A stretch of 51,674 bases of DNA from Conexibacter sp. (GTDB lineage Bacteria > Actinomycetota > Thermoleophilia > Solirubrobacterales > Solirubrobacteraceae), in NCBI GenBank assembly GCA_025964295.1, contig JAOPZD010000430.1, positions 1-51,674 on the forward strand, given 5' to 3'. Positions within the stretch are counted from its first letter, which is position 1; the number at the start of each line of letters is the position of its first letter. The notes beneath the pieces were generated by a model. The model saw nothing but the letters and a program-made list of their open reading frames with translations. It was not told where the DNA came from and made no database searches. This document shows positions 1-51,674 of the stretch, piece after piece. Both the position numbers and the translations under genes were made by a program.

Positions 1-1183
1 CGTCCCAATAGCCGGCGGTCATCGAAGGGGCGCGGACGAGGATCTCGCCCTCGGCCCCGGGCTCGGCCTCCGCGCCCGTTTCGTCGACGAGCCGGATCTG
101 CACGTGCATCGACGGCTTGCCGGCCGATCCGGGCTTCGTGCGCAGGGCGTGCGCGGGGACGAAGGTCACCGAGCCCCCGGCCTCCGTGAGTCCGTAGACC
201 TGGACGAAGTCGGTGCTCGGGAACGCCTCCTGCGCGACCTGGGTCATGCTCGCGGAGATCGGCTGGCCGCCGCACATGATCATCCGCAGGCGGCTCGTAT
301 CCATGTCCGCGAGACCCGGCACCTCGAGGATGTCGTAGAGCATCGTCGGCACCCACAGGACGTGCGTGATGCCGTGCTCGGCGACGTAGCGGACAACGGA
401 CTCGGCGTCAAAGCCGCTCGAGCGCTTGATGTGGACGGTGCCGCCGGCCTGGAGCACGGACCAGGTGAAGTCGTGCCGCCCGCCGATGTAATAGAGGTCG
501 ATGACAGCGTAGGTCGCGCAGTCGGGGCCGAGCCGATAGTCGATGACCTGCTGGATCGCGTTGAACAGCAGGCTCCCGTTGCTCCAGACGACGCCCTTCG
601 GTGTGCCCGTGGTACCGGAGGTGAAGATGATCTCGTGAGGATCCGCGAGCGTCCCCACGCGCTCGGGCAGCGCGGGCGAGGCGGACGCGGAGAGCTCCTC
701 GTAGTTGACGTCGCCGGCGTCGCTGTCGAGAACGATGATCGTGCTGAGATCAGGGATCTCGTCCGCGTCCCGCAGCGCGGAGAGGGTCGGCATGAAGCGG
801 TCCTCGGTGATCACCGCTCGGGCCTGCGAGCGACGCAACAGGTTCCCTAGCTCGGCGTCGCGGAGCCGCCAGTTCAGCGGCACCATGATCGCGCGGGCGG
901 CGGCGATGCCGCCTTCGATCTCGATGTACTCCAGCCGGTTGGAGCTGAGCACCGCCACGCGCTCCATCGGCTCGATGCCGAGATCCGCCAGGCCGTTCGC
1001 CAAGCGACGTGCGCGGTCGCGCAACTCGCCGTACGTGCGCTGCGTCTCCTCGAACACGACCGCGGGCCGCTCGTCGTCCAGGCCACCCCGCTCGAGGAGG
1101 TAGGGCACGGTCAGGTACTCCCACCGTGAGGCGTTGCTCAGGTCCAGCTTTACCCTGCTGCGGTCGACGTCCGAGGTGGACAC
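1..1183 (-). CDS. Acyl-CoA ligase (AMP-binding, FadD-like), 3' end cut by window
   Basis: ATP-dependent acid:CoA ligase that would form an acyl-AMP and then the CoA thioester, feeding the catabolic genes upstream. About 394 residues are visible; the C-terminal subdomain lies outside the window. I read a GTG start at 1183, with AAGGGA about 8 nt upstream. The phosphate-binding motif FTSGTTGTPKG is at residues 187-197, and a YGLTEAGG motif comes later. It is a close paralogue of the ligase at 31593-33299: one 28-residue stretch around the DLYYIGGRHDFT motif matches at 23 positions. It follows the phosphotransferase gene after 89 nt that contain a perfect 18-bp palindrome, so it may have its own regulated promoter. 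The chain length or ring type of the acid cannot be told from the sequence. Confidence 0.9.
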   Translation of the reverse strand, partial: MSTSDVDRSRVKLDLSNASRWEYLTVPYLLERGGLDDERPAVVFEETQRTYGELRDRARRLANGLADLGIEPMERVAVLSSNRLEYIEIEGGIAAARAIMVPLNWRLRDAELGNLLRRSQARAVITEDRFMPTLSALRDADEIPDLSTIIVLDSDAGDVNYEELSASASPALPERVGTLADPHEIIFTSGTTGTPKGVVWSNGSLLFNAIQQVIDYRLGPDCATYAVIDLYYIGGRHDFTWSVLQAGGTVHIKRSSGFDAESVVRYVAEHGITHVLWVPTMLYDILEVPGLADMDTSRLRMIMCGGQPISASMTQVAQEAFPSTDFVQVYGLTEAGGSVTFVPAHALRTKPGSAGKPSMHVQIRLVDETGAEAEPGAEGEILVRAPSMTAGYWD

Positions 1184-1249
1184 GGCGCTCGTCCCTTCAT
1201 CGGTGGTTCCAGACGGGAGCGAGCTTGTCAGCGGGGGCTGCGACCGCCT

Positions 1250-1267
1250 ACTGGCGCTAGCGCCAGT
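1250..1267. promoter_or_regulatory. Operator-like dyad, copy A (perfect palindrome)
   Basis: ACTGGCGCTAGCGCCAGT is a perfect 18-bp palindrome. It lies 66 nt before the GTG start of the acyl-CoA ligase and 5 nt past the stop of the phosphotransferase gene. It is the best-formed of eight related dyads in the window. The binding protein is unknown. Confidence 0.7.
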
Positions 1268-1272
1268 CGCGC

Positions 1273-2307
1273 TCACCAGTCCATCAGGCGGATCATGTCC
1301 TGCCGCAGACCGGGCAGGGCGAAGCGCGTCCACACCATCCGGATGTCGTCCGTCTGGCCCGTGGAATACACGCGCACACCGGTGGCGAGGATCGCCAGCA
1401 ACATCAGCGCCCCGACCACGGAGAACGTCCGCACGACGTCGGTGTCGACGGGCTGCCCCGTGGCCGCCGCGTAGCGCGCGTGGAACCACTCGCGGTCGGC
1501 GACGGCGTTAAGCAGCGACGATCCCGGCTTGGCGAACTTGCCGGCGTGGTAGTCGAGCCCCATGTAGCCGAGGTCGAAGCGGGGGTCTCCGAGGAACGAG
1601 AGCTCCCAGTCCAGGACGCCCGTGATCCGCCGGTCGTCGACCAGGCAGTTCCCGATGCGGTAGTCGCCGTGGACGAGCCGTGGCTCGACCGGCGGTGGAG
1701 TCCGGTCGCGCGCCCACGCGTAGGCCTCCTCGATCACGGGGTCGGGGACCAGTTGCATCTCGTGCTGGATCCCGTGCCAGTGCGTGAGGGTCTGCTGGAA
1801 GTCGCGGGGCGTCACGACGCCGTGCAGGCGCGTGGACGGCAGCGCGTGGATGGCGGCGAGCGCGTCGACGAGGTCCTCGGCGTACCCCCGGTGCTTATCC
1901 CAGTCGGCTTCGAGCACGCGCCGGTCCTTCGGGCGCCAGACGTTGGGCGCCCACCCCGTCAGCCGGCTCATCGCGAAGAACGGCCCGCCGAACGGCGTGT
2001 CCTCGTCGTCGGCCATGCCGTAGACGGCCGGGATGGGGACGGGCTCGTCGGCGAGGATCGCATAGGTCCGGTACTCCTGCCCCAGGTCGGTGTCGAGGAT
2101 CGCGCCCTGGGGGCGGACACGCAGGATCGCCTCGACGGCCCCCTGGTCGGGGTCATCGACGGTCAGCGCCCACGAATGACGGGACCAGCCGCCCTCCAAC
2201 TGCCGCAGGTCGGTCACCGCCGCACCGGCGCCGATGGTGCCGTGCTCGCGCATCACGGTGAGGGCCGCGTCCTTACGCGCGCCGTCCGGGTCGTTGGGCG
2301 TCGTCAT
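1273..2307 (-). CDS. Phosphotransferase family protein (APH/ACAD10-11 type)
   Basis: Protein-kinase-fold small-molecule phosphotransferase of 344 residues. The catalytic loop HGDYRIGN is at residues 213-220 and the Mg-binding DWE at 233-235. Relatives in acyl-CoA clusters resemble the kinase domain of ACAD10/ACAD11, which phosphorylates 4-hydroxyacyl-CoA before elimination. A similar role here is inferred from the acyl-CoA dehydrogenase in the same operon. Antibiotic inactivation is unlikely in this context. The start overlaps the preceding gene by 4 nt (ATGA), so the two are translationally coupled. Confidence 0.88.
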   Translation of the reverse strand: MTTPNDPDGARKDAALTVMREHGTIGAGAAVTDLRQLEGGWSRHSWALTVDDPDQGAVEAILRVRPQGAILDTDLGQEYRTYAILADEPVPIPAVYGMADDEDTPFGGPFFAMSRLTGWAPNVWRPKDRRVLEADWDKHRGYAEDLVDALAAIHALPSTRLHGVVTPRDFQQTLTHWHGIQHEMQLVPDPVIEEAYAWARDRTPPPVEPRLVHGDYRIGNCLVDDRRITGVLDWELSFLGDPRFDLGYMGLDYHAGKFAKPGSSLLNAVADREWFHARYAAATGQPVDTDVVRTFSVVGALMLLAILATGVRVYSTGQTDDIRMVWTRFALPGLRQDMIRLMDW

Positions 2308-2702
2308 GCTTGTGCCCCGGCCAGGGCGGCGACCTCGCGGTCGGCCATCTCCGCCAGCACCCGGTGGACCTCGCGGCGCAGCGCGGCGTCCGCGTCCGCG
2401 GACCCGAGCCCGGTCAAGAGCGTCGTGAGGACGATGCCCACCTCGGCGCCGTCCGTGGCCTCGGCGATCCCCGTGCGCGCCTCGAGTGCGTCGGGCCCGC
2501 CGTCGCGGACGAGCGGGTCCTCCAGCGCCGTCCGCAGCCAGCGCAGCAGGTCGGGCGCGGCGCGCTCCTCGGCTGCCAGGTGCCGGGCGACGCTATAGGC
2601 CGACAGCAACTGGCTGCGCTGGTAGTCGCTGTTCTGCCCACCGTCGTCGGCGGCGGCGCGCAGGACGCGGGCCACGCCGAGGATGAGCTCGTACGGCTTC
2701 AT
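2304..2702 (-). CDS. Small protein, DUF6285-like
   Basis: A 132-residue, Ala/Arg/Leu-rich, apparently all-helical protein with no signal peptide or membrane segment. It begins MKPYELILGVARVL, a pattern I associate with DUF6285 proteins that sit beside phosphotransferases of the ACAD10/11 type. That assignment is from memory of the family and is only moderate. The ATG at 2702 is chosen by this pattern; a GTG at 2714 in the same frame is an alternative. It sits 13 nt after the oxidoreductase stop and overlaps the phosphotransferase start by 4 nt. Its biochemical role is unknown; an accessory subunit for the kinase is a guess from co-occurrence. Confidence 0.7.
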   Translation of the reverse strand: MKPYELILGVARVLRAAADDGGQNSDYQRSQLLSAYSVARHLAAEERAAPDLLRWLRTALEDPLVRDGGPDALEARTGIAEATDGAEVGIVLTTLLTGLGSADADAALRREVHRVLAEMADREVAALAGAQA

Positions 2703-2715
2703 GGGGTTGAACACG

Positions 2716-3687
2716 TCAGCGGACCTCGACCACGAGCTTGCCCTGTGCGGTCCGGGCCTCGATCCGCCGCAGGGCGTCGGCGACGTCGTCCATGGCCACG
2801 AGGGACTCGAGGATCGGTCGCACATGACCGGCGCGGACGAGCGCGGTTACGGCGTGCCCGACCCGCTGGGCGACCTCGGGCCGGCGTTCGACGTAGGCGC
2901 CGTACGCCGCACCGACGACCGCGACGTTGCCGAACAGGATCCGGTTCGTGCGGATCTGCGGGATCTCTCCGCCGGCGAAGCCGAGGACCAGGAACCGGCC
3001 GTCCTCGGCCATGACGCGCAGCGAGGCCGAGAGCCGGTCCCCGCCCACCGGGTCGGCGACGACTTCCACGCCAGCGGGGACGAGCGCACGGACCTCGGCT
3101 GCCCAGTCGCCGGTGGTGCGGACGACGTGGTCCGCGCCGGCGGCGCGGGCCACCGCCTCCTTCTGTTCGGACGACACGACGGCGATCGTCCGCGCGCCGA
3201 GGCCCTTGGCGACCTGGAGGGTGGCGCTGCCGAGGCCGCCGGCGGCGCCGTGCACGAGGATCGTCTCGCCTTCCCGCAGTCCGGCGCGCAGGGCGACGGC
3301 GAAGTAGGCGGTGTGCGCGTTGGCGGTGAGCCCGGCCCCTTGGGCCCAGTCCAGCTCCGGGGCCAGCGCGAAGGTGGTGCCGGCCGGCGCGACGACGCGC
3401 TCGGCCATGCCGCCGTAGGGCAGGAGCGCCGAGACCCGGTCGCCGGCGCTCACGTAGGCGTCGGCGCTCGCCTCCACGACGGTGCCCGACACCTCCAGGC
3501 CCGGCGAGAACGGCAGCTCCGGCTTCAGCTGGTAGCGGCCGTAGGTGTACAGGAGGTCGGGGAACGTCACGCCGCAGGCGTGCACGTCGATGAGGACGCC
3601 GGACCCGCGGAGCGCCGGGCTCGGGACGTCGTCCTCCAGGCGCACCGCGCCGGGCCCGCTGAGAGCCGTGACGTGGACCGCCCTCAT
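2716..3687 (-). CDS. NADPH:quinone oxidoreductase (zinc-free MDR family)
   Basis: Medium-chain dehydrogenase/reductase of 323 residues. An N-terminal GroES-like half (about 1-125, with LIDVHACGVTFPDLL and FSPGLEVSGTV) is followed by a Rossmann half containing HGAAGGLGSATLQVAK, the nucleotide-binding AxxGGxG region typical of quinone reductase and crotonyl-CoA reductase relatives. The zinc ligands of alcohol dehydrogenases are absent. In this operon it may reduce an enone or enoyl-CoA intermediate. It overlaps the LLM gene upstream by 4 nt (ATGA). Confidence 0.88.
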   Translation of the reverse strand: MRAVHVTALSGPGAVRLEDDVPSPALRGSGVLIDVHACGVTFPDLLYTYGRYQLKPELPFSPGLEVSGTVVEASADAYVSAGDRVSALLPYGGMAERVVAPAGTTFALAPELDWAQGAGLTANAHTAYFAVALRAGLREGETILVHGAAGGLGSATLQVAKGLGARTIAVVSSEQKEAVARAAGADHVVRTTGDWAAEVRALVPAGVEVVADPVGGDRLSASLRVMAEDGRFLVLGFAGGEIPQIRTNRILFGNVAVVGAAYGAYVERRPEVAQRVGHAVTALVRAGHVRPILESLVAMDDVADALRRIEARTAQGKLVVEVR

Positions 3688-4709
3688 CCCGGGGTCACCG
3701 CGGAGAGCTGCTCGATGAGCGACAGCGCGCTTTCGGTCGTGCGCTCGGGCGCGAGGCGGAAGCTCGGCACATAGAGGACGACCTGATCCAGGAGCCCGTC
3801 GTACCGGCGCAGGCCACTCCGCACGTCCTCCGCGGACCCGGCGACGGCGAAGGCGTCGATCATGTCATCGGTGACGGCGCTCACCATCCCGTCCGTGTCC
3901 CGGGCGGCGAACGCCTCGCGGATCCGGGCGCCCTCGGCGGCGAACCCGCTGACCTCGAGGATCCGCCCGTAGGACTTGACCGAGCAGTAGAAGGCGATCT
4001 GGGCGGCGGCCTCCCACCGGGCGCGCTCGACGTCCTCGTGGATGACCGCGATGACGAGGCTCGCGACCGCGACGTCCGCCACGTCGCGTCCGGTCTTCGC
4101 CGCGCCGCGCGCGAGGGCCGGGCGGACCTCCTCCTCGAGGTAGGCGACCGTGAACAGCGGATGCCCGAGCAGGCCGTCGGACACACGCCCGGCGGTCTCG
4201 ATCATGCGCGGGTTCACGCCGGCGGTGTAGATCGGGATGGCCTCGCGCAGCGGCGGGACGACGTCCCCGGTGGTGCGGAGCTTGCACCGGTAGAAGCGGC
4301 CCTCGTGGTCGACCGGCTCCTCGTGCAGGCGCCACAGCCGGCGGACCAGCGGGACGAGCTCCTCCATCCGGACGGCCGGAGCCTCGGGGTCGAGCCCGTG
4401 CCAGTCGGAGATCATGCGGCGCGTCCCGTTGCCGAGCCCGAGGACGAAGCGGCCGTCGGCGAGCTCGTCCAGGTCGCGGGCCTCCGCCGCCAGTGTGAGC
4501 GGCGTGCGGCCGACGCCGTAGGCGATCCCGGTGCCGACGCTGCAGCGCTGGGTGCGGTGCGTCATCTCGGCGACGGTGATCGTGGCCGAGCGGCTGTAGA
4601 GCTCGGGCGCCCAGACGGCGTCCAGGCCGGCCCGGTCCGCCGCGGCGGCGATGTCGCCGACCGCGCGGACGGACGTGCCGAGCGGTGAGATCCCGAGGGT
4701 CGGGGCCAT
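3684..4709 (-). CDS. LLM-class, probably F420-dependent oxidoreductase
   Basis: A 341-residue luciferase-like TIM-barrel protein. It begins MAPTLGISPLGTSVRAVGD, followed by AADRAGLDAVWAPELYSRSA and then the family block LDELADGRFVLGLGNGTRR. These features match F420-dependent LLM oxidoreductases of actinomycetes; flavin use cannot be excluded. The ATG at 4709 is chosen because family similarity starts there and because it lies 2 nt after the stop of the enoyl-CoA hydratase; the frame stays open further upstream but encodes only Arg/Pro-rich sequence. A second LLM protein of this class occurs at 17848-18837. The substrate is unknown. Confidence 0.88.
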   Translation of the reverse strand: MAPTLGISPLGTSVRAVGDIAAAADRAGLDAVWAPELYSRSATITVAEMTHRTQRCSVGTGIAYGVGRTPLTLAAEARDLDELADGRFVLGLGNGTRRMISDWHGLDPEAPAVRMEELVPLVRRLWRLHEEPVDHEGRFYRCKLRTTGDVVPPLREAIPIYTAGVNPRMIETAGRVSDGLLGHPLFTVAYLEEEVRPALARGAAKTGRDVADVAVASLVIAVIHEDVERARWEAAAQIAFYCSVKSYGRILEVSGFAAEGARIREAFAARDTDGMVSAVTDDMIDAFAVAGSAEDVRSGLRRYDGLLDQVVLYVPSFRLAPERTTESALSLIEQLSAVTPG

Positions 4710-4711
4710 CC

Positions 4712-5509
4712 TCAGGCTCCGGTGAAGGCGGGCGTGCGGCGCTCGCGGAACGCGCTGAGCGCCTCCGGGAAGTCGCTGCCCCGGGTCGCCAGGGTCTGGC
4801 CGCGGTTCTCGGTCTCGATGGCGTTGCGCAGTCCGGACGCATCGACGTTGGCGTGCACCACGCGCTTGGTCAGCATCACGCCGAATGGGCTGTTGGCGGC
4901 GATCTGCTCGCCGATGGCGAAGGCCGCGTCGAGCAGCTCGTCGGCCGGCACGACCTGGTTGACGAGGCCGATGCGCTCGGCCTCCTCGGCGTCGACGAAG
5001 CGGCCGGTCAGGAGGATCTCGGACGCGCGCCCGAGCCCGACGATGCGGGGCAGCGACCACGAGACGCCGATGTCCCCGGCGGACAGACCGATCCGGACGA
5101 ACGCGGCGTTGAAGCGGGCCTCCGGCGAGGCGATGCGGATGTCGGCGGCGAGCGCCACGCCGAGACCGCCGCCGGTCGCCGCTCCGTTGACTGCGGCGAT
5201 CACGGGCTGCGGCAGCTCGTGCAGCGCGACCATCGACCCGGCCCAGCGCTCCTGGCCGAGCATCATCTCCGAGGCGGTCATGTCCGGCAGCGTCGCGGCC
5301 TGGTCGAGGTCCAAGCCGGAGCAGAATCCTCGCCCTTCGCCGGTCATGACGACAGCGCGGACCGACGGGTCGGCGGCGATCTCGGCCGCCACCCAGTGGA
5401 ACTCGTCGAACATGCGGAACGTGAGGGCGTTCAGCCGGTCGGGCCGGTTGAGCGTGATCAGCGCGATGCCGGGTCGCGGGTGGGTGAGGGTGAGGGTCTC
5501 GTAGCTCAT
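4712..5509 (-). CDS. Enoyl-CoA hydratase/isomerase (crotonase)
   Basis: Crotonase-fold protein of 265 residues, near the usual length. The CoA-binding stretch ALITLNRPDRLNAL is near residue 16-29, the oxyanion-hole segment GEGRGFCSGLDL near 70, and AVNGAATGGGLGVALAADI near 110. It would hydrate or isomerize an enoyl-CoA made by the dehydrogenase encoded just upstream, with which it overlaps by 4 nt (ATGA). It is one of three crotonases in the window and the sequences are not near-identical, so they probably act on different intermediates. Confidence 0.92.
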   Translation of the reverse strand: MSYETLTLTHPRPGIALITLNRPDRLNALTFRMFDEFHWVAAEIAADPSVRAVVMTGEGRGFCSGLDLDQAATLPDMTASEMMLGQERWAGSMVALHELPQPVIAAVNGAATGGGLGVALAADIRIASPEARFNAAFVRIGLSAGDIGVSWSLPRIVGLGRASEILLTGRFVDAEEAERIGLVNQVVPADELLDAAFAIGEQIAANSPFGVMLTKRVVHANVDASGLRNAIETENRGQTLATRGSDFPEALSAFRERRTPAFTGA

Positions 5510-6732
5510 GCGGTGACTCCAGCGGGGCGCGGATCGTGGAAACGCGACAGCTCGCGCCGTGCGATGGTCTGCTTGTGGATCTCGTCGGCGCCGTCGCCGA
5601 TGCGCAGGTAGCGGTTCCCGCGCCACATGGCGGCCAGCGGGATGTCGTCGCTCACGCCGAGCGCGCCGTGGACCTGGATCGCCCGGTCCAGGACGTCCAT
5701 CGCCATCTGCGTCACGTAGACCTTCGCGATCGAGATCGACTGGCGCGCGTCGCGCTTGCCGATCGTGTCCATCTCCCAGGCCGCACGGGTGGTGAGCAGG
5801 CGCGCCGCGTCGATCTCGATGCGCGAGCGGGCGACGAAGTCCTGGATGAACTGCTTGGCGCCCAGCGGCTCGCCGAAGGTCTGGCGCGAGTTCGCGTAGC
5901 GGCACATCATCTCGTAGCCGCGCTCGGCGAGCCCGAGCAGGCGGAAGCAGTGGTGGATCCGGCCGGGGCCCAGGCGGTTCTGCGCGACGAGGAAGCCCTC
6001 CTGCCGGGCGCCGAGGACCGCGTCGGATGGCACGCGGCAGTCCTCGTAGGCGATCTCCCAGTGCCCGGGGCCGGCGCTGTGCCCCATGTGGGAGATCGGC
6101 CGCACCATCTCGAAGCCCGGCGTGTCCGTCGGGACGATGAGCATCGTCGCGCGCCGGTGCGGGCGGTCGTCAGGGTCGGTGACGGCCATGACGATCGCGA
6201 ACTCGGCGCCGAGCGCGCCGGTCGTGAACCACTTGCGCCCGTTGATCACCCAACTGTCGCCGTCGACCTCTGCGCGGCAGGCGAGGCCGGTCGGGTCCGA
6301 CCCGGAGGTCCCCGGCTCGGTCATCGAGAAGCACGAGCGGAAGTCGCCGGCGAGCATCGGCTCGAGCCAGCGCTCGCGCTGGTCGGCTGTCCCGTGCTCG
6401 GACAGGATCTCCATGTTGCCGCTGTCCGGCGGCTGGCAGTTGAAGACCATCGGGGCCCAGGCGACGCGACCCATCACCTCGCACAGGAGCCCGTACTCGG
6501 CGTGGCCGTAGCCCGGCCCGTACCGCTCATCGGGCATGAACAGGTTCCACAATCCCTCCGCCTGGGCGCGCTCACGGAGGGCGATGAGCGCGTCCGGGAA
6601 AGCGACGTTCGGGCCGACCTCTCGGTCGATCGCGGCGTCGATCTGCGCCTCGACCGGCTCGACGTGCTCGGCGACGAAGGCGCGCAGGCGTTCGGCCGTC
6701 TCGCGGGCCCTGGGAGAGTGCTGGAAGTCCAC
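5506..6732 (-). CDS. Acyl-CoA dehydrogenase
   Basis: Flavin-dependent acyl-CoA dehydrogenase of 408 residues and first gene of the operon. FAD and substrate motifs are visible: FSMTEPGTSGSDPTGL in the middle domain, INGRKWFTTGA, and the C-terminal segments AIQVHGALGVSDDIPLA and YLRIGDGADEIHKQ typical of the ACAD10/11 branch. Together with the phosphotransferase and DUF6285-like genes downstream it makes an ACAD11-style module split over separate genes. An operator-like dyad lies 34 nt before its ATG. Confidence 0.92.
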   Translation of the reverse strand: MDFQHSPRARETAERLRAFVAEHVEPVEAQIDAAIDREVGPNVAFPDALIALRERAQAEGLWNLFMPDERYGPGYGHAEYGLLCEVMGRVAWAPMVFNCQPPDSGNMEILSEHGTADQRERWLEPMLAGDFRSCFSMTEPGTSGSDPTGLACRAEVDGDSWVINGRKWFTTGALGAEFAIVMAVTDPDDRPHRRATMLIVPTDTPGFEMVRPISHMGHSAGPGHWEIAYEDCRVPSDAVLGARQEGFLVAQNRLGPGRIHHCFRLLGLAERGYEMMCRYANSRQTFGEPLGAKQFIQDFVARSRIEIDAARLLTTRAAWEMDTIGKRDARQSISIAKVYVTQMAMDVLDRAIQVHGALGVSDDIPLAAMWRGNRYLRIGDGADEIHKQTIARRELSRFHDPRPAGVTA

Positions 6733-6766
6733 GACTCGATCCTGTCAGCGGGGGTCAGGGCGGGGA

Positions 6767-6784
6767 ACTGTCAGTAGTGCCAGT
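6767..6784. promoter_or_regulatory. Operator-like dyad, copy B
   Basis: ACTGTCAGTAGTGCCAGT matches 14 of 18 positions of the palindrome at 1250-1267. It lies 34 nt upstream of the acyl-CoA dehydrogenase start, in a 172-nt gap that otherwise shows only GC-rich sequence and no clear terminator for the preceding hydratase gene. Confidence 0.6.
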
Positions 6785-6904
6785 CACCCCGGGAGACCTG
6801 CGCACCCGGGTCCGGGCACGCGTTGGGGCCGCCCGGCGGGGCGGTGCAGCAGCGCGTCCGGGACCGATCCGGCCGGACGGCTCAGCAGCCCCGCCTTGTT
6901 GCGT

Positions 6905-7681
6905 TCAGGAGGCCGTCTTCTCGAGGAACGCGCGCATCGCGGCGAGCGTCTCGGGCGTCCCGAGGGCCATCGCCTGCGCGTGCTCCTCGAGCCGCAGCGA
7001 GTCCTCGAGGGTCAGCGCCTGGCTACGGTTGATGAGCCCCTTGGCCATCGCCATCGTGGCCGGAATCGTCTTCGCCATCCGGGCCGCGAGCTCGTGCGCG
7101 GTCTCGAGCGCCTCCTCGGCGGTGGCCGCGACGGACTTCACGATCCCGAGCCGGAATGCCTCGGCGCCCGAGATCTCCTCGCCGAGCAGCATCAGGTCCT
7201 TGGCGGCGTGGATGCCGACCGCGCGCGGCAGCAGCCACGGGCTGCCGAGGTCCGGGACGAGGTTGCGGCGGACGAACACCTGGCAGAAGCGGGCGTCGGC
7301 GGTCGCCACGACGAGGTCGCAGGCCAGCGCGGTGCTGAACCCGGCGCCGTACGCGGCGCCGTGGACGGCGGCGACGATCGGCAGCCGGCTGTCGCGCAGC
7401 CCGACGATCAGGGCGTGGAGGTCTCGCATGGAGTCCAGGCGCGGGCCCGGCTCGCCGTCCGCGACGCGCGTGCCCATGTCGGCCAGGTCGCCGCCGGAGC
7501 AGAAGGCGCGGCCGGCGCCGGTCAGCACGGCGGCCCGGACGCCGGGGTCGGCCTCGGCCTCGTGCAGCGCCGCGACGACGTCCCGCACCAGCTGATTGCT
7601 GAGCGCGTTGAGGGTCTCCGGCCGGTCCATCGTGATGCGGGCCACGGCGTCGTCGCCGAGCTCCCAGTGGGCGTAGCTCAT
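6905..7681 (-). CDS. Enoyl-CoA hydratase/isomerase (crotonase)
   Basis: Crotonase-fold protein of 258 residues. Oxyanion-hole motifs are GAGRAFCSGGDL and AAVHGAAYGAGFSTALACDL, and ARFCQVFVRRNLVPDLGS lies where the catalytic glutamates sit in other crotonases. The ATG at 7681 has AAGGAG about 9 nt upstream, which fixes the start. It follows the carboxyltransferase subunit by 11 nt, so it probably acts on the carboxylated product, as 3-methylglutaconyl-CoA hydratase does in leucine breakdown. That specific reaction is inference from the neighbours. Confidence 0.9.
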   Translation of the reverse strand: MSYAHWELGDDAVARITMDRPETLNALSNQLVRDVVAALHEAEADPGVRAAVLTGAGRAFCSGGDLADMGTRVADGEPGPRLDSMRDLHALIVGLRDSRLPIVAAVHGAAYGAGFSTALACDLVVATADARFCQVFVRRNLVPDLGSPWLLPRAVGIHAAKDLMLLGEEISGAEAFRLGIVKSVAATAEEALETAHELAARMAKTIPATMAMAKGLINRSQALTLEDSLRLEEHAQAMALGTPETLAAMRAFLEKTAS

Positions 7682-7692
7682 GATGCTGCTCC

Positions 7693-9279
7693 TTACATTC
7701 GGAAGATCGGCTTGCGGCGCGGCCCGAGCGGGGCGCCGGCGCACGCGGACAAGGCGAGGCCCAGCACGTCCCTGGTGCTGCGGGGGTCGATGACCCCGTC
7801 GTCCCAGAGCCGCGCGCTGGCGTAGTAGGGATGGCCCTGGGTCTCGAACTGCTCGCGGATGACCACCTTGCGCGCCTCGATCGCCTCTGGGTCCGTCTCG
7901 CGACCGACGGTGGCCAGCACGTTCGCGGCCTGGTCGCCGCCCATCACGCTGATGCGGGCGTTCGGCCACATCCAGAGGAAGCGCGGGAAGTACGGTCGTC
8001 CGCTCATGCCGTAGTTCCCGGCGCCGAAGGACCCGCCGACGATGACGGTGAGCTTCGGCACGCGGGCGACCGAGACCGCCGCGACGAGTTTGGCGCCGTC
8101 CTTGGCGATGCCGCGCTCCTCGGCCTCCTTGCCGACCATGAAGCCGGTGATGTTCTGGAGGAAGACGAGCGGGATGCCGCGCTGGTCGCACATCTCGATG
8201 AACTGCGCGCCCTTCAGCGCGCTCGAGGAGAAGATCACGCCCTGGTTGGCGAGGATCCCGACGCGGTGCCCGTGCAGGTGCGCGAAGCCGCAGACGAGGG
8301 TCGTGCCGTAGCCGGCCTTGAACTCGTGGAAGCGGCTGCCGTCGACGATCCGGGCGATGATCTCGCGCGGGTCGTACGGCGTGCGGATGTCGGCGGGCAC
8401 GGCGCCGGTCAGGGTGGCCGGGTCGACGGCGGGCGGCTCCGGGTCGCGCTGCTCCCACGGCGTCGGGCCCTTCGTCGGGAGCGTGTCGACGATCGAGCGG
8501 ATGATCGCCAGGGCGTCGCGGTCGTCGGCGGCGAGATGGTCGGCGACCCCGGAGACCCGGGTGTGCAGGTCGCCACCGCCGAGCTCCTCCGCGGTGACCT
8601 CCTCGCCCGTGGCCGCCTTCACCAGCGGCGGTCCGCCGAGGAAGATCGTCCCCTGCTCCTTGACGATCACCGACTCGTCGCACATCGCCGGCACGTACGC
8701 CCCGCCGGCCGTGCACGAGCCGAGGACCGCGGCGAGCTGCGGGATGCCGTCGGCCGACATGTTCGCCTGGTTGTAGAAGCTCTGGCCGAAGCCGCGCACG
8801 TCCGGGAACAGTTCGTCCTGCAGCGGTAGGTAGCCGCCGCCGGAGTCCACGAGGTAGATGCACGGCAGCCGGTTCTGCCGCGCGATCTCCTGGGCGCGCG
8901 TGTGCTTGCGCGCCGTCATCGGGAAGTACGAGCCGCCCTTCACGGTCGCGTCGTTGCAGATCACCATGACCTCGCGCCCGTGGACGCGGCCGATCCCCGT
9001 GATGATCCCGGCGCCCGGCGCCTGGTCCTCGTACATCCCGTGGGCCGCGAGCGTGGACAGCTCCAGGAACGGCGAGCCGCGGTCGAGCAGCAGCTCGACC
9101 CGGTCACGCGGCAGGAGCTTGCCGCGGGCCACGTGCCGCTCGCGGGAGCGCTCACCCCCGCCGGCCTGCACGCGCGCCCACTGCCGCTGCAGGTCCTCGG
9201 CCAACGCCGCGTGCGCGGCGACGTTGGCCTGATACCCGGCGCTCGACGGGTCGGCGTGGGTACGCAGCACGATGCTCAT
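7693..9279 (-). CDS. Acyl-CoA carboxylase, carboxyltransferase (beta) subunit, MCC-like
   Basis: Carboxyltransferase subunit of 528 residues. Two crotonase-like halves are evident: the N half has [32 protein letters not shown] and [13 protein letters not shown]; the C half has [16 protein letters not shown] and [18 protein letters not shown]. These blocks closely recall 3-methylcrotonyl-CoA carboxylase beta subunits more than propionyl- or acetyl-CoA carboxylases. It transfers CO2 from biotin to an alpha,beta-unsaturated, probably beta-methyl-branched acyl-CoA. It overlaps the biotin subunit gene by 4 nt (ATGA). A second, different carboxyltransferase is at 20599-22197. Confidence 0.9.
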
Positions 9280-11258
9280 GGCGTCGCCTCCAGCTCGACG
9301 AGCGGTTGCCCCTGCTTGACGGAGTCGCCGACCGCCACGAGCACGTCCGCGACCGTCGCGTCGGCCGGCGCGATCAGCGTCAGCTCCATCTTCATCGACT
9401 CGATCACGATCAGCACGACCCCTTCGGTGACGGCATCGCCGGCGGACACGCGGACCTCGAGGACGGTCCCGGGCATGGGCGCCTCGAGCGACCCCTCTGC
9501 GGCGGTGGCCGAGCCCTGTACGACCGGCTCGACCAGCGTGAAGCGGAACGCGTCGGGGCCGGCGGCCACCCAGAGCTCGCCGTCGTGCTCGGCGTGGTCC
9601 CAGACGCGGGTGCGGCCGTCCTCGGTGACGCTCACGCGGCCGGGCGACGAGGCGTGCATCCGCACGTCGCGCTCGCGGTCGCCGGCGCGGACGCGCGCCG
9701 ACGCCGGCGGGCCCTCCACGACGACGGAGCGCGGATCGTCGTCCTCGGCCCCGCGCAGCTGCCAGTCGAGCGGCACCGGCCCGGCGAGGCGGAACCCGAC
9801 GAGCGCGTCCCACGGGTCGCTCCCCGCCTCCTCGTAGTGGCGCAGCGTGGCGGCGGCGGCCACCGCGACGGCGGCGGCCTGCGCCTCGTCGTCGCCGGGC
9901 AGCAAGTCGGCCGCACCCCGCTCGATCAGGCCGGTGTCCAGCGCACCCTCGCGCACGGCCGGCACCCGGAGCAGCCGCCGCAGGAACCCGGCGTTGGTCG
10001 GGAGCCCGAGCAGGCGCAGGTCGCCGAGCGCATGGTCGAGGCGCTCGAGCGCCTCTGCGCGGTCCTCGCCTGAGGCGATCACCTTGGCGATGAGCGAGTC
10101 GTAATACGGCGTGACCTGCGAGCCGACGGTGACGCCGCTGTCGACGCGGACGCCCTCGCCGATCGGCTCGCGGTAGCCCACGAGCGTGCCTGTGCTGGGC
10201 AGGAAGTCGTGCGCGGGGTCCTCGGCGCAGACCCGGACCTCGATGGCGTGCCCGCGGAGTTGCACGTCGGACTGGGCGAAGGACAGGCGCTCGCCGGCGG
10301 CGACGCGGAGCTGCTGCTCGACGAGGTCCAGGCCGGTGACGAGCTCGGTCACCGGATGCTCGACCTGAAGGCGCGCGTTGACCTCCAGGAAGAACCACTC
10401 GTCCAGGTCGTCGGCCGACACGAGGAACTCCGCGGTGCCGGCGCCGACGTACCCGGCGGCGTGGGCCAGGGCGACGGACGCTGCGCCCAGCTGCTCGCGG
10501 AGGCCGGCGGAGACGACCGGCGACGGGCTCTCCTCGACGACCTTCTGGTGCCGGCGCTGCAGGCTGCACTCGCGCTCGCCGAGGTGGACGACCGTGCCGT
10601 GGGCGTCGGCCAGCAGCTGCACCTCGATGTGCCGCGCCCGCTCGACGTAGCGCTCGGCCAGCAACGCGTCGTCACCGAAGCCGGACAGCGCCTCGCGGCG
10701 CGCGGCGGCCAGGGCGTCGGGGAGGTCGGCGAGGGTGCGGACGACGCGCATGCCGCGCCCGCCACCGCCCGCCGCGGCCTTGATCATCAGCGGGAGGCGG
10801 CCGGCGTCCTCCTCGGCGAAGGCGACGATCTCCGCGTCCGTCAGCCCGGGCCGCTGCAGCCCCGGAAGGACCGGCACGCCGGCGGCGACCGCGACCTCCT
10901 TGGCCGTGACCTTATCGCCGAGGCGCTCGGTCGCCTCCGGGGGCGGGCCGATGAACACGACGCCGGCGGCGGCGCACGCTCGGGCGAACGCGGCGTTCTC
11001 CGAGAGGAACCCGTAGCCCGGGTGGATCGCCTGGGCGCCGGTCGCTCGGGCGGCCTCGAGCACCAGGTCGGGTGCGAGATAGGAGTCGGCGGCGGGCGCG
11101 GGACCCAGGCGCACGGCGACGTCCGCGAGCCGGACGTGCGGCGCGTCGGCGTCGGCGTCGGAGTAGACCGCGATCGACTGCACGCCCAGCCGGGCGAGGG
11201 TGCGGATCACCCGGACCGCGATCTCACCGCGGTTGGCGACGAGGACCGAGTCGAACAT
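9276..11258 (-). CDS. Acyl-CoA carboxylase, biotin carboxylase/BCCP (alpha) subunit
   Basis: A 660-residue biotin-containing subunit. The N-terminal biotin carboxylase (about 1-445) starts [18 protein letters not shown] and has the ATP-grasp loop [12 protein letters not shown] and [14 protein letters not shown]. The C-terminal carrier domain has ESMKME with the biotinylated lysine at about 623. It pairs with the overlapping beta subunit. I chose the ATG at 11258 because related enzymes begin there; a GTG at 11327 would add 23 residues and would place the dyad 35 nt upstream, as seen for two other operons, so it deserves checking. Confidence 0.9.
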
Positions 11259-11362
11259 CCGCGGAGGGCCCGGGAGGCCGGCTGGGACGGCGGCACCGGA
11301 GGGGCAGGAGAGTCGTTGCGGCGTCACTCAGATCAACCTATCTGCGCTCTGTGGGGCGGCCT

Positions 11363-11380
11363 ATAGGCGGAACCGCCAGT
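11363..11380. promoter_or_regulatory. Operator-like dyad, copy C
   Basis: ATAGGCGGAACCGCCAGT matches 13 of 18 positions of the perfect copy, with the inner arms GGCGG/CCGCC intact. It sits in the 123-nt gap between the CoA ligase stop and the carboxylase alpha start. This is the weakest of the eight copies. Confidence 0.5.
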
Positions 11381-11381
11381 C

Positions 11382-12965
11382 TCAACGCGGCGTCAGGCGG
11401 TCGAACGTCTCGTCCGTGACGCCGGCCTCGCGGAGGGCGAATTTCTGGGTGCGCTGACTGGGTGTCTTCGGCAGCTCGTCGACCAGCCGGACGAACCGCG
11501 GCACCGCGAACCGGGCGAGGCGATCGTCGCAATACGACAACAGCTCGGGGATGTCGAGTTCGGCGCCGTCGGCGACGACGACCGCCACCATCACCTCATC
11601 CTCCCCGAGCTCGGAGGGCACGCCATAGGCGGCGGCCTCGGCCACGGCGGGGTGCGTGGCGACGGTGCTCTCCACCTCCCACGAGGAGATGTTCTCCCCG
11701 CGGCGCCGGATGCAGTCCTTGGCGCGGTCGACGAAGTACAGGTAGCCGTCCTCGTCCGCCCGGGCGCGGTCGCCGGTGTGGAACCAGAGGTTCCGCTGCG
11801 CCTCCCGAGTCGCGTCCGGCCGCTGCCAGTACTCCTGCAGAACGATGCCCGGCAGCTTCGGGCGGACCAGGATCTCGCCGGTCTCGCCGACGGGCACCGG
11901 ACGGTCCTCCGCGTCCCCGAGCCGGACGTCGTACCACGGGGCCGGCCGGCCGCAGGACCCGACACGGCCCTCGCGGTTGGCGGTGACGATGCCGGTCTCG
12001 GTCATGCCGTAGTGCTCGTAGAGCCGCACGCCGAAGCGCTCCGGGAAGACGGGCCACAGCGCCAGCGGCGTCGCGGCGCAGTAGGTCCGCGTCACCGAGT
12101 GGTCGCGGTCTCCCGGCTTGGGCGGCTGGCCCGCGATCATGGACAGCATCGCGCCCATCGCGTTGAAGCTCGTCACGCCCTCCTCCCGCATCGTGTCCCA
12201 GAACCGGGACGCGCTGAAGCGGTCGGCGACCACGAGCCGCGCGCCCGAGACGAGCGCGGCCGTCACCGACGTGAACTTCGCGCTGACGTGGAACAACGGG
12301 AACGGCGTGTAGAGCGTGTCCTCCGCGGTCCACCCGAGGAAGTCGATGGCACAGCCCGCCAGGTGAAGGTTCGCGCTGTGGGTGAGGACGACGCCCTTGG
12401 ACGGACCGGTCGTGCCCGACGTGTAGAGGATGGACGAGACGTCTTCGCCGGTCAGAGCCGGGAGCTCGGCGGCGCCCGCCGTGGCCACCGCGTCCTCGTA
12501 TTCGACGGTGATCCGTCCCGGGACGGCAGGTCCGTCGCCGCGCACGACGACCCGCCGCAGGTCGGGCAGATCCAGGCCACGCAGGCGCTCGGTGACCTCG
12601 GCGTCGCAGAAGAGGACGGTGCTGCCCGACTGGCGGAGGACGTGTTCCAGCAGTTGGCCCTTGTACGCGATGTGCACCGAGACCTCGACGGCGCCGCAGC
12701 GCACGATGCCGAACCAGGCCTCCAGGAACTCGGGGCAGTTGGCCATCATCACGGCGATGCGGTCGCCGCGCTGGACGCCCCAGCCCTGCAGCGCCCCGGC
12801 GACCGACCGGCTGCGTGCCTCCAGGCTCGTGGGAGAGAGGTCGCGTCCCGCGACGCGGAACTGGGCGCGGTCCCCGTCGGCCGCCGCGGCGGCCTCGAGG
12901 ACGCTCCCAAGCGTTCTGCTCAGGTCGACGTCGATGGCCGCGACGCCCACCTCAGGCTGCGGCAT
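11382..12965 (-). CDS. Acid-CoA ligase (AMP-binding, CaiC-like)
   Basis: ANL-superfamily ligase of about 527 residues. LYTSGTTGPSKGV is the phosphate loop, YEHYGMTETG the A5 motif and FHTGDRARADEDGYLYFVDR the hinge region, so the protein is complete. The overall pattern resembles crotonobetaine/carnitine-CoA ligase and related ligases of small, branched or cyclic acids rather than long-chain FadD. It overlaps the end of the transporter ATPase gene by 14 nt if the ATG at 12965 is used; a GTG at 12950 is the alternative. Coupling to the importer suggests that the imported compound, or its first oxidation product, is activated here. Confidence 0.88.
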   Translation of the reverse strand: MPQPEVGVAAIDVDLSRTLGSVLEAAAAADGDRAQFRVAGRDLSPTSLEARSRSVAGALQGWGVQRGDRIAVMMANCPEFLEAWFGIVRCGAVEVSVHIAYKGQLLEHVLRQSGSTVLFCDAEVTERLRGLDLPDLRRVVVRGDGPAVPGRITVEYEDAVATAGAAELPALTGEDVSSILYTSGTTGPSKGVVLTHSANLHLAGCAIDFLGWTAEDTLYTPFPLFHVSAKFTSVTAALVSGARLVVADRFSASRFWDTMREEGVTSFNAMGAMLSMIAGQPPKPGDRDHSVTRTYCAATPLALWPVFPERFGVRLYEHYGMTETGIVTANREGRVGSCGRPAPWYDVRLGDAEDRPVPVGETGEILVRPKLPGIVLQEYWQRPDATREAQRNLWFHTGDRARADEDGYLYFVDRAKDCIRRRGENISSWEVESTVATHPAVAEAAAYGVPSELGEDEVMVAVVVADGAELDIPELLSYCDDRLARFAVPRFVRLVDELPKTPSQRTQKFALREAGVTDETFDRLTPR

Positions 12966-14436
12966 ACGACGCGGCGACGACGCTGTCGGCATCGAAGGGC
13001 GCCCGCAGCTCGCGGTTCGCCCGCCCCTCCGCGAGCACGATCACCCGGTCGCACACCAGCGCCAGCTCCTCCGGCTCGGCGCTGGCGATGAGGATCGCGC
13101 GCCCGCGTGCGGCGAGCTCGCGCAGGAGCGTGTGGATCTCCGCCCGGGCGTGCACGTCGACGCCGACGGTGGGCTCGTCGAGCAGCAGCACGTCCACGTC
13201 GCGCAGCAGCCAGCGGGCGATGCAGACCTTCTGCTGGTTGCCCCCGGACAACGTCGAGATCGGGTTGTCCAGGCCGCCCACGAGGCCGACCTTCGCGGCG
13301 ATGTCCTGCATCATCCCGCGCTCGCGACGGCGCGAGAGGACAACGGGGTTGAGGCGGTCGACGACCGCGATCGTGCCGTTGGCCGTCACGCTCATCTGAG
13401 GGAAGATCATGCGCTTGCGGCCTTCGGCCAGATAACCCAAGCCGTTTTTGCGGGCCTGGCGCGGCGTGCGCGGCCCGCTCTCGCCGCGGACCTCGACCGT
13501 GCCGGCGCCCAGCGACTGCATGCCCCCCACGAGGCGCAGGAGCTCACTACGGCCCGACCCGTAGAGCCCGCCGATGCCGACGATCTCGCCGGCATGGACG
13601 TCCAGGTCGACGTCCTTCACGCGGGAGCCGCAGAGCCCGCGGGCGCGGACGATCACGGCGCCCTTGGTGTCGTCGCCGCGCGAGGCCGGCGGCTCCTCGG
13701 CCAGCGCCTTGCCGCCGACGAGGTGGACCATGCGCTGCTCCTCGATCTCGTCGCCGACAAGCTCGCCGGAGAGCGCCCCGTCGCGCATCGCCAGCACGCG
13801 CGAGCAGTACTCGCGGATCTCGTTCAGGCGGTGGGAGATGTAGACGACGGCGCACCCCTCAGCGGAGAGGCCGGCGATGATCGGCGCGAGCCGCTCGGCG
13901 GTCTCGAGCGGGAGCGAAGCGCTCGGCTCGTCGAGGATGAGCAGGCGGGGCGACTTGGACAACGAGGAGGCGATGCTCACGAGGCGCGACTCGACCGGTG
14001 TCAGGGTCGCGGCCGAGGCGTCCGGGTCGTGATCCGGCAGGCCGACGCGAGCGAGCAGCTCCGCCGTGCTGCGGCGGAGCTCGCGGCGGGTGACGATCCC
14101 GGCCTTCCGCGGGAGCGCGCCGACGAAGACGTTCTCGGCGATCGACTGGGTGAGCACGAGCGAGAGCTCCTGCGGATTGATCGTGATCCCCGCGGCGAGC
14201 GCTTCCCTCGGGTTGCGGAAGGAACGCTCCTCGCCGTCGACGAGCAGCACGCCCTCGTCAGGCCGGCTCGCACCGGCGAACGTGCGCACGAGGCTCGACT
14301 TGCCCGCACCGTTGGCGCCGATCAGGCCGACGACCTCGCCGGGCATGATCTGAGCGCTGACGTCCTTGAGGGCTTGGACGGCACCGAAACGCTTGAGCAG
14401 GTTGCGGACCTCGACGCGGGGCGCGGTGACGGTCAC
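12952..14436 (-). CDS. Ribose-type ABC importer, double ATPase subunit
   Basis: A 494-residue protein with two fused ATPase domains, as in RbsA/XylG. Domain 1 has Walker A GANGAGKSS and LLILDEPSAS. Domain 2 has the altered loop GLYGSGRSELLR, signature LSGGNQQK and LLLDEPTVGVDV. In domain 1 the signature appears as LTPVESRLVSIA, which departs from LSGGQ, as is common in the N half of this family. The start is a GTG whose codon overlaps the permease stop (GTGA). It energizes uptake through the permease at 14433-15455. Confidence 0.93.
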   Translation of the reverse strand: MTVTAPRVEVRNLLKRFGAVQALKDVSAQIMPGEVVGLIGANGAGKSSLVRTFAGASRPDEGVLLVDGEERSFRNPREALAAGITINPQELSLVLTQSIAENVFVGALPRKAGIVTRRELRRSTAELLARVGLPDHDPDASAATLTPVESRLVSIASSLSKSPRLLILDEPSASLPLETAERLAPIIAGLSAEGCAVVYISHRLNEIREYCSRVLAMRDGALSGELVGDEIEEQRMVHLVGGKALAEEPPASRGDDTKGAVIVRARGLCGSRVKDVDLDVHAGEIVGIGGLYGSGRSELLRLVGGMQSLGAGTVEVRGESGPRTPRQARKNGLGYLAEGRKRMIFPQMSVTANGTIAVVDRLNPVVLSRRRERGMMQDIAAKVGLVGGLDNPISTLSGGNQQKVCIARWLLRDVDVLLLDEPTVGVDVHARAEIHTLLRELAARGRAILIASAEPEELALVCDRVIVLAEGRANRELRAPFDADSVVAASYAAA

Positions 14437-15455
14437 GTCTTCACCTCGCGCGTCTCGGCCGCGATGAACAGGATCAGCAGCAGCACCGAGCCGACGATGC
14501 AGCTCGCCACCCAGTCTTGGATGCCCTGGACGATCAAGCCCGTCTGCAGCGTCGCGATGAACAGGGCGCCGACGACCGTGCCGAAGACGTTGAAGACACC
14601 GGCAGCGAGCACCGACATCCCGAAGAACGCCGCGACGAACGGCGGGATGAACAGGCCCCCGGCGATGCCTGGGGCATACTGACCGGTCTGCGAGCTGAGG
14701 ATGAGACCCGCAACGCCTGCGCAGAGCCCCATGACCGCGAACGCCGTGATGCGCCGTGTCCCCAATGGGATGCCGGCAAGCCGTGCCGCGACCGGGTTGC
14801 TCCCGATCGCCTGCGCTTCACGACCGAAGATCGTCGACCGCAGCAGCCCGTAGACGACCAGCGCGATCACGAGCGCGTAGACCACGGACAGCGGCACCCC
14901 GAGCAGCGATTTGTCTGTCAGGTTCGTGTAGCCCACGGTGACGTCGGCGATCGTCGAGCCGCCGCCCGAGATGCCCAGTGCGACGCCGCTGAAGACCGAG
15001 CCGAGTGCGAGCGTCACGATGAACGACGACGCCCGCTGCATGGAGACGAGGACGCCGGCGACGATGCCCCCTGCCACCCCGACGCCCAGGCCGGCGAGGA
15101 CGGCGACGGTCGTGCTCGCATGCGAGGCCGACATCAGCTTGACGGCGACCACCGCCGTCACCGCGACCACGCCGGTGAACGAGAGGTCGAACTCGCCGAC
15201 GACCAGCACGACCGTGAGCCCCACCGCGAGGATCACGATCGGCGACGAGAGGTTGAGGATGGACCTGATGTTGTCCCACTTCGGGAAGACATCGGGCGAC
15301 AGCAGCGAGAACAGGATGAACATCGCCACGAAGCCCAGAAGCGTCACGTACTTGATCGTCTGACGCTGGGCGTCATCGAACGAGAACGGCAGTCCGCGCG
15401 GAGTGCTCGGCGCCTGCTTCGGGAGATCGGGAGCACCGGTCTGGGGATTGCTCAT
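14433..15455 (-). CDS. Ribose-type ABC importer, permease
   Basis: Integral membrane protein of 340 residues of the RbsC/BPD_transp_2 type. A cytosolic N-terminal tail (about 30 residues) is followed by roughly eight to ten hydrophobic segments, including VTLLGFVAMFILFSLLS, IVILAVGLTVVLVVGEFDLS and FFGMSVLAAGVFNVFGTVVG. The motif VGEFDLSFTG matches the VGGIDLS box of the family. AAGGAC lies upstream of the ATG. It is separated from the binding-protein gene by 79 nt carrying a large hairpin. Confidence 0.93.
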   Translation of the reverse strand: MSNPQTGAPDLPKQAPSTPRGLPFSFDDAQRQTIKYVTLLGFVAMFILFSLLSPDVFPKWDNIRSILNLSSPIVILAVGLTVVLVVGEFDLSFTGVVAVTAVVAVKLMSASHASTTVAVLAGLGVGVAGGIVAGVLVSMQRASSFIVTLALGSVFSGVALGISGGGSTIADVTVGYTNLTDKSLLGVPLSVVYALVIALVVYGLLRSTIFGREAQAIGSNPVAARLAGIPLGTRRITAFAVMGLCAGVAGLILSSQTGQYAPGIAGGLFIPPFVAAFFGMSVLAAGVFNVFGTVVGALFIATLQTGLIVQGIQDWVASCIVGSVLLLILFIAAETREVKT

Positions 15456-15492
15456 GGTTGTGCGGTCCTTGTCCGTAAAGAGGTCGAGGCGT

Positions 15493-15528
15493 GGGCGCGC
15501 CGGCGAAGCGCAGTTCGCCGGCGCGCCC
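15493..15528 (-). terminator. Large hairpin between binding-protein and permease genes
   Basis: A perfect 15-bp inverted repeat, GGGCGCGCCGGCGAA / TTCGCCGGCGCGCCC, with a 6-nt loop, begins 6 nt after the binding-protein stop. There is no T-run. In ABC operons such hairpins usually stabilize the binding-protein message or partly attenuate the permease and ATPase genes, which would give an excess of binding protein. That role is inferred. Confidence 0.7.
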
Positions 15529-15534
15529 GCTGAG

Positions 15535-16623
15535 CTAGGAGCCGGGGTACTCCGCCGCCCACTTCTTGAGGAACGGGGCGAGGATCTGGGTCACCGTGTA
15601 CTGCTCGTCACGGCTCCCCAGGAGCTGATCGACGTTGTCCTTCGTGACGACGTTGTAGGTCAGCTTGTTGTCGCCGGTCTGCAGCGCGTTCGGGTCGATC
15701 GCGGTCTTCTTCTGGAAGTACTCGAGGAGCTGGTCGAAGGCCACTGCACCGGTCTTCGGCGCATCCACGTCGGAGAGAGCGGCCAGCGCGGTGTTTCCGC
15801 GCAGGTTCTTCACGTTGTTCGGCGTCGTGTAATACGTGTAGAGCTTCGCCTTGCTGCCCTTGGACCGGATGGTCGTGATGGCGGCCTGAGCCATGTTGTC
15901 GTAGACCGCCGCGACTTCCTTGATGCCCGGCTTCGCGGTGAGCATGTCCGTCAGCGTCTTCTGCGTGTTGACGACCGGGTTCGTCAGGTCGACCTTCTGC
16001 TCCGACACGACCGCGCTCTTGCCCAGCACGGCCGGCAGCTCGTTGTAGCGCTCCGGACCGGAGATCGCGATGTCGGTGACGAGGCTGCCGACCTGCGGCG
16101 ACGAGTCGTCCTTCGCGATCTGCTGCGCGAGCTGTCTGCCCAGCAGCGGCTCGTCTTCCTCGAACTGCGCGGTGAACAGCGGCGACTTGGTCGTCCCGCC
16201 GTTGGTGGAGATGGTCGGGATCTCCTTCGCCTTCGCCGCGTTGAGAGCGCCACGGATCGCCGCGGCGTCCGTCGACGTGGTGATGAGCGCGTCGACCCCC
16301 TGGTTGACGAAGTTCTGCGCCGCCGTGGCGATCTTCTGCGGATCACCCGCACCGTCGACGATCTTCACGTCCCACCCGAGGGCCTTGCCGGCGGCCAAGT
16401 ACAGCTGGTCGATCTTGTCTTCGGCCGGGGACTGCCGGACGAGGTTCACGATGCCGATGGTCTTCTTGTCCACCTTGATGGGCGCAGCCGGTGCTGCCGC
16501 CGTCGCTGCCGTGCTGCCCGACGCTACCGTCGCGCTTCCCCCCTCATCGTCGCTGCCGCATGCCGCCATGGTCAGCGTCAGCGAACAGGCCGCCGCTGTG
16601 GCGAGTGCTCCGCTCATCCTCAT
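15535..16623 (-). CDS. Ribose-type ABC importer, substrate-binding lipoprotein
   Basis: Type 1 periplasmic-binding protein (RbsB-like) of 362 residues. It has a lipoprotein signal: MRMSGALATAAA, a hydrophobic core, then LTMAAC, so Cys at about residue 20 would be lipidated, followed by an Ala/Thr/Ser-rich linker. The mature domain starts KTIGIVNLVRQSPAEDKI and contains FVNQGVDALITTSTD, as in sugar-binding proteins. The start at 16623 has a strong AGGAGGAGAG site. Despite the sugar-type fold, its position beside CoA ligase and beta-oxidation genes makes a non-sugar ligand plausible. Confidence 0.92.
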   Translation of the reverse strand: MRMSGALATAAACSLTLTMAACGSDDEGGSATVASGSTAATAAAPAAPIKVDKKTIGIVNLVRQSPAEDKIDQLYLAAGKALGWDVKIVDGAGDPQKIATAAQNFVNQGVDALITTSTDAAAIRGALNAAKAKEIPTISTNGGTTKSPLFTAQFEEDEPLLGRQLAQQIAKDDSSPQVGSLVTDIAISGPERYNELPAVLGKSAVVSEQKVDLTNPVVNTQKTLTDMLTAKPGIKEVAAVYDNMAQAAITTIRSKGSKAKLYTYYTTPNNVKNLRGNTALAALSDVDAPKTGAVAFDQLLEYFQKKTAIDPNALQTGDNKLTYNVVTKDNVDQLLGSRDEQYTVTQILAPFLKKWAAEYPGS

Positions 16624-16698
16624 GATCTCTCCTCCTGTGCCGGTCATCCCAGCCGTACTGGGCTGTGCCGACTAGAACAGAGCGCCTAACCGGTGTGA

Positions 16699-16716
16699 CC
16701 TGGCGCTTCTGCCAGT
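16699..16716. promoter_or_regulatory. Operator-like dyad, copy D
   Basis: CCTGGCGCTTCTGCCAGT matches 14 of 18 positions of the perfect copy. It lies in the 206-nt divergent gap, 75 nt upstream of the binding-protein gene. Copy E lies 49 bp away centre to centre. Confidence 0.6.
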
Positions 16717-16747
16717 AGCGGCCGTCGTCCGCCGGGCGCCCGTCAGG

Positions 16748-16765
16748 ACTGGCAATTGCGCCAGC
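16748..16765. promoter_or_regulatory. Operator-like dyad, copy E
   Basis: ACTGGCAATTGCGCCAGC matches 14 of 18 positions of the perfect copy. It lies 64 nt upstream of the plus-strand gene starting at 16830, so copies D and E are placed to control the divergent pair. Confidence 0.6.
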
Positions 16766-16829
16766 CTGGGGCGCAGTGCGCGCGTGGGAGGCTGGCCCGA
16801 ACGATCACCCAGCGAAGGCGGAGGGCAGA

Positions 16830-17843
16830 ATGGCCACCGAAGGAATGCGGCTCGTGCCGCAGGACGAGTTCCCCCACGTGCCCGATGACGCGAGCACGTT
16901 CAACGAGAGCGTCTACGTCAACGGATTCGACTCGCAGCAGCGCGTCGGCGGATGGCTGCGCCTGGGCAACCGCGTGAACGAGGGCTACGCCGAGCTGTCG
17001 GTCTGCCTGTACCTGCCCGACGGCCGTGTCGCCTGCCAGTTCAAGCGGCCACCGATCGCCGCCAACGACGCGTTCGACGCCGGCGGACTGCACTACGAGG
17101 TCAGCGCGCCGTTCGAGCGGCTCGACATCGCCTACCGTGGCGAGCTGCTGCTCCTCGACGATCCCTCGCAGCTGCGCGATCCCCGCACGATGTTCGCAAC
17201 GGCGCCACGGGTCGACGGCGAGGTGGAGTGGTCGGTCACCGGCGTCTCCCCCGCCCACGGCGGCGAGCCGACCTCGCCAAAAGGCGTGGCGCGCATGCTC
17301 TACGGCGACCGCTTCTCGCGCGGGCACTTCAACCAGCACGTGGCCGTCGTCGGGACGATGCGCGTCGGCGACGAGGTCTGGGAGCTCGACGGCCACGGCT
17401 GGCGCGATCACTCGTGGGGCCCGCGGGTGTGGCAGGCCATCTGGGCCTACCGCCTGTTCGTCGGGAACTTCGGTCCCGACCGCGGCATCATGCTCCTGAA
17501 GAACATGCAGGAGGCGGGCGGCTCGCGCCGGCTCGGCGTGGTGCAGTGGGACGGTGAGTACGAGGACGTCCTCGACCTCGACGTCGTGACCACCTGGTCC
17601 GACGACCACGACCCGGTCAGCGCGACGATCACCGTGGCTACCGCGTCGCGCCAGGAGGTCATCGAGGCGCGCGTGCTGACGATGGCGCCGCTGCGCAACC
17701 GCCGGCTCGAGGGCGACGTCACGCTCGAGTCGCGCGTGGCCGAGGGCTTCACGGAGTTCCGCTGGCGTGACCGCGTGGGCTACGGGATGAGCGAATACAT
17801 CGAACGGGTCGTCGACGGCAGCCCCGTCGGCTTCCCCTTGTAA
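16830..17843 (+). CDS. DUF7064/DUF7065-like protein (CrtC-like fold suspected)
   Basis: A 337-residue soluble protein. The signature GHGWRDHSWGPRVW near residue 190 is the block I associate with DUF7064 proteins and the CrtC/hydroxyneurosporene-synthase-like beta-barrel group, whose best-known member hydrates a terpenoid double bond. No signal peptide is visible. The ATG at 16830 is preceded by GGAGGG, which decides the start against upstream alternatives. It is 4 nt from the LLM gene behind it. Whether it is an enzyme here is unknown; a lipid- or terpenoid-handling role is inference. Confidence 0.75.
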   Translation: MATEGMRLVPQDEFPHVPDDASTFNESVYVNGFDSQQRVGGWLRLGNRVNEGYAELSVCLYLPDGRVACQFKRPPIAANDAFDAGGLHYEVSAPFERLDIAYRGELLLLDDPSQLRDPRTMFATAPRVDGEVEWSVTGVSPAHGGEPTSPKGVARMLYGDRFSRGHFNQHVAVVGTMRVGDEVWELDGHGWRDHSWGPRVWQAIWAYRLFVGNFGPDRGIMLLKNMQEAGGSRRLGVVQWDGEYEDVLDLDVVTTWSDDHDPVSATITVATASRQEVIEARVLTMAPLRNRRLEGDVTLESRVAEGFTEFRWRDRVGYGMSEYIERVVDGSPVGFPL

Positions 17844-17847
17844 GCCC

Positions 17848-18837
17848 ATGCTGCGCTTCGGATTTATGATCCTGCCCCGCGACCCCGAGGAGACTCGGGC
17901 GGCGGCCCGGGCCGGCGAGGCCGCGGGCTTCGAGTGGATGGGTATCGCCGACTCTCCGACGGTCTACCAGGAGTCCTATCTGCACCAGCTGGAGGCGGCG
18001 CACGTCACCGAGCGGATCCGCATCGGGCCGATGACGAGCCACGTCGTCGTCCGGCATCCGGTCGTCGTCGCGAACCTGCTGGCGACGACGAACGAGATCA
18101 ACGGCGGCCGCAGCATCGGCACGATCGCCACGGGCAACAGCGCCGCCCGGGGCCTGGGCCTGAAGCCCGCCAAGCTCGCCGACCTGGGGGACGCGTTCCG
18201 GGCGATCCGCGGGACGTGGCGCGGCGAAGGCGGGACGTTCAAGGAGTCCACGATTCCTGGCACGGGGCTTATCCGCCGCGGCTGTCCGCTGTTCCTGGGG
18301 GCCGACGGTCCCAAGGCCGCTGCCCTGGCCGGCGAGGTCGCCGACGGCATCGTCTACGGCGGCACCATGGACGAGGCGGTGCAGCGTCGGCGGCTGGACG
18401 CGGCCATCGTCCGCGAGGGCCAGGAGGCGTGGATCGCGCCGTCCGTCTCCCTTGCGGAGAGCCACGACGGCGTCCGCGCCGACCTCGGCGCCATGGTCGT
18501 GGCGATGGCGAACCGCGCGATGCGCGGGGACCTGGACGAGCGCGGTGTACCCACCGAGATCCAGGACGACGTGCGCGCCATGTGGCGGGACTACGACTAC
18601 GGCTTCCATGCCGACAACTCGCGGCCGCGCAACACCGGGGTCATCCCGGACCGGCTGAGCGATCACCTCATCGACACGATGTGCATGTGGGGCTCGGAGG
18701 AGCGCTGGGGCCAGAAGCTCGCGGGCCTGGAGTCCGCAGGCTGGACCGGCGTGATGTTCATCCTCGGCCAGGCCGAGCAGCTCAGCGTGGTCGAGGCCGT
18801 CGGCGCTCGGTTGCGGCGCCTCGGCCTGATGGGCTGA
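17848..18837 (+). CDS. LLM-class, probably F420-dependent oxidoreductase
   Basis: Luciferase-like protein of 329 residues. It begins MLRFGFMILPRDPEETRAA, with AAGFEWMGIADSPT and the stretch GRSIGTIATGNSAARGLG, and the TIM-barrel C-terminus has WTGVMFILGQAEQL. It resembles methylene-tetrahydromethanopterin-reductase-like F420 enzymes. It is co-transcribed with the DUF7064-like gene and converges on the MaoC-like gene. It is not closely similar to the LLM at 3684-4709. Confidence 0.87.
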   Translation: MLRFGFMILPRDPEETRAAARAGEAAGFEWMGIADSPTVYQESYLHQLEAAHVTERIRIGPMTSHVVVRHPVVVANLLATTNEINGGRSIGTIATGNSAARGLGLKPAKLADLGDAFRAIRGTWRGEGGTFKESTIPGTGLIRRGCPLFLGADGPKAAALAGEVADGIVYGGTMDEAVQRRRLDAAIVREGQEAWIAPSVSLAESHDGVRADLGAMVVAMANRAMRGDLDERGVPTEIQDDVRAMWRDYDYGFHADNSRPRNTGVIPDRLSDHLIDTMCMWGSEERWGQKLAGLESAGWTGVMFILGQAEQLSVVEAVGARLRRLGLMG

Positions 18838-18849
18838 TCGCGCCGGAGG

Positions 18850-18880
18850 GCCGCGGGCGGCTCAGCGCGTCGCCCGCGGC
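18850..18880. terminator. GC hairpin between convergent genes
   Basis: A perfect 10-bp stem, GCCGCGGGCG / CGCCCGCGGC, with an 11-nt loop, covers the 24-nt gap between the convergent LLM and MaoC-like genes and runs into the latter's last codons. It could end transcription from both sides. It has no T-run, so the call is tentative. Confidence 0.5.
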
Positions 18881-19653
18881 AACAGCACGGTGGCAGCCAG
18901 GACGGTAACGCCGTCCTGGTTGACGCAGGCCGCCAGCCGGCGGCCGTCCGCGCCCGGCGCCTGCACGGTCGCCGCGATCGTGTCGCCGACCTGCACCGGT
19001 GCGCGTTGGGTCGCCGAGACCTCGGTGCCGGCGGGCAGCGCGTCCACGCCGAGGCCCTCGGTCAGGGCGCGGAACAGCGTCTGCAGGGCGAGCGCGCCGT
19101 GGGCGGCAGTGACCTGGGATGCCGTCGTCGGCGCGTCCGCGCGCCGACGGACGGCGCCGCGGGCGAGCTCGGCGTAGACGTCGACGGCGTCGTCGGTGAT
19201 CGTCTCGTGGACCGTCGGCAGCTCGGCATCGGACGGGGCCGCTCCTGACGGCTCCGCGGGCCACAGCATGCGCTGGCGGCCGGTGGCGATCGCGCGCCCG
19301 TCGCCGCGGACGTCGAACTCGAGGACGATCTCCCGCCGGCTCCGGCTCACGCGCTCGTCGCTAACCCAGGTCGTGAGCTGCACGTCGGTGTCGACGGGGA
19401 GCTCGGCGTGGAGCTCCAGCTCCTGCGTGATGAGCTCAGCGGTGTCAGGGACGCCACTGAGCGCGTGCTGCAGCGCCCGGCCGAAGAGCACGGGGAAGAT
19501 CGCCGGCGGGGCGAAGAGCACGTCGTGGGGCACGCCGACCTGACCCCAGAGACGGCCGGCGACGTCCGCCGAGACGTGCTCGGCATAGGGTCCGTGGCGC
19601 TGCCCGAGAAGGCGGTCGCCGGTGGCCGGTCCCGGATGCAGCTCAGTGCCCAT
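18862..19653 (-). CDS. MaoC-like double hot-dog protein (enoyl-CoA hydratase/dehydratase type)
   Basis: A 263-residue protein with two apparent hot-dog halves: about 20-130, with hydrophobic ITQELELHAELPVDTDVQL, and about 155-263, with AELARGAVRRRAD and SATQRAPVQVGDTIAATVQ. This is the layout of the HTD2/MaoC-like actinobacterial hydratases. The classic catalytic Asp/His pair is not obvious to me, so it may be a binding or degenerate domain. The ATG at 19653 is 51 nt from dyad copy H. It is probably transcribed separately from the upstream hydratase. Confidence 0.7.
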   Translation of the reverse strand: MGTELHPGPATGDRLLGQRHGPYAEHVSADVAGRLWGQVGVPHDVLFAPPAIFPVLFGRALQHALSGVPDTAELITQELELHAELPVDTDVQLTTWVSDERVSRSRREIVLEFDVRGDGRAIATGRQRMLWPAEPSGAAPSDAELPTVHETITDDAVDVYAELARGAVRRRADAPTTASQVTAAHGALALQTLFRALTEGLGVDALPAGTEVSATQRAPVQVGDTIAATVQAPGADGRRLAACVNQDGVTVLAATVLLPRATR

Positions 19654-19704
19654 GTCGAGCGACTGTACGCCTCCGGCGCGGCCCCGAGGAGCGTTACGGG
19701 CAGG

Positions 19705-19722
19705 ACTGTCGCAACCGCCAGG
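19705..19722. promoter_or_regulatory. Operator-like dyad, copy H
   Basis: ACTGTCGCAACCGCCAGG matches 14 of 18 positions of the perfect copy. It sits 51 nt before the MaoC-like gene, in a 133-nt gap with no other recognizable feature. Confidence 0.55.
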
Positions 19723-19786
19723 GACCTGCCGCCGGGGGCCCGTTCGGGCACCCGCGCAGGCCCGCTCGACACCCCGCGGGACGGTG

Positions 19787-20581
19787 TCAGCGCCCCTTCC
19801 AGTCCGGGGCGCGCTTCTCCCGGAAGGACAGCGGCCCCTCCTGCGCGTCCTCGCTCAGATAGACGGGCTCGAAGATCCGGTCGCCTTCGGCCAGGGCCTC
19901 GGTCCAGCCGTGCTCGGCGGCCGCGTGCACGAGGCGCTTCGACGCGCGGACCGTGAGCGGCGCGTTCGCGGCGATCGTCGCCGCGAACGCGGCGGCGGCC
20001 TCGTGGAGCTCATCGAGCGGGACGACGCGGTTGACGAGCCCGACCTCGTACGCGCGCTGCGCGTCGATCGGCGCGCCGGTGACGAGCAGCTCCATAGCGA
20101 TGCGCGGCGGGATCAGGCGCGGCAGCGGCGCCGCCCAGGGGGCGCCGCGGCCGACCTTCGCCTCGGTGATCGCGAACCGCGCGTGGTCGGCGGCGATGAC
20201 CAGGTCGCACATCTGCACGAGCAGGAAGCCACCCGCGTACGCGACGCCGTTGACCGCGGCGATCACCGGCTTGTCGGTGTGGACCGTCCGCCCGAGGTAC
20301 GGGAGGAAGTCGGGCGGCGGGATCGTCAGCGCCGTGTGGGACATCTCCTTGAGGTCCCCGCCGGCGCAGAACGCCTTGTCGCCGGCCCCGGTCAGGATCA
20401 GGACCGCGGCATCGTCGTCGTCGGCGAACCGGCGCATGCCCGACCACAGACCGTCGCGGACGGCCTTAGAAAGCGCGTTCCGGGCCTCGGGCCGGTCGAT
20501 CGTCAGCCAGGCCGTCGCGCCGTCGCGCTCGTAGCGGACGGCGTCGGTGGCCGTTCCGGTCGTGTCGGTGGTCTCGGTCAT
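19787..20581 (-). CDS. Enoyl-CoA hydratase/isomerase (crotonase)
   Basis: Crotonase-fold protein of 264 residues. LTIDRPEARNAL is the CoA-binding block, GAGDKAFCAGGDLKEM and AAVNGVAYAGGFLLVQMCDL form the oxyanion hole, and RFAITEAKVGRGAPWAA covers the catalytic region. The ATG at 20581 has an AAGGAGACC site. It is the last gene of the AtuA-carboxylase operon, 17 nt after the carboxyltransferase, the position occupied by the AtuE/LiuC-type hydratase in terpene and leucine pathways. Confidence 0.9.
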   Translation of the reverse strand: MTETTDTTGTATDAVRYERDGATAWLTIDRPEARNALSKAVRDGLWSGMRRFADDDDAAVLILTGAGDKAFCAGGDLKEMSHTALTIPPPDFLPYLGRTVHTDKPVIAAVNGVAYAGGFLLVQMCDLVIAADHARFAITEAKVGRGAPWAAPLPRLIPPRIAMELLVTGAPIDAQRAYEVGLVNRVVPLDELHEAAAAFAATIAANAPLTVRASKRLVHAAAEHGWTEALAEGDRIFEPVYLSEDAQEGPLSFREKRAPDWKGR

Positions 20582-20598
20582 CTCGGGTCTCCTTGCGG

Positions 20599-22197
20599 TC
20601 AGATGCGCAGCACGCCGCCCGGCGTGCGAGCGGTGGGTGTATGCGACACGGCGGACAACGCCATGCCGAGCGTGTTGCGGGTGTCGACCGGGTCGATGAT
20701 CCCGTCGTCGCGGAGCTCGGACGTCAGGTGGTAGGGCTGGCTCGTGGCCTCGAAGTGCTCGAAGACCTCGCGCTCGATGGCGGCGAGCTCATCGGGCGCC
20801 GGTTCGCGGCCCTCGCGCTTGAGCGTGGCCACCCGCACTTGGGTGAGAGTCTTCGCCGCCTGCTCGGAGCCCATCACCGACGAGCGGACGTTCGGCCAGC
20901 TGAACAGCAGGCGCGGGTCCCACGTGCGGCCGGCCATCGCGTAGTTGCCCGCCCCTTGGGAGGCGTGCGTCAGCACCGAGAGCTTCGGCACTGTGACGTT
21001 CGCCTGGACCATCAGCATCTTGGCGCCGTCCTTGGACATGCCACGGCGCTCGTATTCACGGCCGACCATAAAGCCGGTGATGTTGTGAAGGAACAGCAAC
21101 GGGATGCGGTCGCGGTCGCACAGCTGCATGAACTGCGTAGCCTTGTTCGCTGCCTCGTTGAACAGCACGCCGTTGTTGCCCAGGATGCCGACCTTGTGGC
21201 CCCAGAGGAACGCCCACCCGGTGACGAGCGTGTCGCCGTAGCCCGGCTTGAACTCGTGGAAGCGGCTGCCGTCGACGACGCGGGCGATCACCTCGCGCAT
21301 GTCGAACTGCTTCTTGATGTCGTCCGGCACGATGCCGTAGAGCTCCTGCAGGTCGTAGAACGGCGCCTCCACCGCCCGGCGATCCGCCGTCGGCGGGGCC
21401 GGCGCCGCCCAGAGCCCGACGACCTCCCGTGCCAGCGCCAGGGCCTCGGGCTCCGAGTCGCAGGCGTAGTCCGCGGTGCCGGAGACGGTCGTGTGCATGT
21501 CCGCGCCGCCGAGCTCCTCGGCGCTGACGTCCTCCCCCGTCGCCGCCTTCACGAGCGGCGGCCCGGCGAGGAACACGAACCCGGTCCTGCGGACCATGAT
21601 CGACTGATCGCACAGCGTCGGCAGGTACGCGGCGCCGGCGGTGCAATGCCCCAAGACGACGGCAAGCTGCGGGATGCCGGCGGCGCTCAGCAGGCACTGG
21701 GTCTGGAAAATCTTCCCGGCCAGCGAGTAGATCTCGTCCTGCAGCGGCAGATAGGCGCCGCCGGAGTCGATCAGGTTGACGACGGGCAGCCGATTCTCCT
21801 GCGCGATCTGTAGCGCGCGCACGATCTTCTTCACGGTGAGCGGGTACCACGCTCCGCCCTTGAGGGAGCTGTCGTTCGCGATGACGACGACCTCGCGCCC
21901 GTGGACGAGACCGATTCCGGTGACAACCAGCGCGCGTGGGGCGTCGCCCCCGTAGGCCTCGCCGGCCGCCAGCGTCGACAGTTCCAGAAACGGCGAGCCG
22001 CGGTCGAGCAGCAGCTCCAGCCGTTGCTGCACGGTGAGCTTGCCCAGCTCCGCCAGGCGCGCGATCGAGCGCTCGCTGCGGGTGTGCCGCGCGGCCTGAT
22101 GGCGGCGGCGCAGCTCCTCGGCGAGCGCCAGGTTGTGCGCGCGGTTGGCGCGGTAGCCGGCCGAGCCGGTGTCGACGCGGCTCTCGATGCGCTGCAT
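20599..22197 (-). CDS. Acyl-CoA carboxylase, carboxyltransferase subunit (AtuC/LiuB-like)
   Basis: Carboxyltransferase of 532 residues. N-half motifs are SGGAYLPLQDEIY and GHCTAGAAYLPTL; C-half motifs are [16 protein letters not shown] and THASQGAGNYAMAGRTWDP. Compared with the MCC-like protein at 7693-9279, the blocks around the acyl pocket differ: FQTQCLLSAAGIPQ against [14 protein letters not shown], and SQGAGNYAM against [10 protein letters not shown] different, perhaps longer, branched acyl-CoA is therefore likely. The start at 22197 follows the carrier gene by 1 nt. Geranyl-CoA-type activity is a hypothesis prompted by the adjacent atuA. Confidence 0.88.
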   Translation of the reverse strand: MQRIESRVDTGSAGYRANRAHNLALAEELRRRHQAARHTRSERSIARLAELGKLTVQQRLELLLDRGSPFLELSTLAAGEAYGGDAPRALVVTGIGLVHGREVVVIANDSSLKGGAWYPLTVKKIVRALQIAQENRLPVVNLIDSGGAYLPLQDEIYSLAGKIFQTQCLLSAAGIPQLAVVLGHCTAGAAYLPTLCDQSIMVRRTGFVFLAGPPLVKAATGEDVSAEELGGADMHTTVSGTADYACDSEPEALALAREVVGLWAAPAPPTADRRAVEAPFYDLQELYGIVPDDIKKQFDMREVIARVVDGSRFHEFKPGYGDTLVTGWAFLWGHKVGILGNNGVLFNEAANKATQFMQLCDRDRIPLLFLHNITGFMVGREYERRGMSKDGAKMLMVQANVTVPKLSVLTHASQGAGNYAMAGRTWDPRLLFSWPNVRSSVMGSEQAAKTLTQVRVATLKREGREPAPDELAAIEREVFEHFEATSQPYHLTSELRDDGIIDPVDTRNTLGMALSAVSHTPTARTPGGVLRI

Positions 22198-22198
22198 C

Positions 22199-22708
22199 TC
22201 AGGCCTCCCCGTCCGGGTCGGCCAGGGGCTCGAGGTCGACGAGCACCGCTCCACGGTCGAAGCTCGCCCCGACGTCCAGGGCGACCCGGGCGACGGTGCC
22301 CGCGCGCGTGGCGATGATCTCGCTCTGCATCTTCATCGACTCGATGACGAGCAGGACCTGGCCGGGGCGGACGGCGTCGCCGGCCGCGACGGCGACGCTC
22401 ACGACCGTTCCGGGCATCGGCGCGGTCGCGGCGTCGGCGCCCTCCGCCTCCGCACGGGCCCGCTCGGCCGGGTCCACGACCGACAGCTCCCACGCGCGGC
22501 CGAAGGCGTGGACGAAGACGCTGTCGCCGGCGACCGCCACCCAGGCCGCGGCCACCTCCCCGTCGCACCGCACCTCGTGGGCCTCGCCAGCCGCGGTTAG
22601 CGCCACCTCGTGGCGGCGGCTTCCGAGCCACAGCCGCGCGCTCGTCGCCCCGCGCGCGAGCGCGGCGTCGAGGCCCGTGCTGTCGGCGAGAGCGATCTCG
22701 TACGCCAT
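22199..22708 (-). CDS. Stand-alone biotin carboxyl carrier subunit
   Basis: A 169-residue protein whose C-terminal 75 residues form a biotinyl domain, with APMPGTVVSVAVAAGD and ESMKMQSEI; the biotinylated lysine is at about 126. The N-terminal 90 residues look like the linker region that normally joins biotin carboxylase to the carrier in MCC and GCC alpha subunits. The carrier and carboxylase are thus split into two genes, unlike the fused version at 9276-11258. It lies 1 nt from both neighbours. Confidence 0.88.
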   Translation of the reverse strand: MAYEIALADSTGLDAALARGATSARLWLGSRRHEVALTAAGEAHEVRCDGEVAAAWVAVAGDSVFVHAFGRAWELSVVDPAERARAEAEGADAATAPMPGTVVSVAVAAGDAVRPGQVLLVIESMKMQSEIIATRAGTVARVALDVGASFDRGAVLVDLEPLADPDGEA

Positions 22709-22709
22709 G

Positions 22710-24188
22710 TCAGGGCCTCCACTCGCCCATAGCCGCGAGCGGCTCGGGGAGGTCGTGGCGGGTGTCGAAGTTCGGCGTGCTCAGCGCGGCCGCCGCCATC
22801 AGCAGCCGCGCCTGCGCCGGTGTCGGGCCGGGGTCCGATAGCGCGACGGCGTGCTCGGCGAGGAAGCCTGTGTGGGTGTCGCCGGCGGCGAACCGCGGGT
22901 GGGCGAGCACCCGCTCGAGGTAGGCGGTGTTCGTCGTGGTGCCGAGCAGCACCGTCTCGCGCAGGGCGCGGCGGGTTCGCACGATGGCCTCTTCACGGGT
23001 GCTGCCGTGCGCGGCGACCTTCGCCAGCATCGGGTCGAACGCGGCGCTGACCGTCTCGCCCTCGACGAGCCCGTGGTCGACGCGGACGCCCTCCCCGCCG
23101 GGCAGGCGCACCAGCCGCAGTGTGCCGATCGCTGGGCGGAAGTCGTGCTCGGGGTCTTCGGCATAGACCCGGCACTCGATCGCGTGACCGGTGAGGGTGA
23201 TGTCGTCCTGTCCGTACCCCAGCGGCGCTCCGCCGGCGACGCGGATCTGCTCGGCGACGATGTCCAGGCCGGTGACGAGCTCCGTCACCGGGTGCTCGAC
23301 CTGGAGGCGCGTGTTCATCTCGAGGAAGAAGAAGCCGCCGTCCGCGTCGGCGACCATCTCCACCGTGCCTGCGGACGTGTAGCCGACCGCGCGCGCGAGC
23401 GCGACCGCCTGCGCGCCGAGCGCCTCGCGCACGGCCGACGAGACGAACGGCGACGGCGCCTCCTCGACGACCTTCTGGTAGCGGCGCTGGATCGAGCACT
23501 CGCGCTCGCCGAGGTGCACGATCGTGCCGTGCGCGTCGGCGAGGACCTGCACCTCGATGTGCCGCGGCCGCTCGATGTAGCGCTCGACGAACATCCGGCC
23601 GTCGCCGAAGCTCGCTTCGGCCTCGGCGGACGCGCGCGTGAACGCCTCACGGCAGTCGTCGGGGTGACGTGCGACGCGCATGCCCTTCCCGCCGCCGCCG
23701 GCGCTCGCCTTCAGCAGCACGGGGTAGCCGATGCGCGCCGCCTCGCGGACGGCCTCCTCGACGTCGGCCAGCGCGCCCTCGGAGCCGGGCAGCGTCGGGA
23801 CGCCGGCCTCGCGCGCTAGGCGCTTGGCCTCGATCTTGTCCCCCATCGCGCGCATCGCCGCCGGGGGCGGCCCGATCCAGGTGACGCCGGCCGCGTCCAG
23901 GGCCTCGGGGAACGCCGCGTTCTCGGCGAGGAACCCGAATCCCGGATGCACGGCGTCCGCGCCGGAGGCCAGGCAGGCCGCCACGAGCTGGTCGATGTCG
24001 AGGTAGGCGGCCACGGGCGGCTCCCCGCGCAGCTCCACGGCTTCGTCGGCCTCGCGCACGGCCAGGCCGCCCGCGTCGACCGGGTGGTAGACGGCGACGC
24101 TGCCGATCCCGAGGCGCTTGAGCGTCGCGATGATCCGCACCGCGATCTCCCCGCGGTTGGCGACGAGGACCTTCGCAGGGAGGCTCAC
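22710..24188 (-). CDS. Biotin carboxylase subunit
   Basis: A 492-residue biotin carboxylase. It begins [20 protein letters not shown] from a GTG that overlaps the atuA stop (GTGA). The ATP-grasp region has LLKASAGGGGKGMR, FVERYIERPRHIEVQ and [14 protein letters not shown]. The reading frame stops after the carboxylase and a short tail; the carrier domain is the next gene. It would charge the separate carrier at 22199-22708 with CO2 for the transferase at 20599-22197. Confidence 0.92.
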   Translation of the reverse strand: MSLPAKVLVANRGEIAVRIIATLKRLGIGSVAVYHPVDAGGLAVREADEAVELRGEPPVAAYLDIDQLVAACLASGADAVHPGFGFLAENAAFPEALDAAGVTWIGPPPAAMRAMGDKIEAKRLAREAGVPTLPGSEGALADVEEAVREAARIGYPVLLKASAGGGGKGMRVARHPDDCREAFTRASAEAEASFGDGRMFVERYIERPRHIEVQVLADAHGTIVHLGERECSIQRRYQKVVEEAPSPFVSSAVREALGAQAVALARAVGYTSAGTVEMVADADGGFFFLEMNTRLQVEHPVTELVTGLDIVAEQIRVAGGAPLGYGQDDITLTGHAIECRVYAEDPEHDFRPAIGTLRLVRLPGGEGVRVDHGLVEGETVSAAFDPMLAKVAAHGSTREEAIVRTRRALRETVLLGTTTNTAYLERVLAHPRFAAGDTHTGFLAEHAVALSDPGPTPAQARLLMAAAALSTPNFDTRHDLPEPLAAMGEWRP

Positions 24189-26002
24189 GCGAGGACCGCG
24201 GTGCCGGCGGCCGGCGCGGACAGCAGCAGGCCAGACGCGTCCCACTCGGCGGGGACGACGATCGGGAGCTCGAGCAGCATCGCGGCATAGGTCTTCGCCT
24301 GCGGGTCGTACCGTAGCGTCGAGGTGCCGCCCGCGCCTCCGAGGACGCCGTCGAGCAGGAAGTTCAGCGCGTGCAGGCCGGGGAGCTCCCAGCGGCGCAC
24401 GCCGCCGGTCAGGTACTGGGCGAAGAACGCGGCGACGCGCGCTGCCGTGACCTGCTCCTGGATGACGGCCGTGAACTCCGGGCGCCGGGCGATGATCCCG
24501 ATGTTGGCCTGATCGCCCTTGTCGCCGCTGCGGCCGTAGGCCAGGCGGCGCAGGGGGACGGTCCGGCCGGCGGCCGGCGCGGCGGGCGGCCCGTCCGGCA
24601 GGGTCGGCGTGCCGACGGGGCGCACGGCGCCCGGCACGACCGCGACCGCCGTACGGTCGTCGCCCACCTGGAAGCTGACGGGCAGCGTCGCCTTGTCGAC
24701 CAGCAGGTGTACTACCTCGATCACTGGAGCCACGCGCGGGCGGCCGGCGAAGAAGCCCGACATGCCTTGCGCGACGAGCGCCATCGGGGCGTACTCGAGC
24801 GCGAAGATCTCCAGCGCCGCCTTGTCCGCGTGCCGCACGCCGATCTTCACGACCGCCTCGGTCGCGGCGTCGTGGCGACGGTCCGGCCCGTAGGTGTCGC
24901 CGGCGCCGATGACCTCGACGGAGGTCTCGTCGAACGGCCCGTACCCGGCCTCGGCGATCAGGCGCGCGGTCCGCGTGATCAGCGCCTCCCCGACGCGGCG
25001 GGCCTTCGCCGCCGCCTCGAGACCGGCGAACATCGCAGTGGTCATCGACCGGTAGCCGCTCGCGACGGTCGCGGTGACCTTGTAGGTCGGCGGCGCCGCT
25101 CCGCCCTTCGCACCGCTGACGTGGACCCGATTCGCGCCGTCCTGCCGCAACCGGACCTCGCGCCAGTCGCAGGTGACGTCGGGCATCAGGTAGGCGCCCG
25201 GGTCGCCGATCTCGTAGAGGATCTGCTCGCTCACGGTCGCCGGGGTGACGAGGCCGCCGGTCCCGCCCGGCTTCGTGATGATCGCGGTGCCGTCGTCGTG
25301 GCACTCGGCGATCGGGAAGCCCATGTCGTCCCAGCCGGGCACCGATTCCCAGTCGGTGAACGTGCCACCGCAGCACTGCGGTCCGCACTCGATGATGTGG
25401 CCGATCAGGCTGCCGGCGGAGAGCAGGTCGTGGTCCTCGTCGCCCCAGCCGAACTCGTGGAGCAGCGGGCCGAGGGCGGTGGCCGAGTCCACGCAGCGCC
25501 CGGTCACGACGATGTCCGCGCCCGCGTCGAGTGCCGCGGCGATCGGGCGGGCGCCGAGATAGGCGTTCATCGTCATCGCAGTTCCGGGCAGCGCGCGGCC
25601 GGTGAACATGTCGGTCTGCCCGGCCGCGACTAGGGCGTCCAGGTGCGGCATCACATCGTCGCCCACGATGGCGGCGACCGTCAGCTCCACGCCCATCGCC
25701 TGTGCAGCCTCCTCCAGCGCGCGAGCGCACGCGGTCGGGTTCAGCGCGCCCGCGTTCGTGACCACCTTGATGCCTCGCCGGCTGATCTCCGGCAGCAGCG
25801 GCTTCAACACGGCCACGGCGTCCTTGACGTAGCCCCCGTCGGGATCCTTGACCTTGGCCCGCGCCAGCAGCGCCATCGTGATCTCGGAGAGGTAGTCCGA
25901 CACGAGGTAGTCGATGTCGTCCTCGCGGAGGATCTGCGCGGCAGCGGAACGGGTGTCGCCCCAGAACGCCGCCCACGAGCCGATGCGAATGGATTTAGCC
26001 AT
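24185..26002 (-). CDS. atuA: AtuA-family protein (acyclic terpene utilization)
   Basis: A 605-residue protein. The N-terminal DUF1446/AtuA domain (about 1-450) has VVTNAGALNPTACARALEEA and IVTGRCVDSATALGPLLHEF; a C-terminal AtuA-like ferredoxin-fold region (about 490-600) starts VPLRRLAYGRSGDKGDQANIGI. In Pseudomonas, AtuA is needed for citronellol and geraniol use, but its reaction is not settled. Here it leads an operon with split biotin carboxylase, carrier, carboxyltransferase and crotonase genes, which matches the Atu theme. Its promoter region faces a TetR gene across 41 nt with an AT-rich palindrome. Confidence 0.88.
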   Translation of the reverse strand: MAKSIRIGSWAAFWGDTRSAAAQILREDDIDYLVSDYLSEITMALLARAKVKDPDGGYVKDAVAVLKPLLPEISRRGIKVVTNAGALNPTACARALEEAAQAMGVELTVAAIVGDDVMPHLDALVAAGQTDMFTGRALPGTAMTMNAYLGARPIAAALDAGADIVVTGRCVDSATALGPLLHEFGWGDEDHDLLSAGSLIGHIIECGPQCCGGTFTDWESVPGWDDMGFPIAECHDDGTAIITKPGGTGGLVTPATVSEQILYEIGDPGAYLMPDVTCDWREVRLRQDGANRVHVSGAKGGAAPPTYKVTATVASGYRSMTTAMFAGLEAAAKARRVGEALITRTARLIAEAGYGPFDETSVEVIGAGDTYGPDRRHDAATEAVVKIGVRHADKAALEIFALEYAPMALVAQGMSGFFAGRPRVAPVIEVVHLLVDKATLPVSFQVGDDRTAVAVVPGAVRPVGTPTLPDGPPAAPAAGRTVPLRRLAYGRSGDKGDQANIGIIARRPEFTAVIQEQVTAARVAAFFAQYLTGGVRRWELPGLHALNFLLDGVLGGAGGTSTLRYDPQAKTYAAMLLELPIVVPAEWDASGLLLSAPAAGTAVLA

Positions 26003-26012
26003 GCGCCATTCT

Positions 26013-26026
26013 TAAATAATCATTTA
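26013..26026. promoter_or_regulatory. Candidate TetR operator
   Basis: TAAAT-AATC-ATTTA is a 5-4-5 inverted repeat in an AT-rich patch that stands out from the GC-rich surroundings. It lies in the 41-nt gap between atuA and the divergent TetR gene and would overlap the atuA promoter. Autoregulation and control of the carboxylase operon by this TetR are inferred from position. Confidence 0.65.
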
Positions 26027-26043
26027 GTTGATGTCAAGGGGCG

Positions 26044-26739
26044 GTGGTGGAATCATCGGCAGCGATGGCACTCCCTCCCCCCACCGATGCCGAGCTCCCC
26101 CCGGGCGCGCCGCTGCTCCCCCCGCCGGCCGAGCCGCCCTCCGGCGCCAGCCTCACGGCGGAGAAGCTGCTGCAGGCGGCGCACGAACTGCTCTACGAGC
26201 GGTCGGGGGGACACGCGGCCGTGAGCGAGATCTGTGCCCGGGCCGGCGTGAACGTCGCGATGGTGAGCTACTGCTTCGGCAGTAAGGACGGCCTGCTCGA
26301 CGCCCTCGTCGAACGGGTCATGCTGCAGCTGAGCGCCGACATCGGTCGACTCGCGCTAAGCGAGCTGACGCCGTCTGAGATGCTCGAGCTCCACGTCGCT
26401 GCGATCGTCCGCAACTATGTCCGCTACCCCTACGTCAACCGGCTCATGAACGAGCGGCTGCTGTCGGCCGACGGACCGGCGGTCGACCGGATGAGCCTGG
26501 CCTTCGCCGTCCCCGCCCGCGACTGGTACGCGGACCTCCTGCAGCAGGGTCGTGAGCTGGAGGGCTGGCGCGAGACCGATCCGACGCTCTTCTTCTTCTC
26601 CGTGATCGGGCTGTGCGAGTTCCTGTTCGCGGGTCGCGCCTGGCTCGAACGCGCCTTCGCGCAGCCGATGGACGCCGCGCTGGTCGAGCGGTTCATCGAG
26701 CACACGACCGGGCTGATCGCCCGCGCGATGCGTCCATGA
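26044..26739 (+). CDS. TetR-family transcriptional regulator
   Basis: About 231 residues from the GTG at 26044. A Pro-rich N-tail precedes the helix-turn-helix LTAEKLLQAAHELLYERSG ... VSEICARAGVNVAMVSYCFG (about 37-80), the canonical TetR pattern. GTG at 26047 and ATG at 26065 are alternative starts; an AAGGGG run just upstream favours the GTGs. It is divergent from atuA, so it probably represses the carboxylase operon in response to an acyl-CoA. Its stop overlaps the start of the following sensor kinase gene (ATGA). Confidence 0.88.
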   Translation: MVESSAAMALPPPTDAELPPGAPLLPPPAEPPSGASLTAEKLLQAAHELLYERSGGHAAVSEICARAGVNVAMVSYCFGSKDGLLDALVERVMLQLSADIGRLALSELTPSEMLELHVAAIVRNYVRYPYVNRLMNERLLSADGPAVDRMSLAFAVPARDWYADLLQQGRELEGWRETDPTLFFFSVIGLCEFLFAGRAWLERAFAQPMDAALVERFIEHTTGLIARAMRP

Positions 26740-28739
26740 CGAGCGGCGCGCTCGACACGCTGGTCGACGCGATCGGCCTGGCACTGGACTGCGACGCGCT
26801 GCTCATGGCCGACCGCACGACCGACGGGACTCTGCGCACGGCCGCGACCCGCGGCCTGTCGGTCGAGACGGCCGAGCTGCTGCTCGCGGGGCTGGCCGAC
26901 GCCGACACGGACATGCTGCGCGGCGGTCCGCGGACGCTCCGAGACCTGTCCGCGCAGGCGGCGGACGGGTTGGCGCAGCGGAACGTGATGGGCGCGTTCT
27001 GCGTTGCGACCGAACCCAACGCGACCGCGCCGGGCGTCTTCTGCGCGCTGAGCTTCCGCGGCGACGTGAGCCCGGACGCCGACCTGCTCGTAACCTTCGC
27101 TCGGCACGCCGGCGTCGCGATGGCGCAGCGGACGGCGCCGGCGCTGCTCAAGGGGGTCGCGGCGGGCGACGACGCGTTCGACGGCCTCGCCCTGTCCACC
27201 CACAACCTCGAGGAGCTGACGCACGCCGTCGGCCGCATCGTTCACCAGATCCTCGGCTACCCGATGACCGCGATCATGGTCTACGACGAGGACCGCGGCG
27301 TCCTGCAGATGACCCCGGGCTCGTTCGATGCGGACCATGCAACGACGGCCTCCTATCAGATCCCGGTCACAAATCTGCGTAGTAACGCGGCCCGCGTCTT
27401 CGCCACGGGACATCCCTATCTCTCGAACGACGCGCCGGTCGATCCCGGCATCCGCCCGGGCTACGCGGACGCCTTCGGCATCGCGCGACTGCTGTCGGTG
27501 CCCTTGCGCATGGGCGAGCGCCCGACGGGCGTACTCCACCTGGCCAACAAGACGGGCGACTTCACCACTGAGGACGTCGTCCGCGCGCAGGCGCTCGCGG
27601 CACGCATCGCCACGGTCGTGGAGATCGCCCGGACCTCGTTCCGCCTCGACCGCGAGCAGCGGCTCCAGCGTGTCCTCTCCGGCATCGCTGTCGCGATCGC
27701 CCGGGGCGACGGTCTCCAGGACTTCCTCTCCCCGGCCCTTCGCGAGCTGTGCGAGGTGACGGGCGCGTGCTTCATCGCGTTGGTCCCCGAGCGCGCGGCA
27801 CCGGTTTCCTGCCGGGGCGAAGATCCGCGGCCGGACCTCGAGCAGCTCCTGATCGAGGAGGCGCGGACGCAACCGCAGGCTTGCGCGACGGTCGTGCCTC
27901 CGACGACGATCGGCGACCCCGGCTGGGCCAAGGTCCACGTGCCGATCGAACTGCGCGGCGGACGAGTAGGCACGCTCTCAGCCCTGCGCTCACGCGGTGA
28001 GCCGTTCGCCCCTGACGAGCAGCACGCGATCGCACGCCTGGCCCAACTGGCCGCGCTGGCATGGGCGACCGAGCGCTACCAGCAGCAGCGCGCCGGGCTG
28101 GCGCGCGGGGAGGAACGCCGCGGCATCTCCGACGAGCTCCACGACGACGTCCAGCGGATCCTCCGGGAGGCTCAGCGGGAGATCGACGCGGTCCTCGCCG
28201 GGTCGCGCGACCTGGACGCGGAGACGACGCGCGACGTGCAGCGCGCCCGCGGCCTCGTCGTCCGCGGGACGAGTGCGATCCGGGACGCCGTCCACCGGGT
28301 GGACCGACCGGTGGAGGACGACCTGTGCGGCCGTCTGCAGACGATCGCTTCGGCGGCACGCGACGAGTTCCCTCTGACCATCTCCGTCGAGCTTCCCGAG
28401 GACGCGTGCCGCGCGACGAGTGCGCTGGCGACGCCCGGTGCCGACGCGCTGCTCCGGGTGGCGAGGGAGGCGCTCGTCAACGCCGCAAAGCACGGTGGCG
28501 AGTGCTGCGTCACCGTCAGGCTGGAGCTGCTCCCTGGGGCACGCATCCGACTGGTCGTCGAGGACGACGGTCCGGGCATCAGCGCGCGCACCCGCAGCGC
28601 CCACCACGGTCTGGGCTTCCTCCGCCGCACGCTCAAGGATCATGGCGGCCGGCTGGAGCTCCGTTCCGGGGCCTCCGGGGGCACCCGCGTCGTGGCGACG
28701 TTGCCGGCGGCGACGTCGGTCCCTTCCACGGTGTCGTAG
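26736..28739 (+). CDS. GAF-domain sensor histidine kinase (HisKA_3), canonical
   Basis: A cytosolic 667-residue kinase with no membrane segment. Two or three GAF-like regions (about 1-150, 160-335, 345-455) precede a HisKA_3 dimerization box with SDELHDDVQ; phospho-acceptor His at about 469. The ATPase domain has an intact N-box (REALVNAAKHGG, Asn about 582) and EDDGPGIS. It is the same architecture as the minus-strand kinase at 28640-30772, and the two share blocks such as ATERYQQQR/ATERYQRQR. It is translationally coupled to the TetR gene, and its last 100 nt overlap the other kinase gene head to tail. A natural partner is the regulator at 30792-31460. Confidence 0.87.
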   Translation: MTSGALDTLVDAIGLALDCDALLMADRTTDGTLRTAATRGLSVETAELLLAGLADADTDMLRGGPRTLRDLSAQAADGLAQRNVMGAFCVATEPNATAPGVFCALSFRGDVSPDADLLVTFARHAGVAMAQRTAPALLKGVAAGDDAFDGLALSTHNLEELTHAVGRIVHQILGYPMTAIMVYDEDRGVLQMTPGSFDADHATTASYQIPVTNLRSNAARVFATGHPYLSNDAPVDPGIRPGYADAFGIARLLSVPLRMGERPTGVLHLANKTGDFTTEDVVRAQALAARIATVVEIARTSFRLDREQRLQRVLSGIAVAIARGDGLQDFLSPALRELCEVTGACFIALVPERAAPVSCRGEDPRPDLEQLLIEEARTQPQACATVVPPTTIGDPGWAKVHVPIELRGGRVGTLSALRSRGEPFAPDEQHAIARLAQLAALAWATERYQQQRAGLARGEERRGISDELHDDVQRILREAQREIDAVLAGSRDLDAETTRDVQRARGLVVRGTSAIRDAVHRVDRPVEDDLCGRLQTIASAARDEFPLTISVELPEDACRATSALATPGADALLRVAREALVNAAKHGGECCVTVRLELLPGARIRLVVEDDGPGISARTRSAHHGLGFLRRTLKDHGGRLELRSGASGGTRVVATLPAATSVPSTVS

Positions 28740-30772
28740 TCGACCGGCACGACCGCGGCGAGCTGCATCCCGCCTGTGCTGCCGCGGCTCAGCCGCAGCG
28801 TCCCCCCGTGCTCCGCCAGCGCCGCGCGCTGGCGGCCGAGCCATCCATCGCCGACCACCGTTGGCCCTTCCCCGCCCGCGCTGTCGGCGACGATGCTCAG
28901 CGCGAGGCGGCCGTCCGCCAGCACGTCCAGCCCGACCGTCAGCCGGTGCGGCCCGTCCTCGGACACCGCCTCGACCACGACCGCCCGCGCGATCTCCATG
29001 AGCACCTTCGTCGTCGACCGGCGTAGGCGTTTGGCGGACGCGACCGTATCGTCCTCCAGGCGCAGGTGGATGGCGGACGCGAACCGCTGCTCGACCGACG
29101 AGACCAGGGACGCCAGCTGGCGCCCGAGGTCGGACGGCTGCGGCGCGGACAGGCGGGTGATCACGGTGCGGATCGCCGTGTCGCCCTGTACCAGGAGTCC
29201 TCGCGCGCGCGTCAATCTGATGCCAGCCTCACTGGAGACGCTCGGGCGCTCCAGCGCCGCGTCCAGGCTCATCTGCGCGGCGAACAGCAGCTGCGCGACG
29301 TCGTCGTGCAGGTCCTCCGCGATGCGCTGCCGCTCGTGCAGGCGGGCGAGCTCGACCCGCTGGCGTTGGTACCGCTCAGTTGCGCGCGCCAGCGCGGCGA
29401 GGTTCGCGAGCCGGTCCAGCGCGCCGCGCTCGTCGCGCGAGAACGGCTCGGCGCGCCGGCGCAGCGCAACGAGCGTTCCGACCCGCTGACGCGCGAGCCA
29501 CGCCGGCAGGTGGAGGGCCCCCCAACCGGTGCCGCCGGCCTCGGTCGGTGACACGACGTACGCCCGGATGCCTGGGGCCTGCGCCGCTTCGTCCAGGACG
29601 GACCGCTCGATGGCGGCGGGGAGCTCGGGGGCGCGGTGGATGATCGGCGCGCCGTCCACCGGGACGAAGGCGATGAGGTCGGCGGCGGTGACCTCGGCCA
29701 GCGCCGCGAACGTCACCGGGAGGAGCTCGGTCATCTCGGCACCCGATGCCACCCCGACCGCGGCGTCGGACAGGATCTCCTCGAGCTGGCGCTGCTGCCG
29801 GAGCCGGAAGCGCGTGCCGGCCAGGTCGACGGCGGCCGCGACCTTCGGGGCCAGCGCGTCGGCCCGCTCGACGTCCTCGGCCGCGAACTCGTCGGTCGCG
29901 TCGGCGAGGTGGAGGACGCCGACATCGCGGCCCGCCATCACCAGCGGGACGGACAGAATCCGGGAGAGGCCGAAGCTGACGACGTCGGAGTCGCCGTCCC
30001 CGAGCTCGTCCGTCACGTCGTTGGAGTAGAACGAGCAGCCTGTGGCCAGCACCCTCGTCGAGTGCGCGCGCAGGTCGAACGCGCTGACCTGGCACGCGGA
30101 AGTCGCCTCGTCCGGCGCGCCGAACGAGCCCGGCAGCAGCTGTAGGACGTCGCGGCGGTCGTCCCGCACCATCACCCCGCTCCGGGTCGCGCCGAAGAGC
30201 GGCGCCACGACGGCGTCGACCGCGCGCGTGAGCTCCCCGAACGTGTTGGCCGACAGCACGAGCTGATCAAGAATCGCAAGCGACCGCGCGCGGGCCCTGG
30301 CGGCGAGGACGCTGTCGACGCCGCCGCCCTCCCCCTCGAGGCCCATCGCCGTCTGCCGCGCGAAAACCGGCGCGAGCTCCTCGTTGGTGAACGCCCCGAG
30401 GTCGCGCTTCAGCGCAACGACCGCCGCGAGCGGCCGGCCGGGCTCCAGCTCGGCGACCGCACCGAGCAGCGCGGCGAACCCCTGTCGGACGAGCGTCTCG
30501 GCGTGCGGGACCCCGCCGGTGAAGAGCGACGGGATCGACAGCTCCCCCATCCGGACAAGGTCGGGCACGATCGCGGCGAGGACCGGCTCCAGGCGCGCGC
30601 ACTGAACGTCGTCGAGCCCGCACGCGGCGACCAGCGACCACGTGTCTCCCTGGTCACGACCGAGCGCGACGATCGCGTCGCTGTCGAACGCGCGCTGCGC
30701 CGTCTCGGCGACGCCGGCCAGGTCGACCTCGGGCGCGGAGCGAGCGGTGGCGCGCAGGGCCATGGCGCTCAT
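28640..30772 (-). CDS. GAF-domain sensor kinase with degenerate ATPase domain
   Basis: A 710-residue protein with GAF-like regions and a HisKA_3 box AEDLHDDVAQ (His about 489). The ATP-binding part is altered: where the paralogue has REALVNAAKHGG this protein has ARAVVVEAVSEDG, losing the N-box Asn and the Lys-His, and VVEDDGPG is replaced by IVADSAGG. It may therefore be a pseudokinase that senses ligand and is phosphorylated by, or dimerizes with, the canonical kinase. It follows the response regulator by 19 nt. The 3' end is antisense to the end of the convergent kinase gene for 100 nt. Confidence 0.85.
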   Translation of the reverse strand: MSAMALRATARSAPEVDLAGVAETAQRAFDSDAIVALGRDQGDTWSLVAACGLDDVQCARLEPVLAAIVPDLVRMGELSIPSLFTGGVPHAETLVRQGFAALLGAVAELEPGRPLAAVVALKRDLGAFTNEELAPVFARQTAMGLEGEGGGVDSVLAARARARSLAILDQLVLSANTFGELTRAVDAVVAPLFGATRSGVMVRDDRRDVLQLLPGSFGAPDEATSACQVSAFDLRAHSTRVLATGCSFYSNDVTDELGDGDSDVVSFGLSRILSVPLVMAGRDVGVLHLADATDEFAAEDVERADALAPKVAAAVDLAGTRFRLRQQRQLEEILSDAAVGVASGAEMTELLPVTFAALAEVTAADLIAFVPVDGAPIIHRAPELPAAIERSVLDEAAQAPGIRAYVVSPTEAGGTGWGALHLPAWLARQRVGTLVALRRRAEPFSRDERGALDRLANLAALARATERYQRQRVELARLHERQRIAEDLHDDVAQLLFAAQMSLDAALERPSVSSEAGIRLTRARGLLVQGDTAIRTVITRLSAPQPSDLGRQLASLVSSVEQRFASAIHLRLEDDTVASAKRLRRSTTKVLMEIARAVVVEAVSEDGPHRLTVGLDVLADGRLALSIVADSAGGEGPTVVGDGWLGRQRAALAEHGGTLRLSRGSTGGMQLAAVVPVDYDTVEGTDVAAGNVATTRVPPEAPERSSSRPP

Positions 30773-30791
30773 CGTCCGCCCGCGGTGGCGG

Positions 30792-31460
30792 TCACAGCTC
30801 GGGTTGCGTCATGCCGGCCTCGCCGGCGGGCGCGATGAAGCCCGTGCGGATCGCCTTCGCGATCAGCTCGGTCTTCGTCCGGGCGGCGAACTTCGCCTTC
30901 AGCTTCTGGACGTGGAAGCGGACGGTCGACTCGGAGATGAAGAGGCGGGCGCCGATCTCGTGGTTCGTCAGGCCCTGCGCCGCGAGCTCAAGCACGCGCT
31001 CCTGTTGCGGCGTGGGCATGGCCTCGAGCATCCGCCCAGCGACCAGCTCGTGGAGCTGCTTGACGATCTGCGGGCCGGCATTGGCGTCCTGCTGCACGGT
31101 CCCCGCCATGACGCGGTCGATCGCGGCGCGGAGCTCTGGCAGCCCGGCCGCCTTGGTGACGTACGCGGCTGCCCCTGCCTGAAGGCAGCTGCGGACGGTC
31201 TCCTCGCTCAGATATGTCGTGAGGATGATCACCGCGGTCGACGGGAAACGCTCGCGCAGCGCGCGCGTGAGGTCCTCGCCCGTCATGTCGGGGAGGCGCA
31301 GGTCGACCACCGCGATGTCGGGCAGCGTCCGCCGCGCGAGAGCCAGCGCGTCGGCGGCGGTCGCCGACGTGCCGACCACCTCGAGGCGCGGATCCGCCGA
31401 CAGCGAAGCCTTCAGACCCTCCCGAACGACCTCGTGGTCGTCGACGATCAGGATTCGCAC
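30792..31460 (-). CDS. NarL/FixJ-family response regulator
   Basis: A 222-residue regulator. The receiver domain begins VRILIVDDHEVVREGLK, with phospho-acceptor Asp at about 53 in VVDLRLPDM and the conserved Lys in AAYVTKAAG. The LuxR-type helix-turn-helix is at about 150-206, with LTNHEIGARLFISESTVRFHVQKLKAKF. The GTG at 31460, with AGAGAGGA upstream, is chosen because the receiver fold starts there. It is transcribed with the degenerate kinase. Its targets are unknown, but it is one candidate for the protein that binds the 18-bp dyads nearby. Confidence 0.9.
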   Translation of the reverse strand: MRILIVDDHEVVREGLKASLSADPRLEVVGTSATAADALALARRTLPDIAVVDLRLPDMTGEDLTRALRERFPSTAVIILTTYLSEETVRSCLQAGAAAYVTKAAGLPELRAAIDRVMAGTVQQDANAGPQIVKQLHELVAGRMLEAMPTPQQERVLELAAQGLTNHEIGARLFISESTVRFHVQKLKAKFAARTKTELIAKAIRTGFIAPAGEAGMTQPEL

Positions 31461-31557
31461 AACGGTTACCCGTCCTCTCTCCTCCGGTGCTTCAGTGTAA
31501 TCGTGGCAACAGCACCGGCGGGGCACTATCGGGCGGCCGCAGAAACGTGCTCGTCCT

Positions 31558-31590
31558 CGTCGCCGCACTTTCCTCAGCGCGGCGGCGACG
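31558..31590 (-). terminator. Hairpin after the acyl-CoA ligase gene
   Basis: A perfect 9-bp stem, CGTCGCCGC / GCGGCGACG, with a 15-nt loop lies 2 nt beyond the ligase stop, in the direction of transcription. It lacks a T-run. It may end the ligase transcript before the response regulator gene. Confidence 0.5.
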
Positions 31591-31592
31591 AC

Positions 31593-33299
31593 CTACTGTC
31601 TCCGGATCGATGCCGGTGCGGCAACTGGCGGAACCGACAGTTCCAGCGGCGCGAGGAGATCGCGCGGCCGGGACCGCCCGTTCTCGTGCCCGTTCGCGTA
31701 CCACTCGCGCAGGAGGAACTTCTTCGGCTTGCCACCGGCGGTCCGTGGGAGCTCGTCGATAACGTGGACCGTCCGTGGCTTCTTGAAGCCCGCGAGGTGG
31801 CGAGTGCAATAGGCGACGACCTCGTCGACGTCGATGGTCGAGCCGGGCACGGGCTGGACGACGGCGCAGACCGTCTCGCCCCACTTCTCGTGCGGCAGGC
31901 CGACGACGGCGATGTCGGCGACGAGTGGATGAGTGCGCAGGACGTCCTCGATCTCGGCCGGGAAGATGTTCATGCCCCCGCTGATGATCATGTCGCCGCG
32001 GCGGCCCGAGATGTACAGGAGGCCCTCGTCGTCGAGATAGCCCATGTCGCCCGTATAGAGCCACTCGTCCTCGGTGATCAGCCGCGCGGTCATCTCCTTG
32101 TCGTCCCAGTACCCGGCGGTGACCGAGGCCCCGCGGACGATGATCTCGCCGTCGGTGTGAGCGGGCACCTCGACGCCGTCCGTGCCGACGATCCGGATCT
32201 CGGAGAACATCGACGCGCGACCGGCGGATCCGGGCTTGCGGCGCGCGTCGGCCGGCGTGATCCGCGAGAGCGACGCCCCGCCCTCGGTCAGGCCGTAGAC
32301 CTGGATGAAGTCGACGTCCGGAAGCAGCTCCTGCGCGCGCAGGGTGGTGGCTTTGGAGACGGCCTGCCCGCCGCACATGATCATCTCCAGCCCCGAGAGG
32401 TCGATGTCGCCGATCATCGGGAGCGCGAGGATCTCGTAGAGCATCGTGGGGACCCACAGCACGTGGGTGATCCGGTGCTCGGACACGTACCGCACGACGG
32501 CCTCGGGGTCGAAGCCGCCCGAGCGCTTCACGTGCGCCGTGCCCCCCTGCTGCAGGATCGGCAGCGTGAAGTCGTGGCGGCCGCCGATGTAATAGAGGTC
32601 GATGATCGCGTAGGTCGAGTGCTGCGGCCCGAGCTGATAGTCAATGACCTGCTGCATCGCGTTGAACAGGACGGTGCCGTTGGACCAGACGACGCCCTTC
32701 GGCTCCCCGGTCGTCCCCGACGTGAAGATGATCTCGTGGGGATCCTCGAGCGTCCCCATCCCAACCGGCAGATCCGCGGAGGAGGAGGCGCAGAGCTCCT
32801 CGTAGTCGAGATCGGAGGTGCCGCCGTCGCCGAGAGCGATCATCGTCCGCAGGTCGGGCACAGCCCCGGAGCGGCGCAGCTCCACGACCGTCGGCAGGAA
32901 CCGCTCCTCGACGAAGATCGTGCGGACGCCGGCGCGCCGCAGCAGCGTCGCGAGCTCCCCGGCGCGTAGGCGCCAGTTGAGAGGGACCATGATCGCCCGG
33001 GCCGCAGCGATGCCGATCTCGATCTCGAGGAACTCGACCCGGTTGGTCGTCAGGACCGCGACACGGTCCATCGGTTGCAGACCGAGGCCGAGAAGCCCGT
33101 TGGCCACCCGGCGGCTGCGGTCCCGCAACTCGCCGTAGGTGCGCGAGGTGTCCTCGAAGAGGATCGCCTGGGTTCCCAGGTCGAGCCCCTGGCGCTCGAC
33201 GAGGTACGGCAGCGTGAGCCGGTTCCAGCGGGCCGACGTCGACAGGTCGACGCGCACGTTCTCGCGATCGTAACCATCGTGGGGACCCTGGCGTGGCAT
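31593..33299 (-). CDS. Acyl-CoA ligase (AMP-binding, FadD-like)
   Basis: A complete ANL-superfamily ligase of about 568 residues. FTSGTTGEPKG is the phosphate loop, YGLTEGGAS the A5 motif, YTGDMGYLDDEG the hinge region and PRTAGGKPKK the A10 lysine region. It is the full-length paralogue of the ligase at the left edge. The ATG at 33299 is chosen by alignment with that paralogue and lies 37 nt from dyad copy G. A separate promoter and a terminator hairpin suggest it is monocistronic. Confidence 0.9.
   Translation of the reverse strand: MPRQGPHDGYDRENVRVDLSTSARWNRLTLPYLVERQGLDLGTQAILFEDTSRTYGELRDRSRRVANGLLGLGLQPMDRVAVLTTNRVEFLEIEIGIAAARAIMVPLNWRLRAGELATLLRRAGVRTIFVEERFLPTVVELRRSGAVPDLRTMIALGDGGTSDLDYEELCASSSADLPVGMGTLEDPHEIIFTSGTTGEPKGVVWSNGTVLFNAMQQVIDYQLGPQHSTYAIIDLYYIGGRHDFTLPILQQGGTAHVKRSGGFDPEAVVRYVSEHRITHVLWVPTMLYEILALPMIGDIDLSGLEMIMCGGQAVSKATTLRAQELLPDVDFIQVYGLTEGGASLSRITPADARRKPGSAGRASMFSEIRIVGTDGVEVPAHTDGEIIVRGASVTAGYWDDKEMTARLITEDEWLYTGDMGYLDDEGLLYISGRRGDMIISGGMNIFPAEIEDVLRTHPLVADIAVVGLPHEKWGETVCAVVQPVPGSTIDVDEVVAYCTRHLAGFKKPRTVHVIDELPRTAGGKPKKFLLREWYANGHENGRSRPRDLLAPLELSVPPVAAPASIRRQ
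31624..31641. promoter_or_regulatory. Operator-like dyad, copy F (inside CDS end)
   Basis: ACTGGCGGAACCGACAGT matches 14 of 18 positions of the perfect copy. It falls in the last codons of the acyl-CoA ligase and 163 nt upstream of the response regulator. Because it is coding sequence it may be a chance match; otherwise it could control the regulator-kinase pair. Confidence 0.4.
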
Positions 33300-33336
33300 G
33301 CTCGCGTGAGTCTGGCAGCTCGACCCGGCACGGCGT

Positions 33337-33354
33337 ACTGGCAGTTGCGCCAGC
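33337..33354. promoter_or_regulatory. Operator-like dyad, copy G
   Basis: ACTGGCAGTTGCGCCAGC matches 13 of 18 positions of the perfect copy and nearly equals copy E (two differences). It lies 37 nt before the acyl-CoA ligase start. A further half-site, CACTGGC, follows at about 33368. Confidence 0.6.
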
Positions 33355-33743
33355 TGGGACCGGCGGCCACTGGCTGGCGCGATCGAGGTGTCCAACCTGA
33401 TCGGACCTGGCGCGTCGCTCAGCGGCAGGTCCGCAGCGCCGGGTCCTTGCCGACGAGGCGCCCGTGCTCGTTTGCCCGTCGCGGCACGGCTGGCGCTCGC
33501 CGGGCTCGACGCGCGTAGGGCTGGCTGGTCGTCCTGGGCGTGTGCAGCAGGGGCCTGAGACTCCCACGGGCACGTGAGCGCGATCCGCCCTCCCCCACCC
33601 CCTCGGTGACGCCCCGCAACGACACGGCATGATCACGGCGGTGGTCACATGGTCACCCTTGCGGAGCGTTCTCCAGCGGGGTGACGTCCGCGGCCGTGCC
33701 AGCGCTCGGGAGCACGGACGCCCAGTGTTCATCGGTCTACAAG
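33355..33743. other. Gene-poor spacer before the tRNA scar
   Basis: With the promoter region before it, this is the only stretch over 300 nt without a supportable gene. Open frames here are short, Arg/Pro-rich and have no ribosome site or family pattern. Apart from dyad copy G at its left edge and the half-site near 33368 I see nothing recognizable. It may contain displaced sequence from the recombination at its right end. Confidence 0.6.
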
Positions 33744-33800
33744 CGGAGAGACAGGGATTCGAACCCTGGGTACGGCTTACACCGCACAACGGTTTTCGAG
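33744..33800 (-). pseudogene. 3' half of a class II tRNA (tRNA-Ser, CGA-type loop); probable att scar
   Basis: Read on the minus strand: anticodon loop CTCGAAA, 3' anticodon strand ACCGT, a long variable arm (GTGCGG / CCGTAC stem), a perfect T arm CAGGG-TTCGAAT-CCCTG, then acceptor strand TCTCTCC and discriminator G. The T arm and variable arm are as expected for tRNA-Ser. Sequence 5' of the loop is TTGAT instead of the ACGGT needed to pair, and no D arm or 5' acceptor strand follows, so homology breaks at the anticodon loop. That is a usual crossover point for tyrosine integrases. Confidence 0.82.
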
Positions 33801-33806
33801 ATCAAC

Positions 33807-33851
33807 GCAAGCCGGGATGGATTTGGCTTGCTAGAGCCATTCTAGCGGCTC
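33807..33851. repeat. Nested inverted repeats at the tRNA/E2 junction
   Basis: Three small inverted repeats lie in 45 nt: GCAAGCC / GGCTTGC (33807-33813, 33825-33831), CTAGA / TCTAG (33831-33835, 33841-33845) and GAGCC / GGCTC (33834-33838, 33847-33851). They sit exactly between the broken tRNA and the broken E2 gene. They may be recombinase-binding or terminator remnants. Confidence 0.55.
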
Positions 33852-35066
33852 ACGAGGGCCCTGCGGGCGGTCGGCGACGAGTTGTTCGAGGTCGAGACCG
33901 ACAAGGCGGCGATGACGATCTCCGCCGAGGCCGCCGGGACCTGGTACATCGTCGTCGCCGTCAACCAGACCGCCGCCGTCGGAGAGATCGTCGCCCGCAT
34001 CGGCGATGAGGGCGGTCAGCCTCCCGAGCAGCCGGCGGCGCCCGACAAGGCCGCCGCGACTCCGCCCGCCGCGCAGCCCGCAGCGTCGGCGAGTGACCAC
34101 GGACCTCCCCAGGCTCCGGCGCCATCGGCCTCCGACGACAACGGCGGGCCACCCGCCCGCATCTCCCCCGTCGCCCGGCGGATGGCCGCGCACCATGCCG
34201 TCGCACTCGCTGCCATCCGCGGCACCGGGCCGGGCGGGCGCATCGTCCGCGCCGACATCGAGAGCGCTGCAGGCCTCCAGACCTCACCACCTTCGACGGT
34301 GTCGCAGCCTGTTGCCCGCGCGGCGCCCACGGCGGCAGAGCCGGCCGAGAAGCCGACACCTCGCACGGGCACGGCGAAGGGCGAGGTCCGCATCGAGGAA
34401 CTCACCCGCGTGCAGACCGTCGTCGCGCGACGGATGTCGGAGTCCAAGAGCACCGCGCCGGAGTTCATCCTCGGTGTCGACGTCGACATGGAGGAGGCGA
34501 TCGCCCTGCGCACGCGGCTGAAGGCGCTGGCGGGTGAGGAGAAGCCGCCGTCCTACAACGACCTGGTGGTGAAGGCGAGTGCGCTGGCGCTGCGGGAATT
34601 CCCGCGTGCGAACGGCGCCTACGTCGACGGGCGCTTCGAGCTCTACGAGCACGTCAACGTGGGCGTGGCGGTGGCCGCGAACGACGCGTTGATCGTCCCG
34701 ACGATCTTCGACGCCGACAGGAAGTCGCTCGGCGAGATCGGGCGTGAGTCCCGTCGTCTGGCCGGCCGGGTGCGTGACGGGCAGGTCACGCCGCCGGAGC
34801 TGGCGGGCGGGACGTTCACCGTGTCGAACCTCGGGATGTTCGGGATCTCGGAGTTCATCTCGATCCTCAACCCGCCGCAGGCGGCGATCCTGTCTGTCGG
34901 CGAGATGAAGCGCACCCCCGTCGAATGGGAGGACGAGGTCGCGCTGCGGCACGTGCTGAAGCTGCGGCTCAGCTGCGATCACCGCATCCTCTACGGCGCC
35001 GACGCCGCGGGCTTCCTGCGCCGCATCAGGGACCTGCTCCAGAACCCGCTGGCGATGGCGCTCTGA
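33846..35066 (+). pseudogene. 2-oxoacid dehydrogenase E2 (acyltransferase), 5'-truncated
   Basis: Dihydrolipoamide acyltransferase with only the second half of its lipoyl domain: the frame opens after TAG at 33843 and reaches LFEVETDKA (lipoyl Lys) within 20 codons, so about 30 N-terminal residues and a normal start are missing. The first possible initiator is a TTG at 33882. The rest is intact: Pro/Ala linker, E1/E3-binding domain (ISPVARRMAAHHAV), and the catalytic domain ending SCDHRILYGADAAGF. There the usual HxxxDG Asp is Tyr, which may be a subfamily trait. The truncation coincides with the tRNA scar. Confidence 0.85.
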
Positions 35067-35068
35067 TC

Positions 35069-37413
35069 ATGGCCACCACCCCGAACACCTTTCCCGCCCC
35101 GGTGCTGACCGACCCGCCGGTCGAGCTGCTGCGGGCAGTCGAGCGCCGTGTGCTGTGGCTCGCGACCTCGATCGTCCATCACGCCAACAAGGTCCCCGAG
35201 AACACCTCGGGCGTGAAGGTCGGCGGCCACCAGGCCTCCAGCGCGTCGATGGTCTCGATCATGACCGCCCTGTGGTTCGCGCACCTGCGGGCACCGGATC
35301 GGGTGTCGGTCAAGCCGCACGCCTCACCGGTGCTGCACGCGATCAACTACCTGCTCGGTGAGCTTGACCCCAAGTACCTCACCACGCTGCGTGAGCTCGG
35401 CGGGCTGCAGAGCTACCCGAGCCGCACGAAGGACCCCGACCCCGTCGACTTCTCGACCGGCTCGGTCGGCATCGGGGCGACCGCGACGATCTGGAGCGCG
35501 CTGGCGCACCGCTACGTCGCCGGGCACACCGACGTCCCCGTCGGCGGCCGGCAGATCGCGCTGCTCGGCGACGCCGAGCTGGACGAGGGCGCCATCTGGG
35601 AGGCGCTCGTCGACCCGATCGTCCCGTCGCTCGGTGAGGTCATGTGGGTCGTGGACCTCAACCGCCAGTCCCTGGACCGGGTCGTCCCCGCGATGGCGAT
35701 CCAGCGGCTGCAGGGGATGTTCGCCGCCGCCGGCTGGCAGGTCCTGACCGTCAAGTACGGGTATCGCTTGGAGGAGCTCTTCGCCGCCCCGGGCGGGGAG
35801 GCCGTCTCCGCACGCATCGACGCCATGCCGAACGAGGAGTACCAGCGCATGCTGCGTGCCCCGGCCGGTGAGGTGCGCGAGCGTCTGCTCGCCGACGCGA
35901 GGGGCAGGCGCGACATCACCAAGGCGATCAAGGAGTACGACGACGAGCGCCTGCACCAGACCGTCCGCAACCTCGGCGGCCACGACCACGCCGCGCTGCT
36001 GGACGCCTACCGCGCCGCCGACGCTCAGGCCGACCAGCCAAGCGTCGTCTTCGCCTACACCGTCAAGGGCTGGTCCCTGCCCACCGAAGGCCACCCGTCC
36101 AACCACTCCGCGCTCCTGAGCGCCAAGGAGTACGACGCGCTCGCCCCGACGCTCGGCGCCGACGCCCAGGACCCCTGGGCCGCGTTCGCCCCCGACAGCG
36201 ACGAAGGACAGCTCTGCGCCGAGACCGGCCGCACCCTGCGCCGCGCCAAGCGCGAGGTCGCGACCGGAGTCAGCGTGCCGGTGGAACTGGACCGCGACCA
36301 CGTCGGACAGACCTCCACCCAGCAGGCCCTCGGACGGCTGCTCACCGACCTCGCGCACGCCGCCCCGGACACCGCCAAGCGCATCGTGACCGTGTCCCCC
36401 GACGTGGCCTCCTCAACGAATCTCGGCGGCTGGATCAACCGCGTGGGCATCTGGTCGGTCGGCGAGCGCATCGACTGGTTCGCCGACGACCGCCAGACCC
36501 TCGTCAAGTGGCGCGAGCACCAGCACGGCCAGCACATGGAGCTCGGCATCGCCGAGGTCAACCTCGTCAACCTGCTCTCCGAGCTCGGCGCCACCTGGTC
36601 ACGCGACGGCGAGGCGCTGCTGCCGATCGGCACGATCTACGACCCGTTCGTCGCCCGCGCCCTGGAGCCCTGGTCCTTCGGCATGTACGCCGGCGGCCAA
36701 TCGATCCTCATCGGCACCCCCTCCGGCGTGACCCTCGCCGCCGAAGGCGGCGCGCACCAGTCGATCAACACCCCGAGCATCGGCATCGAGCAACCCGAGT
36801 GCATCGCCTGGGAACCCGCCTTCGGCCAGGACCTCGAATGGACGTTCCTGCACGCCCTCTCCCGCCTCGGGCAGGCCGACGGAACGTCCAGCTACTTCCG
36901 GCTGTCCACGCGCCCCATCGACCAGGCCCTCTCGCCCCTGCCCACCGACCCCGACGCGCTCGCCCAGCGCCGCGCCGACGTGCTCGCCGGCGGCTACCGC
37001 CTACAGGACGGCGGCCCCGACGCACAGGTCACGCTCGTCGGCGTCGGCGCCGTCATGCCCGAGGTCCTCGACGCCGCACGCATCATCGAGCAGGACCCGG
37101 CCGCGCCCCGCACGTCGTCTGCCTCACCAGCCCCGACCTCGTCTTCCGCGCCACCCAGGCCCGGCGCGGCCTCACCGACGGACCCAGCGACATCCTCGCC
37201 CGCCTCTTCCCCGAGGACCGCCTGACGCCGATCGTCACCGTCATGGACGGCCACCCGCACACGCTCAGCTTCCTCGGCGTCACCGGCCGCATCCCCATCA
37301 CGAACGTCGGCGTCGAACGCTTCGGCCAGGCCGGCTCCCTCGAAGACGTCTACGCCCACCACGGCCTCGATCCCGAGACGATCGTCGCCGCGGCCCTCGA
37401 CCTCACCCTCTGA
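35069..37413 (+). pseudogene. Pyruvate dehydrogenase E1-like (AceE/transketolase type), one frameshift
   Basis: Homodimeric-type 2-oxoacid dehydrogenase E1, about 781 residues if repaired. The thiamine-diphosphate motif is GDAELDEGAIWEAL ... VDLNRQ (about 167-200); conserved blocks include VGGHQASSASMVSIM and [14 protein letters not shown]. The first frame loses similarity near 37105 and ends at 37225; the C-terminal part, [16 protein letters not shown] onward, continues in the next frame. A single missing base in the GC run near 37100-37110 explains this. Whether it is a real mutation or a sequencing error cannot be told here. It starts 2 nt after the E2 stop. Confidence 0.85.
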
Positions 37414-38784
37414 TGCACGACTCCTCCTACGACATCGTCGTCATCGGCTCGGGCCCCGGCGGCTATGTCGCCGCCATCCGCGCCGCGCAACTCGGCTTCT
37501 CGACCGCCATCGTCGAGAAGGGCAACATCGGCGGCCGCTGCCTCGACGTCGCCTGCATCCCCGCCAAAGCCGTGCTGCGCGTCGCCGACATCGTCGGCGA
37601 GATCAGCAACGCCGGCGACTTCGGCATCGAGGTCTCCGCACCGAAGGTCGACTTCACCGCCGTCACCGCCCGCCGCCGAAAGGTCTCGACACGTTGACCG
37701 GCGGCGTGTCGGTCTCATGAAGAAGAACGCCATCGACGTCCTGCGGGGCACCGGCTCGGTGACGAGCAGCGGCAACGTCATCGTCGACGGCTTGGAGATC
37801 GTCGTCGCTCGCGGCACCGTCCTCGCCACCGGCAGCGTCGCGAAGCCGCTCCCCGGCACGGCGTTCGGCGGACGCGTCATCGGCACCGAGGAAGCCTGGG
37901 CCCTGCCCGAGCTCCCCGTGAGCATGGTCGTCGTCGGCGCCGGCGCGTCGGGCTGCGAGATCGCCTCCGCCTACGCGCGCCTGGGCGTCGAGGTGCAGCT
38001 GTTCGAAGGACTGGACCGCGTGCTTCCCACCGAGGACGCTGACATCTCGAAGCTCGCCGAACGCGGCTTCAAGAAGCAGGGCATCACCGTCCGGACTGCG
38101 ACCTTCGTGCAGGACGTTCAGACGACCGGCGACGAGGTGACCTTCACCTTTGGCGACGAGTCCGGCCCCGCCGAGTGGCTGGTGATCGCCGCCGGCCGCG
38201 GACCCGACGTCGACGCTCTGGGCCTCGACGCCGCCGGGATCGCCCTGACGGACGGTGGCCTGATCGACGTTGACCGCACCCAGCGGACCAGCGCCCGGAC
38301 GGTCTACGCCATCGGCGACCTCGTGCCGGGCCCGGCGCTCGCGCACAAGGCGTCGGACGAGGGGGTCACCGCGATCGAAGCCATCGCCGGGCGTGACGTG
38401 CACCCCATCGTCCACGTCGACGTTCCCCGCGCGACGTTCCGCGCGCCCAACGTCGCGTCGTTCGGCCTGACCGAAGCGCAGGCCAGAGAGGCCGGTCACG
38501 ACGTCGTCATCGGCAAGGTTCCCTACGGCGCGGTCGGCGCGGGCACCGTCTACGGCGACCGGACGGGCGTGGTCAAGATCGTCGGCGACAACACCTACGG
38601 CGAGATCCTCGGCGCGCATATCATCGGCGCGAAGGCCACCGAACTGATCCAGGAACTCGTCAACGTCAGAGCCATGGAAGGCGGCTTCCAGGAAGTCGCC
38701 CGGATGGTCCACGGACACCCTACGATGAGCGAGGCGGTCATGGAGGCCGCACGTGCGGCCAACGGCTGGCTCATCCACGGCTGA
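37413..38784 (+). pseudogene. Dihydrolipoamide dehydrogenase (E3)-like, two frameshifts
   Basis: Flavoprotein disulfide reductase. The first 88 codons give the FAD motif [20 protein letters not shown] and redox pair CLDVAC. The frame breaks after ARRRKV, resumes one frame over for [10 protein letters not shown], then shifts again to MKKNAIDVLRG and runs to the end. NAD motif VVVGAGASGCEIASAYA and the C-terminal H-x4-E region MVHGHPTMSEAV are intact. Both breaks occur at GTCTC where GTCCTC would restore the frame, each a single missing C. Its ATG overlaps the E1 stop by 1 nt. Confidence 0.85.
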
Positions 38785-38802
38785 AGCGACGAGGAGAGAC
38801 GC

Positions 38803-40740
38803 ATGAACACTGCTGCGGCCGGAGACACGCTGTGGACTCCCACGCCCGAGGCGATCGCCGCGTCGGCGACGACGGCCCTGATGCGCGACATCGGCGTCGA
38901 CGACTACGACGCGCTGTGGCGGTGGTCCACCAACAACGTCGGCCGTTTCTGGAAGACCCTGTGGGACCGGTTCGACGTCCAGGCCGACGGCGACCCGTCC
39001 GTCGCACTCGCCGAGGCCACGATGCCCGGCGCCCGGTGGTTCCCGCACGTCCGGCTCTCCATGCCCGAGCACGTCTTCCGCGACGCGACAGGTGACCAGA
39101 TCGCGATCCGGTTCGCGGGCGAGGGCGTCGACCTCGACGCGTGGACCTGGGACGACCTGCACGGCGAGACCGCGCGCATCCGGGCCGGACTGGAGCGGAT
39201 GGGCGTCCGGCGCGGAGACCGGGTGGCCGGCTATCTCCCCAACGGCCCGCACACCATCGCGGCCTTCCTCGCCACCGCCTCCCTCGGCGCGATCTGGTCC
39301 TGCTGCTCCCCGGACTTCGGGACCCGCACCGTGATCGACCGGTTCGCGCAGATCGGGCCCACCGTGCTCCTGACCTGCGACGGGTACCGCTACAACGGCA
39401 AGACCTTCGATCGCACCGCCATCGCCGACGAGATCGCCGCCGCCCTCCCGACGCTCAAGCGGACCGTCCGGCTGCCGTACCTCGGACAGGACGGGGACTG
39501 GGACGAGACTTTCCCGGCCTCCGACATCCCGCTGACCTTCGAGCGGGTGCCGTTCGACCACCCGCTGTGGATCCTCTACAGCTCCGGCACCACCGGCCTC
39601 CCCAAGGCAATCGTCCACGGACACGGCGGCGTGCTCCTCGAGCACCTCAAGGTCTGGCGCATCGGACAGGCCGTCGGTCCCGACGACCGCGTGCTGTGGA
39701 CGACGACGACGGGCTGGGTCATGTGGAACCTCCTGGTGGGCGTCCTCCTCACCGACGCCTCGATCGTCCTCTATGACGGGAGCGTCGGGCATCCCGATCT
39801 CGACGTCCTGTGGGGTCTCATCGACGAGGCCGGCATCACGCTGTTCGGCACCGGGGCCGCCTACCTCCACGGTTGCCTGAAGTCCGGCCTGGCCCCCGAG
39901 AACGATCACGACCTGTCCCGGCTACGCGCCGTCGGCTCGACCGGGTCGCCGCTCTCTCCAGAAGGCTTCCGCTGGGTCTACGACCATGTCGGACCCGACA
40001 CCTGGCTGTTCTCCACGTCCGGCGGCACCGACATCGCCAGCGGCTTCGTCGGAGGCAGCGACATCCTTCCCGTCCGGGCGGGCGAGCTCCAGGCCCGCTG
40101 CCTCGGCGTCGCCGCCGAAGCCTGGGACGAGGACGGCAACCCGGTCGTCGACGAGGTGGGCGAGCTCGTCATCACGCAGCCGATGCCCTCGATGCCCGTC
40201 GGCTTCTGGAACGACCCCGGCGACGAGCGGTACCGCGAGTCCTACTTCGAGCACTACGACGTCTCGCCGCCCGTCTGGCGTCAGGGCGACTGGATCCGCA
40301 TCACACCGACCGGGTCCTCCGTCATCTACGGGCGATCGGACTCCACGATCAACCGCGGCGGCATCCGGATGGGCACCGCGGAGATCTACGCGGCGGTCCG
40401 CGGCCTCGACCAGATCACCGACGCCCTCGTGGTCGACGTGCCGCCCGCCGACGGCAGCGGCGACTCGCGGATGACCATGTTCGTCGTCCTCGCCGACGGG
40501 GCCATCGTCGACGACGAGCTCACCCGGGCCGTCATCGCCGCCGTCCGTCGCGACGCCTCACCGCGCCACGTGCCCGACGAGCTAGTCGCGGTCCCCGAGA
40601 TCCCCCGGACGCTCACCGGCAAGGCGCTCGAGGTGCCGATCAAGAAGCTCCTCATGGGCCGCGACCCGGCAAGCGTCGTCAGCCGCGACGCGCTCGCCAA
40701 CCCCACGGCGTTCGACTGGTTCGTCGACTACGCGAGCTAG
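38803..40740 (+). CDS. aacS: Acetoacetyl-CoA synthetase
   Basis: Acetoacetate-CoA ligase of 645 residues, the usual length. The characteristic N-terminus contains DYDALWRWSTNNVGRFWKTLWD; the AMP-binding loop is LYSSGTTGLPKA; the C-terminal lysine motif is RTLTGKALEVP. It would convert acetoacetate plus ATP and CoA to acetoacetyl-CoA, an end product of leucine or terpenoid side-chain breakdown. A GAGGAGAG site precedes the ATG. Unlike the dehydrogenase genes before it, the frame is fully intact. Confidence 0.93.
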   Translation: MNTAAAGDTLWTPTPEAIAASATTALMRDIGVDDYDALWRWSTNNVGRFWKTLWDRFDVQADGDPSVALAEATMPGARWFPHVRLSMPEHVFRDATGDQIAIRFAGEGVDLDAWTWDDLHGETARIRAGLERMGVRRGDRVAGYLPNGPHTIAAFLATASLGAIWSCCSPDFGTRTVIDRFAQIGPTVLLTCDGYRYNGKTFDRTAIADEIAAALPTLKRTVRLPYLGQDGDWDETFPASDIPLTFERVPFDHPLWILYSSGTTGLPKAIVHGHGGVLLEHLKVWRIGQAVGPDDRVLWTTTTGWVMWNLLVGVLLTDASIVLYDGSVGHPDLDVLWGLIDEAGITLFGTGAAYLHGCLKSGLAPENDHDLSRLRAVGSTGSPLSPEGFRWVYDHVGPDTWLFSTSGGTDIASGFVGGSDILPVRAGELQARCLGVAAEAWDEDGNPVVDEVGELVITQPMPSMPVGFWNDPGDERYRESYFEHYDVSPPVWRQGDWIRITPTGSSVIYGRSDSTINRGGIRMGTAEIYAAVRGLDQITDALVVDVPPADGSGDSRMTMFVVLADGAIVDDELTRAVIAAVRRDASPRHVPDELVAVPEIPRTLTGKALEVPIKKLLMGRDPASVVSRDALANPTAFDWFVDYAS

Positions 40741-40763
40741 AACGGCGCCCACCGGCACAGCCC

Positions 40764-40776
40764 GGCCTTCAAGGCC
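40764..40776. repeat. Short perfect palindrome before the first GntR gene
   Basis: GGCCTT-C-AAGGCC, flanked symmetrically by CCGG on both sides, lies 24 nt before the GntR start. It could be an operator or a weak hairpin. It lacks similarity to the dyad in the monooxygenase leader. Confidence 0.4.
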
Positions 40777-40800
40777 ATCCGGACCGACCCCTGATGCATA

Positions 40801-41490
40801 ATGCGTTCGATGACGCCCCAACCCGACGTCTATCCGCTTGCGCTGACCCGGGCGGCCGCCGTGGCGGATGAGCTCCGCCGCCGGATCCGGTCCGGCGAGA
40901 TCCCCGCCGGCACGCGTCTGCGCCAGATGGAGGTGGCCTCCTGGTTCAAGGTCAGCACGACGCCGGTCCGCGAGGCCTTCACCTCCTTGGCGAGCGAGGG
41001 GTTCGTCCGACAGGACGCGCACCGGGGCGTCGTGGTCTTCGTGCCCTCGCATGACGACCTCGTCCAGAACTACGAGATCAGGCTGGCGCTCGAGCCGCTC
41101 GCGACAGAGATCGCGGCCAGCACCATCTCGGCCGAGGAGCTCGACCAGCTCGACGCGCTCCTCGTCGAGATGCGCGCGTCGCTGCTCAAGGACCGGCCCC
41201 GCTACGGGGCGGTCCTCAACCCGAGGTTCCACGCAGCGATCTACGCCGCGGCCCAGCGTCCGCGGTTGTTCGAGCTGATCCAGGGCCTCCGCGACGCCAG
41301 TTCCGCCTACGTGCAGCTGCTCGCGCTCCGCCCCCAGCCGCCGGAGTATCTGGAGGCTGCGCAGACGGAGCACGAGGACATCGTCGCCGCGTTGCGCGCC
41401 AACGCGCCCAAGCGCGCCGCCAAGGCGATGACGAAGCACCTGCAGCACAACCGCGATCAGATCCTCGCGGCCCTCGACGCGACGGCTTGA
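40801..41490 (+). CDS. GntR-family regulator with FCD domain
   Basis: A 229-residue regulator. The winged helix-turn-helix covers about 20-75, with VADELRRRIRSGEIPAG and VSTTPVREAFTSLASEGFV; the all-helical FCD ligand domain covers about 90-220, with YEIRLALEPLA, a metal-type NPRFHAAIY block and LQHNRDQI. There is no clear ribosome site; the ATG at 40801 may be read from a short or absent leader, and ATG 40810 is possible. It is a paralogue of the convergent gene at 41525-42223. It may control acetoacetyl-CoA synthetase or the monooxygenase genes. Confidence 0.9.
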   Translation: MRSMTPQPDVYPLALTRAAAVADELRRRIRSGEIPAGTRLRQMEVASWFKVSTTPVREAFTSLASEGFVRQDAHRGVVVFVPSHDDLVQNYEIRLALEPLATEIAASTISAEELDQLDALLVEMRASLLKDRPRYGAVLNPRFHAAIYAAAQRPRLFELIQGLRDASSAYVQLLALRPQPPEYLEAAQTEHEDIVAALRANAPKRAAKAMTKHLQHNRDQILAALDATA

Positions 41491-41524
41491 CGGTCCGCGC
41501 CGGCGAGCGGCGGATCGCGACGCC

Positions 41525-42223
41525 TTATCTCGTGACCTGCCGGAACAGCTGGTCGCGGTTGTGCTCGAGATGGCGGGCCATCGCCGTCGCAGCGCGTCGC
41601 GGCGCACGAGCGCAGAGAGCGTCGACGATCTCCTCGTGCTCGCGGTGCGCCATGTCGACATAGCTCGGCGGCTGCGGATGGAGGATCAGCACCTGCGTGT
41701 AGACCTTCGCCGCGTCACGGAGCGCCTCGATCATGTCGGCCAGTCTGGGGCGGCGCGCAGCCTCGTTCACCGTCGCGTGAAACCGGGCGTTGAGGACATC
41801 GCCGTAGTGGGCGATGTCGCCGGCCTCCATCGCGCGTCGCATCTGCGCGACGAGTTTCGTGAGCCGCTCGCGGCCCGCGGAGGTGAGCTCCGTCGCTGCG
41901 TGCCCGGCGGCCAGGGGCTCGAGGGCGAGCCGGATCTCGTAGTTGTGCGCCAGGTCGTCGAGTGACGGCAGGAACACGACCACTCCGCGGTGGGCGTCCT
42001 GGCGGACGAGCCCCTCGCGGGCGAGCGCCGCGAACGCCTCCCGGACGGGCGTCGTGCTGACGCGGAAGCGGGCCGCGATCTCGCCCTGCCGCAGAGGCGC
42101 TCCGGCCGGGACCTCGCCCGACAGGATGAGCCGCCGGAGCTCCTGCGTCACCGCGGCCGCGCGCGTCGGCGCCAGGGCGAAGTCCTCGCCTGGCGTGTGA
42201 TCGGCCTGTGCGGGTTCGGCCAT
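41525..42223 (-). CDS. GntR-family regulator with FCD domain (paralogue)
   Basis: A 232-residue regulator. It shares identical blocks with the neighbour at 40801-41490: VSTTPVREAF, RQDAHRGVVVF and NYEIRLALEPLA, with LQHNRDQ/LEHNRDQ at the end, so the pair arose by duplication. DNA-binding and FCD domains have the same limits. It converges on its paralogue across 34 nt and lies 87 nt downstream of the VOC gene on the same strand, so it may be the local regulator of the monooxygenase-VOC operon. Confidence 0.9.
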   Translation of the reverse strand: MAEPAQADHTPGEDFALAPTRAAAVTQELRRLILSGEVPAGAPLRQGEIAARFRVSTTPVREAFAALAREGLVRQDAHRGVVVFLPSLDDLAHNYEIRLALEPLAAGHAATELTSAGRERLTKLVAQMRRAMEAGDIAHYGDVLNARFHATVNEAARRPRLADMIEALRDAAKVYTQVLILHPQPPSYVDMAHREHEEIVDALCARAPRRAATAMARHLEHNRDQLFRQVTR

Positions 42224-42310
42224 GGGGTCGTTCCTCGGGCGCAGCGGTCGTGGGTTCGGGGCGGGCTCCGCCCGGGACCTCTGTCCCGGGCGATTCGGCC
42301 GGCGTCTCGG

Positions 42311-42931
42311 CTACAGCGGAAGCCGGAGGTCGGGCGGGCTCGACGGCAGGTACTCCCCGCGGTACGCGCGCTCGTGAACCTCGTCGGCCGACACGCCTTC
42401 GCGACGGGCGGCGACCATCTGCTCCGGATCGACCGGCTTGCCGATCGGATCCTCGGCGAACCGCGGGTCGGTCTGGATGAACGTCGTCGACTTCGCCCAA
42501 TCCCCGTAGTTGTCGGCCTGCAACTCGACCGAGTTGCCGTCCGGGTCGTGGTAGTAGAACGACGTCGTGAGGCCGTGGTCGAGGCAGCCGCCCGGGAGGA
42601 TGCCCTCGTCGCGCAGCCGCAGGAACGTGGCCAGCAGGTCGTCGAGCGAGTCGTACTCGAACGCCGAGTGGTGCATCCCGCAGTGGACCGCCTTGTCCGG
42701 ATCGTCACGGAACGCAGGGAGCGAGAGCAGGGCCACCCGGTGGTTGGCATCGTCGTTGGTCAGGAACGCGCCGCCGGGCCACTGGTAGTTCGGCACGGAG
42801 CCGATGACCGTGCCGTACCAGTCGATCAGCTCCTGCAGCCGCGCGGTCTTCAGGTTGACGTGATGGAGGCTCGGGGCGCGGACCCGTGCCTCGTCGAAGT
42901 CGACCTTCAGGTCGGTCGTGGTGTCAGTCAT
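42311..42931 (-). CDS. VOC-family protein (extradiol dioxygenase/glyoxalase type)
   Basis: A 206-residue vicinal-oxygen-chelate protein with one complete domain (about 18-150). Candidate metal ligands are His in LHHVNLK, His in CGMHHSAFEY and Glu in DPDGNSVELQ. These are the ligand positions of type I extradiol dioxygenases, but the protein is about the length of a single-module enzyme. The ATG at 42931 fits the family start. It lies 22 nt behind the FAD monooxygenase, so ring hydroxylation followed by ring cleavage is a reasonable guess. Confidence 0.87.
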   Translation of the reverse strand: MTDTTTDLKVDFDEARVRAPSLHHVNLKTARLQELIDWYGTVIGSVPNYQWPGGAFLTNDDANHRVALLSLPAFRDDPDKAVHCGMHHSAFEYDSLDDLLATFLRLRDEGILPGGCLDHGLTTSFYYHDPDGNSVELQADNYGDWAKSTTFIQTDPRFAEDPIGKPVDPEQMVAARREGVSADEVHERAYRGEYLPSSPPDLRLPL

Positions 42932-42953
42932 GTGGTCTGTCTCCTCGTTGGAC

Positions 42954-44732
42954 TTAGACGGATGCTGCGACCGGCCGGGCCAGGACGGCGTCGAACGCCT
43001 GCTGCAGCTGCGCCTCAGCATCGTCGGCCGCTCCGATCGACCGGAACGCGACGTGCTGGTCGGGACGGACCAGCAGCGCACCGCCCGGCTCGAGCTCGTT
43101 GACCTGCGCCCACTGGCCGTCGGCGTCAGTGAGATCGGTGCCGTCGACGCAGTGCGCCTCGATGGCGACACCGCGCTCGCCGGCGACCTTCGTCGCCGCC
43201 GCGACCCAGTCGGCGCCGCCGGGGCCGGCGAGGAGCGCGAAGCCACCAGGGCGGACGAGGTCGTGGGTGGAGATGCGCCCCTCGGAGCCGTCCAGCCACG
43301 CGTGCGGGAGACGGTGTCCGGGACGGGTCGTCGGACGGTAGTCGTGCCCGAACGGGTCACGGGCCGGCGTCGGGGTACCGTCGCTCAGCAGCGCACCGGT
43401 CTCGTAGGCGTAGCCGATCTCGACGTCATGGGCGTGGAACTCGACGCGCTGGGTGTTGATGACCTCCCCGAACCGCGCCCTGATCGCCTCGCCGATCCGC
43501 GTGTCCGAGAAGAACGCGGCGAACGCGGCCTGGTTGGCCTCGGGTGGCGCGCCAGGCATGAGCCCCATCGAGACGTCGATCAGCGCGAAGTTCATGAACG
43601 CCTGGAGCGCCCAGTCCGCGTTGTCGATCGCGACCGGCTTCCGCTCGGCCTCGTAGGTGTCGAGCAGCGCGTCGCACGCACGGCCGCTCACCACCTCCGC
43701 GAGCTTCCAGCAGAGGTTTTGGGCGTCGTGGACCGCGCTGTTCAGCCCGAGGCCCGTGGTCGGCGGCTGGCGGTGGGCCGCGTCGCCGGCGAGGAAGATC
43801 CGCCCCGAGCGCCAGGTGTCGGCGACGATCCGGTCGAGGATCCAGTGGCTGACCTTGTGGACCTTCATCTCGAGCCCGGGGATCTTGAGCAGGGTCCGGA
43901 TGCGACCGACCACCTGCTCCTCGTCGAACCGCGCGGGGTCGTCGGGCCGGAACGCGAAGTGGACGACCCACTCCTCGGAGTGCCGGTCCCAGGTCGGGCC
44001 CATCTTGACGAGCGCGCCGCTCCCCCAGGACCCTTCGCCCTCGGGGTTGATCTGCCAGGTGATCATGGAGCGATCGTCGACGTACTCCGACAGGTCCGCC
44101 GAGAAGTGCGTGGAGACCATGTCGACCATGTTGGTCGGGCCGATCATGGGGATCTCGAGCTTCGGGCCGATCGTCTTGCCGCCGTCGGCGGCGATGACGT
44201 ACCCGGCGCGGATCTCGATCTCCTCGCCGGAGTCCGCGACGCGGACCTGCGCGGTGACGCCGGACTCGTCCTCCGCCCAGGACAGCAGCTCGTGGCCGTA
44301 GAGGATCTTCCCGGGGCCACGTTCCTCCGCGATCCGGCGCAGGATGGGCTCGAGCCGGAGCTGCGGGAGGTTCGTCGGCAGCGACGCGCTGTCGCGCTCG
44401 TACAGCTCCCGGAGCTCCCCGCCGCCGAAGGCGTCGAACTCGTGGAAGTCGCGGCGGTCGAACGGGCCGTCACCGCCGAGGGAGGTCACCCAGCGGATGT
44501 GTCCGTAGTTCTCGACGGGCGCGCCGACCTCGTAAATCGGCTTGTCGATCCCGTGCGTCCGCCATGCCTCCATGGTGCGCTGGTTGAGGTAGTGCGCCTT
44601 CGGCAGGACCGAGGTGCTCTCATGGCGCTCGATGAGCACGTGGTCGGTGCCCATGTCGGACAGGAAGATCGAGCTCGACAGGCCGCAGCCGCCGCCTCCC
44701 ACGATCAGGACTGGCACATCGATGCGGTGCAT
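42954..44732 (-). CDS. FAD-dependent aromatic monooxygenase (PheA/TfdB type)
   Basis: A 592-residue flavoprotein hydroxylase. The FAD motif VLIVGGGGCGLSSSIFLSDMG is at the N-terminus, YVIAADGG is the DG motif and FLAGDAAHRQPPTTGLGLNS the GD motif; a C-terminal thioredoxin-like region follows, as in phenol and chlorophenol hydroxylases. It would use NAD(P)H and O2 to hydroxylate a phenolic ring. A GGAGGAG site precedes the ATG. It leads a two-gene operon with the VOC gene, under a GntR-type operator. Confidence 0.9.
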   Translation of the reverse strand: MHRIDVPVLIVGGGGCGLSSSIFLSDMGTDHVLIERHESTSVLPKAHYLNQRTMEAWRTHGIDKPIYEVGAPVENYGHIRWVTSLGGDGPFDRRDFHEFDAFGGGELRELYERDSASLPTNLPQLRLEPILRRIAEERGPGKILYGHELLSWAEDESGVTAQVRVADSGEEIEIRAGYVIAADGGKTIGPKLEIPMIGPTNMVDMVSTHFSADLSEYVDDRSMITWQINPEGEGSWGSGALVKMGPTWDRHSEEWVVHFAFRPDDPARFDEEQVVGRIRTLLKIPGLEMKVHKVSHWILDRIVADTWRSGRIFLAGDAAHRQPPTTGLGLNSAVHDAQNLCWKLAEVVSGRACDALLDTYEAERKPVAIDNADWALQAFMNFALIDVSMGLMPGAPPEANQAAFAAFFSDTRIGEAIRARFGEVINTQRVEFHAHDVEIGYAYETGALLSDGTPTPARDPFGHDYRPTTRPGHRLPHAWLDGSEGRISTHDLVRPGGFALLAGPGGADWVAAATKVAGERGVAIEAHCVDGTDLTDADGQWAQVNELEPGGALLVRPDQHVAFRSIGAADDAEAQLQQAFDAVLARPVAASV

Positions 44733-44769
44733 GGTGTCTCCTCCGCTTCAGGGCTTTTCGGACGGTGCT

Positions 44770-44809
44770 GGGAGGAGCGCGTAACGGGACGCGATCTCCG
44801 GCTCCTCCC
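44770..44809 (-). terminator. Hairpin in the leader after the mce operon
   Basis: A perfect 9-bp inverted repeat, GGGAGGAGC / GCTCCTCCC, with a 22-nt loop, lies 50-90 nt downstream of the mce ATPase stop and upstream of the monooxygenase start. It may end the mce transcript. Because one arm resembles a ribosome site it could also fold in the monooxygenase leader. Confidence 0.45.
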
Positions 44810-44820
44810 GGGGTGACAGC

Positions 44821-44841
44821 GATCGTACATTGTGCACGATC
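44821..44841. promoter_or_regulatory. GntR-like operator
   Basis: GATCGT-N9-ACGATC with inner CA/TG symmetry: 8 of 10 pairs in the 21-bp site match. It lies 88 nt upstream of the monooxygenase ATG. Two FCD-type GntR genes are in the same neighbourhood, which makes one of them the likely ligand-responsive repressor. Confidence 0.65.
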
Positions 44842-44858
44842 CGTGATGCAAGTCGGCT

Positions 44859-46085
44859 TTACGCATCCATGCTGAGCGGTCCCTGAGACGAGCCCGCGAG
44901 GAACTGACGGACGAAGTCGGACTCCGAGCTCACGATGTCCTCGAGGAACCCGGACTCGAGCACCCTGCCCTGCCAGATCACCGAGACGTGATCCGCGATC
45001 CGCCGGGCCAGCATGACGTTGTGGGTGACGACGACCATCGTGCCGCCGTGCTCGTCGTGACGGTCGGCGAGGAGGTCACCCAGCAAGGCCGTGCGCACCG
45101 GGTCAAGCCCCGAGTCCGGTTCGTCGCACAGGACGATCCCGGGATTGAGCGCCATCGCGCGGGCGAGCCCCGCCCGCTTGCGCATCCCGCCGGAGAGCTC
45201 GTTGGGCATACGGTGCCCGGCGTTGCCGAGCCCGACGCTCCGGAGGTGCTCGGCGACGATCTCGCGGACGTCGGCCTCGCCGAGCTGGGTGTGCTGCCGC
45301 AACGGGAAGGCGACGTTGTCGAAGACGGTCATGGCACTGAACAGCGCACCGTCCTGGAACATCACGCCGATCTCGCGGCGCAACCGCAGCAGCTCGGGCC
45401 GGCCCATCGTGCTCAGGGCTCGTCCGCGGATGAGCACGTCGCCGGCGTCCGGGCGCATGATGCCGATCACGTGCTGCAGGCACACGCTCTTCCCGGTCCC
45501 CGACGGTCCGAGGATCACCGAGATCGAGCCTTCGGGGATGGTCAGGTCGAGGCCTGCGAGGACCGCGGTCGACCCGAACGACTTGTGGAGGTCGCGGGTT
45601 TCGATCGCGAGGTAGTCCGGATCGATGGCGCCGTCCAGCGGCGGCTCCGACCGGGCCTGGCGCAGGTCGTCGGGGTCGACGCCGGACTGCGACGCGAGCA
45701 GGTGTCGGAGGATCGGGTCGACCGCCAGGTAGCGCCGGACCGGTCCTGTGACGTCGATCTGCTCGGCGGCGACGGCAGCGGTCAGCGACAACCGGCCGAG
45801 CGCGAAGCGGTGGGCCTGATCCTCGGACAGCGTCAGCTCGACGTCTGCCCCGCCCTCGTCGTCGCCCACGACCTGCCAGGGGCTGCGGTCGAGCAGCAGC
45901 GTCGCTCCGCGCCGGTCCGAGCCTCGCACACGGAACCGCACCGTGACACCCGCGTGAACGAGGCGCCGGGCGCCGGGCTCACCGGATCGGGACGCCTGCT
46001 GGAGTGCCTCCAGGATCGTGGGCGCCGGCAGACCCGGGGAGCCTGCGGCGGAGCGAGCGGATGCAGCCGACGCGTCACCGGTCAT
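44859..46085 (-). CDS. Mce/Mla-type ABC ATPase with N-terminal SCP2-like domain
   Basis: A 408-residue protein. Residues about 160-400 are an MlaF/MceG-like ATPase: Walker A GPSGTGKS (193-200), FQDGALFSAMTVFDNVAFPL, signature LSGGMRKR (297-304), Walker B IVLCDEPDSGLDP and THN. Residues about 23-130 form an extra domain with LVHAGVTVRFRV, VELTLSEDQAHRFALGR and a C-terminal helix, resembling a sterol-carrier-protein-2 fold. That match is by eye. Its ATG overlaps the stop of the last mce gene (TGATG), so it is the ATPase of this importer. The extra domain could bind or sense the lipid cargo. Confidence 0.85.
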   Translation of the reverse strand: MTGDASAASARSAAGSPGLPAPTILEALQQASRSGEPGARRLVHAGVTVRFRVRGSDRRGATLLLDRSPWQVVGDDEGGADVELTLSEDQAHRFALGRLSLTAAVAAEQIDVTGPVRRYLAVDPILRHLLASQSGVDPDDLRQARSEPPLDGAIDPDYLAIETRDLHKSFGSTAVLAGLDLTIPEGSISVILGPSGTGKSVCLQHVIGIMRPDAGDVLIRGRALSTMGRPELLRLRREIGVMFQDGALFSAMTVFDNVAFPLRQHTQLGEADVREIVAEHLRSVGLGNAGHRMPNELSGGMRKRAGLARAMALNPGIVLCDEPDSGLDPVRTALLGDLLADRHDEHGGTMVVVTHNVMLARRIADHVSVIWQGRVLESGFLEDIVSSESDFVRQFLAGSSQGPLSMDA

Positions 46086-47458
46086 CAGCAGTCCGCCTGG
46101 ACGCGCGGGTACCGGTAGCCCGACTTGCGCAGGTCCTCCCGGCCGAAGAGCAGTCCGGCGGCGGTGGACGCGCGGTTGCTGTCGGCCTGCCCGGCCGCCG
46201 GGTACGGGTCCCACGTCAACGGCATCCCCTTGAGGAAGAGCCCTGATCGCAGCAGCGTGAACTGTGCCTTCGAGACCTCGTCCGGCAGACCCACGACGGA
46301 GTTCTCGCCGAGCACGAGCGGCACGCGCAGCACGTGGCTGGTCGAGTCGTAGCTGTTGGACGCCGAGCCGAACCCGGCCACGAACCCGATCACGTCGCGC
46401 GTATACGGCCCGAGGAACTCGACCATCGGGCTGACCTGACAGATGGCCTTCCGCAGCGGCGGCAAGGCGCGGGAGAGGGGGACGGCGGTCCGGCGGAGCT
46501 GCCGTAGCGTCCCGTCCAGCGGCGTGATCGAGCGACCCAGCTCCGAGGCGAGGTTACGTCCGGCCGCTGCCGCCGGCCGCAGCTCACGGACCGCCGGGCG
46601 CAGCCCGACCATCGCGCTCGAGAGGCTGCGCAGGACCGGGGCGCCGACCTCCGATGTCGCCTTGAGCGTCGCGCTCGTCGACTGCACCTGAGCCAGCGTC
46701 GACGGCAGCGCCTCGAGCGTCTCGCGAAGCGCGTCGTCGCGCGATCGCAGGGCGTTCATGGCGACCACGCCGCGCTCCGCCGTGACCCGGATTGCCTCCC
46801 CGCGCTCGCCGACGGCCGCCGACACGCGACCCAGGCGACGGATCAACGCGGCGGTCTGCTCGCGGTTCTCCTCGAGACGGGTGAACAGCGACCCGGCAGA
46901 CTGCACGATCTCGCTCGTCCGGCCCAGCACCATGTTGAGCGCCGCGCCACGCGTGTTCAGGGCCCCGCCCGCCTCCTGGATGAACTGCCGGGTACGCAGC
47001 CTGGTGTCACCCTGCAACACCGAGAGGACCTCGTCGACGTCGACGTACTCGCTGGCGTTGCCGACCGGCAGGATCGTGTTCTCGTCGACCGTGCTGGGCA
47101 GATCGCCCTTCTCCAGGGTGATGTAGTTCTCGCCGACCGGTGTGCGCTGGCGCAGGGTCACCCGGGTATCGGCCGGGAGGGGCAGGACCCGGGCGTCGTC
47201 GATCTCCATCGAGAGCAGCGTCGCGTAGCCCTCCGACCGCACGCCGACGACCCGGCCGACCGTGACGCCCGCCATGGTGACCCGCGAGCCGTCGGTCATG
47301 GACGCCGTCGTCGGGACGAGCGCACGCAACTTGAAGCCGTCCCCTCCACGGAAGTAGCCCCCCATCGCCGCGAGGCCGAGCAGGAATCCCGCCGCGACGA
47401 CGATGGCCACGATGGTGACGAGGAGGTGGCCGCGGAAGTTGACGATCGCGCCGCGCAT
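46085..47458 (-). CDS. Mce-family (MlaD-domain) protein
   Basis: A 457-residue protein. One N-terminal membrane segment (about 9-31, LLVTIVAIVVAAGFLLGLAA) is followed by an MCE domain (about 42-118, with VTMAGVTVGRVVGV and VGENYITLEKGD), a long helical region rich in Leu/Arg repeats, and a C-terminal tail with several Cys and Trp-Pro. It forms part of a periplasm-spanning tunnel for lipids or steroids. It overlaps the genes on both sides by 1 nt (TGATG). Confidence 0.92.
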   Translation of the reverse strand: MRGAIVNFRGHLLVTIVAIVVAAGFLLGLAAMGGYFRGGDGFKLRALVPTTASMTDGSRVTMAGVTVGRVVGVRSEGYATLLSMEIDDARVLPLPADTRVTLRQRTPVGENYITLEKGDLPSTVDENTILPVGNASEYVDVDEVLSVLQGDTRLRTRQFIQEAGGALNTRGAALNMVLGRTSEIVQSAGSLFTRLEENREQTAALIRRLGRVSAAVGERGEAIRVTAERGVVAMNALRSRDDALRETLEALPSTLAQVQSTSATLKATSEVGAPVLRSLSSAMVGLRPAVRELRPAAAAGRNLASELGRSITPLDGTLRQLRRTAVPLSRALPPLRKAICQVSPMVEFLGPYTRDVIGFVAGFGSASNSYDSTSHVLRVPLVLGENSVVGLPDEVSKAQFTLLRSGLFLKGMPLTWDPYPAAGQADSNRASTAAGLLFGREDLRKSGYRYPRVQADC

Positions 47459-48780
47459 CAGCGCTGGTCCTCGACGCGGGCTTCGCGTCCGCCGACGGGC
47501 TTGCCGGGGGCGCATGACGGCGGGACGTACTCGCCCGGGTCGCGCAGCGCGCCACCGGCCGCGGACGGTCCGAAGACGACGTTGCCGCGGGGCACGGGTC
47601 CGCGCGCATCACCGAACTTGCTGATCGAGACGTTCCACTGGAAGAAGTTCTGCACGCCGGTCTCGCATTTCACGAGGAGGTCGGTCACGTAGTCGAAGGT
47701 GTCGACCTGGGGTGCGAGAGCGCGCGTCGTGCGATCGAGGTCCCGCGACAGCGGGCGCAGGCTCTGCGCGAACGGCACCAGCGAGGTCACCGGCTTCCGC
47801 AGGCTGCTCACGGCCGGACGCGCCGCGGAGGCCAGCCGCGAGAGCGCGGACAGCGACGGCCGCAGCTCGTCGGCGACCGGGTAGAGGGAGCGCAACGCCG
47901 TGTCGACGGTGTCCAGCGTGCCCCGCACGGCGGGGAAGCCCTGCTGGACAGCGGCGAGCGTCGCCGGCAGTTCGCGCAGCGTCGCGTCGAGATCGGCCGA
48001 GCCCGCCTGGAGGGTCCGCAACGTCTGCCCACCCTCGACGAGCAGTGTCCGGAGCTCGCGTTCACGATCCCCGAGAGATCTGGTCAAGACGTTCGCGTTG
48101 TGCACGAGCCGCCGGACGTTGCCCGAGCGCCTGGCGACCTGGTCGGAGATCTCGCCGGCGGCCTGGAGGAACGGCACGGCCTGGACGAAGATCGCCCGCA
48201 GGCTGCGGCCCCCGTCGTCGAGGCCGCTCCCGAGGTCGTCGAGCAGCGTCCGCAGGCTCTGTCGCTCGTCCGCCTCGAAGACGTTGAGGACGTCGGCAGC
48301 GTCGACCGGCGTCTCGGTCTGGACCGCGGCGAGGACGTCATCCTCACCCAGCTCTCCGGCCGCTTCGGTCCCTCGGTCGACGATGTCGAGGTAGAGGTTG
48401 TTGAGCGCCGTCTCCGGCCGAAGCTGCGCACGCGCATCCCGGTAGATGCGTCCGTAGCGGGATTCGACCGAGACCTTGAGGACCGGTAGGCCGTCCTTGC
48501 GCTCGACGGCCTCGATCGTCCCGGCGGGCAGGCCCTTTATCCGCACCTCGTTGACGCCGGGCACCACGTAGCTCGCGTCGTCCACGGCGAGTTTCGCCGT
48601 GTAGCTCGAGTTGATGAGGGTGGGTGCGATCTGCAGCACCATGTAGCCGAAGCCGGCGACGGCGGCCAGCGTGGCCGCGACGACCCACAGGCCCGGGCGC
48701 ATGCCGCGTCGTAGCTCGATGCGCAGCCGGGCGCGGTTGAAGCCCTCCGCGAGCTCGTTGCGGGGATCGACGTCGGCCAT
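47458..48780 (-). CDS. Mce-family (MlaD-domain) protein
   Basis: A 440-residue protein. An N-terminal cytosolic stretch of about 26 residues precedes the membrane segment LWVVAATLAAVAGFGYMVLQI. The MCE domain follows (VRIKGLPAGTIEAVERKDG and ALNNLYLDIVDRG), then long amphipathic helices with repeated LRxL patterns typical of Mce coiled coils. The C-terminus is Pro/Arg-rich with one conserved-looking Cys. It starts directly after the stop of the preceding mce gene. Confidence 0.92.
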   Translation of the reverse strand: MADVDPRNELAEGFNRARLRIELRRGMRPGLWVVAATLAAVAGFGYMVLQIAPTLINSSYTAKLAVDDASYVVPGVNEVRIKGLPAGTIEAVERKDGLPVLKVSVESRYGRIYRDARAQLRPETALNNLYLDIVDRGTEAAGELGEDDVLAAVQTETPVDAADVLNVFEADERQSLRTLLDDLGSGLDDGGRSLRAIFVQAVPFLQAAGEISDQVARRSGNVRRLVHNANVLTRSLGDRERELRTLLVEGGQTLRTLQAGSADLDATLRELPATLAAVQQGFPAVRGTLDTVDTALRSLYPVADELRPSLSALSRLASAARPAVSSLRKPVTSLVPFAQSLRPLSRDLDRTTRALAPQVDTFDYVTDLLVKCETGVQNFFQWNVSISKFGDARGPVPRGNVVFGPSAAGGALRDPGEYVPPSCAPGKPVGGREARVEDQR

Positions 48781-50148
48781 CTACCTTCCGCCTCCGTTCG
48801 CGTCGCCGCCGTCGGCCGAGCCCGGCAGCGGGCTGAGCGGCTTGTAGGCGAGGTAGGACTGCAGGGCGTCGTTGACGCTGCTGCAGGCGATGAGCTCGCT
48901 CGAGTCGGGGTTGTTGAAGTAGAGCTGACACGGAAGCGACGCCAGGGGGGCGGATCCGGACGTGACCGGGAAGCGCAGCATGTGACCCTGACCGTCCATC
49001 TGCCCCGCGACGCTGCCGAGGTGCGCGAAGGCGCCGCCGATCATGGTCGACGTCGGCTTCTCCGTCACCGGATCGACCGCGAGGACCGCCGGGAGGATGC
49101 GCTTCTCGAGCCGGTCGATGGAGGGATCGAGCCCGGTGAACAGGGGAAGGGCGCGACGCGATGCGGTCCTGAGCGACCGGGCGGCGGGACGCAGGGACTG
49201 CAGCAGGGGTCGAGCCCGCTCGAGCAGCTCGTCGGCGTCGGACAGGGTGGGCCGCACGACCGCGAACGTCGGGGCGACCAGGTTCGCGGAGCGCTGCAGC
49301 TTGTCGATCAGGGGGTCGGCCACGTCGAGGGTCTGTCGCACCCGGGCGAGCGTCGCGGTGACCTCGGTGGAGGTGGGTGGGACGAGGCTCAGCGTCCGCC
49401 GGATGTCGTCTCCCCGTCCCGCGGTCGCGCGCAGGGTCGCCGCACCGCCCTCGACGACGTCCTTGATGCGGTCGGTCGGAGCGTTCAGCGCGTCAAGGGT
49501 CCGGCCGGTGTTCACGACGAGGCCCTGCAGGTCTCGGTCGAGCTGCCGGCCACGGACCGCGTTCAGGCCCCTCTCGGCGCCGGGTGAGATCGCCTCGACG
49601 GTGTCGAACAGCTGTCGCAGCTCGTTCTCGCCTCGAAGGGCGTCGGCCATCTCCGCGGGTAGGATCCGCAGGCCCTCACGGGCTCCACCCTGCGCGAAGT
49701 CCAGGACGTCGTCGACCTCCACCTGGTTCTGCGTCCGGGCCGCCGAGATGTTCCCGCCGGGGAGCTCGCGTCCGCTCTTGCCGGGTTCGAGATCGATATA
49801 GAAGGCGCCGCCGAGCACCGTCTTGTACTGGATGGTCGCCCGGGCGTCGTCCTTGAGGTCGCCGGCCGCCGTCTCGACGTCCATCGTCACGCGGGTGAGG
49901 CGACCGCCGGCCGTGAGCGAGATGTCGGTGACCTCGCCCGACCTCATGCCGCGGACGCGGACGTCGTCCCCCACCGAGAGCTGCTGCGCGCTTGCGAACG
50001 TCGCGCGGACGGTGCGCGTCGCCTCCCCGGTGAACGGGTTGCCCCGGACCCCCAGGATGAGGAGCGCCGCGACCACCGCGACCACGAGGAGCACCGCCGC
50101 GCCGACCGCGACCTCGGGATCGTCGTCGTATCGCTCACGCAACGTCAT
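48781..50148 (-). CDS. Mce-family (MlaD-domain) protein
   Basis: A 455-residue protein. The membrane segment AVGAAVLLVVAVVAALLILGV is at about 15-35, the MCE domain at about 45-125 (VRVRGMRSGEVTDISL and LGGAFYIDLEPGKSG), and a helical rod follows. The C-terminal part contains SLPCQLYFNNP and SELIACSSV. The start at 50148 overlaps the upstream mce stop by 4 nt (ATGA); the frame stays open upstream but reads as Arg-rich non-Mce sequence. Confidence 0.92.
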   Translation of the reverse strand: MTLRERYDDDPEVAVGAAVLLVVAVVAALLILGVRGNPFTGEATRTVRATFASAQQLSVGDDVRVRGMRSGEVTDISLTAGGRLTRVTMDVETAAGDLKDDARATIQYKTVLGGAFYIDLEPGKSGRELPGGNISAARTQNQVEVDDVLDFAQGGAREGLRILPAEMADALRGENELRQLFDTVEAISPGAERGLNAVRGRQLDRDLQGLVVNTGRTLDALNAPTDRIKDVVEGGAATLRATAGRGDDIRRTLSLVPPTSTEVTATLARVRQTLDVADPLIDKLQRSANLVAPTFAVVRPTLSDADELLERARPLLQSLRPAARSLRTASRRALPLFTGLDPSIDRLEKRILPAVLAVDPVTEKPTSTMIGGAFAHLGSVAGQMDGQGHMLRFPVTSGSAPLASLPCQLYFNNPDSSELIACSSVNDALQSYLAYKPLSPLPGSADGGDANGGGR

Positions 50149-51479
50149 CGGCGGCCTCCGGGCAGGGCGGCGCCGGGATCGACGACGGGGTAGGGCTTGG
50201 AGAGGAACTGGCAGGGCTCCGGGTAGGCGACCCGATCGATGGTCTTGACGGCATCGGTGTCGAGACTCAGCGACGAGGCCGGATCCGGCGCCGGCACCTG
50301 CAGCCGGAACTGCTTGGCCGGCCCCGCAGGCCCACCGGGCTGGCGGGTGCCGACGCTCGTCATGCTGCGGACGACGACGCCGAAGTTCTTGAGGTCGCAG
50401 CCATAGGGGCCGAGCGTGGTCACGATCGGCAGCAGTCGCTGGAAGAGTCCCGTCATGCGCGGGAGCACCGGTCGCAGCGCGGAGGTCAGCCGCAGCGTCG
50501 GTGAGATCGTCGACCTGAGCGTCCGCAGTGCGGGTTCGGCACGCTCGAGCGGCCGCCGCGCCTCTTGGAGGAACTGCTCGGTTTCGCCGAGTGCTTCCGG
50601 GGCGGGTCGCAGGGTCCTCGTGGTCTCGGTCCCGAGAGCGCGCGCCGCATCGAGCAGCCGGCTGCCGGCCGCGAGCCCGCTGTCGGCCGCTCCGAGCGCC
50701 GCGGGTGCCCGAGCCAGGATCTCCCGGGTGGGCTCGCGCCGATCGACGAACGGCTGGAGGGCGTCCCCGGTCGCCTGCGACATCGCGAACAGCGGCCGGC
50801 GGTTCGCGTCCAGCGGCCGCATCATGGACGCGAGGCCGGGAAGGAGCATGGCATTGGCGTCGGATTGACGGTTGAGCCCCTCGAACAGGTCGCTGGAGGG
50901 CGGCACCGTCTCGGCGCCCGCACGCAGGAGGTCGTTGACGTCGTCGCCGCGCCCTAGGAGCGCCCGTCCGAGTTCGCCCACCAGCGGACGGAACTGCTTG
51001 CGGGTCCGCTCGTCGAAGACGTCGAGCGACTCGGGGACGCCGAACGTCAGCGACGACTCGTCGCCTCGGATGGTCGAGCCCTCGGGCAGGCGCGCCGTGC
51101 TGCGACCGGGGACCAGCTCGACGAAGCGCGATCCCAGCAGACCGTTCGCCCGGACGCGCAGCGACGTATCGGCCGTCAGCGTCGTCCCGGGATCCAGCTG
51201 CAGCCGCAGCCGCGCGTCGCCGCCACGGGTCGACGTGATGCTCTGCAGCTGCCCCACCCGCACACCGCCGATGCGCACCGGGTCGAACTTGATAAGGCTG
51301 CCGGGATCGGAAACGATCGCATCGAAGTCCTGATAGTCGCGACCGGGCACTCCGCTGATGACGGAGACGGCGAGCCATCCGAGTGTCCCGAGCACAGCGG
51401 TCACCGCCAGCGCGCGGCCGAGGACGCGTCGCATCGGGTCGCGATCGGTGCGTCGTGAGGCACGTCGAGCCATGCTCAT
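50145..51479 (-). CDS. Mce-family (MlaD-domain) protein
   Basis: A 444-residue protein. A basic N-terminus and membrane segment ALAVTAVLGTLGWLAVSVI (about 23-41) precede the MCE domain (about 55-135, VRIGGVRVGQLQSITS and LLGSRFVELVPGRS), a long helical region, then CDLKNFGVVVRSM and a Pro-rich tail. Starts ATG 51479 or ATG 51473 are both possible; the former overlaps the preceding stop by 4 nt (ATGA). Confidence 0.92.
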   Translation of the reverse strand: MSMARRASRRTDRDPMRRVLGRALAVTAVLGTLGWLAVSVISGVPGRDYQDFDAIVSDPGSLIKFDPVRIGGVRVGQLQSITSTRGGDARLRLQLDPGTTLTADTSLRVRANGLLGSRFVELVPGRSTARLPEGSTIRGDESSLTFGVPESLDVFDERTRKQFRPLVGELGRALLGRGDDVNDLLRAGAETVPPSSDLFEGLNRQSDANAMLLPGLASMMRPLDANRRPLFAMSQATGDALQPFVDRREPTREILARAPAALGAADSGLAAGSRLLDAARALGTETTRTLRPAPEALGETEQFLQEARRPLERAEPALRTLRSTISPTLRLTSALRPVLPRMTGLFQRLLPIVTTLGPYGCDLKNFGVVVRSMTSVGTRQPGGPAGPAKQFRLQVPAPDPASSLSLDTDAVKTIDRVAYPEPCQFLSKPYPVVDPGAALPGGRR

Positions 51480-51674
51480 GGCCCGAGGAGGAGGTCGAGC
51501 AGCGGGTTCGCACCGGGTGAGGCATCGGCCCGCGGCTGCTTTTGGGCACCGGTCGTCTTCCCCACCCCTCCGAGGAGGGGCAGGGCGTCCTCGATCGCGT
51601 CGCCCACGCCGCCGAGGGCCGGCAGGTCGAGCGGCCCCTGCGGTCGAGCGGGTTCGGCCTGCAGCTGCATGCTC
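51476..51674 (-). CDS. Mce-family protein, C-terminal end only
   Basis: About 65 codons up to the stop at 51476; the gene continues beyond the window. The visible part is Pro/Gly/Leu-rich and ends NPLLDLLLGP, like the low-complexity tails of actinobacterial Mce proteins. Assignment rests on that tail and on the 4-nt overlap with the next mce gene. The MCE domain itself is not in view. Confidence 0.7.
   Translation of the reverse strand, partial: SMQLQAEPARPQGPLDLPALGGVGDAIEDALPLLGGVGKTTGAQKQPRADASPGANPLLDLLLGP

What the first reader, a model, noticed from the sequence alone, without database searches (positions are those of the whole stretch)
1250..33354. Eight copies of one 18-bp dyad define a candidate regulon over 33 kb
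Dyads related to ACTGGCGCTAGCGCCAGT occur at 1250, 6767, 11363, 16699, 16748, 19705, 31624 and 33337. Seven lie in intergenic gaps in front of an acyl-CoA ligase (twice), the acyl-CoA dehydrogenase operon, a carboxylase operon, the importer and divergent DUF7064-LLM pair, and the MaoC-like gene. Spacing to the start codon clusters near 34-37 nt (copies B and G, and C if the GTG is used) and 64-75 nt (A, D, E). None was seen to the right of 33.4 kb. This links import, activation and breakdown under one unidentified regulator.
Basis: partly seen in the sequence, partly recalled or inferred. Interest (0 to 1): 0.78.

Follow-up and report, generated by a model that had tools for sequence, protein, structure and literature searches.

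The report
Two-component activator regulon for catabolic genes
The repeated 18-base mirror sequence is most likely the landing site of a DNA-binding switch protein encoded in the same cluster, placed at a fixed distance from the promoters of genes for breaking down an unknown, possibly terpene-like, compound; the same switch and site recur in related soil bacteria.

Summary
The eight dyads are real and above chance: with a matrix built from the other seven, each held-out site is the best remaining position in the window. The regulator can be proposed. A NarL/DosR-type response regulator (RR, 30792-31460, minus) beside GAF histidine kinases is the shared element: 13 of 13 loci around its orthologs (Thermoleophilia, Nocardioides, Frankia, Nocardia, Rhodococcus and others) hold the motif, with 27 sites scoring >=17 in 0.23 Mb against 0 in 1.10 Mb around 74 distant RRs. 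Two weaker RR paralogs have one weak match and none. Sites recur upstream of orthologs of the same operon-first genes and hardly ever upstream of internal genes. A fixed feature suggests the mechanism: a -10 box (nAnnnT) lies 22 nt past the site in 32 of 48 sites, against 5 of 48 on the opposite flank. The site then centres near -43.5, where class II activators sit. This also explains the two start-codon spacings as leaderless (34-37 nt) versus led (64-75 nt) mRNAs. The TetR gap has a different conserved sequence. Binding, direction of control, inducer and substrate are untested. Searches of the held paper library listed no paper on it.

The parts
1250..1267 (.). Site A, perfect 18-bp dyad; -10-like CAAGCT at 1222-1227 (-)
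6767..6784 (.). Site B; -10-like CAGGAT at 6739-6744 (-); GTG at 6732 would be leaderless
11363..11380 (.). Site C (weakest); -10-like TAGGTT at 11335-11340 (-); GTG at 11327 would be leaderless
16699..16716 (.). Site D, in front of the importer; -10 only partly matched (TCTAGT)
16748..16765 (.). Site E, in front of DUF7064; -10-like GAGGCT at 16788-16793 (+); ATG 16830 with leader
19705..19722 (.). Site F, in front of 18862-19653; no -10 at the fixed spacing
31624..31641 (.). Site G, inside the 3' end of the ligase, upstream of the RR; -10-like GACAGT one base further out (31595-31600, -)
33337..33354 (.). Site H, in front of the ligase; -10-like CAGACT at 33309-33314 (-); ATG 33299 near-leaderless
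30792..31460 (-). NarL/DosR-type response regulator (222-aa form; ORF open to 31568); proposed binder of the dyads; recognition helix SESTVRFHVQKLK
28640..30772 (-). HK2, GAF histidine kinase without clear membrane segment; phospho-acceptor His kept, ATP-binding N, D and G boxes degenerate
26613..28739 (+). HK1, GAF histidine kinase paralog; ATP-binding boxes intact, H-box altered (HDDVQR for HDDVAQ)
1..1183 (-). acyl-CoA ligase (cut by window end; named from its translation and kinship with the other ligase), target of site A
5506..6732 (-). acyl-CoA dehydrogenase, first gene of the operon behind site B (then ECH, LLM-type, zinc ADH, 2304-2825, APH-type)
9276..11327 (-). biotin carboxylase/carrier protein (by translation and kinship; not scanned with Pfam), target of site C
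12952..16623 (-). ABC importer (Peripla_BP_4 binding protein, BPD_transp_2 permease, ATPase), target of site D
16830..18837 (+). DUF7064 protein and LLM-type (Bac_luciferase) oxidoreductase, target of site E
18862..19653 (-).
31593..33299 (-). acyl-CoA ligase, target of site H

Best explanation
The dyads are operators of the NarL/DosR-type response regulator encoded at 30792-31460. When phosphorylated by its soluble GAF-domain kinase(s), which sense an intracellular cue, the regulator binds the 18-bp palindrome ACTGKCR-N4-YGMCAGT as a dimer. The site spans about -52 to -35 and stands in for a -35 element, so the regulator activates as a class II activator on a -10 box 22 nt away. The regulon couples import, CoA activation and breakdown of a carboxylated, perhaps isoprenoid or alicyclic, substrate. 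Some targets start at or next to the ATG/GTG (leaderless), others carry a short leader. Shown by computation: the motif, its recurrence, its linkage to this RR family, and the fixed -10 spacing. Inferred: binding, phosphorylation, activation rather than repression, transcription starts, inducer, substrate.
For: Leave-one-out motif test. 13 of 13 RR-ortholog loci hold a match >=13; >=17: 27 sites/0.23 Mb in 12 of 13 loci vs 0/1.10 Mb near 74 distant RRs. Seven of the 13 were found by RR sequence alone after the matrix was fixed. The window's TetR and GntR proteins had no best-match homolog in the 6 loci or the 14 (two of them the same), where the RR recurs. Sites upstream of orthologs: ligase 7 of 7 (6 of 7 with the second ligase as query), ACAD 6 of 6, DUF7064 6 of 6, LLM 5 of 5, carboxylase 1 of 1; internal genes 3684 0 of 9, ECH 4712 0 of 6, ECH 19787, CT and BC 22710 0 of 5 each, APH-type 1 of 9. 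Counting only loci fetched by RR or protein, not by the pattern: ligase 5 of 5 genomes, ACAD 3 of 3, LLM 3 of 3, DUF7064 3 of 3 (from the rows). -10 at fixed spacing 32 of 48 vs 5 of 48; outside the window 29 of 43 vs 4 of 43, Fisher 3e-8; RR-anchored loci alone 17 of 21 vs 2 of 21. Recognition helix TVRFH in the window RR and the 13 ortholog-locus RRs, while the 74 distant RRs read TVKSH 63, TVKNY 7, TVRER 2, TVKFH 1, unread 1. In G1020 8 of 19 pattern places lie within 75 kb of the RR, binomial 2.7e-8.
Against: No binding or expression data. Genome-wide, the pattern is not clearly above its reversed control: slightly above in G936, G1057, G1020 and G1050, well below in G926, G899 and G114 and below in G001-G006. 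Only clustering, context and spacing mark true sites. Two RR paralogs in G1020 with the same TVRFH helix have one weak match (L156) and none (L159) nearby. Site F lacks the -10 at this spacing, D matches it partly and G is off by one. Site G's place upstream of the RR is not conserved (0 of 9). L002's only match is weak (14.3) and inside an ORF. Other kinds of regulators in the ortholog loci were not catalogued. The ATP-binding half of the kinase next to the RR is degenerate.
Confidence: 0.86

Rival explanations
1. The dyads are operators of the TetR-family repressor at 26044-26739.
For: It lies in the cluster beside AtuA, and TetR proteins often bind palindromes of this size (general knowledge).
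Against: No TetR homolog was listed at the RR-ortholog loci. One TetR ortholog (66%) was found, in G1020 locus L185, again divergent from AtuA, and that gap shares an AT-rich sequence with the window (TTAAATAATCATTTAGTTGATGTCAAGG / CTAAATGAACGTTTATTTGAATGTCAAGG) and holds no dyad.
Confidence: 0.04
2. The dyads are bound by a regulator outside the window (or one of the GntR proteins at 40801-42223), with the RR only a neighbour.
For: The window's own genome is not held, so unlinked regulators could not be listed, and regulators in the relatives' loci were not catalogued beyond homologs of window proteins. The GntR proteins lie 7 kb to the right.
Against: A regulator elsewhere would not explain the linkage of sites to this RR in 13 of 13 loci from distant genera, nor the different recognition helix. 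No GntR homolog of the window was listed in the loci.
Confidence: 0.08
3. The dyads repress: the RR or another protein bound there blocks RNA polymerase.
For: A NarL-type LuxR-family protein represses cyp108j1 in Rhodococcus sp. P14 (PMC7037279, passages read).
Against: The site sits upstream of the -10 at one fixed distance, covering the -35 place, and none of 48 promoters has 5 or more of 6 bases of TTGACA there (16 have 4), which suits activation. Repressor sites usually vary in place (general knowledge).
Confidence: 0.08
4. Chance palindromes or a non-regulatory repeat (terminator, repeat family).
For: GC-rich DNA is rich in short palindromes; the pattern is not clearly over-represented genome-wide.
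Against: Leave-one-out and Markov controls, sites upstream of orthologs, fixed -10 spacing.
Confidence: 0.01

Closest known systems
DosR/DevR-OsdR regulon (NarL-type RR with GAF kinases, Actinobacteria)
   Same: Best sequence match of the RR in the PDB is DevR 3c3w, E 1e-36. Palindromic sites of similar length. That DosS/DosT are GAF kinases is recalled.
   Different: Site ACTGKCR-N4-YGMCAGT versus the OsdR consensus AGGGCCGATCGGCCCT, which that paper says conforms well to the M. tuberculosis one (PMC5069765, passages read). Recognition helix TVRFH, versus TVKNY recalled for DevR. Targets are catabolic genes, not dormancy genes.
MadR / PRK15369 / MctR / NarL models (NCBIfam)
   Same: Same fold; best curated models are MadR 150 bits, PRK15369 127, MctR 117, NarL 110.
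   Different: All 25 models shown (of 31 matched) are below their cut-offs (for these four 300, 242, 300, 250), so none names this RR.
NarL of Rhodococcus sp. P14 (represses cyp108j1)
   Same: LuxR-family regulator beside catabolic genes, palindromic site.
   Different: Site GAAAGTTG-CAACTTTC; repressor; the words 'histidine kinase' do not occur in its main text (passages read).
Pseudomonas acyclic terpene utilisation (atu) regulon with TetR-type AtuR (recalled)
   Same: AtuA and a biotin-dependent carboxylase occur here, with a TetR gene beside AtuA.
   Different: The dyads are not linked to the TetR, and no dyad precedes AtuA in the window.

Membership tests
NarL/FixJ (LuxR-type) response regulators | receiver domain plus GerE/LuxR helix-turn-helix | tested here: met
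   PF00072 2.1e-24 and PF00196 4.7e-14
NarL/FixJ (LuxR-type) response regulators | acidic pocket, phospho-acceptor Asp and Lys of the receiver | tested here: met
   D43, D44, D89, K139 invariant in the 7 aligned sequences; their roles are recalled
DosR/DevR regulators | DosR-type operator (as OsdR AGGGCCGATCGGCCCT) | tested here: not met
   site consensus differs
DosR/DevR regulators | recognition-helix residues of DevR (KTVKNY, recalled) | tested here: not met
   STVRFH in the window RR and orthologs
Class II transcription activators | site overlapping the -35 place at a fixed distance from the -10 | tested here: met
   32 of 48 sites with A and T of nAnnnT at offset 22-27; opposite flank 5 of 48
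Class II transcription activators | activation and contact with RNA polymerase shown | not testable with these tools
   needs transcription assays
Cognate two-component pair | kinase gene adjacent to the RR across genomes | tested here: met
   kinase homolog beside the RR in L001, L003-L006, L152-L155, L158; in L160 about 5 kb away; L002 ends at the RR; in L157 none recognised
Cognate two-component pair | kinase with intact DHp and ATP-binding boxes | tested here: inconclusive
   H, N, D and G boxes broadly kept in the 9 relatives aligned (L155 varies in the D box); in the window split between HK1 and HK2
TetR-type AtuR regulon | dyads linked to the TetR gene | tested here: not met

The most novel reading that the evidence does not exclude
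In this organism the sensor kinase has been divided between two diverging paralogs. HK2, beside the RR, keeps the phospho-acceptor histidine and the H+5 glutamine but has lost the ATP-binding boxes. HK1 keeps the ATP-binding boxes but has an altered H-box (glutamine to arginine). They would work only as a heterodimer, HK1 phosphorylating HK2 in trans and HK2 passing the phosphate to the RR and removing it, so that two cytosolic GAF sensors must agree before a catabolic regulon opens.
Probability: 0.35. Interest if true: 0.72.

Novelty: new member of a known kind. Interest (0 to 1): 0.6.

Why it matters
It turns eight look-alike sequences in a contig of unknown origin into a proposed switch with a DNA code, a promoter layout and a target list that can be read in relatives. 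In Thermoleophilia, a group with little experimental genetics (general knowledge), the site marks genes of unknown function (DUF7064, LLM-type enzymes, hydantoinase-type pairs) as one pathway. DUF7064 relatives at E <= 1e-60 occur in 3 of 349 genomes of the class, all three among the 8 of 349 that carry the RR. It also explains a bimodal start-codon spacing as leaderless versus led mRNAs.

Tried and rejected
Plain consensus search with up to 3 mismatches finds only copy A; a weight matrix was needed. Genome-wide pattern counts are not clearly above the reversed-pattern control, so whole-genome frequency was dropped as evidence; clustering, orthology and -10 spacing were used. Autoregulation of the RR through site G: not conserved (0 of 9). 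TetR and GntR as binders: disfavoured as above. Conserved -35 hexamer: none with 5 or more matches in 48. PDB sequence search of HK2 gave no match at E 0.001; Foldseek of its model gave mainly phytochromes and PDE6, with query TM-scores of 0.15-0.32 among the 50 shown, which names no ligand. Plasmid searches gave matches covering at most 6% of a 20-kb query, or under 60% identity to the RR. Papers: the listings showed none on this motif or regulon; two papers were read in passages (PMC7037279, PMC5069765); no paper in the library holds the word DUF7064.

Limits of the counts. Gene calls are mechanical (GC-frame plots, longest ORF). For the -10 test, 37 loci gave 83 distinct sites >=15.5; 9 without a candidate gene downstream were dropped (5 of those 9 have the -10 on a flank) and 74 kept; 48 of the 74 have a candidate gene on one side only. 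L197 (one site, 20.9, inside an ORF), L002, L105, L106, L156 and L159 were not in the 37. Of the 74, 49 have the -10 on at least one flank; weak matches (8-12) in the same loci 9 of 46, middling ones (12-15.5) 10 of 20, distant RR loci 0 of 25. The 13 ortholog loci leave out the G1020 paralogs L156 and L159; L157 and L158, with model scores like or below that of L156, were kept and have sites. One search counts loci, of which several overlap (L152/L169, L154/L182/L186, L153/L164/L193, L195/L203, L102/L205, L198/L204), and part of its loci (L102-L104, L107, L162-L202) were fetched because they hold pattern matches or lie beside them, which favours the positive counts; the unbiased subset is given in the For line. 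Its rows for ligase 11382 (3 of 3) and the carboxylase (1 of 1) come from pattern-fetched loci only, and that ligase has no dyad of its own in the window.
Full report
OBSERVATION. Their core is ACTGKCR-N4-YGMCAGT. They differ from copy A by 4-5 letters, so a simple mismatch search misses them, and two unrelated positions also differ by 4. A palindromic matrix separates them: 20.0-26.2 against 11.7 for the next window position. Leave-one-out scores are 15.1-24.7, and each held-out site is still the best remaining position. Forty Markov sequences of the same length gave 3 scores of 15 or more in total, the largest 19.7. Nothing to the right of 33.4 kb exceeds chance.

WHERE. A, B, C, D, E, F and H precede genes: ligase, acyl-CoA dehydrogenase operon, biotin carboxylase, importer, DUF7064-LLM, 18862-19653 and ligase. 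G lies in the end of the ligase gene, upstream of the response regulator. The MaoC-like label for 18862-19653 found no Pfam support.

WHICH REGULATOR. The window's genome is not held. A scan of genome contigs with the RR found orthologs at 73% (Solirubrobacterales, L001), 56% (L002; Nocardioides immobilis, L003), 46-47% (Frankia canadensis L004, Nocardia alni L005, Rhodococcus koreensis L006) and then 43% or less. All six loci hold a match >=13 by the window-only matrix; that of L002 is weak and inside an ORF. Searching further genomes by RR sequence alone gave seven more ortholog loci: G114, G936, G1057, G1020, G1050, G926 and G899. All seven hold sites, in L153 and L154 one letter-for-letter equal to copy A. 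Together: 13 of 13 loci with a match >=13, 12 of 13 >=17; >=17: 27 in 233,507 bases, against 0 in 1,103,340 bases around 74 distant RRs. Two weaker paralogs of G1020 have one weak match and none. The RR is rare at E <= 1e-58: 8 of 349 (class of G001), 2 of 401 (family of G006), 1 of 294 (family of G003), 1 of 150 (genus of G005), 1 of 35 (order of G004), 2 of 296 (class of G003). A kinase homolog lies beside it in 10 of the 13 loci (L001, L003-L006, L152-L155, L158), about 5 kb away in L160; L002 is cut at the RR and in L157 none was recognised. Homologs of the window's TetR and GntR proteins were not listed there; other regulators were not catalogued. The recognition helix reads STVRFH in the window RR and the 13 ortholog-locus RRs, but TVKSH (63), TVKNY (7), TVRER (2) or TVKFH (1) in the 74 distant RRs, one unread.

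WHICH GENES. In fetched loci, sites >=11 stand upstream of orthologs (>=55% identity) of the ligases (7 of 7 and 6 of 7), acyl-CoA dehydrogenase (6 of 6, three of them weak at 11.5-13.8), DUF7064 (6 of 6 loci, three genomes), LLM (5 of 5), biotin carboxylase (1 of 1) and ligase 11382 (3 of 3). Operon-internal genes lack them: 3684 0 of 9, ECH 4712 0 of 6, ECH 19787, carboxyltransferase and biotin carboxylase 22710 0 of 5 each; the APH-type gene 1273 1 of 9. Some of these loci were fetched for their pattern matches; in those fetched by RR or protein alone the counts are ligase 5 of 5 genomes, dehydrogenase 3 of 3 (one weak), LLM 3 of 3, DUF7064 3 of 3. Other genera use the same site at other catabolic sets: R. 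koreensis alpha/beta hydrolase, aldehyde dehydrogenase, flavin monooxygenase, LLM, SDR; G114 a hydrolase and an aldehyde dehydrogenase flanking two sites; Frankia an importer binding protein, as at site D. In four relatives (L001, L152-L154) the ligase is followed by two ~700-aa genes, identified by Pfam in L152 only, as hydantoinase A/B type. In G1020 8 of 19 pattern places lie within 75 kb of the RR, and an outlying one precedes DUF7064.

HOW IT WORKS. In 48 sites with one possible target, the downstream flank has A at offset 23 in 73% and T at offset 27 in 79%; the opposite flank has 17% and 19%. Both letters together: 32 of 48 against 5 of 48, with at most 4 at any other offset from 3 to 59; outside the window 29 of 43 against 4 of 43, Fisher 3e-8. 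In RR-anchored loci alone it is 17 of 21 against 2 of 21. This is a -10 box (nAnnnT) 22 nt past the site. With usual -10 numbering the site covers about -52 to -35, centre -43.5, the class II activator position. No promoter of the 48 has 5 or more of 6 bases of TTGACA at 16-18 nt spacing; 16 have 4. In the window A, B, C, E and H have both letters, G has them one base further, D one of two, F neither. The expected start lies near offset 34, so B, C and H would be leaderless or nearly so, and A, D and E have leaders of about 30-40 nt.

THE KINASES. HK2 and HK1 have no strong membrane segment by hydropathy (best 19-residue means 1.67 and 1.38). HK2 has Pfam GAF matches and models, in my reading of its secondary structure, as GAF-like domains, a DHp helix pair and a catalytic domain (mean pLDDT 81.7, pTM 0.52). 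HK2 has lost the N box (VEAVSEDG for VNAAKHAG), D box and G box; HK1 keeps them but has HDDVQR for HDDVAQ in the H-box. The pair may act as a divided kinase (inference).

RIVAL TETR. The AtuA-TetR gaps of the window and of G1020 share an AT-rich sequence and hold no dyad, so the TetR probably has its own operator at the AtuA operon.

COMPARISON AND NOVELTY. By fold and kin this is a DevR/NarL-type RR, but it is below the cut-offs of the 25 curated models shown of 31 matched and does not share the OsdR operator. Literature searches (listings) showed nothing on this motif or regulon. I file it as a new member of a known kind. The report check changed several counts and caveats but none that alters the odds.

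Noticed in passing
window 33744-33882: A minus-strand stretch looks like the 3' half of a tRNA-Ser, anticodon loop onward (my reading; ARAGORN finds no tRNA; Rfam gives a sub-threshold match to RF04351). Directly beyond it an E2 acyltransferase ORF (33882, +) appears to start inside its lipoyl domain (my reading of the sequence). It may be the attachment site of an integrated island carrying the regulon, or an assembly junction.
   Followed up: partly
window 26613-30772: Two GAF kinase paralogs with complementary decay: HK2 without ATP-binding boxes, HK1 with an altered H-box.
   Followed up: partly
window 26003-26043 and L185 about 9110-9185: AT-rich shared sequence in the AtuA-TetR gap, candidate operator of the TetR.
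   Followed up: partly
window 16776-17843: DUF7064 relatives (E <= 1e-60) occur in 3 of 349 genomes of the class, all RR-positive; no paper in the library holds the word DUF7064.
   Followed up: yes
L152 5005-9275 (similar-sized genes in L001, L153, L154): Hydantoinase A/B-type pair, the B protein with an acetone-carboxylase-gamma-like tail, behind the site-bearing ligase; not seen in the window.
   Followed up: no
window 42954-51670: Aromatic-ring hydroxylase-type FAD monooxygenase and an Mce-type transporter (four MlaD-domain genes, ATPase) without dyads.
   Followed up: no
G899:C1 331468, 1204364, 1706899: The same 18-mer ACTGTCGCCATAGACAGT three times far apart, perhaps a repeat family unrelated to the regulon.
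   Followed up: no
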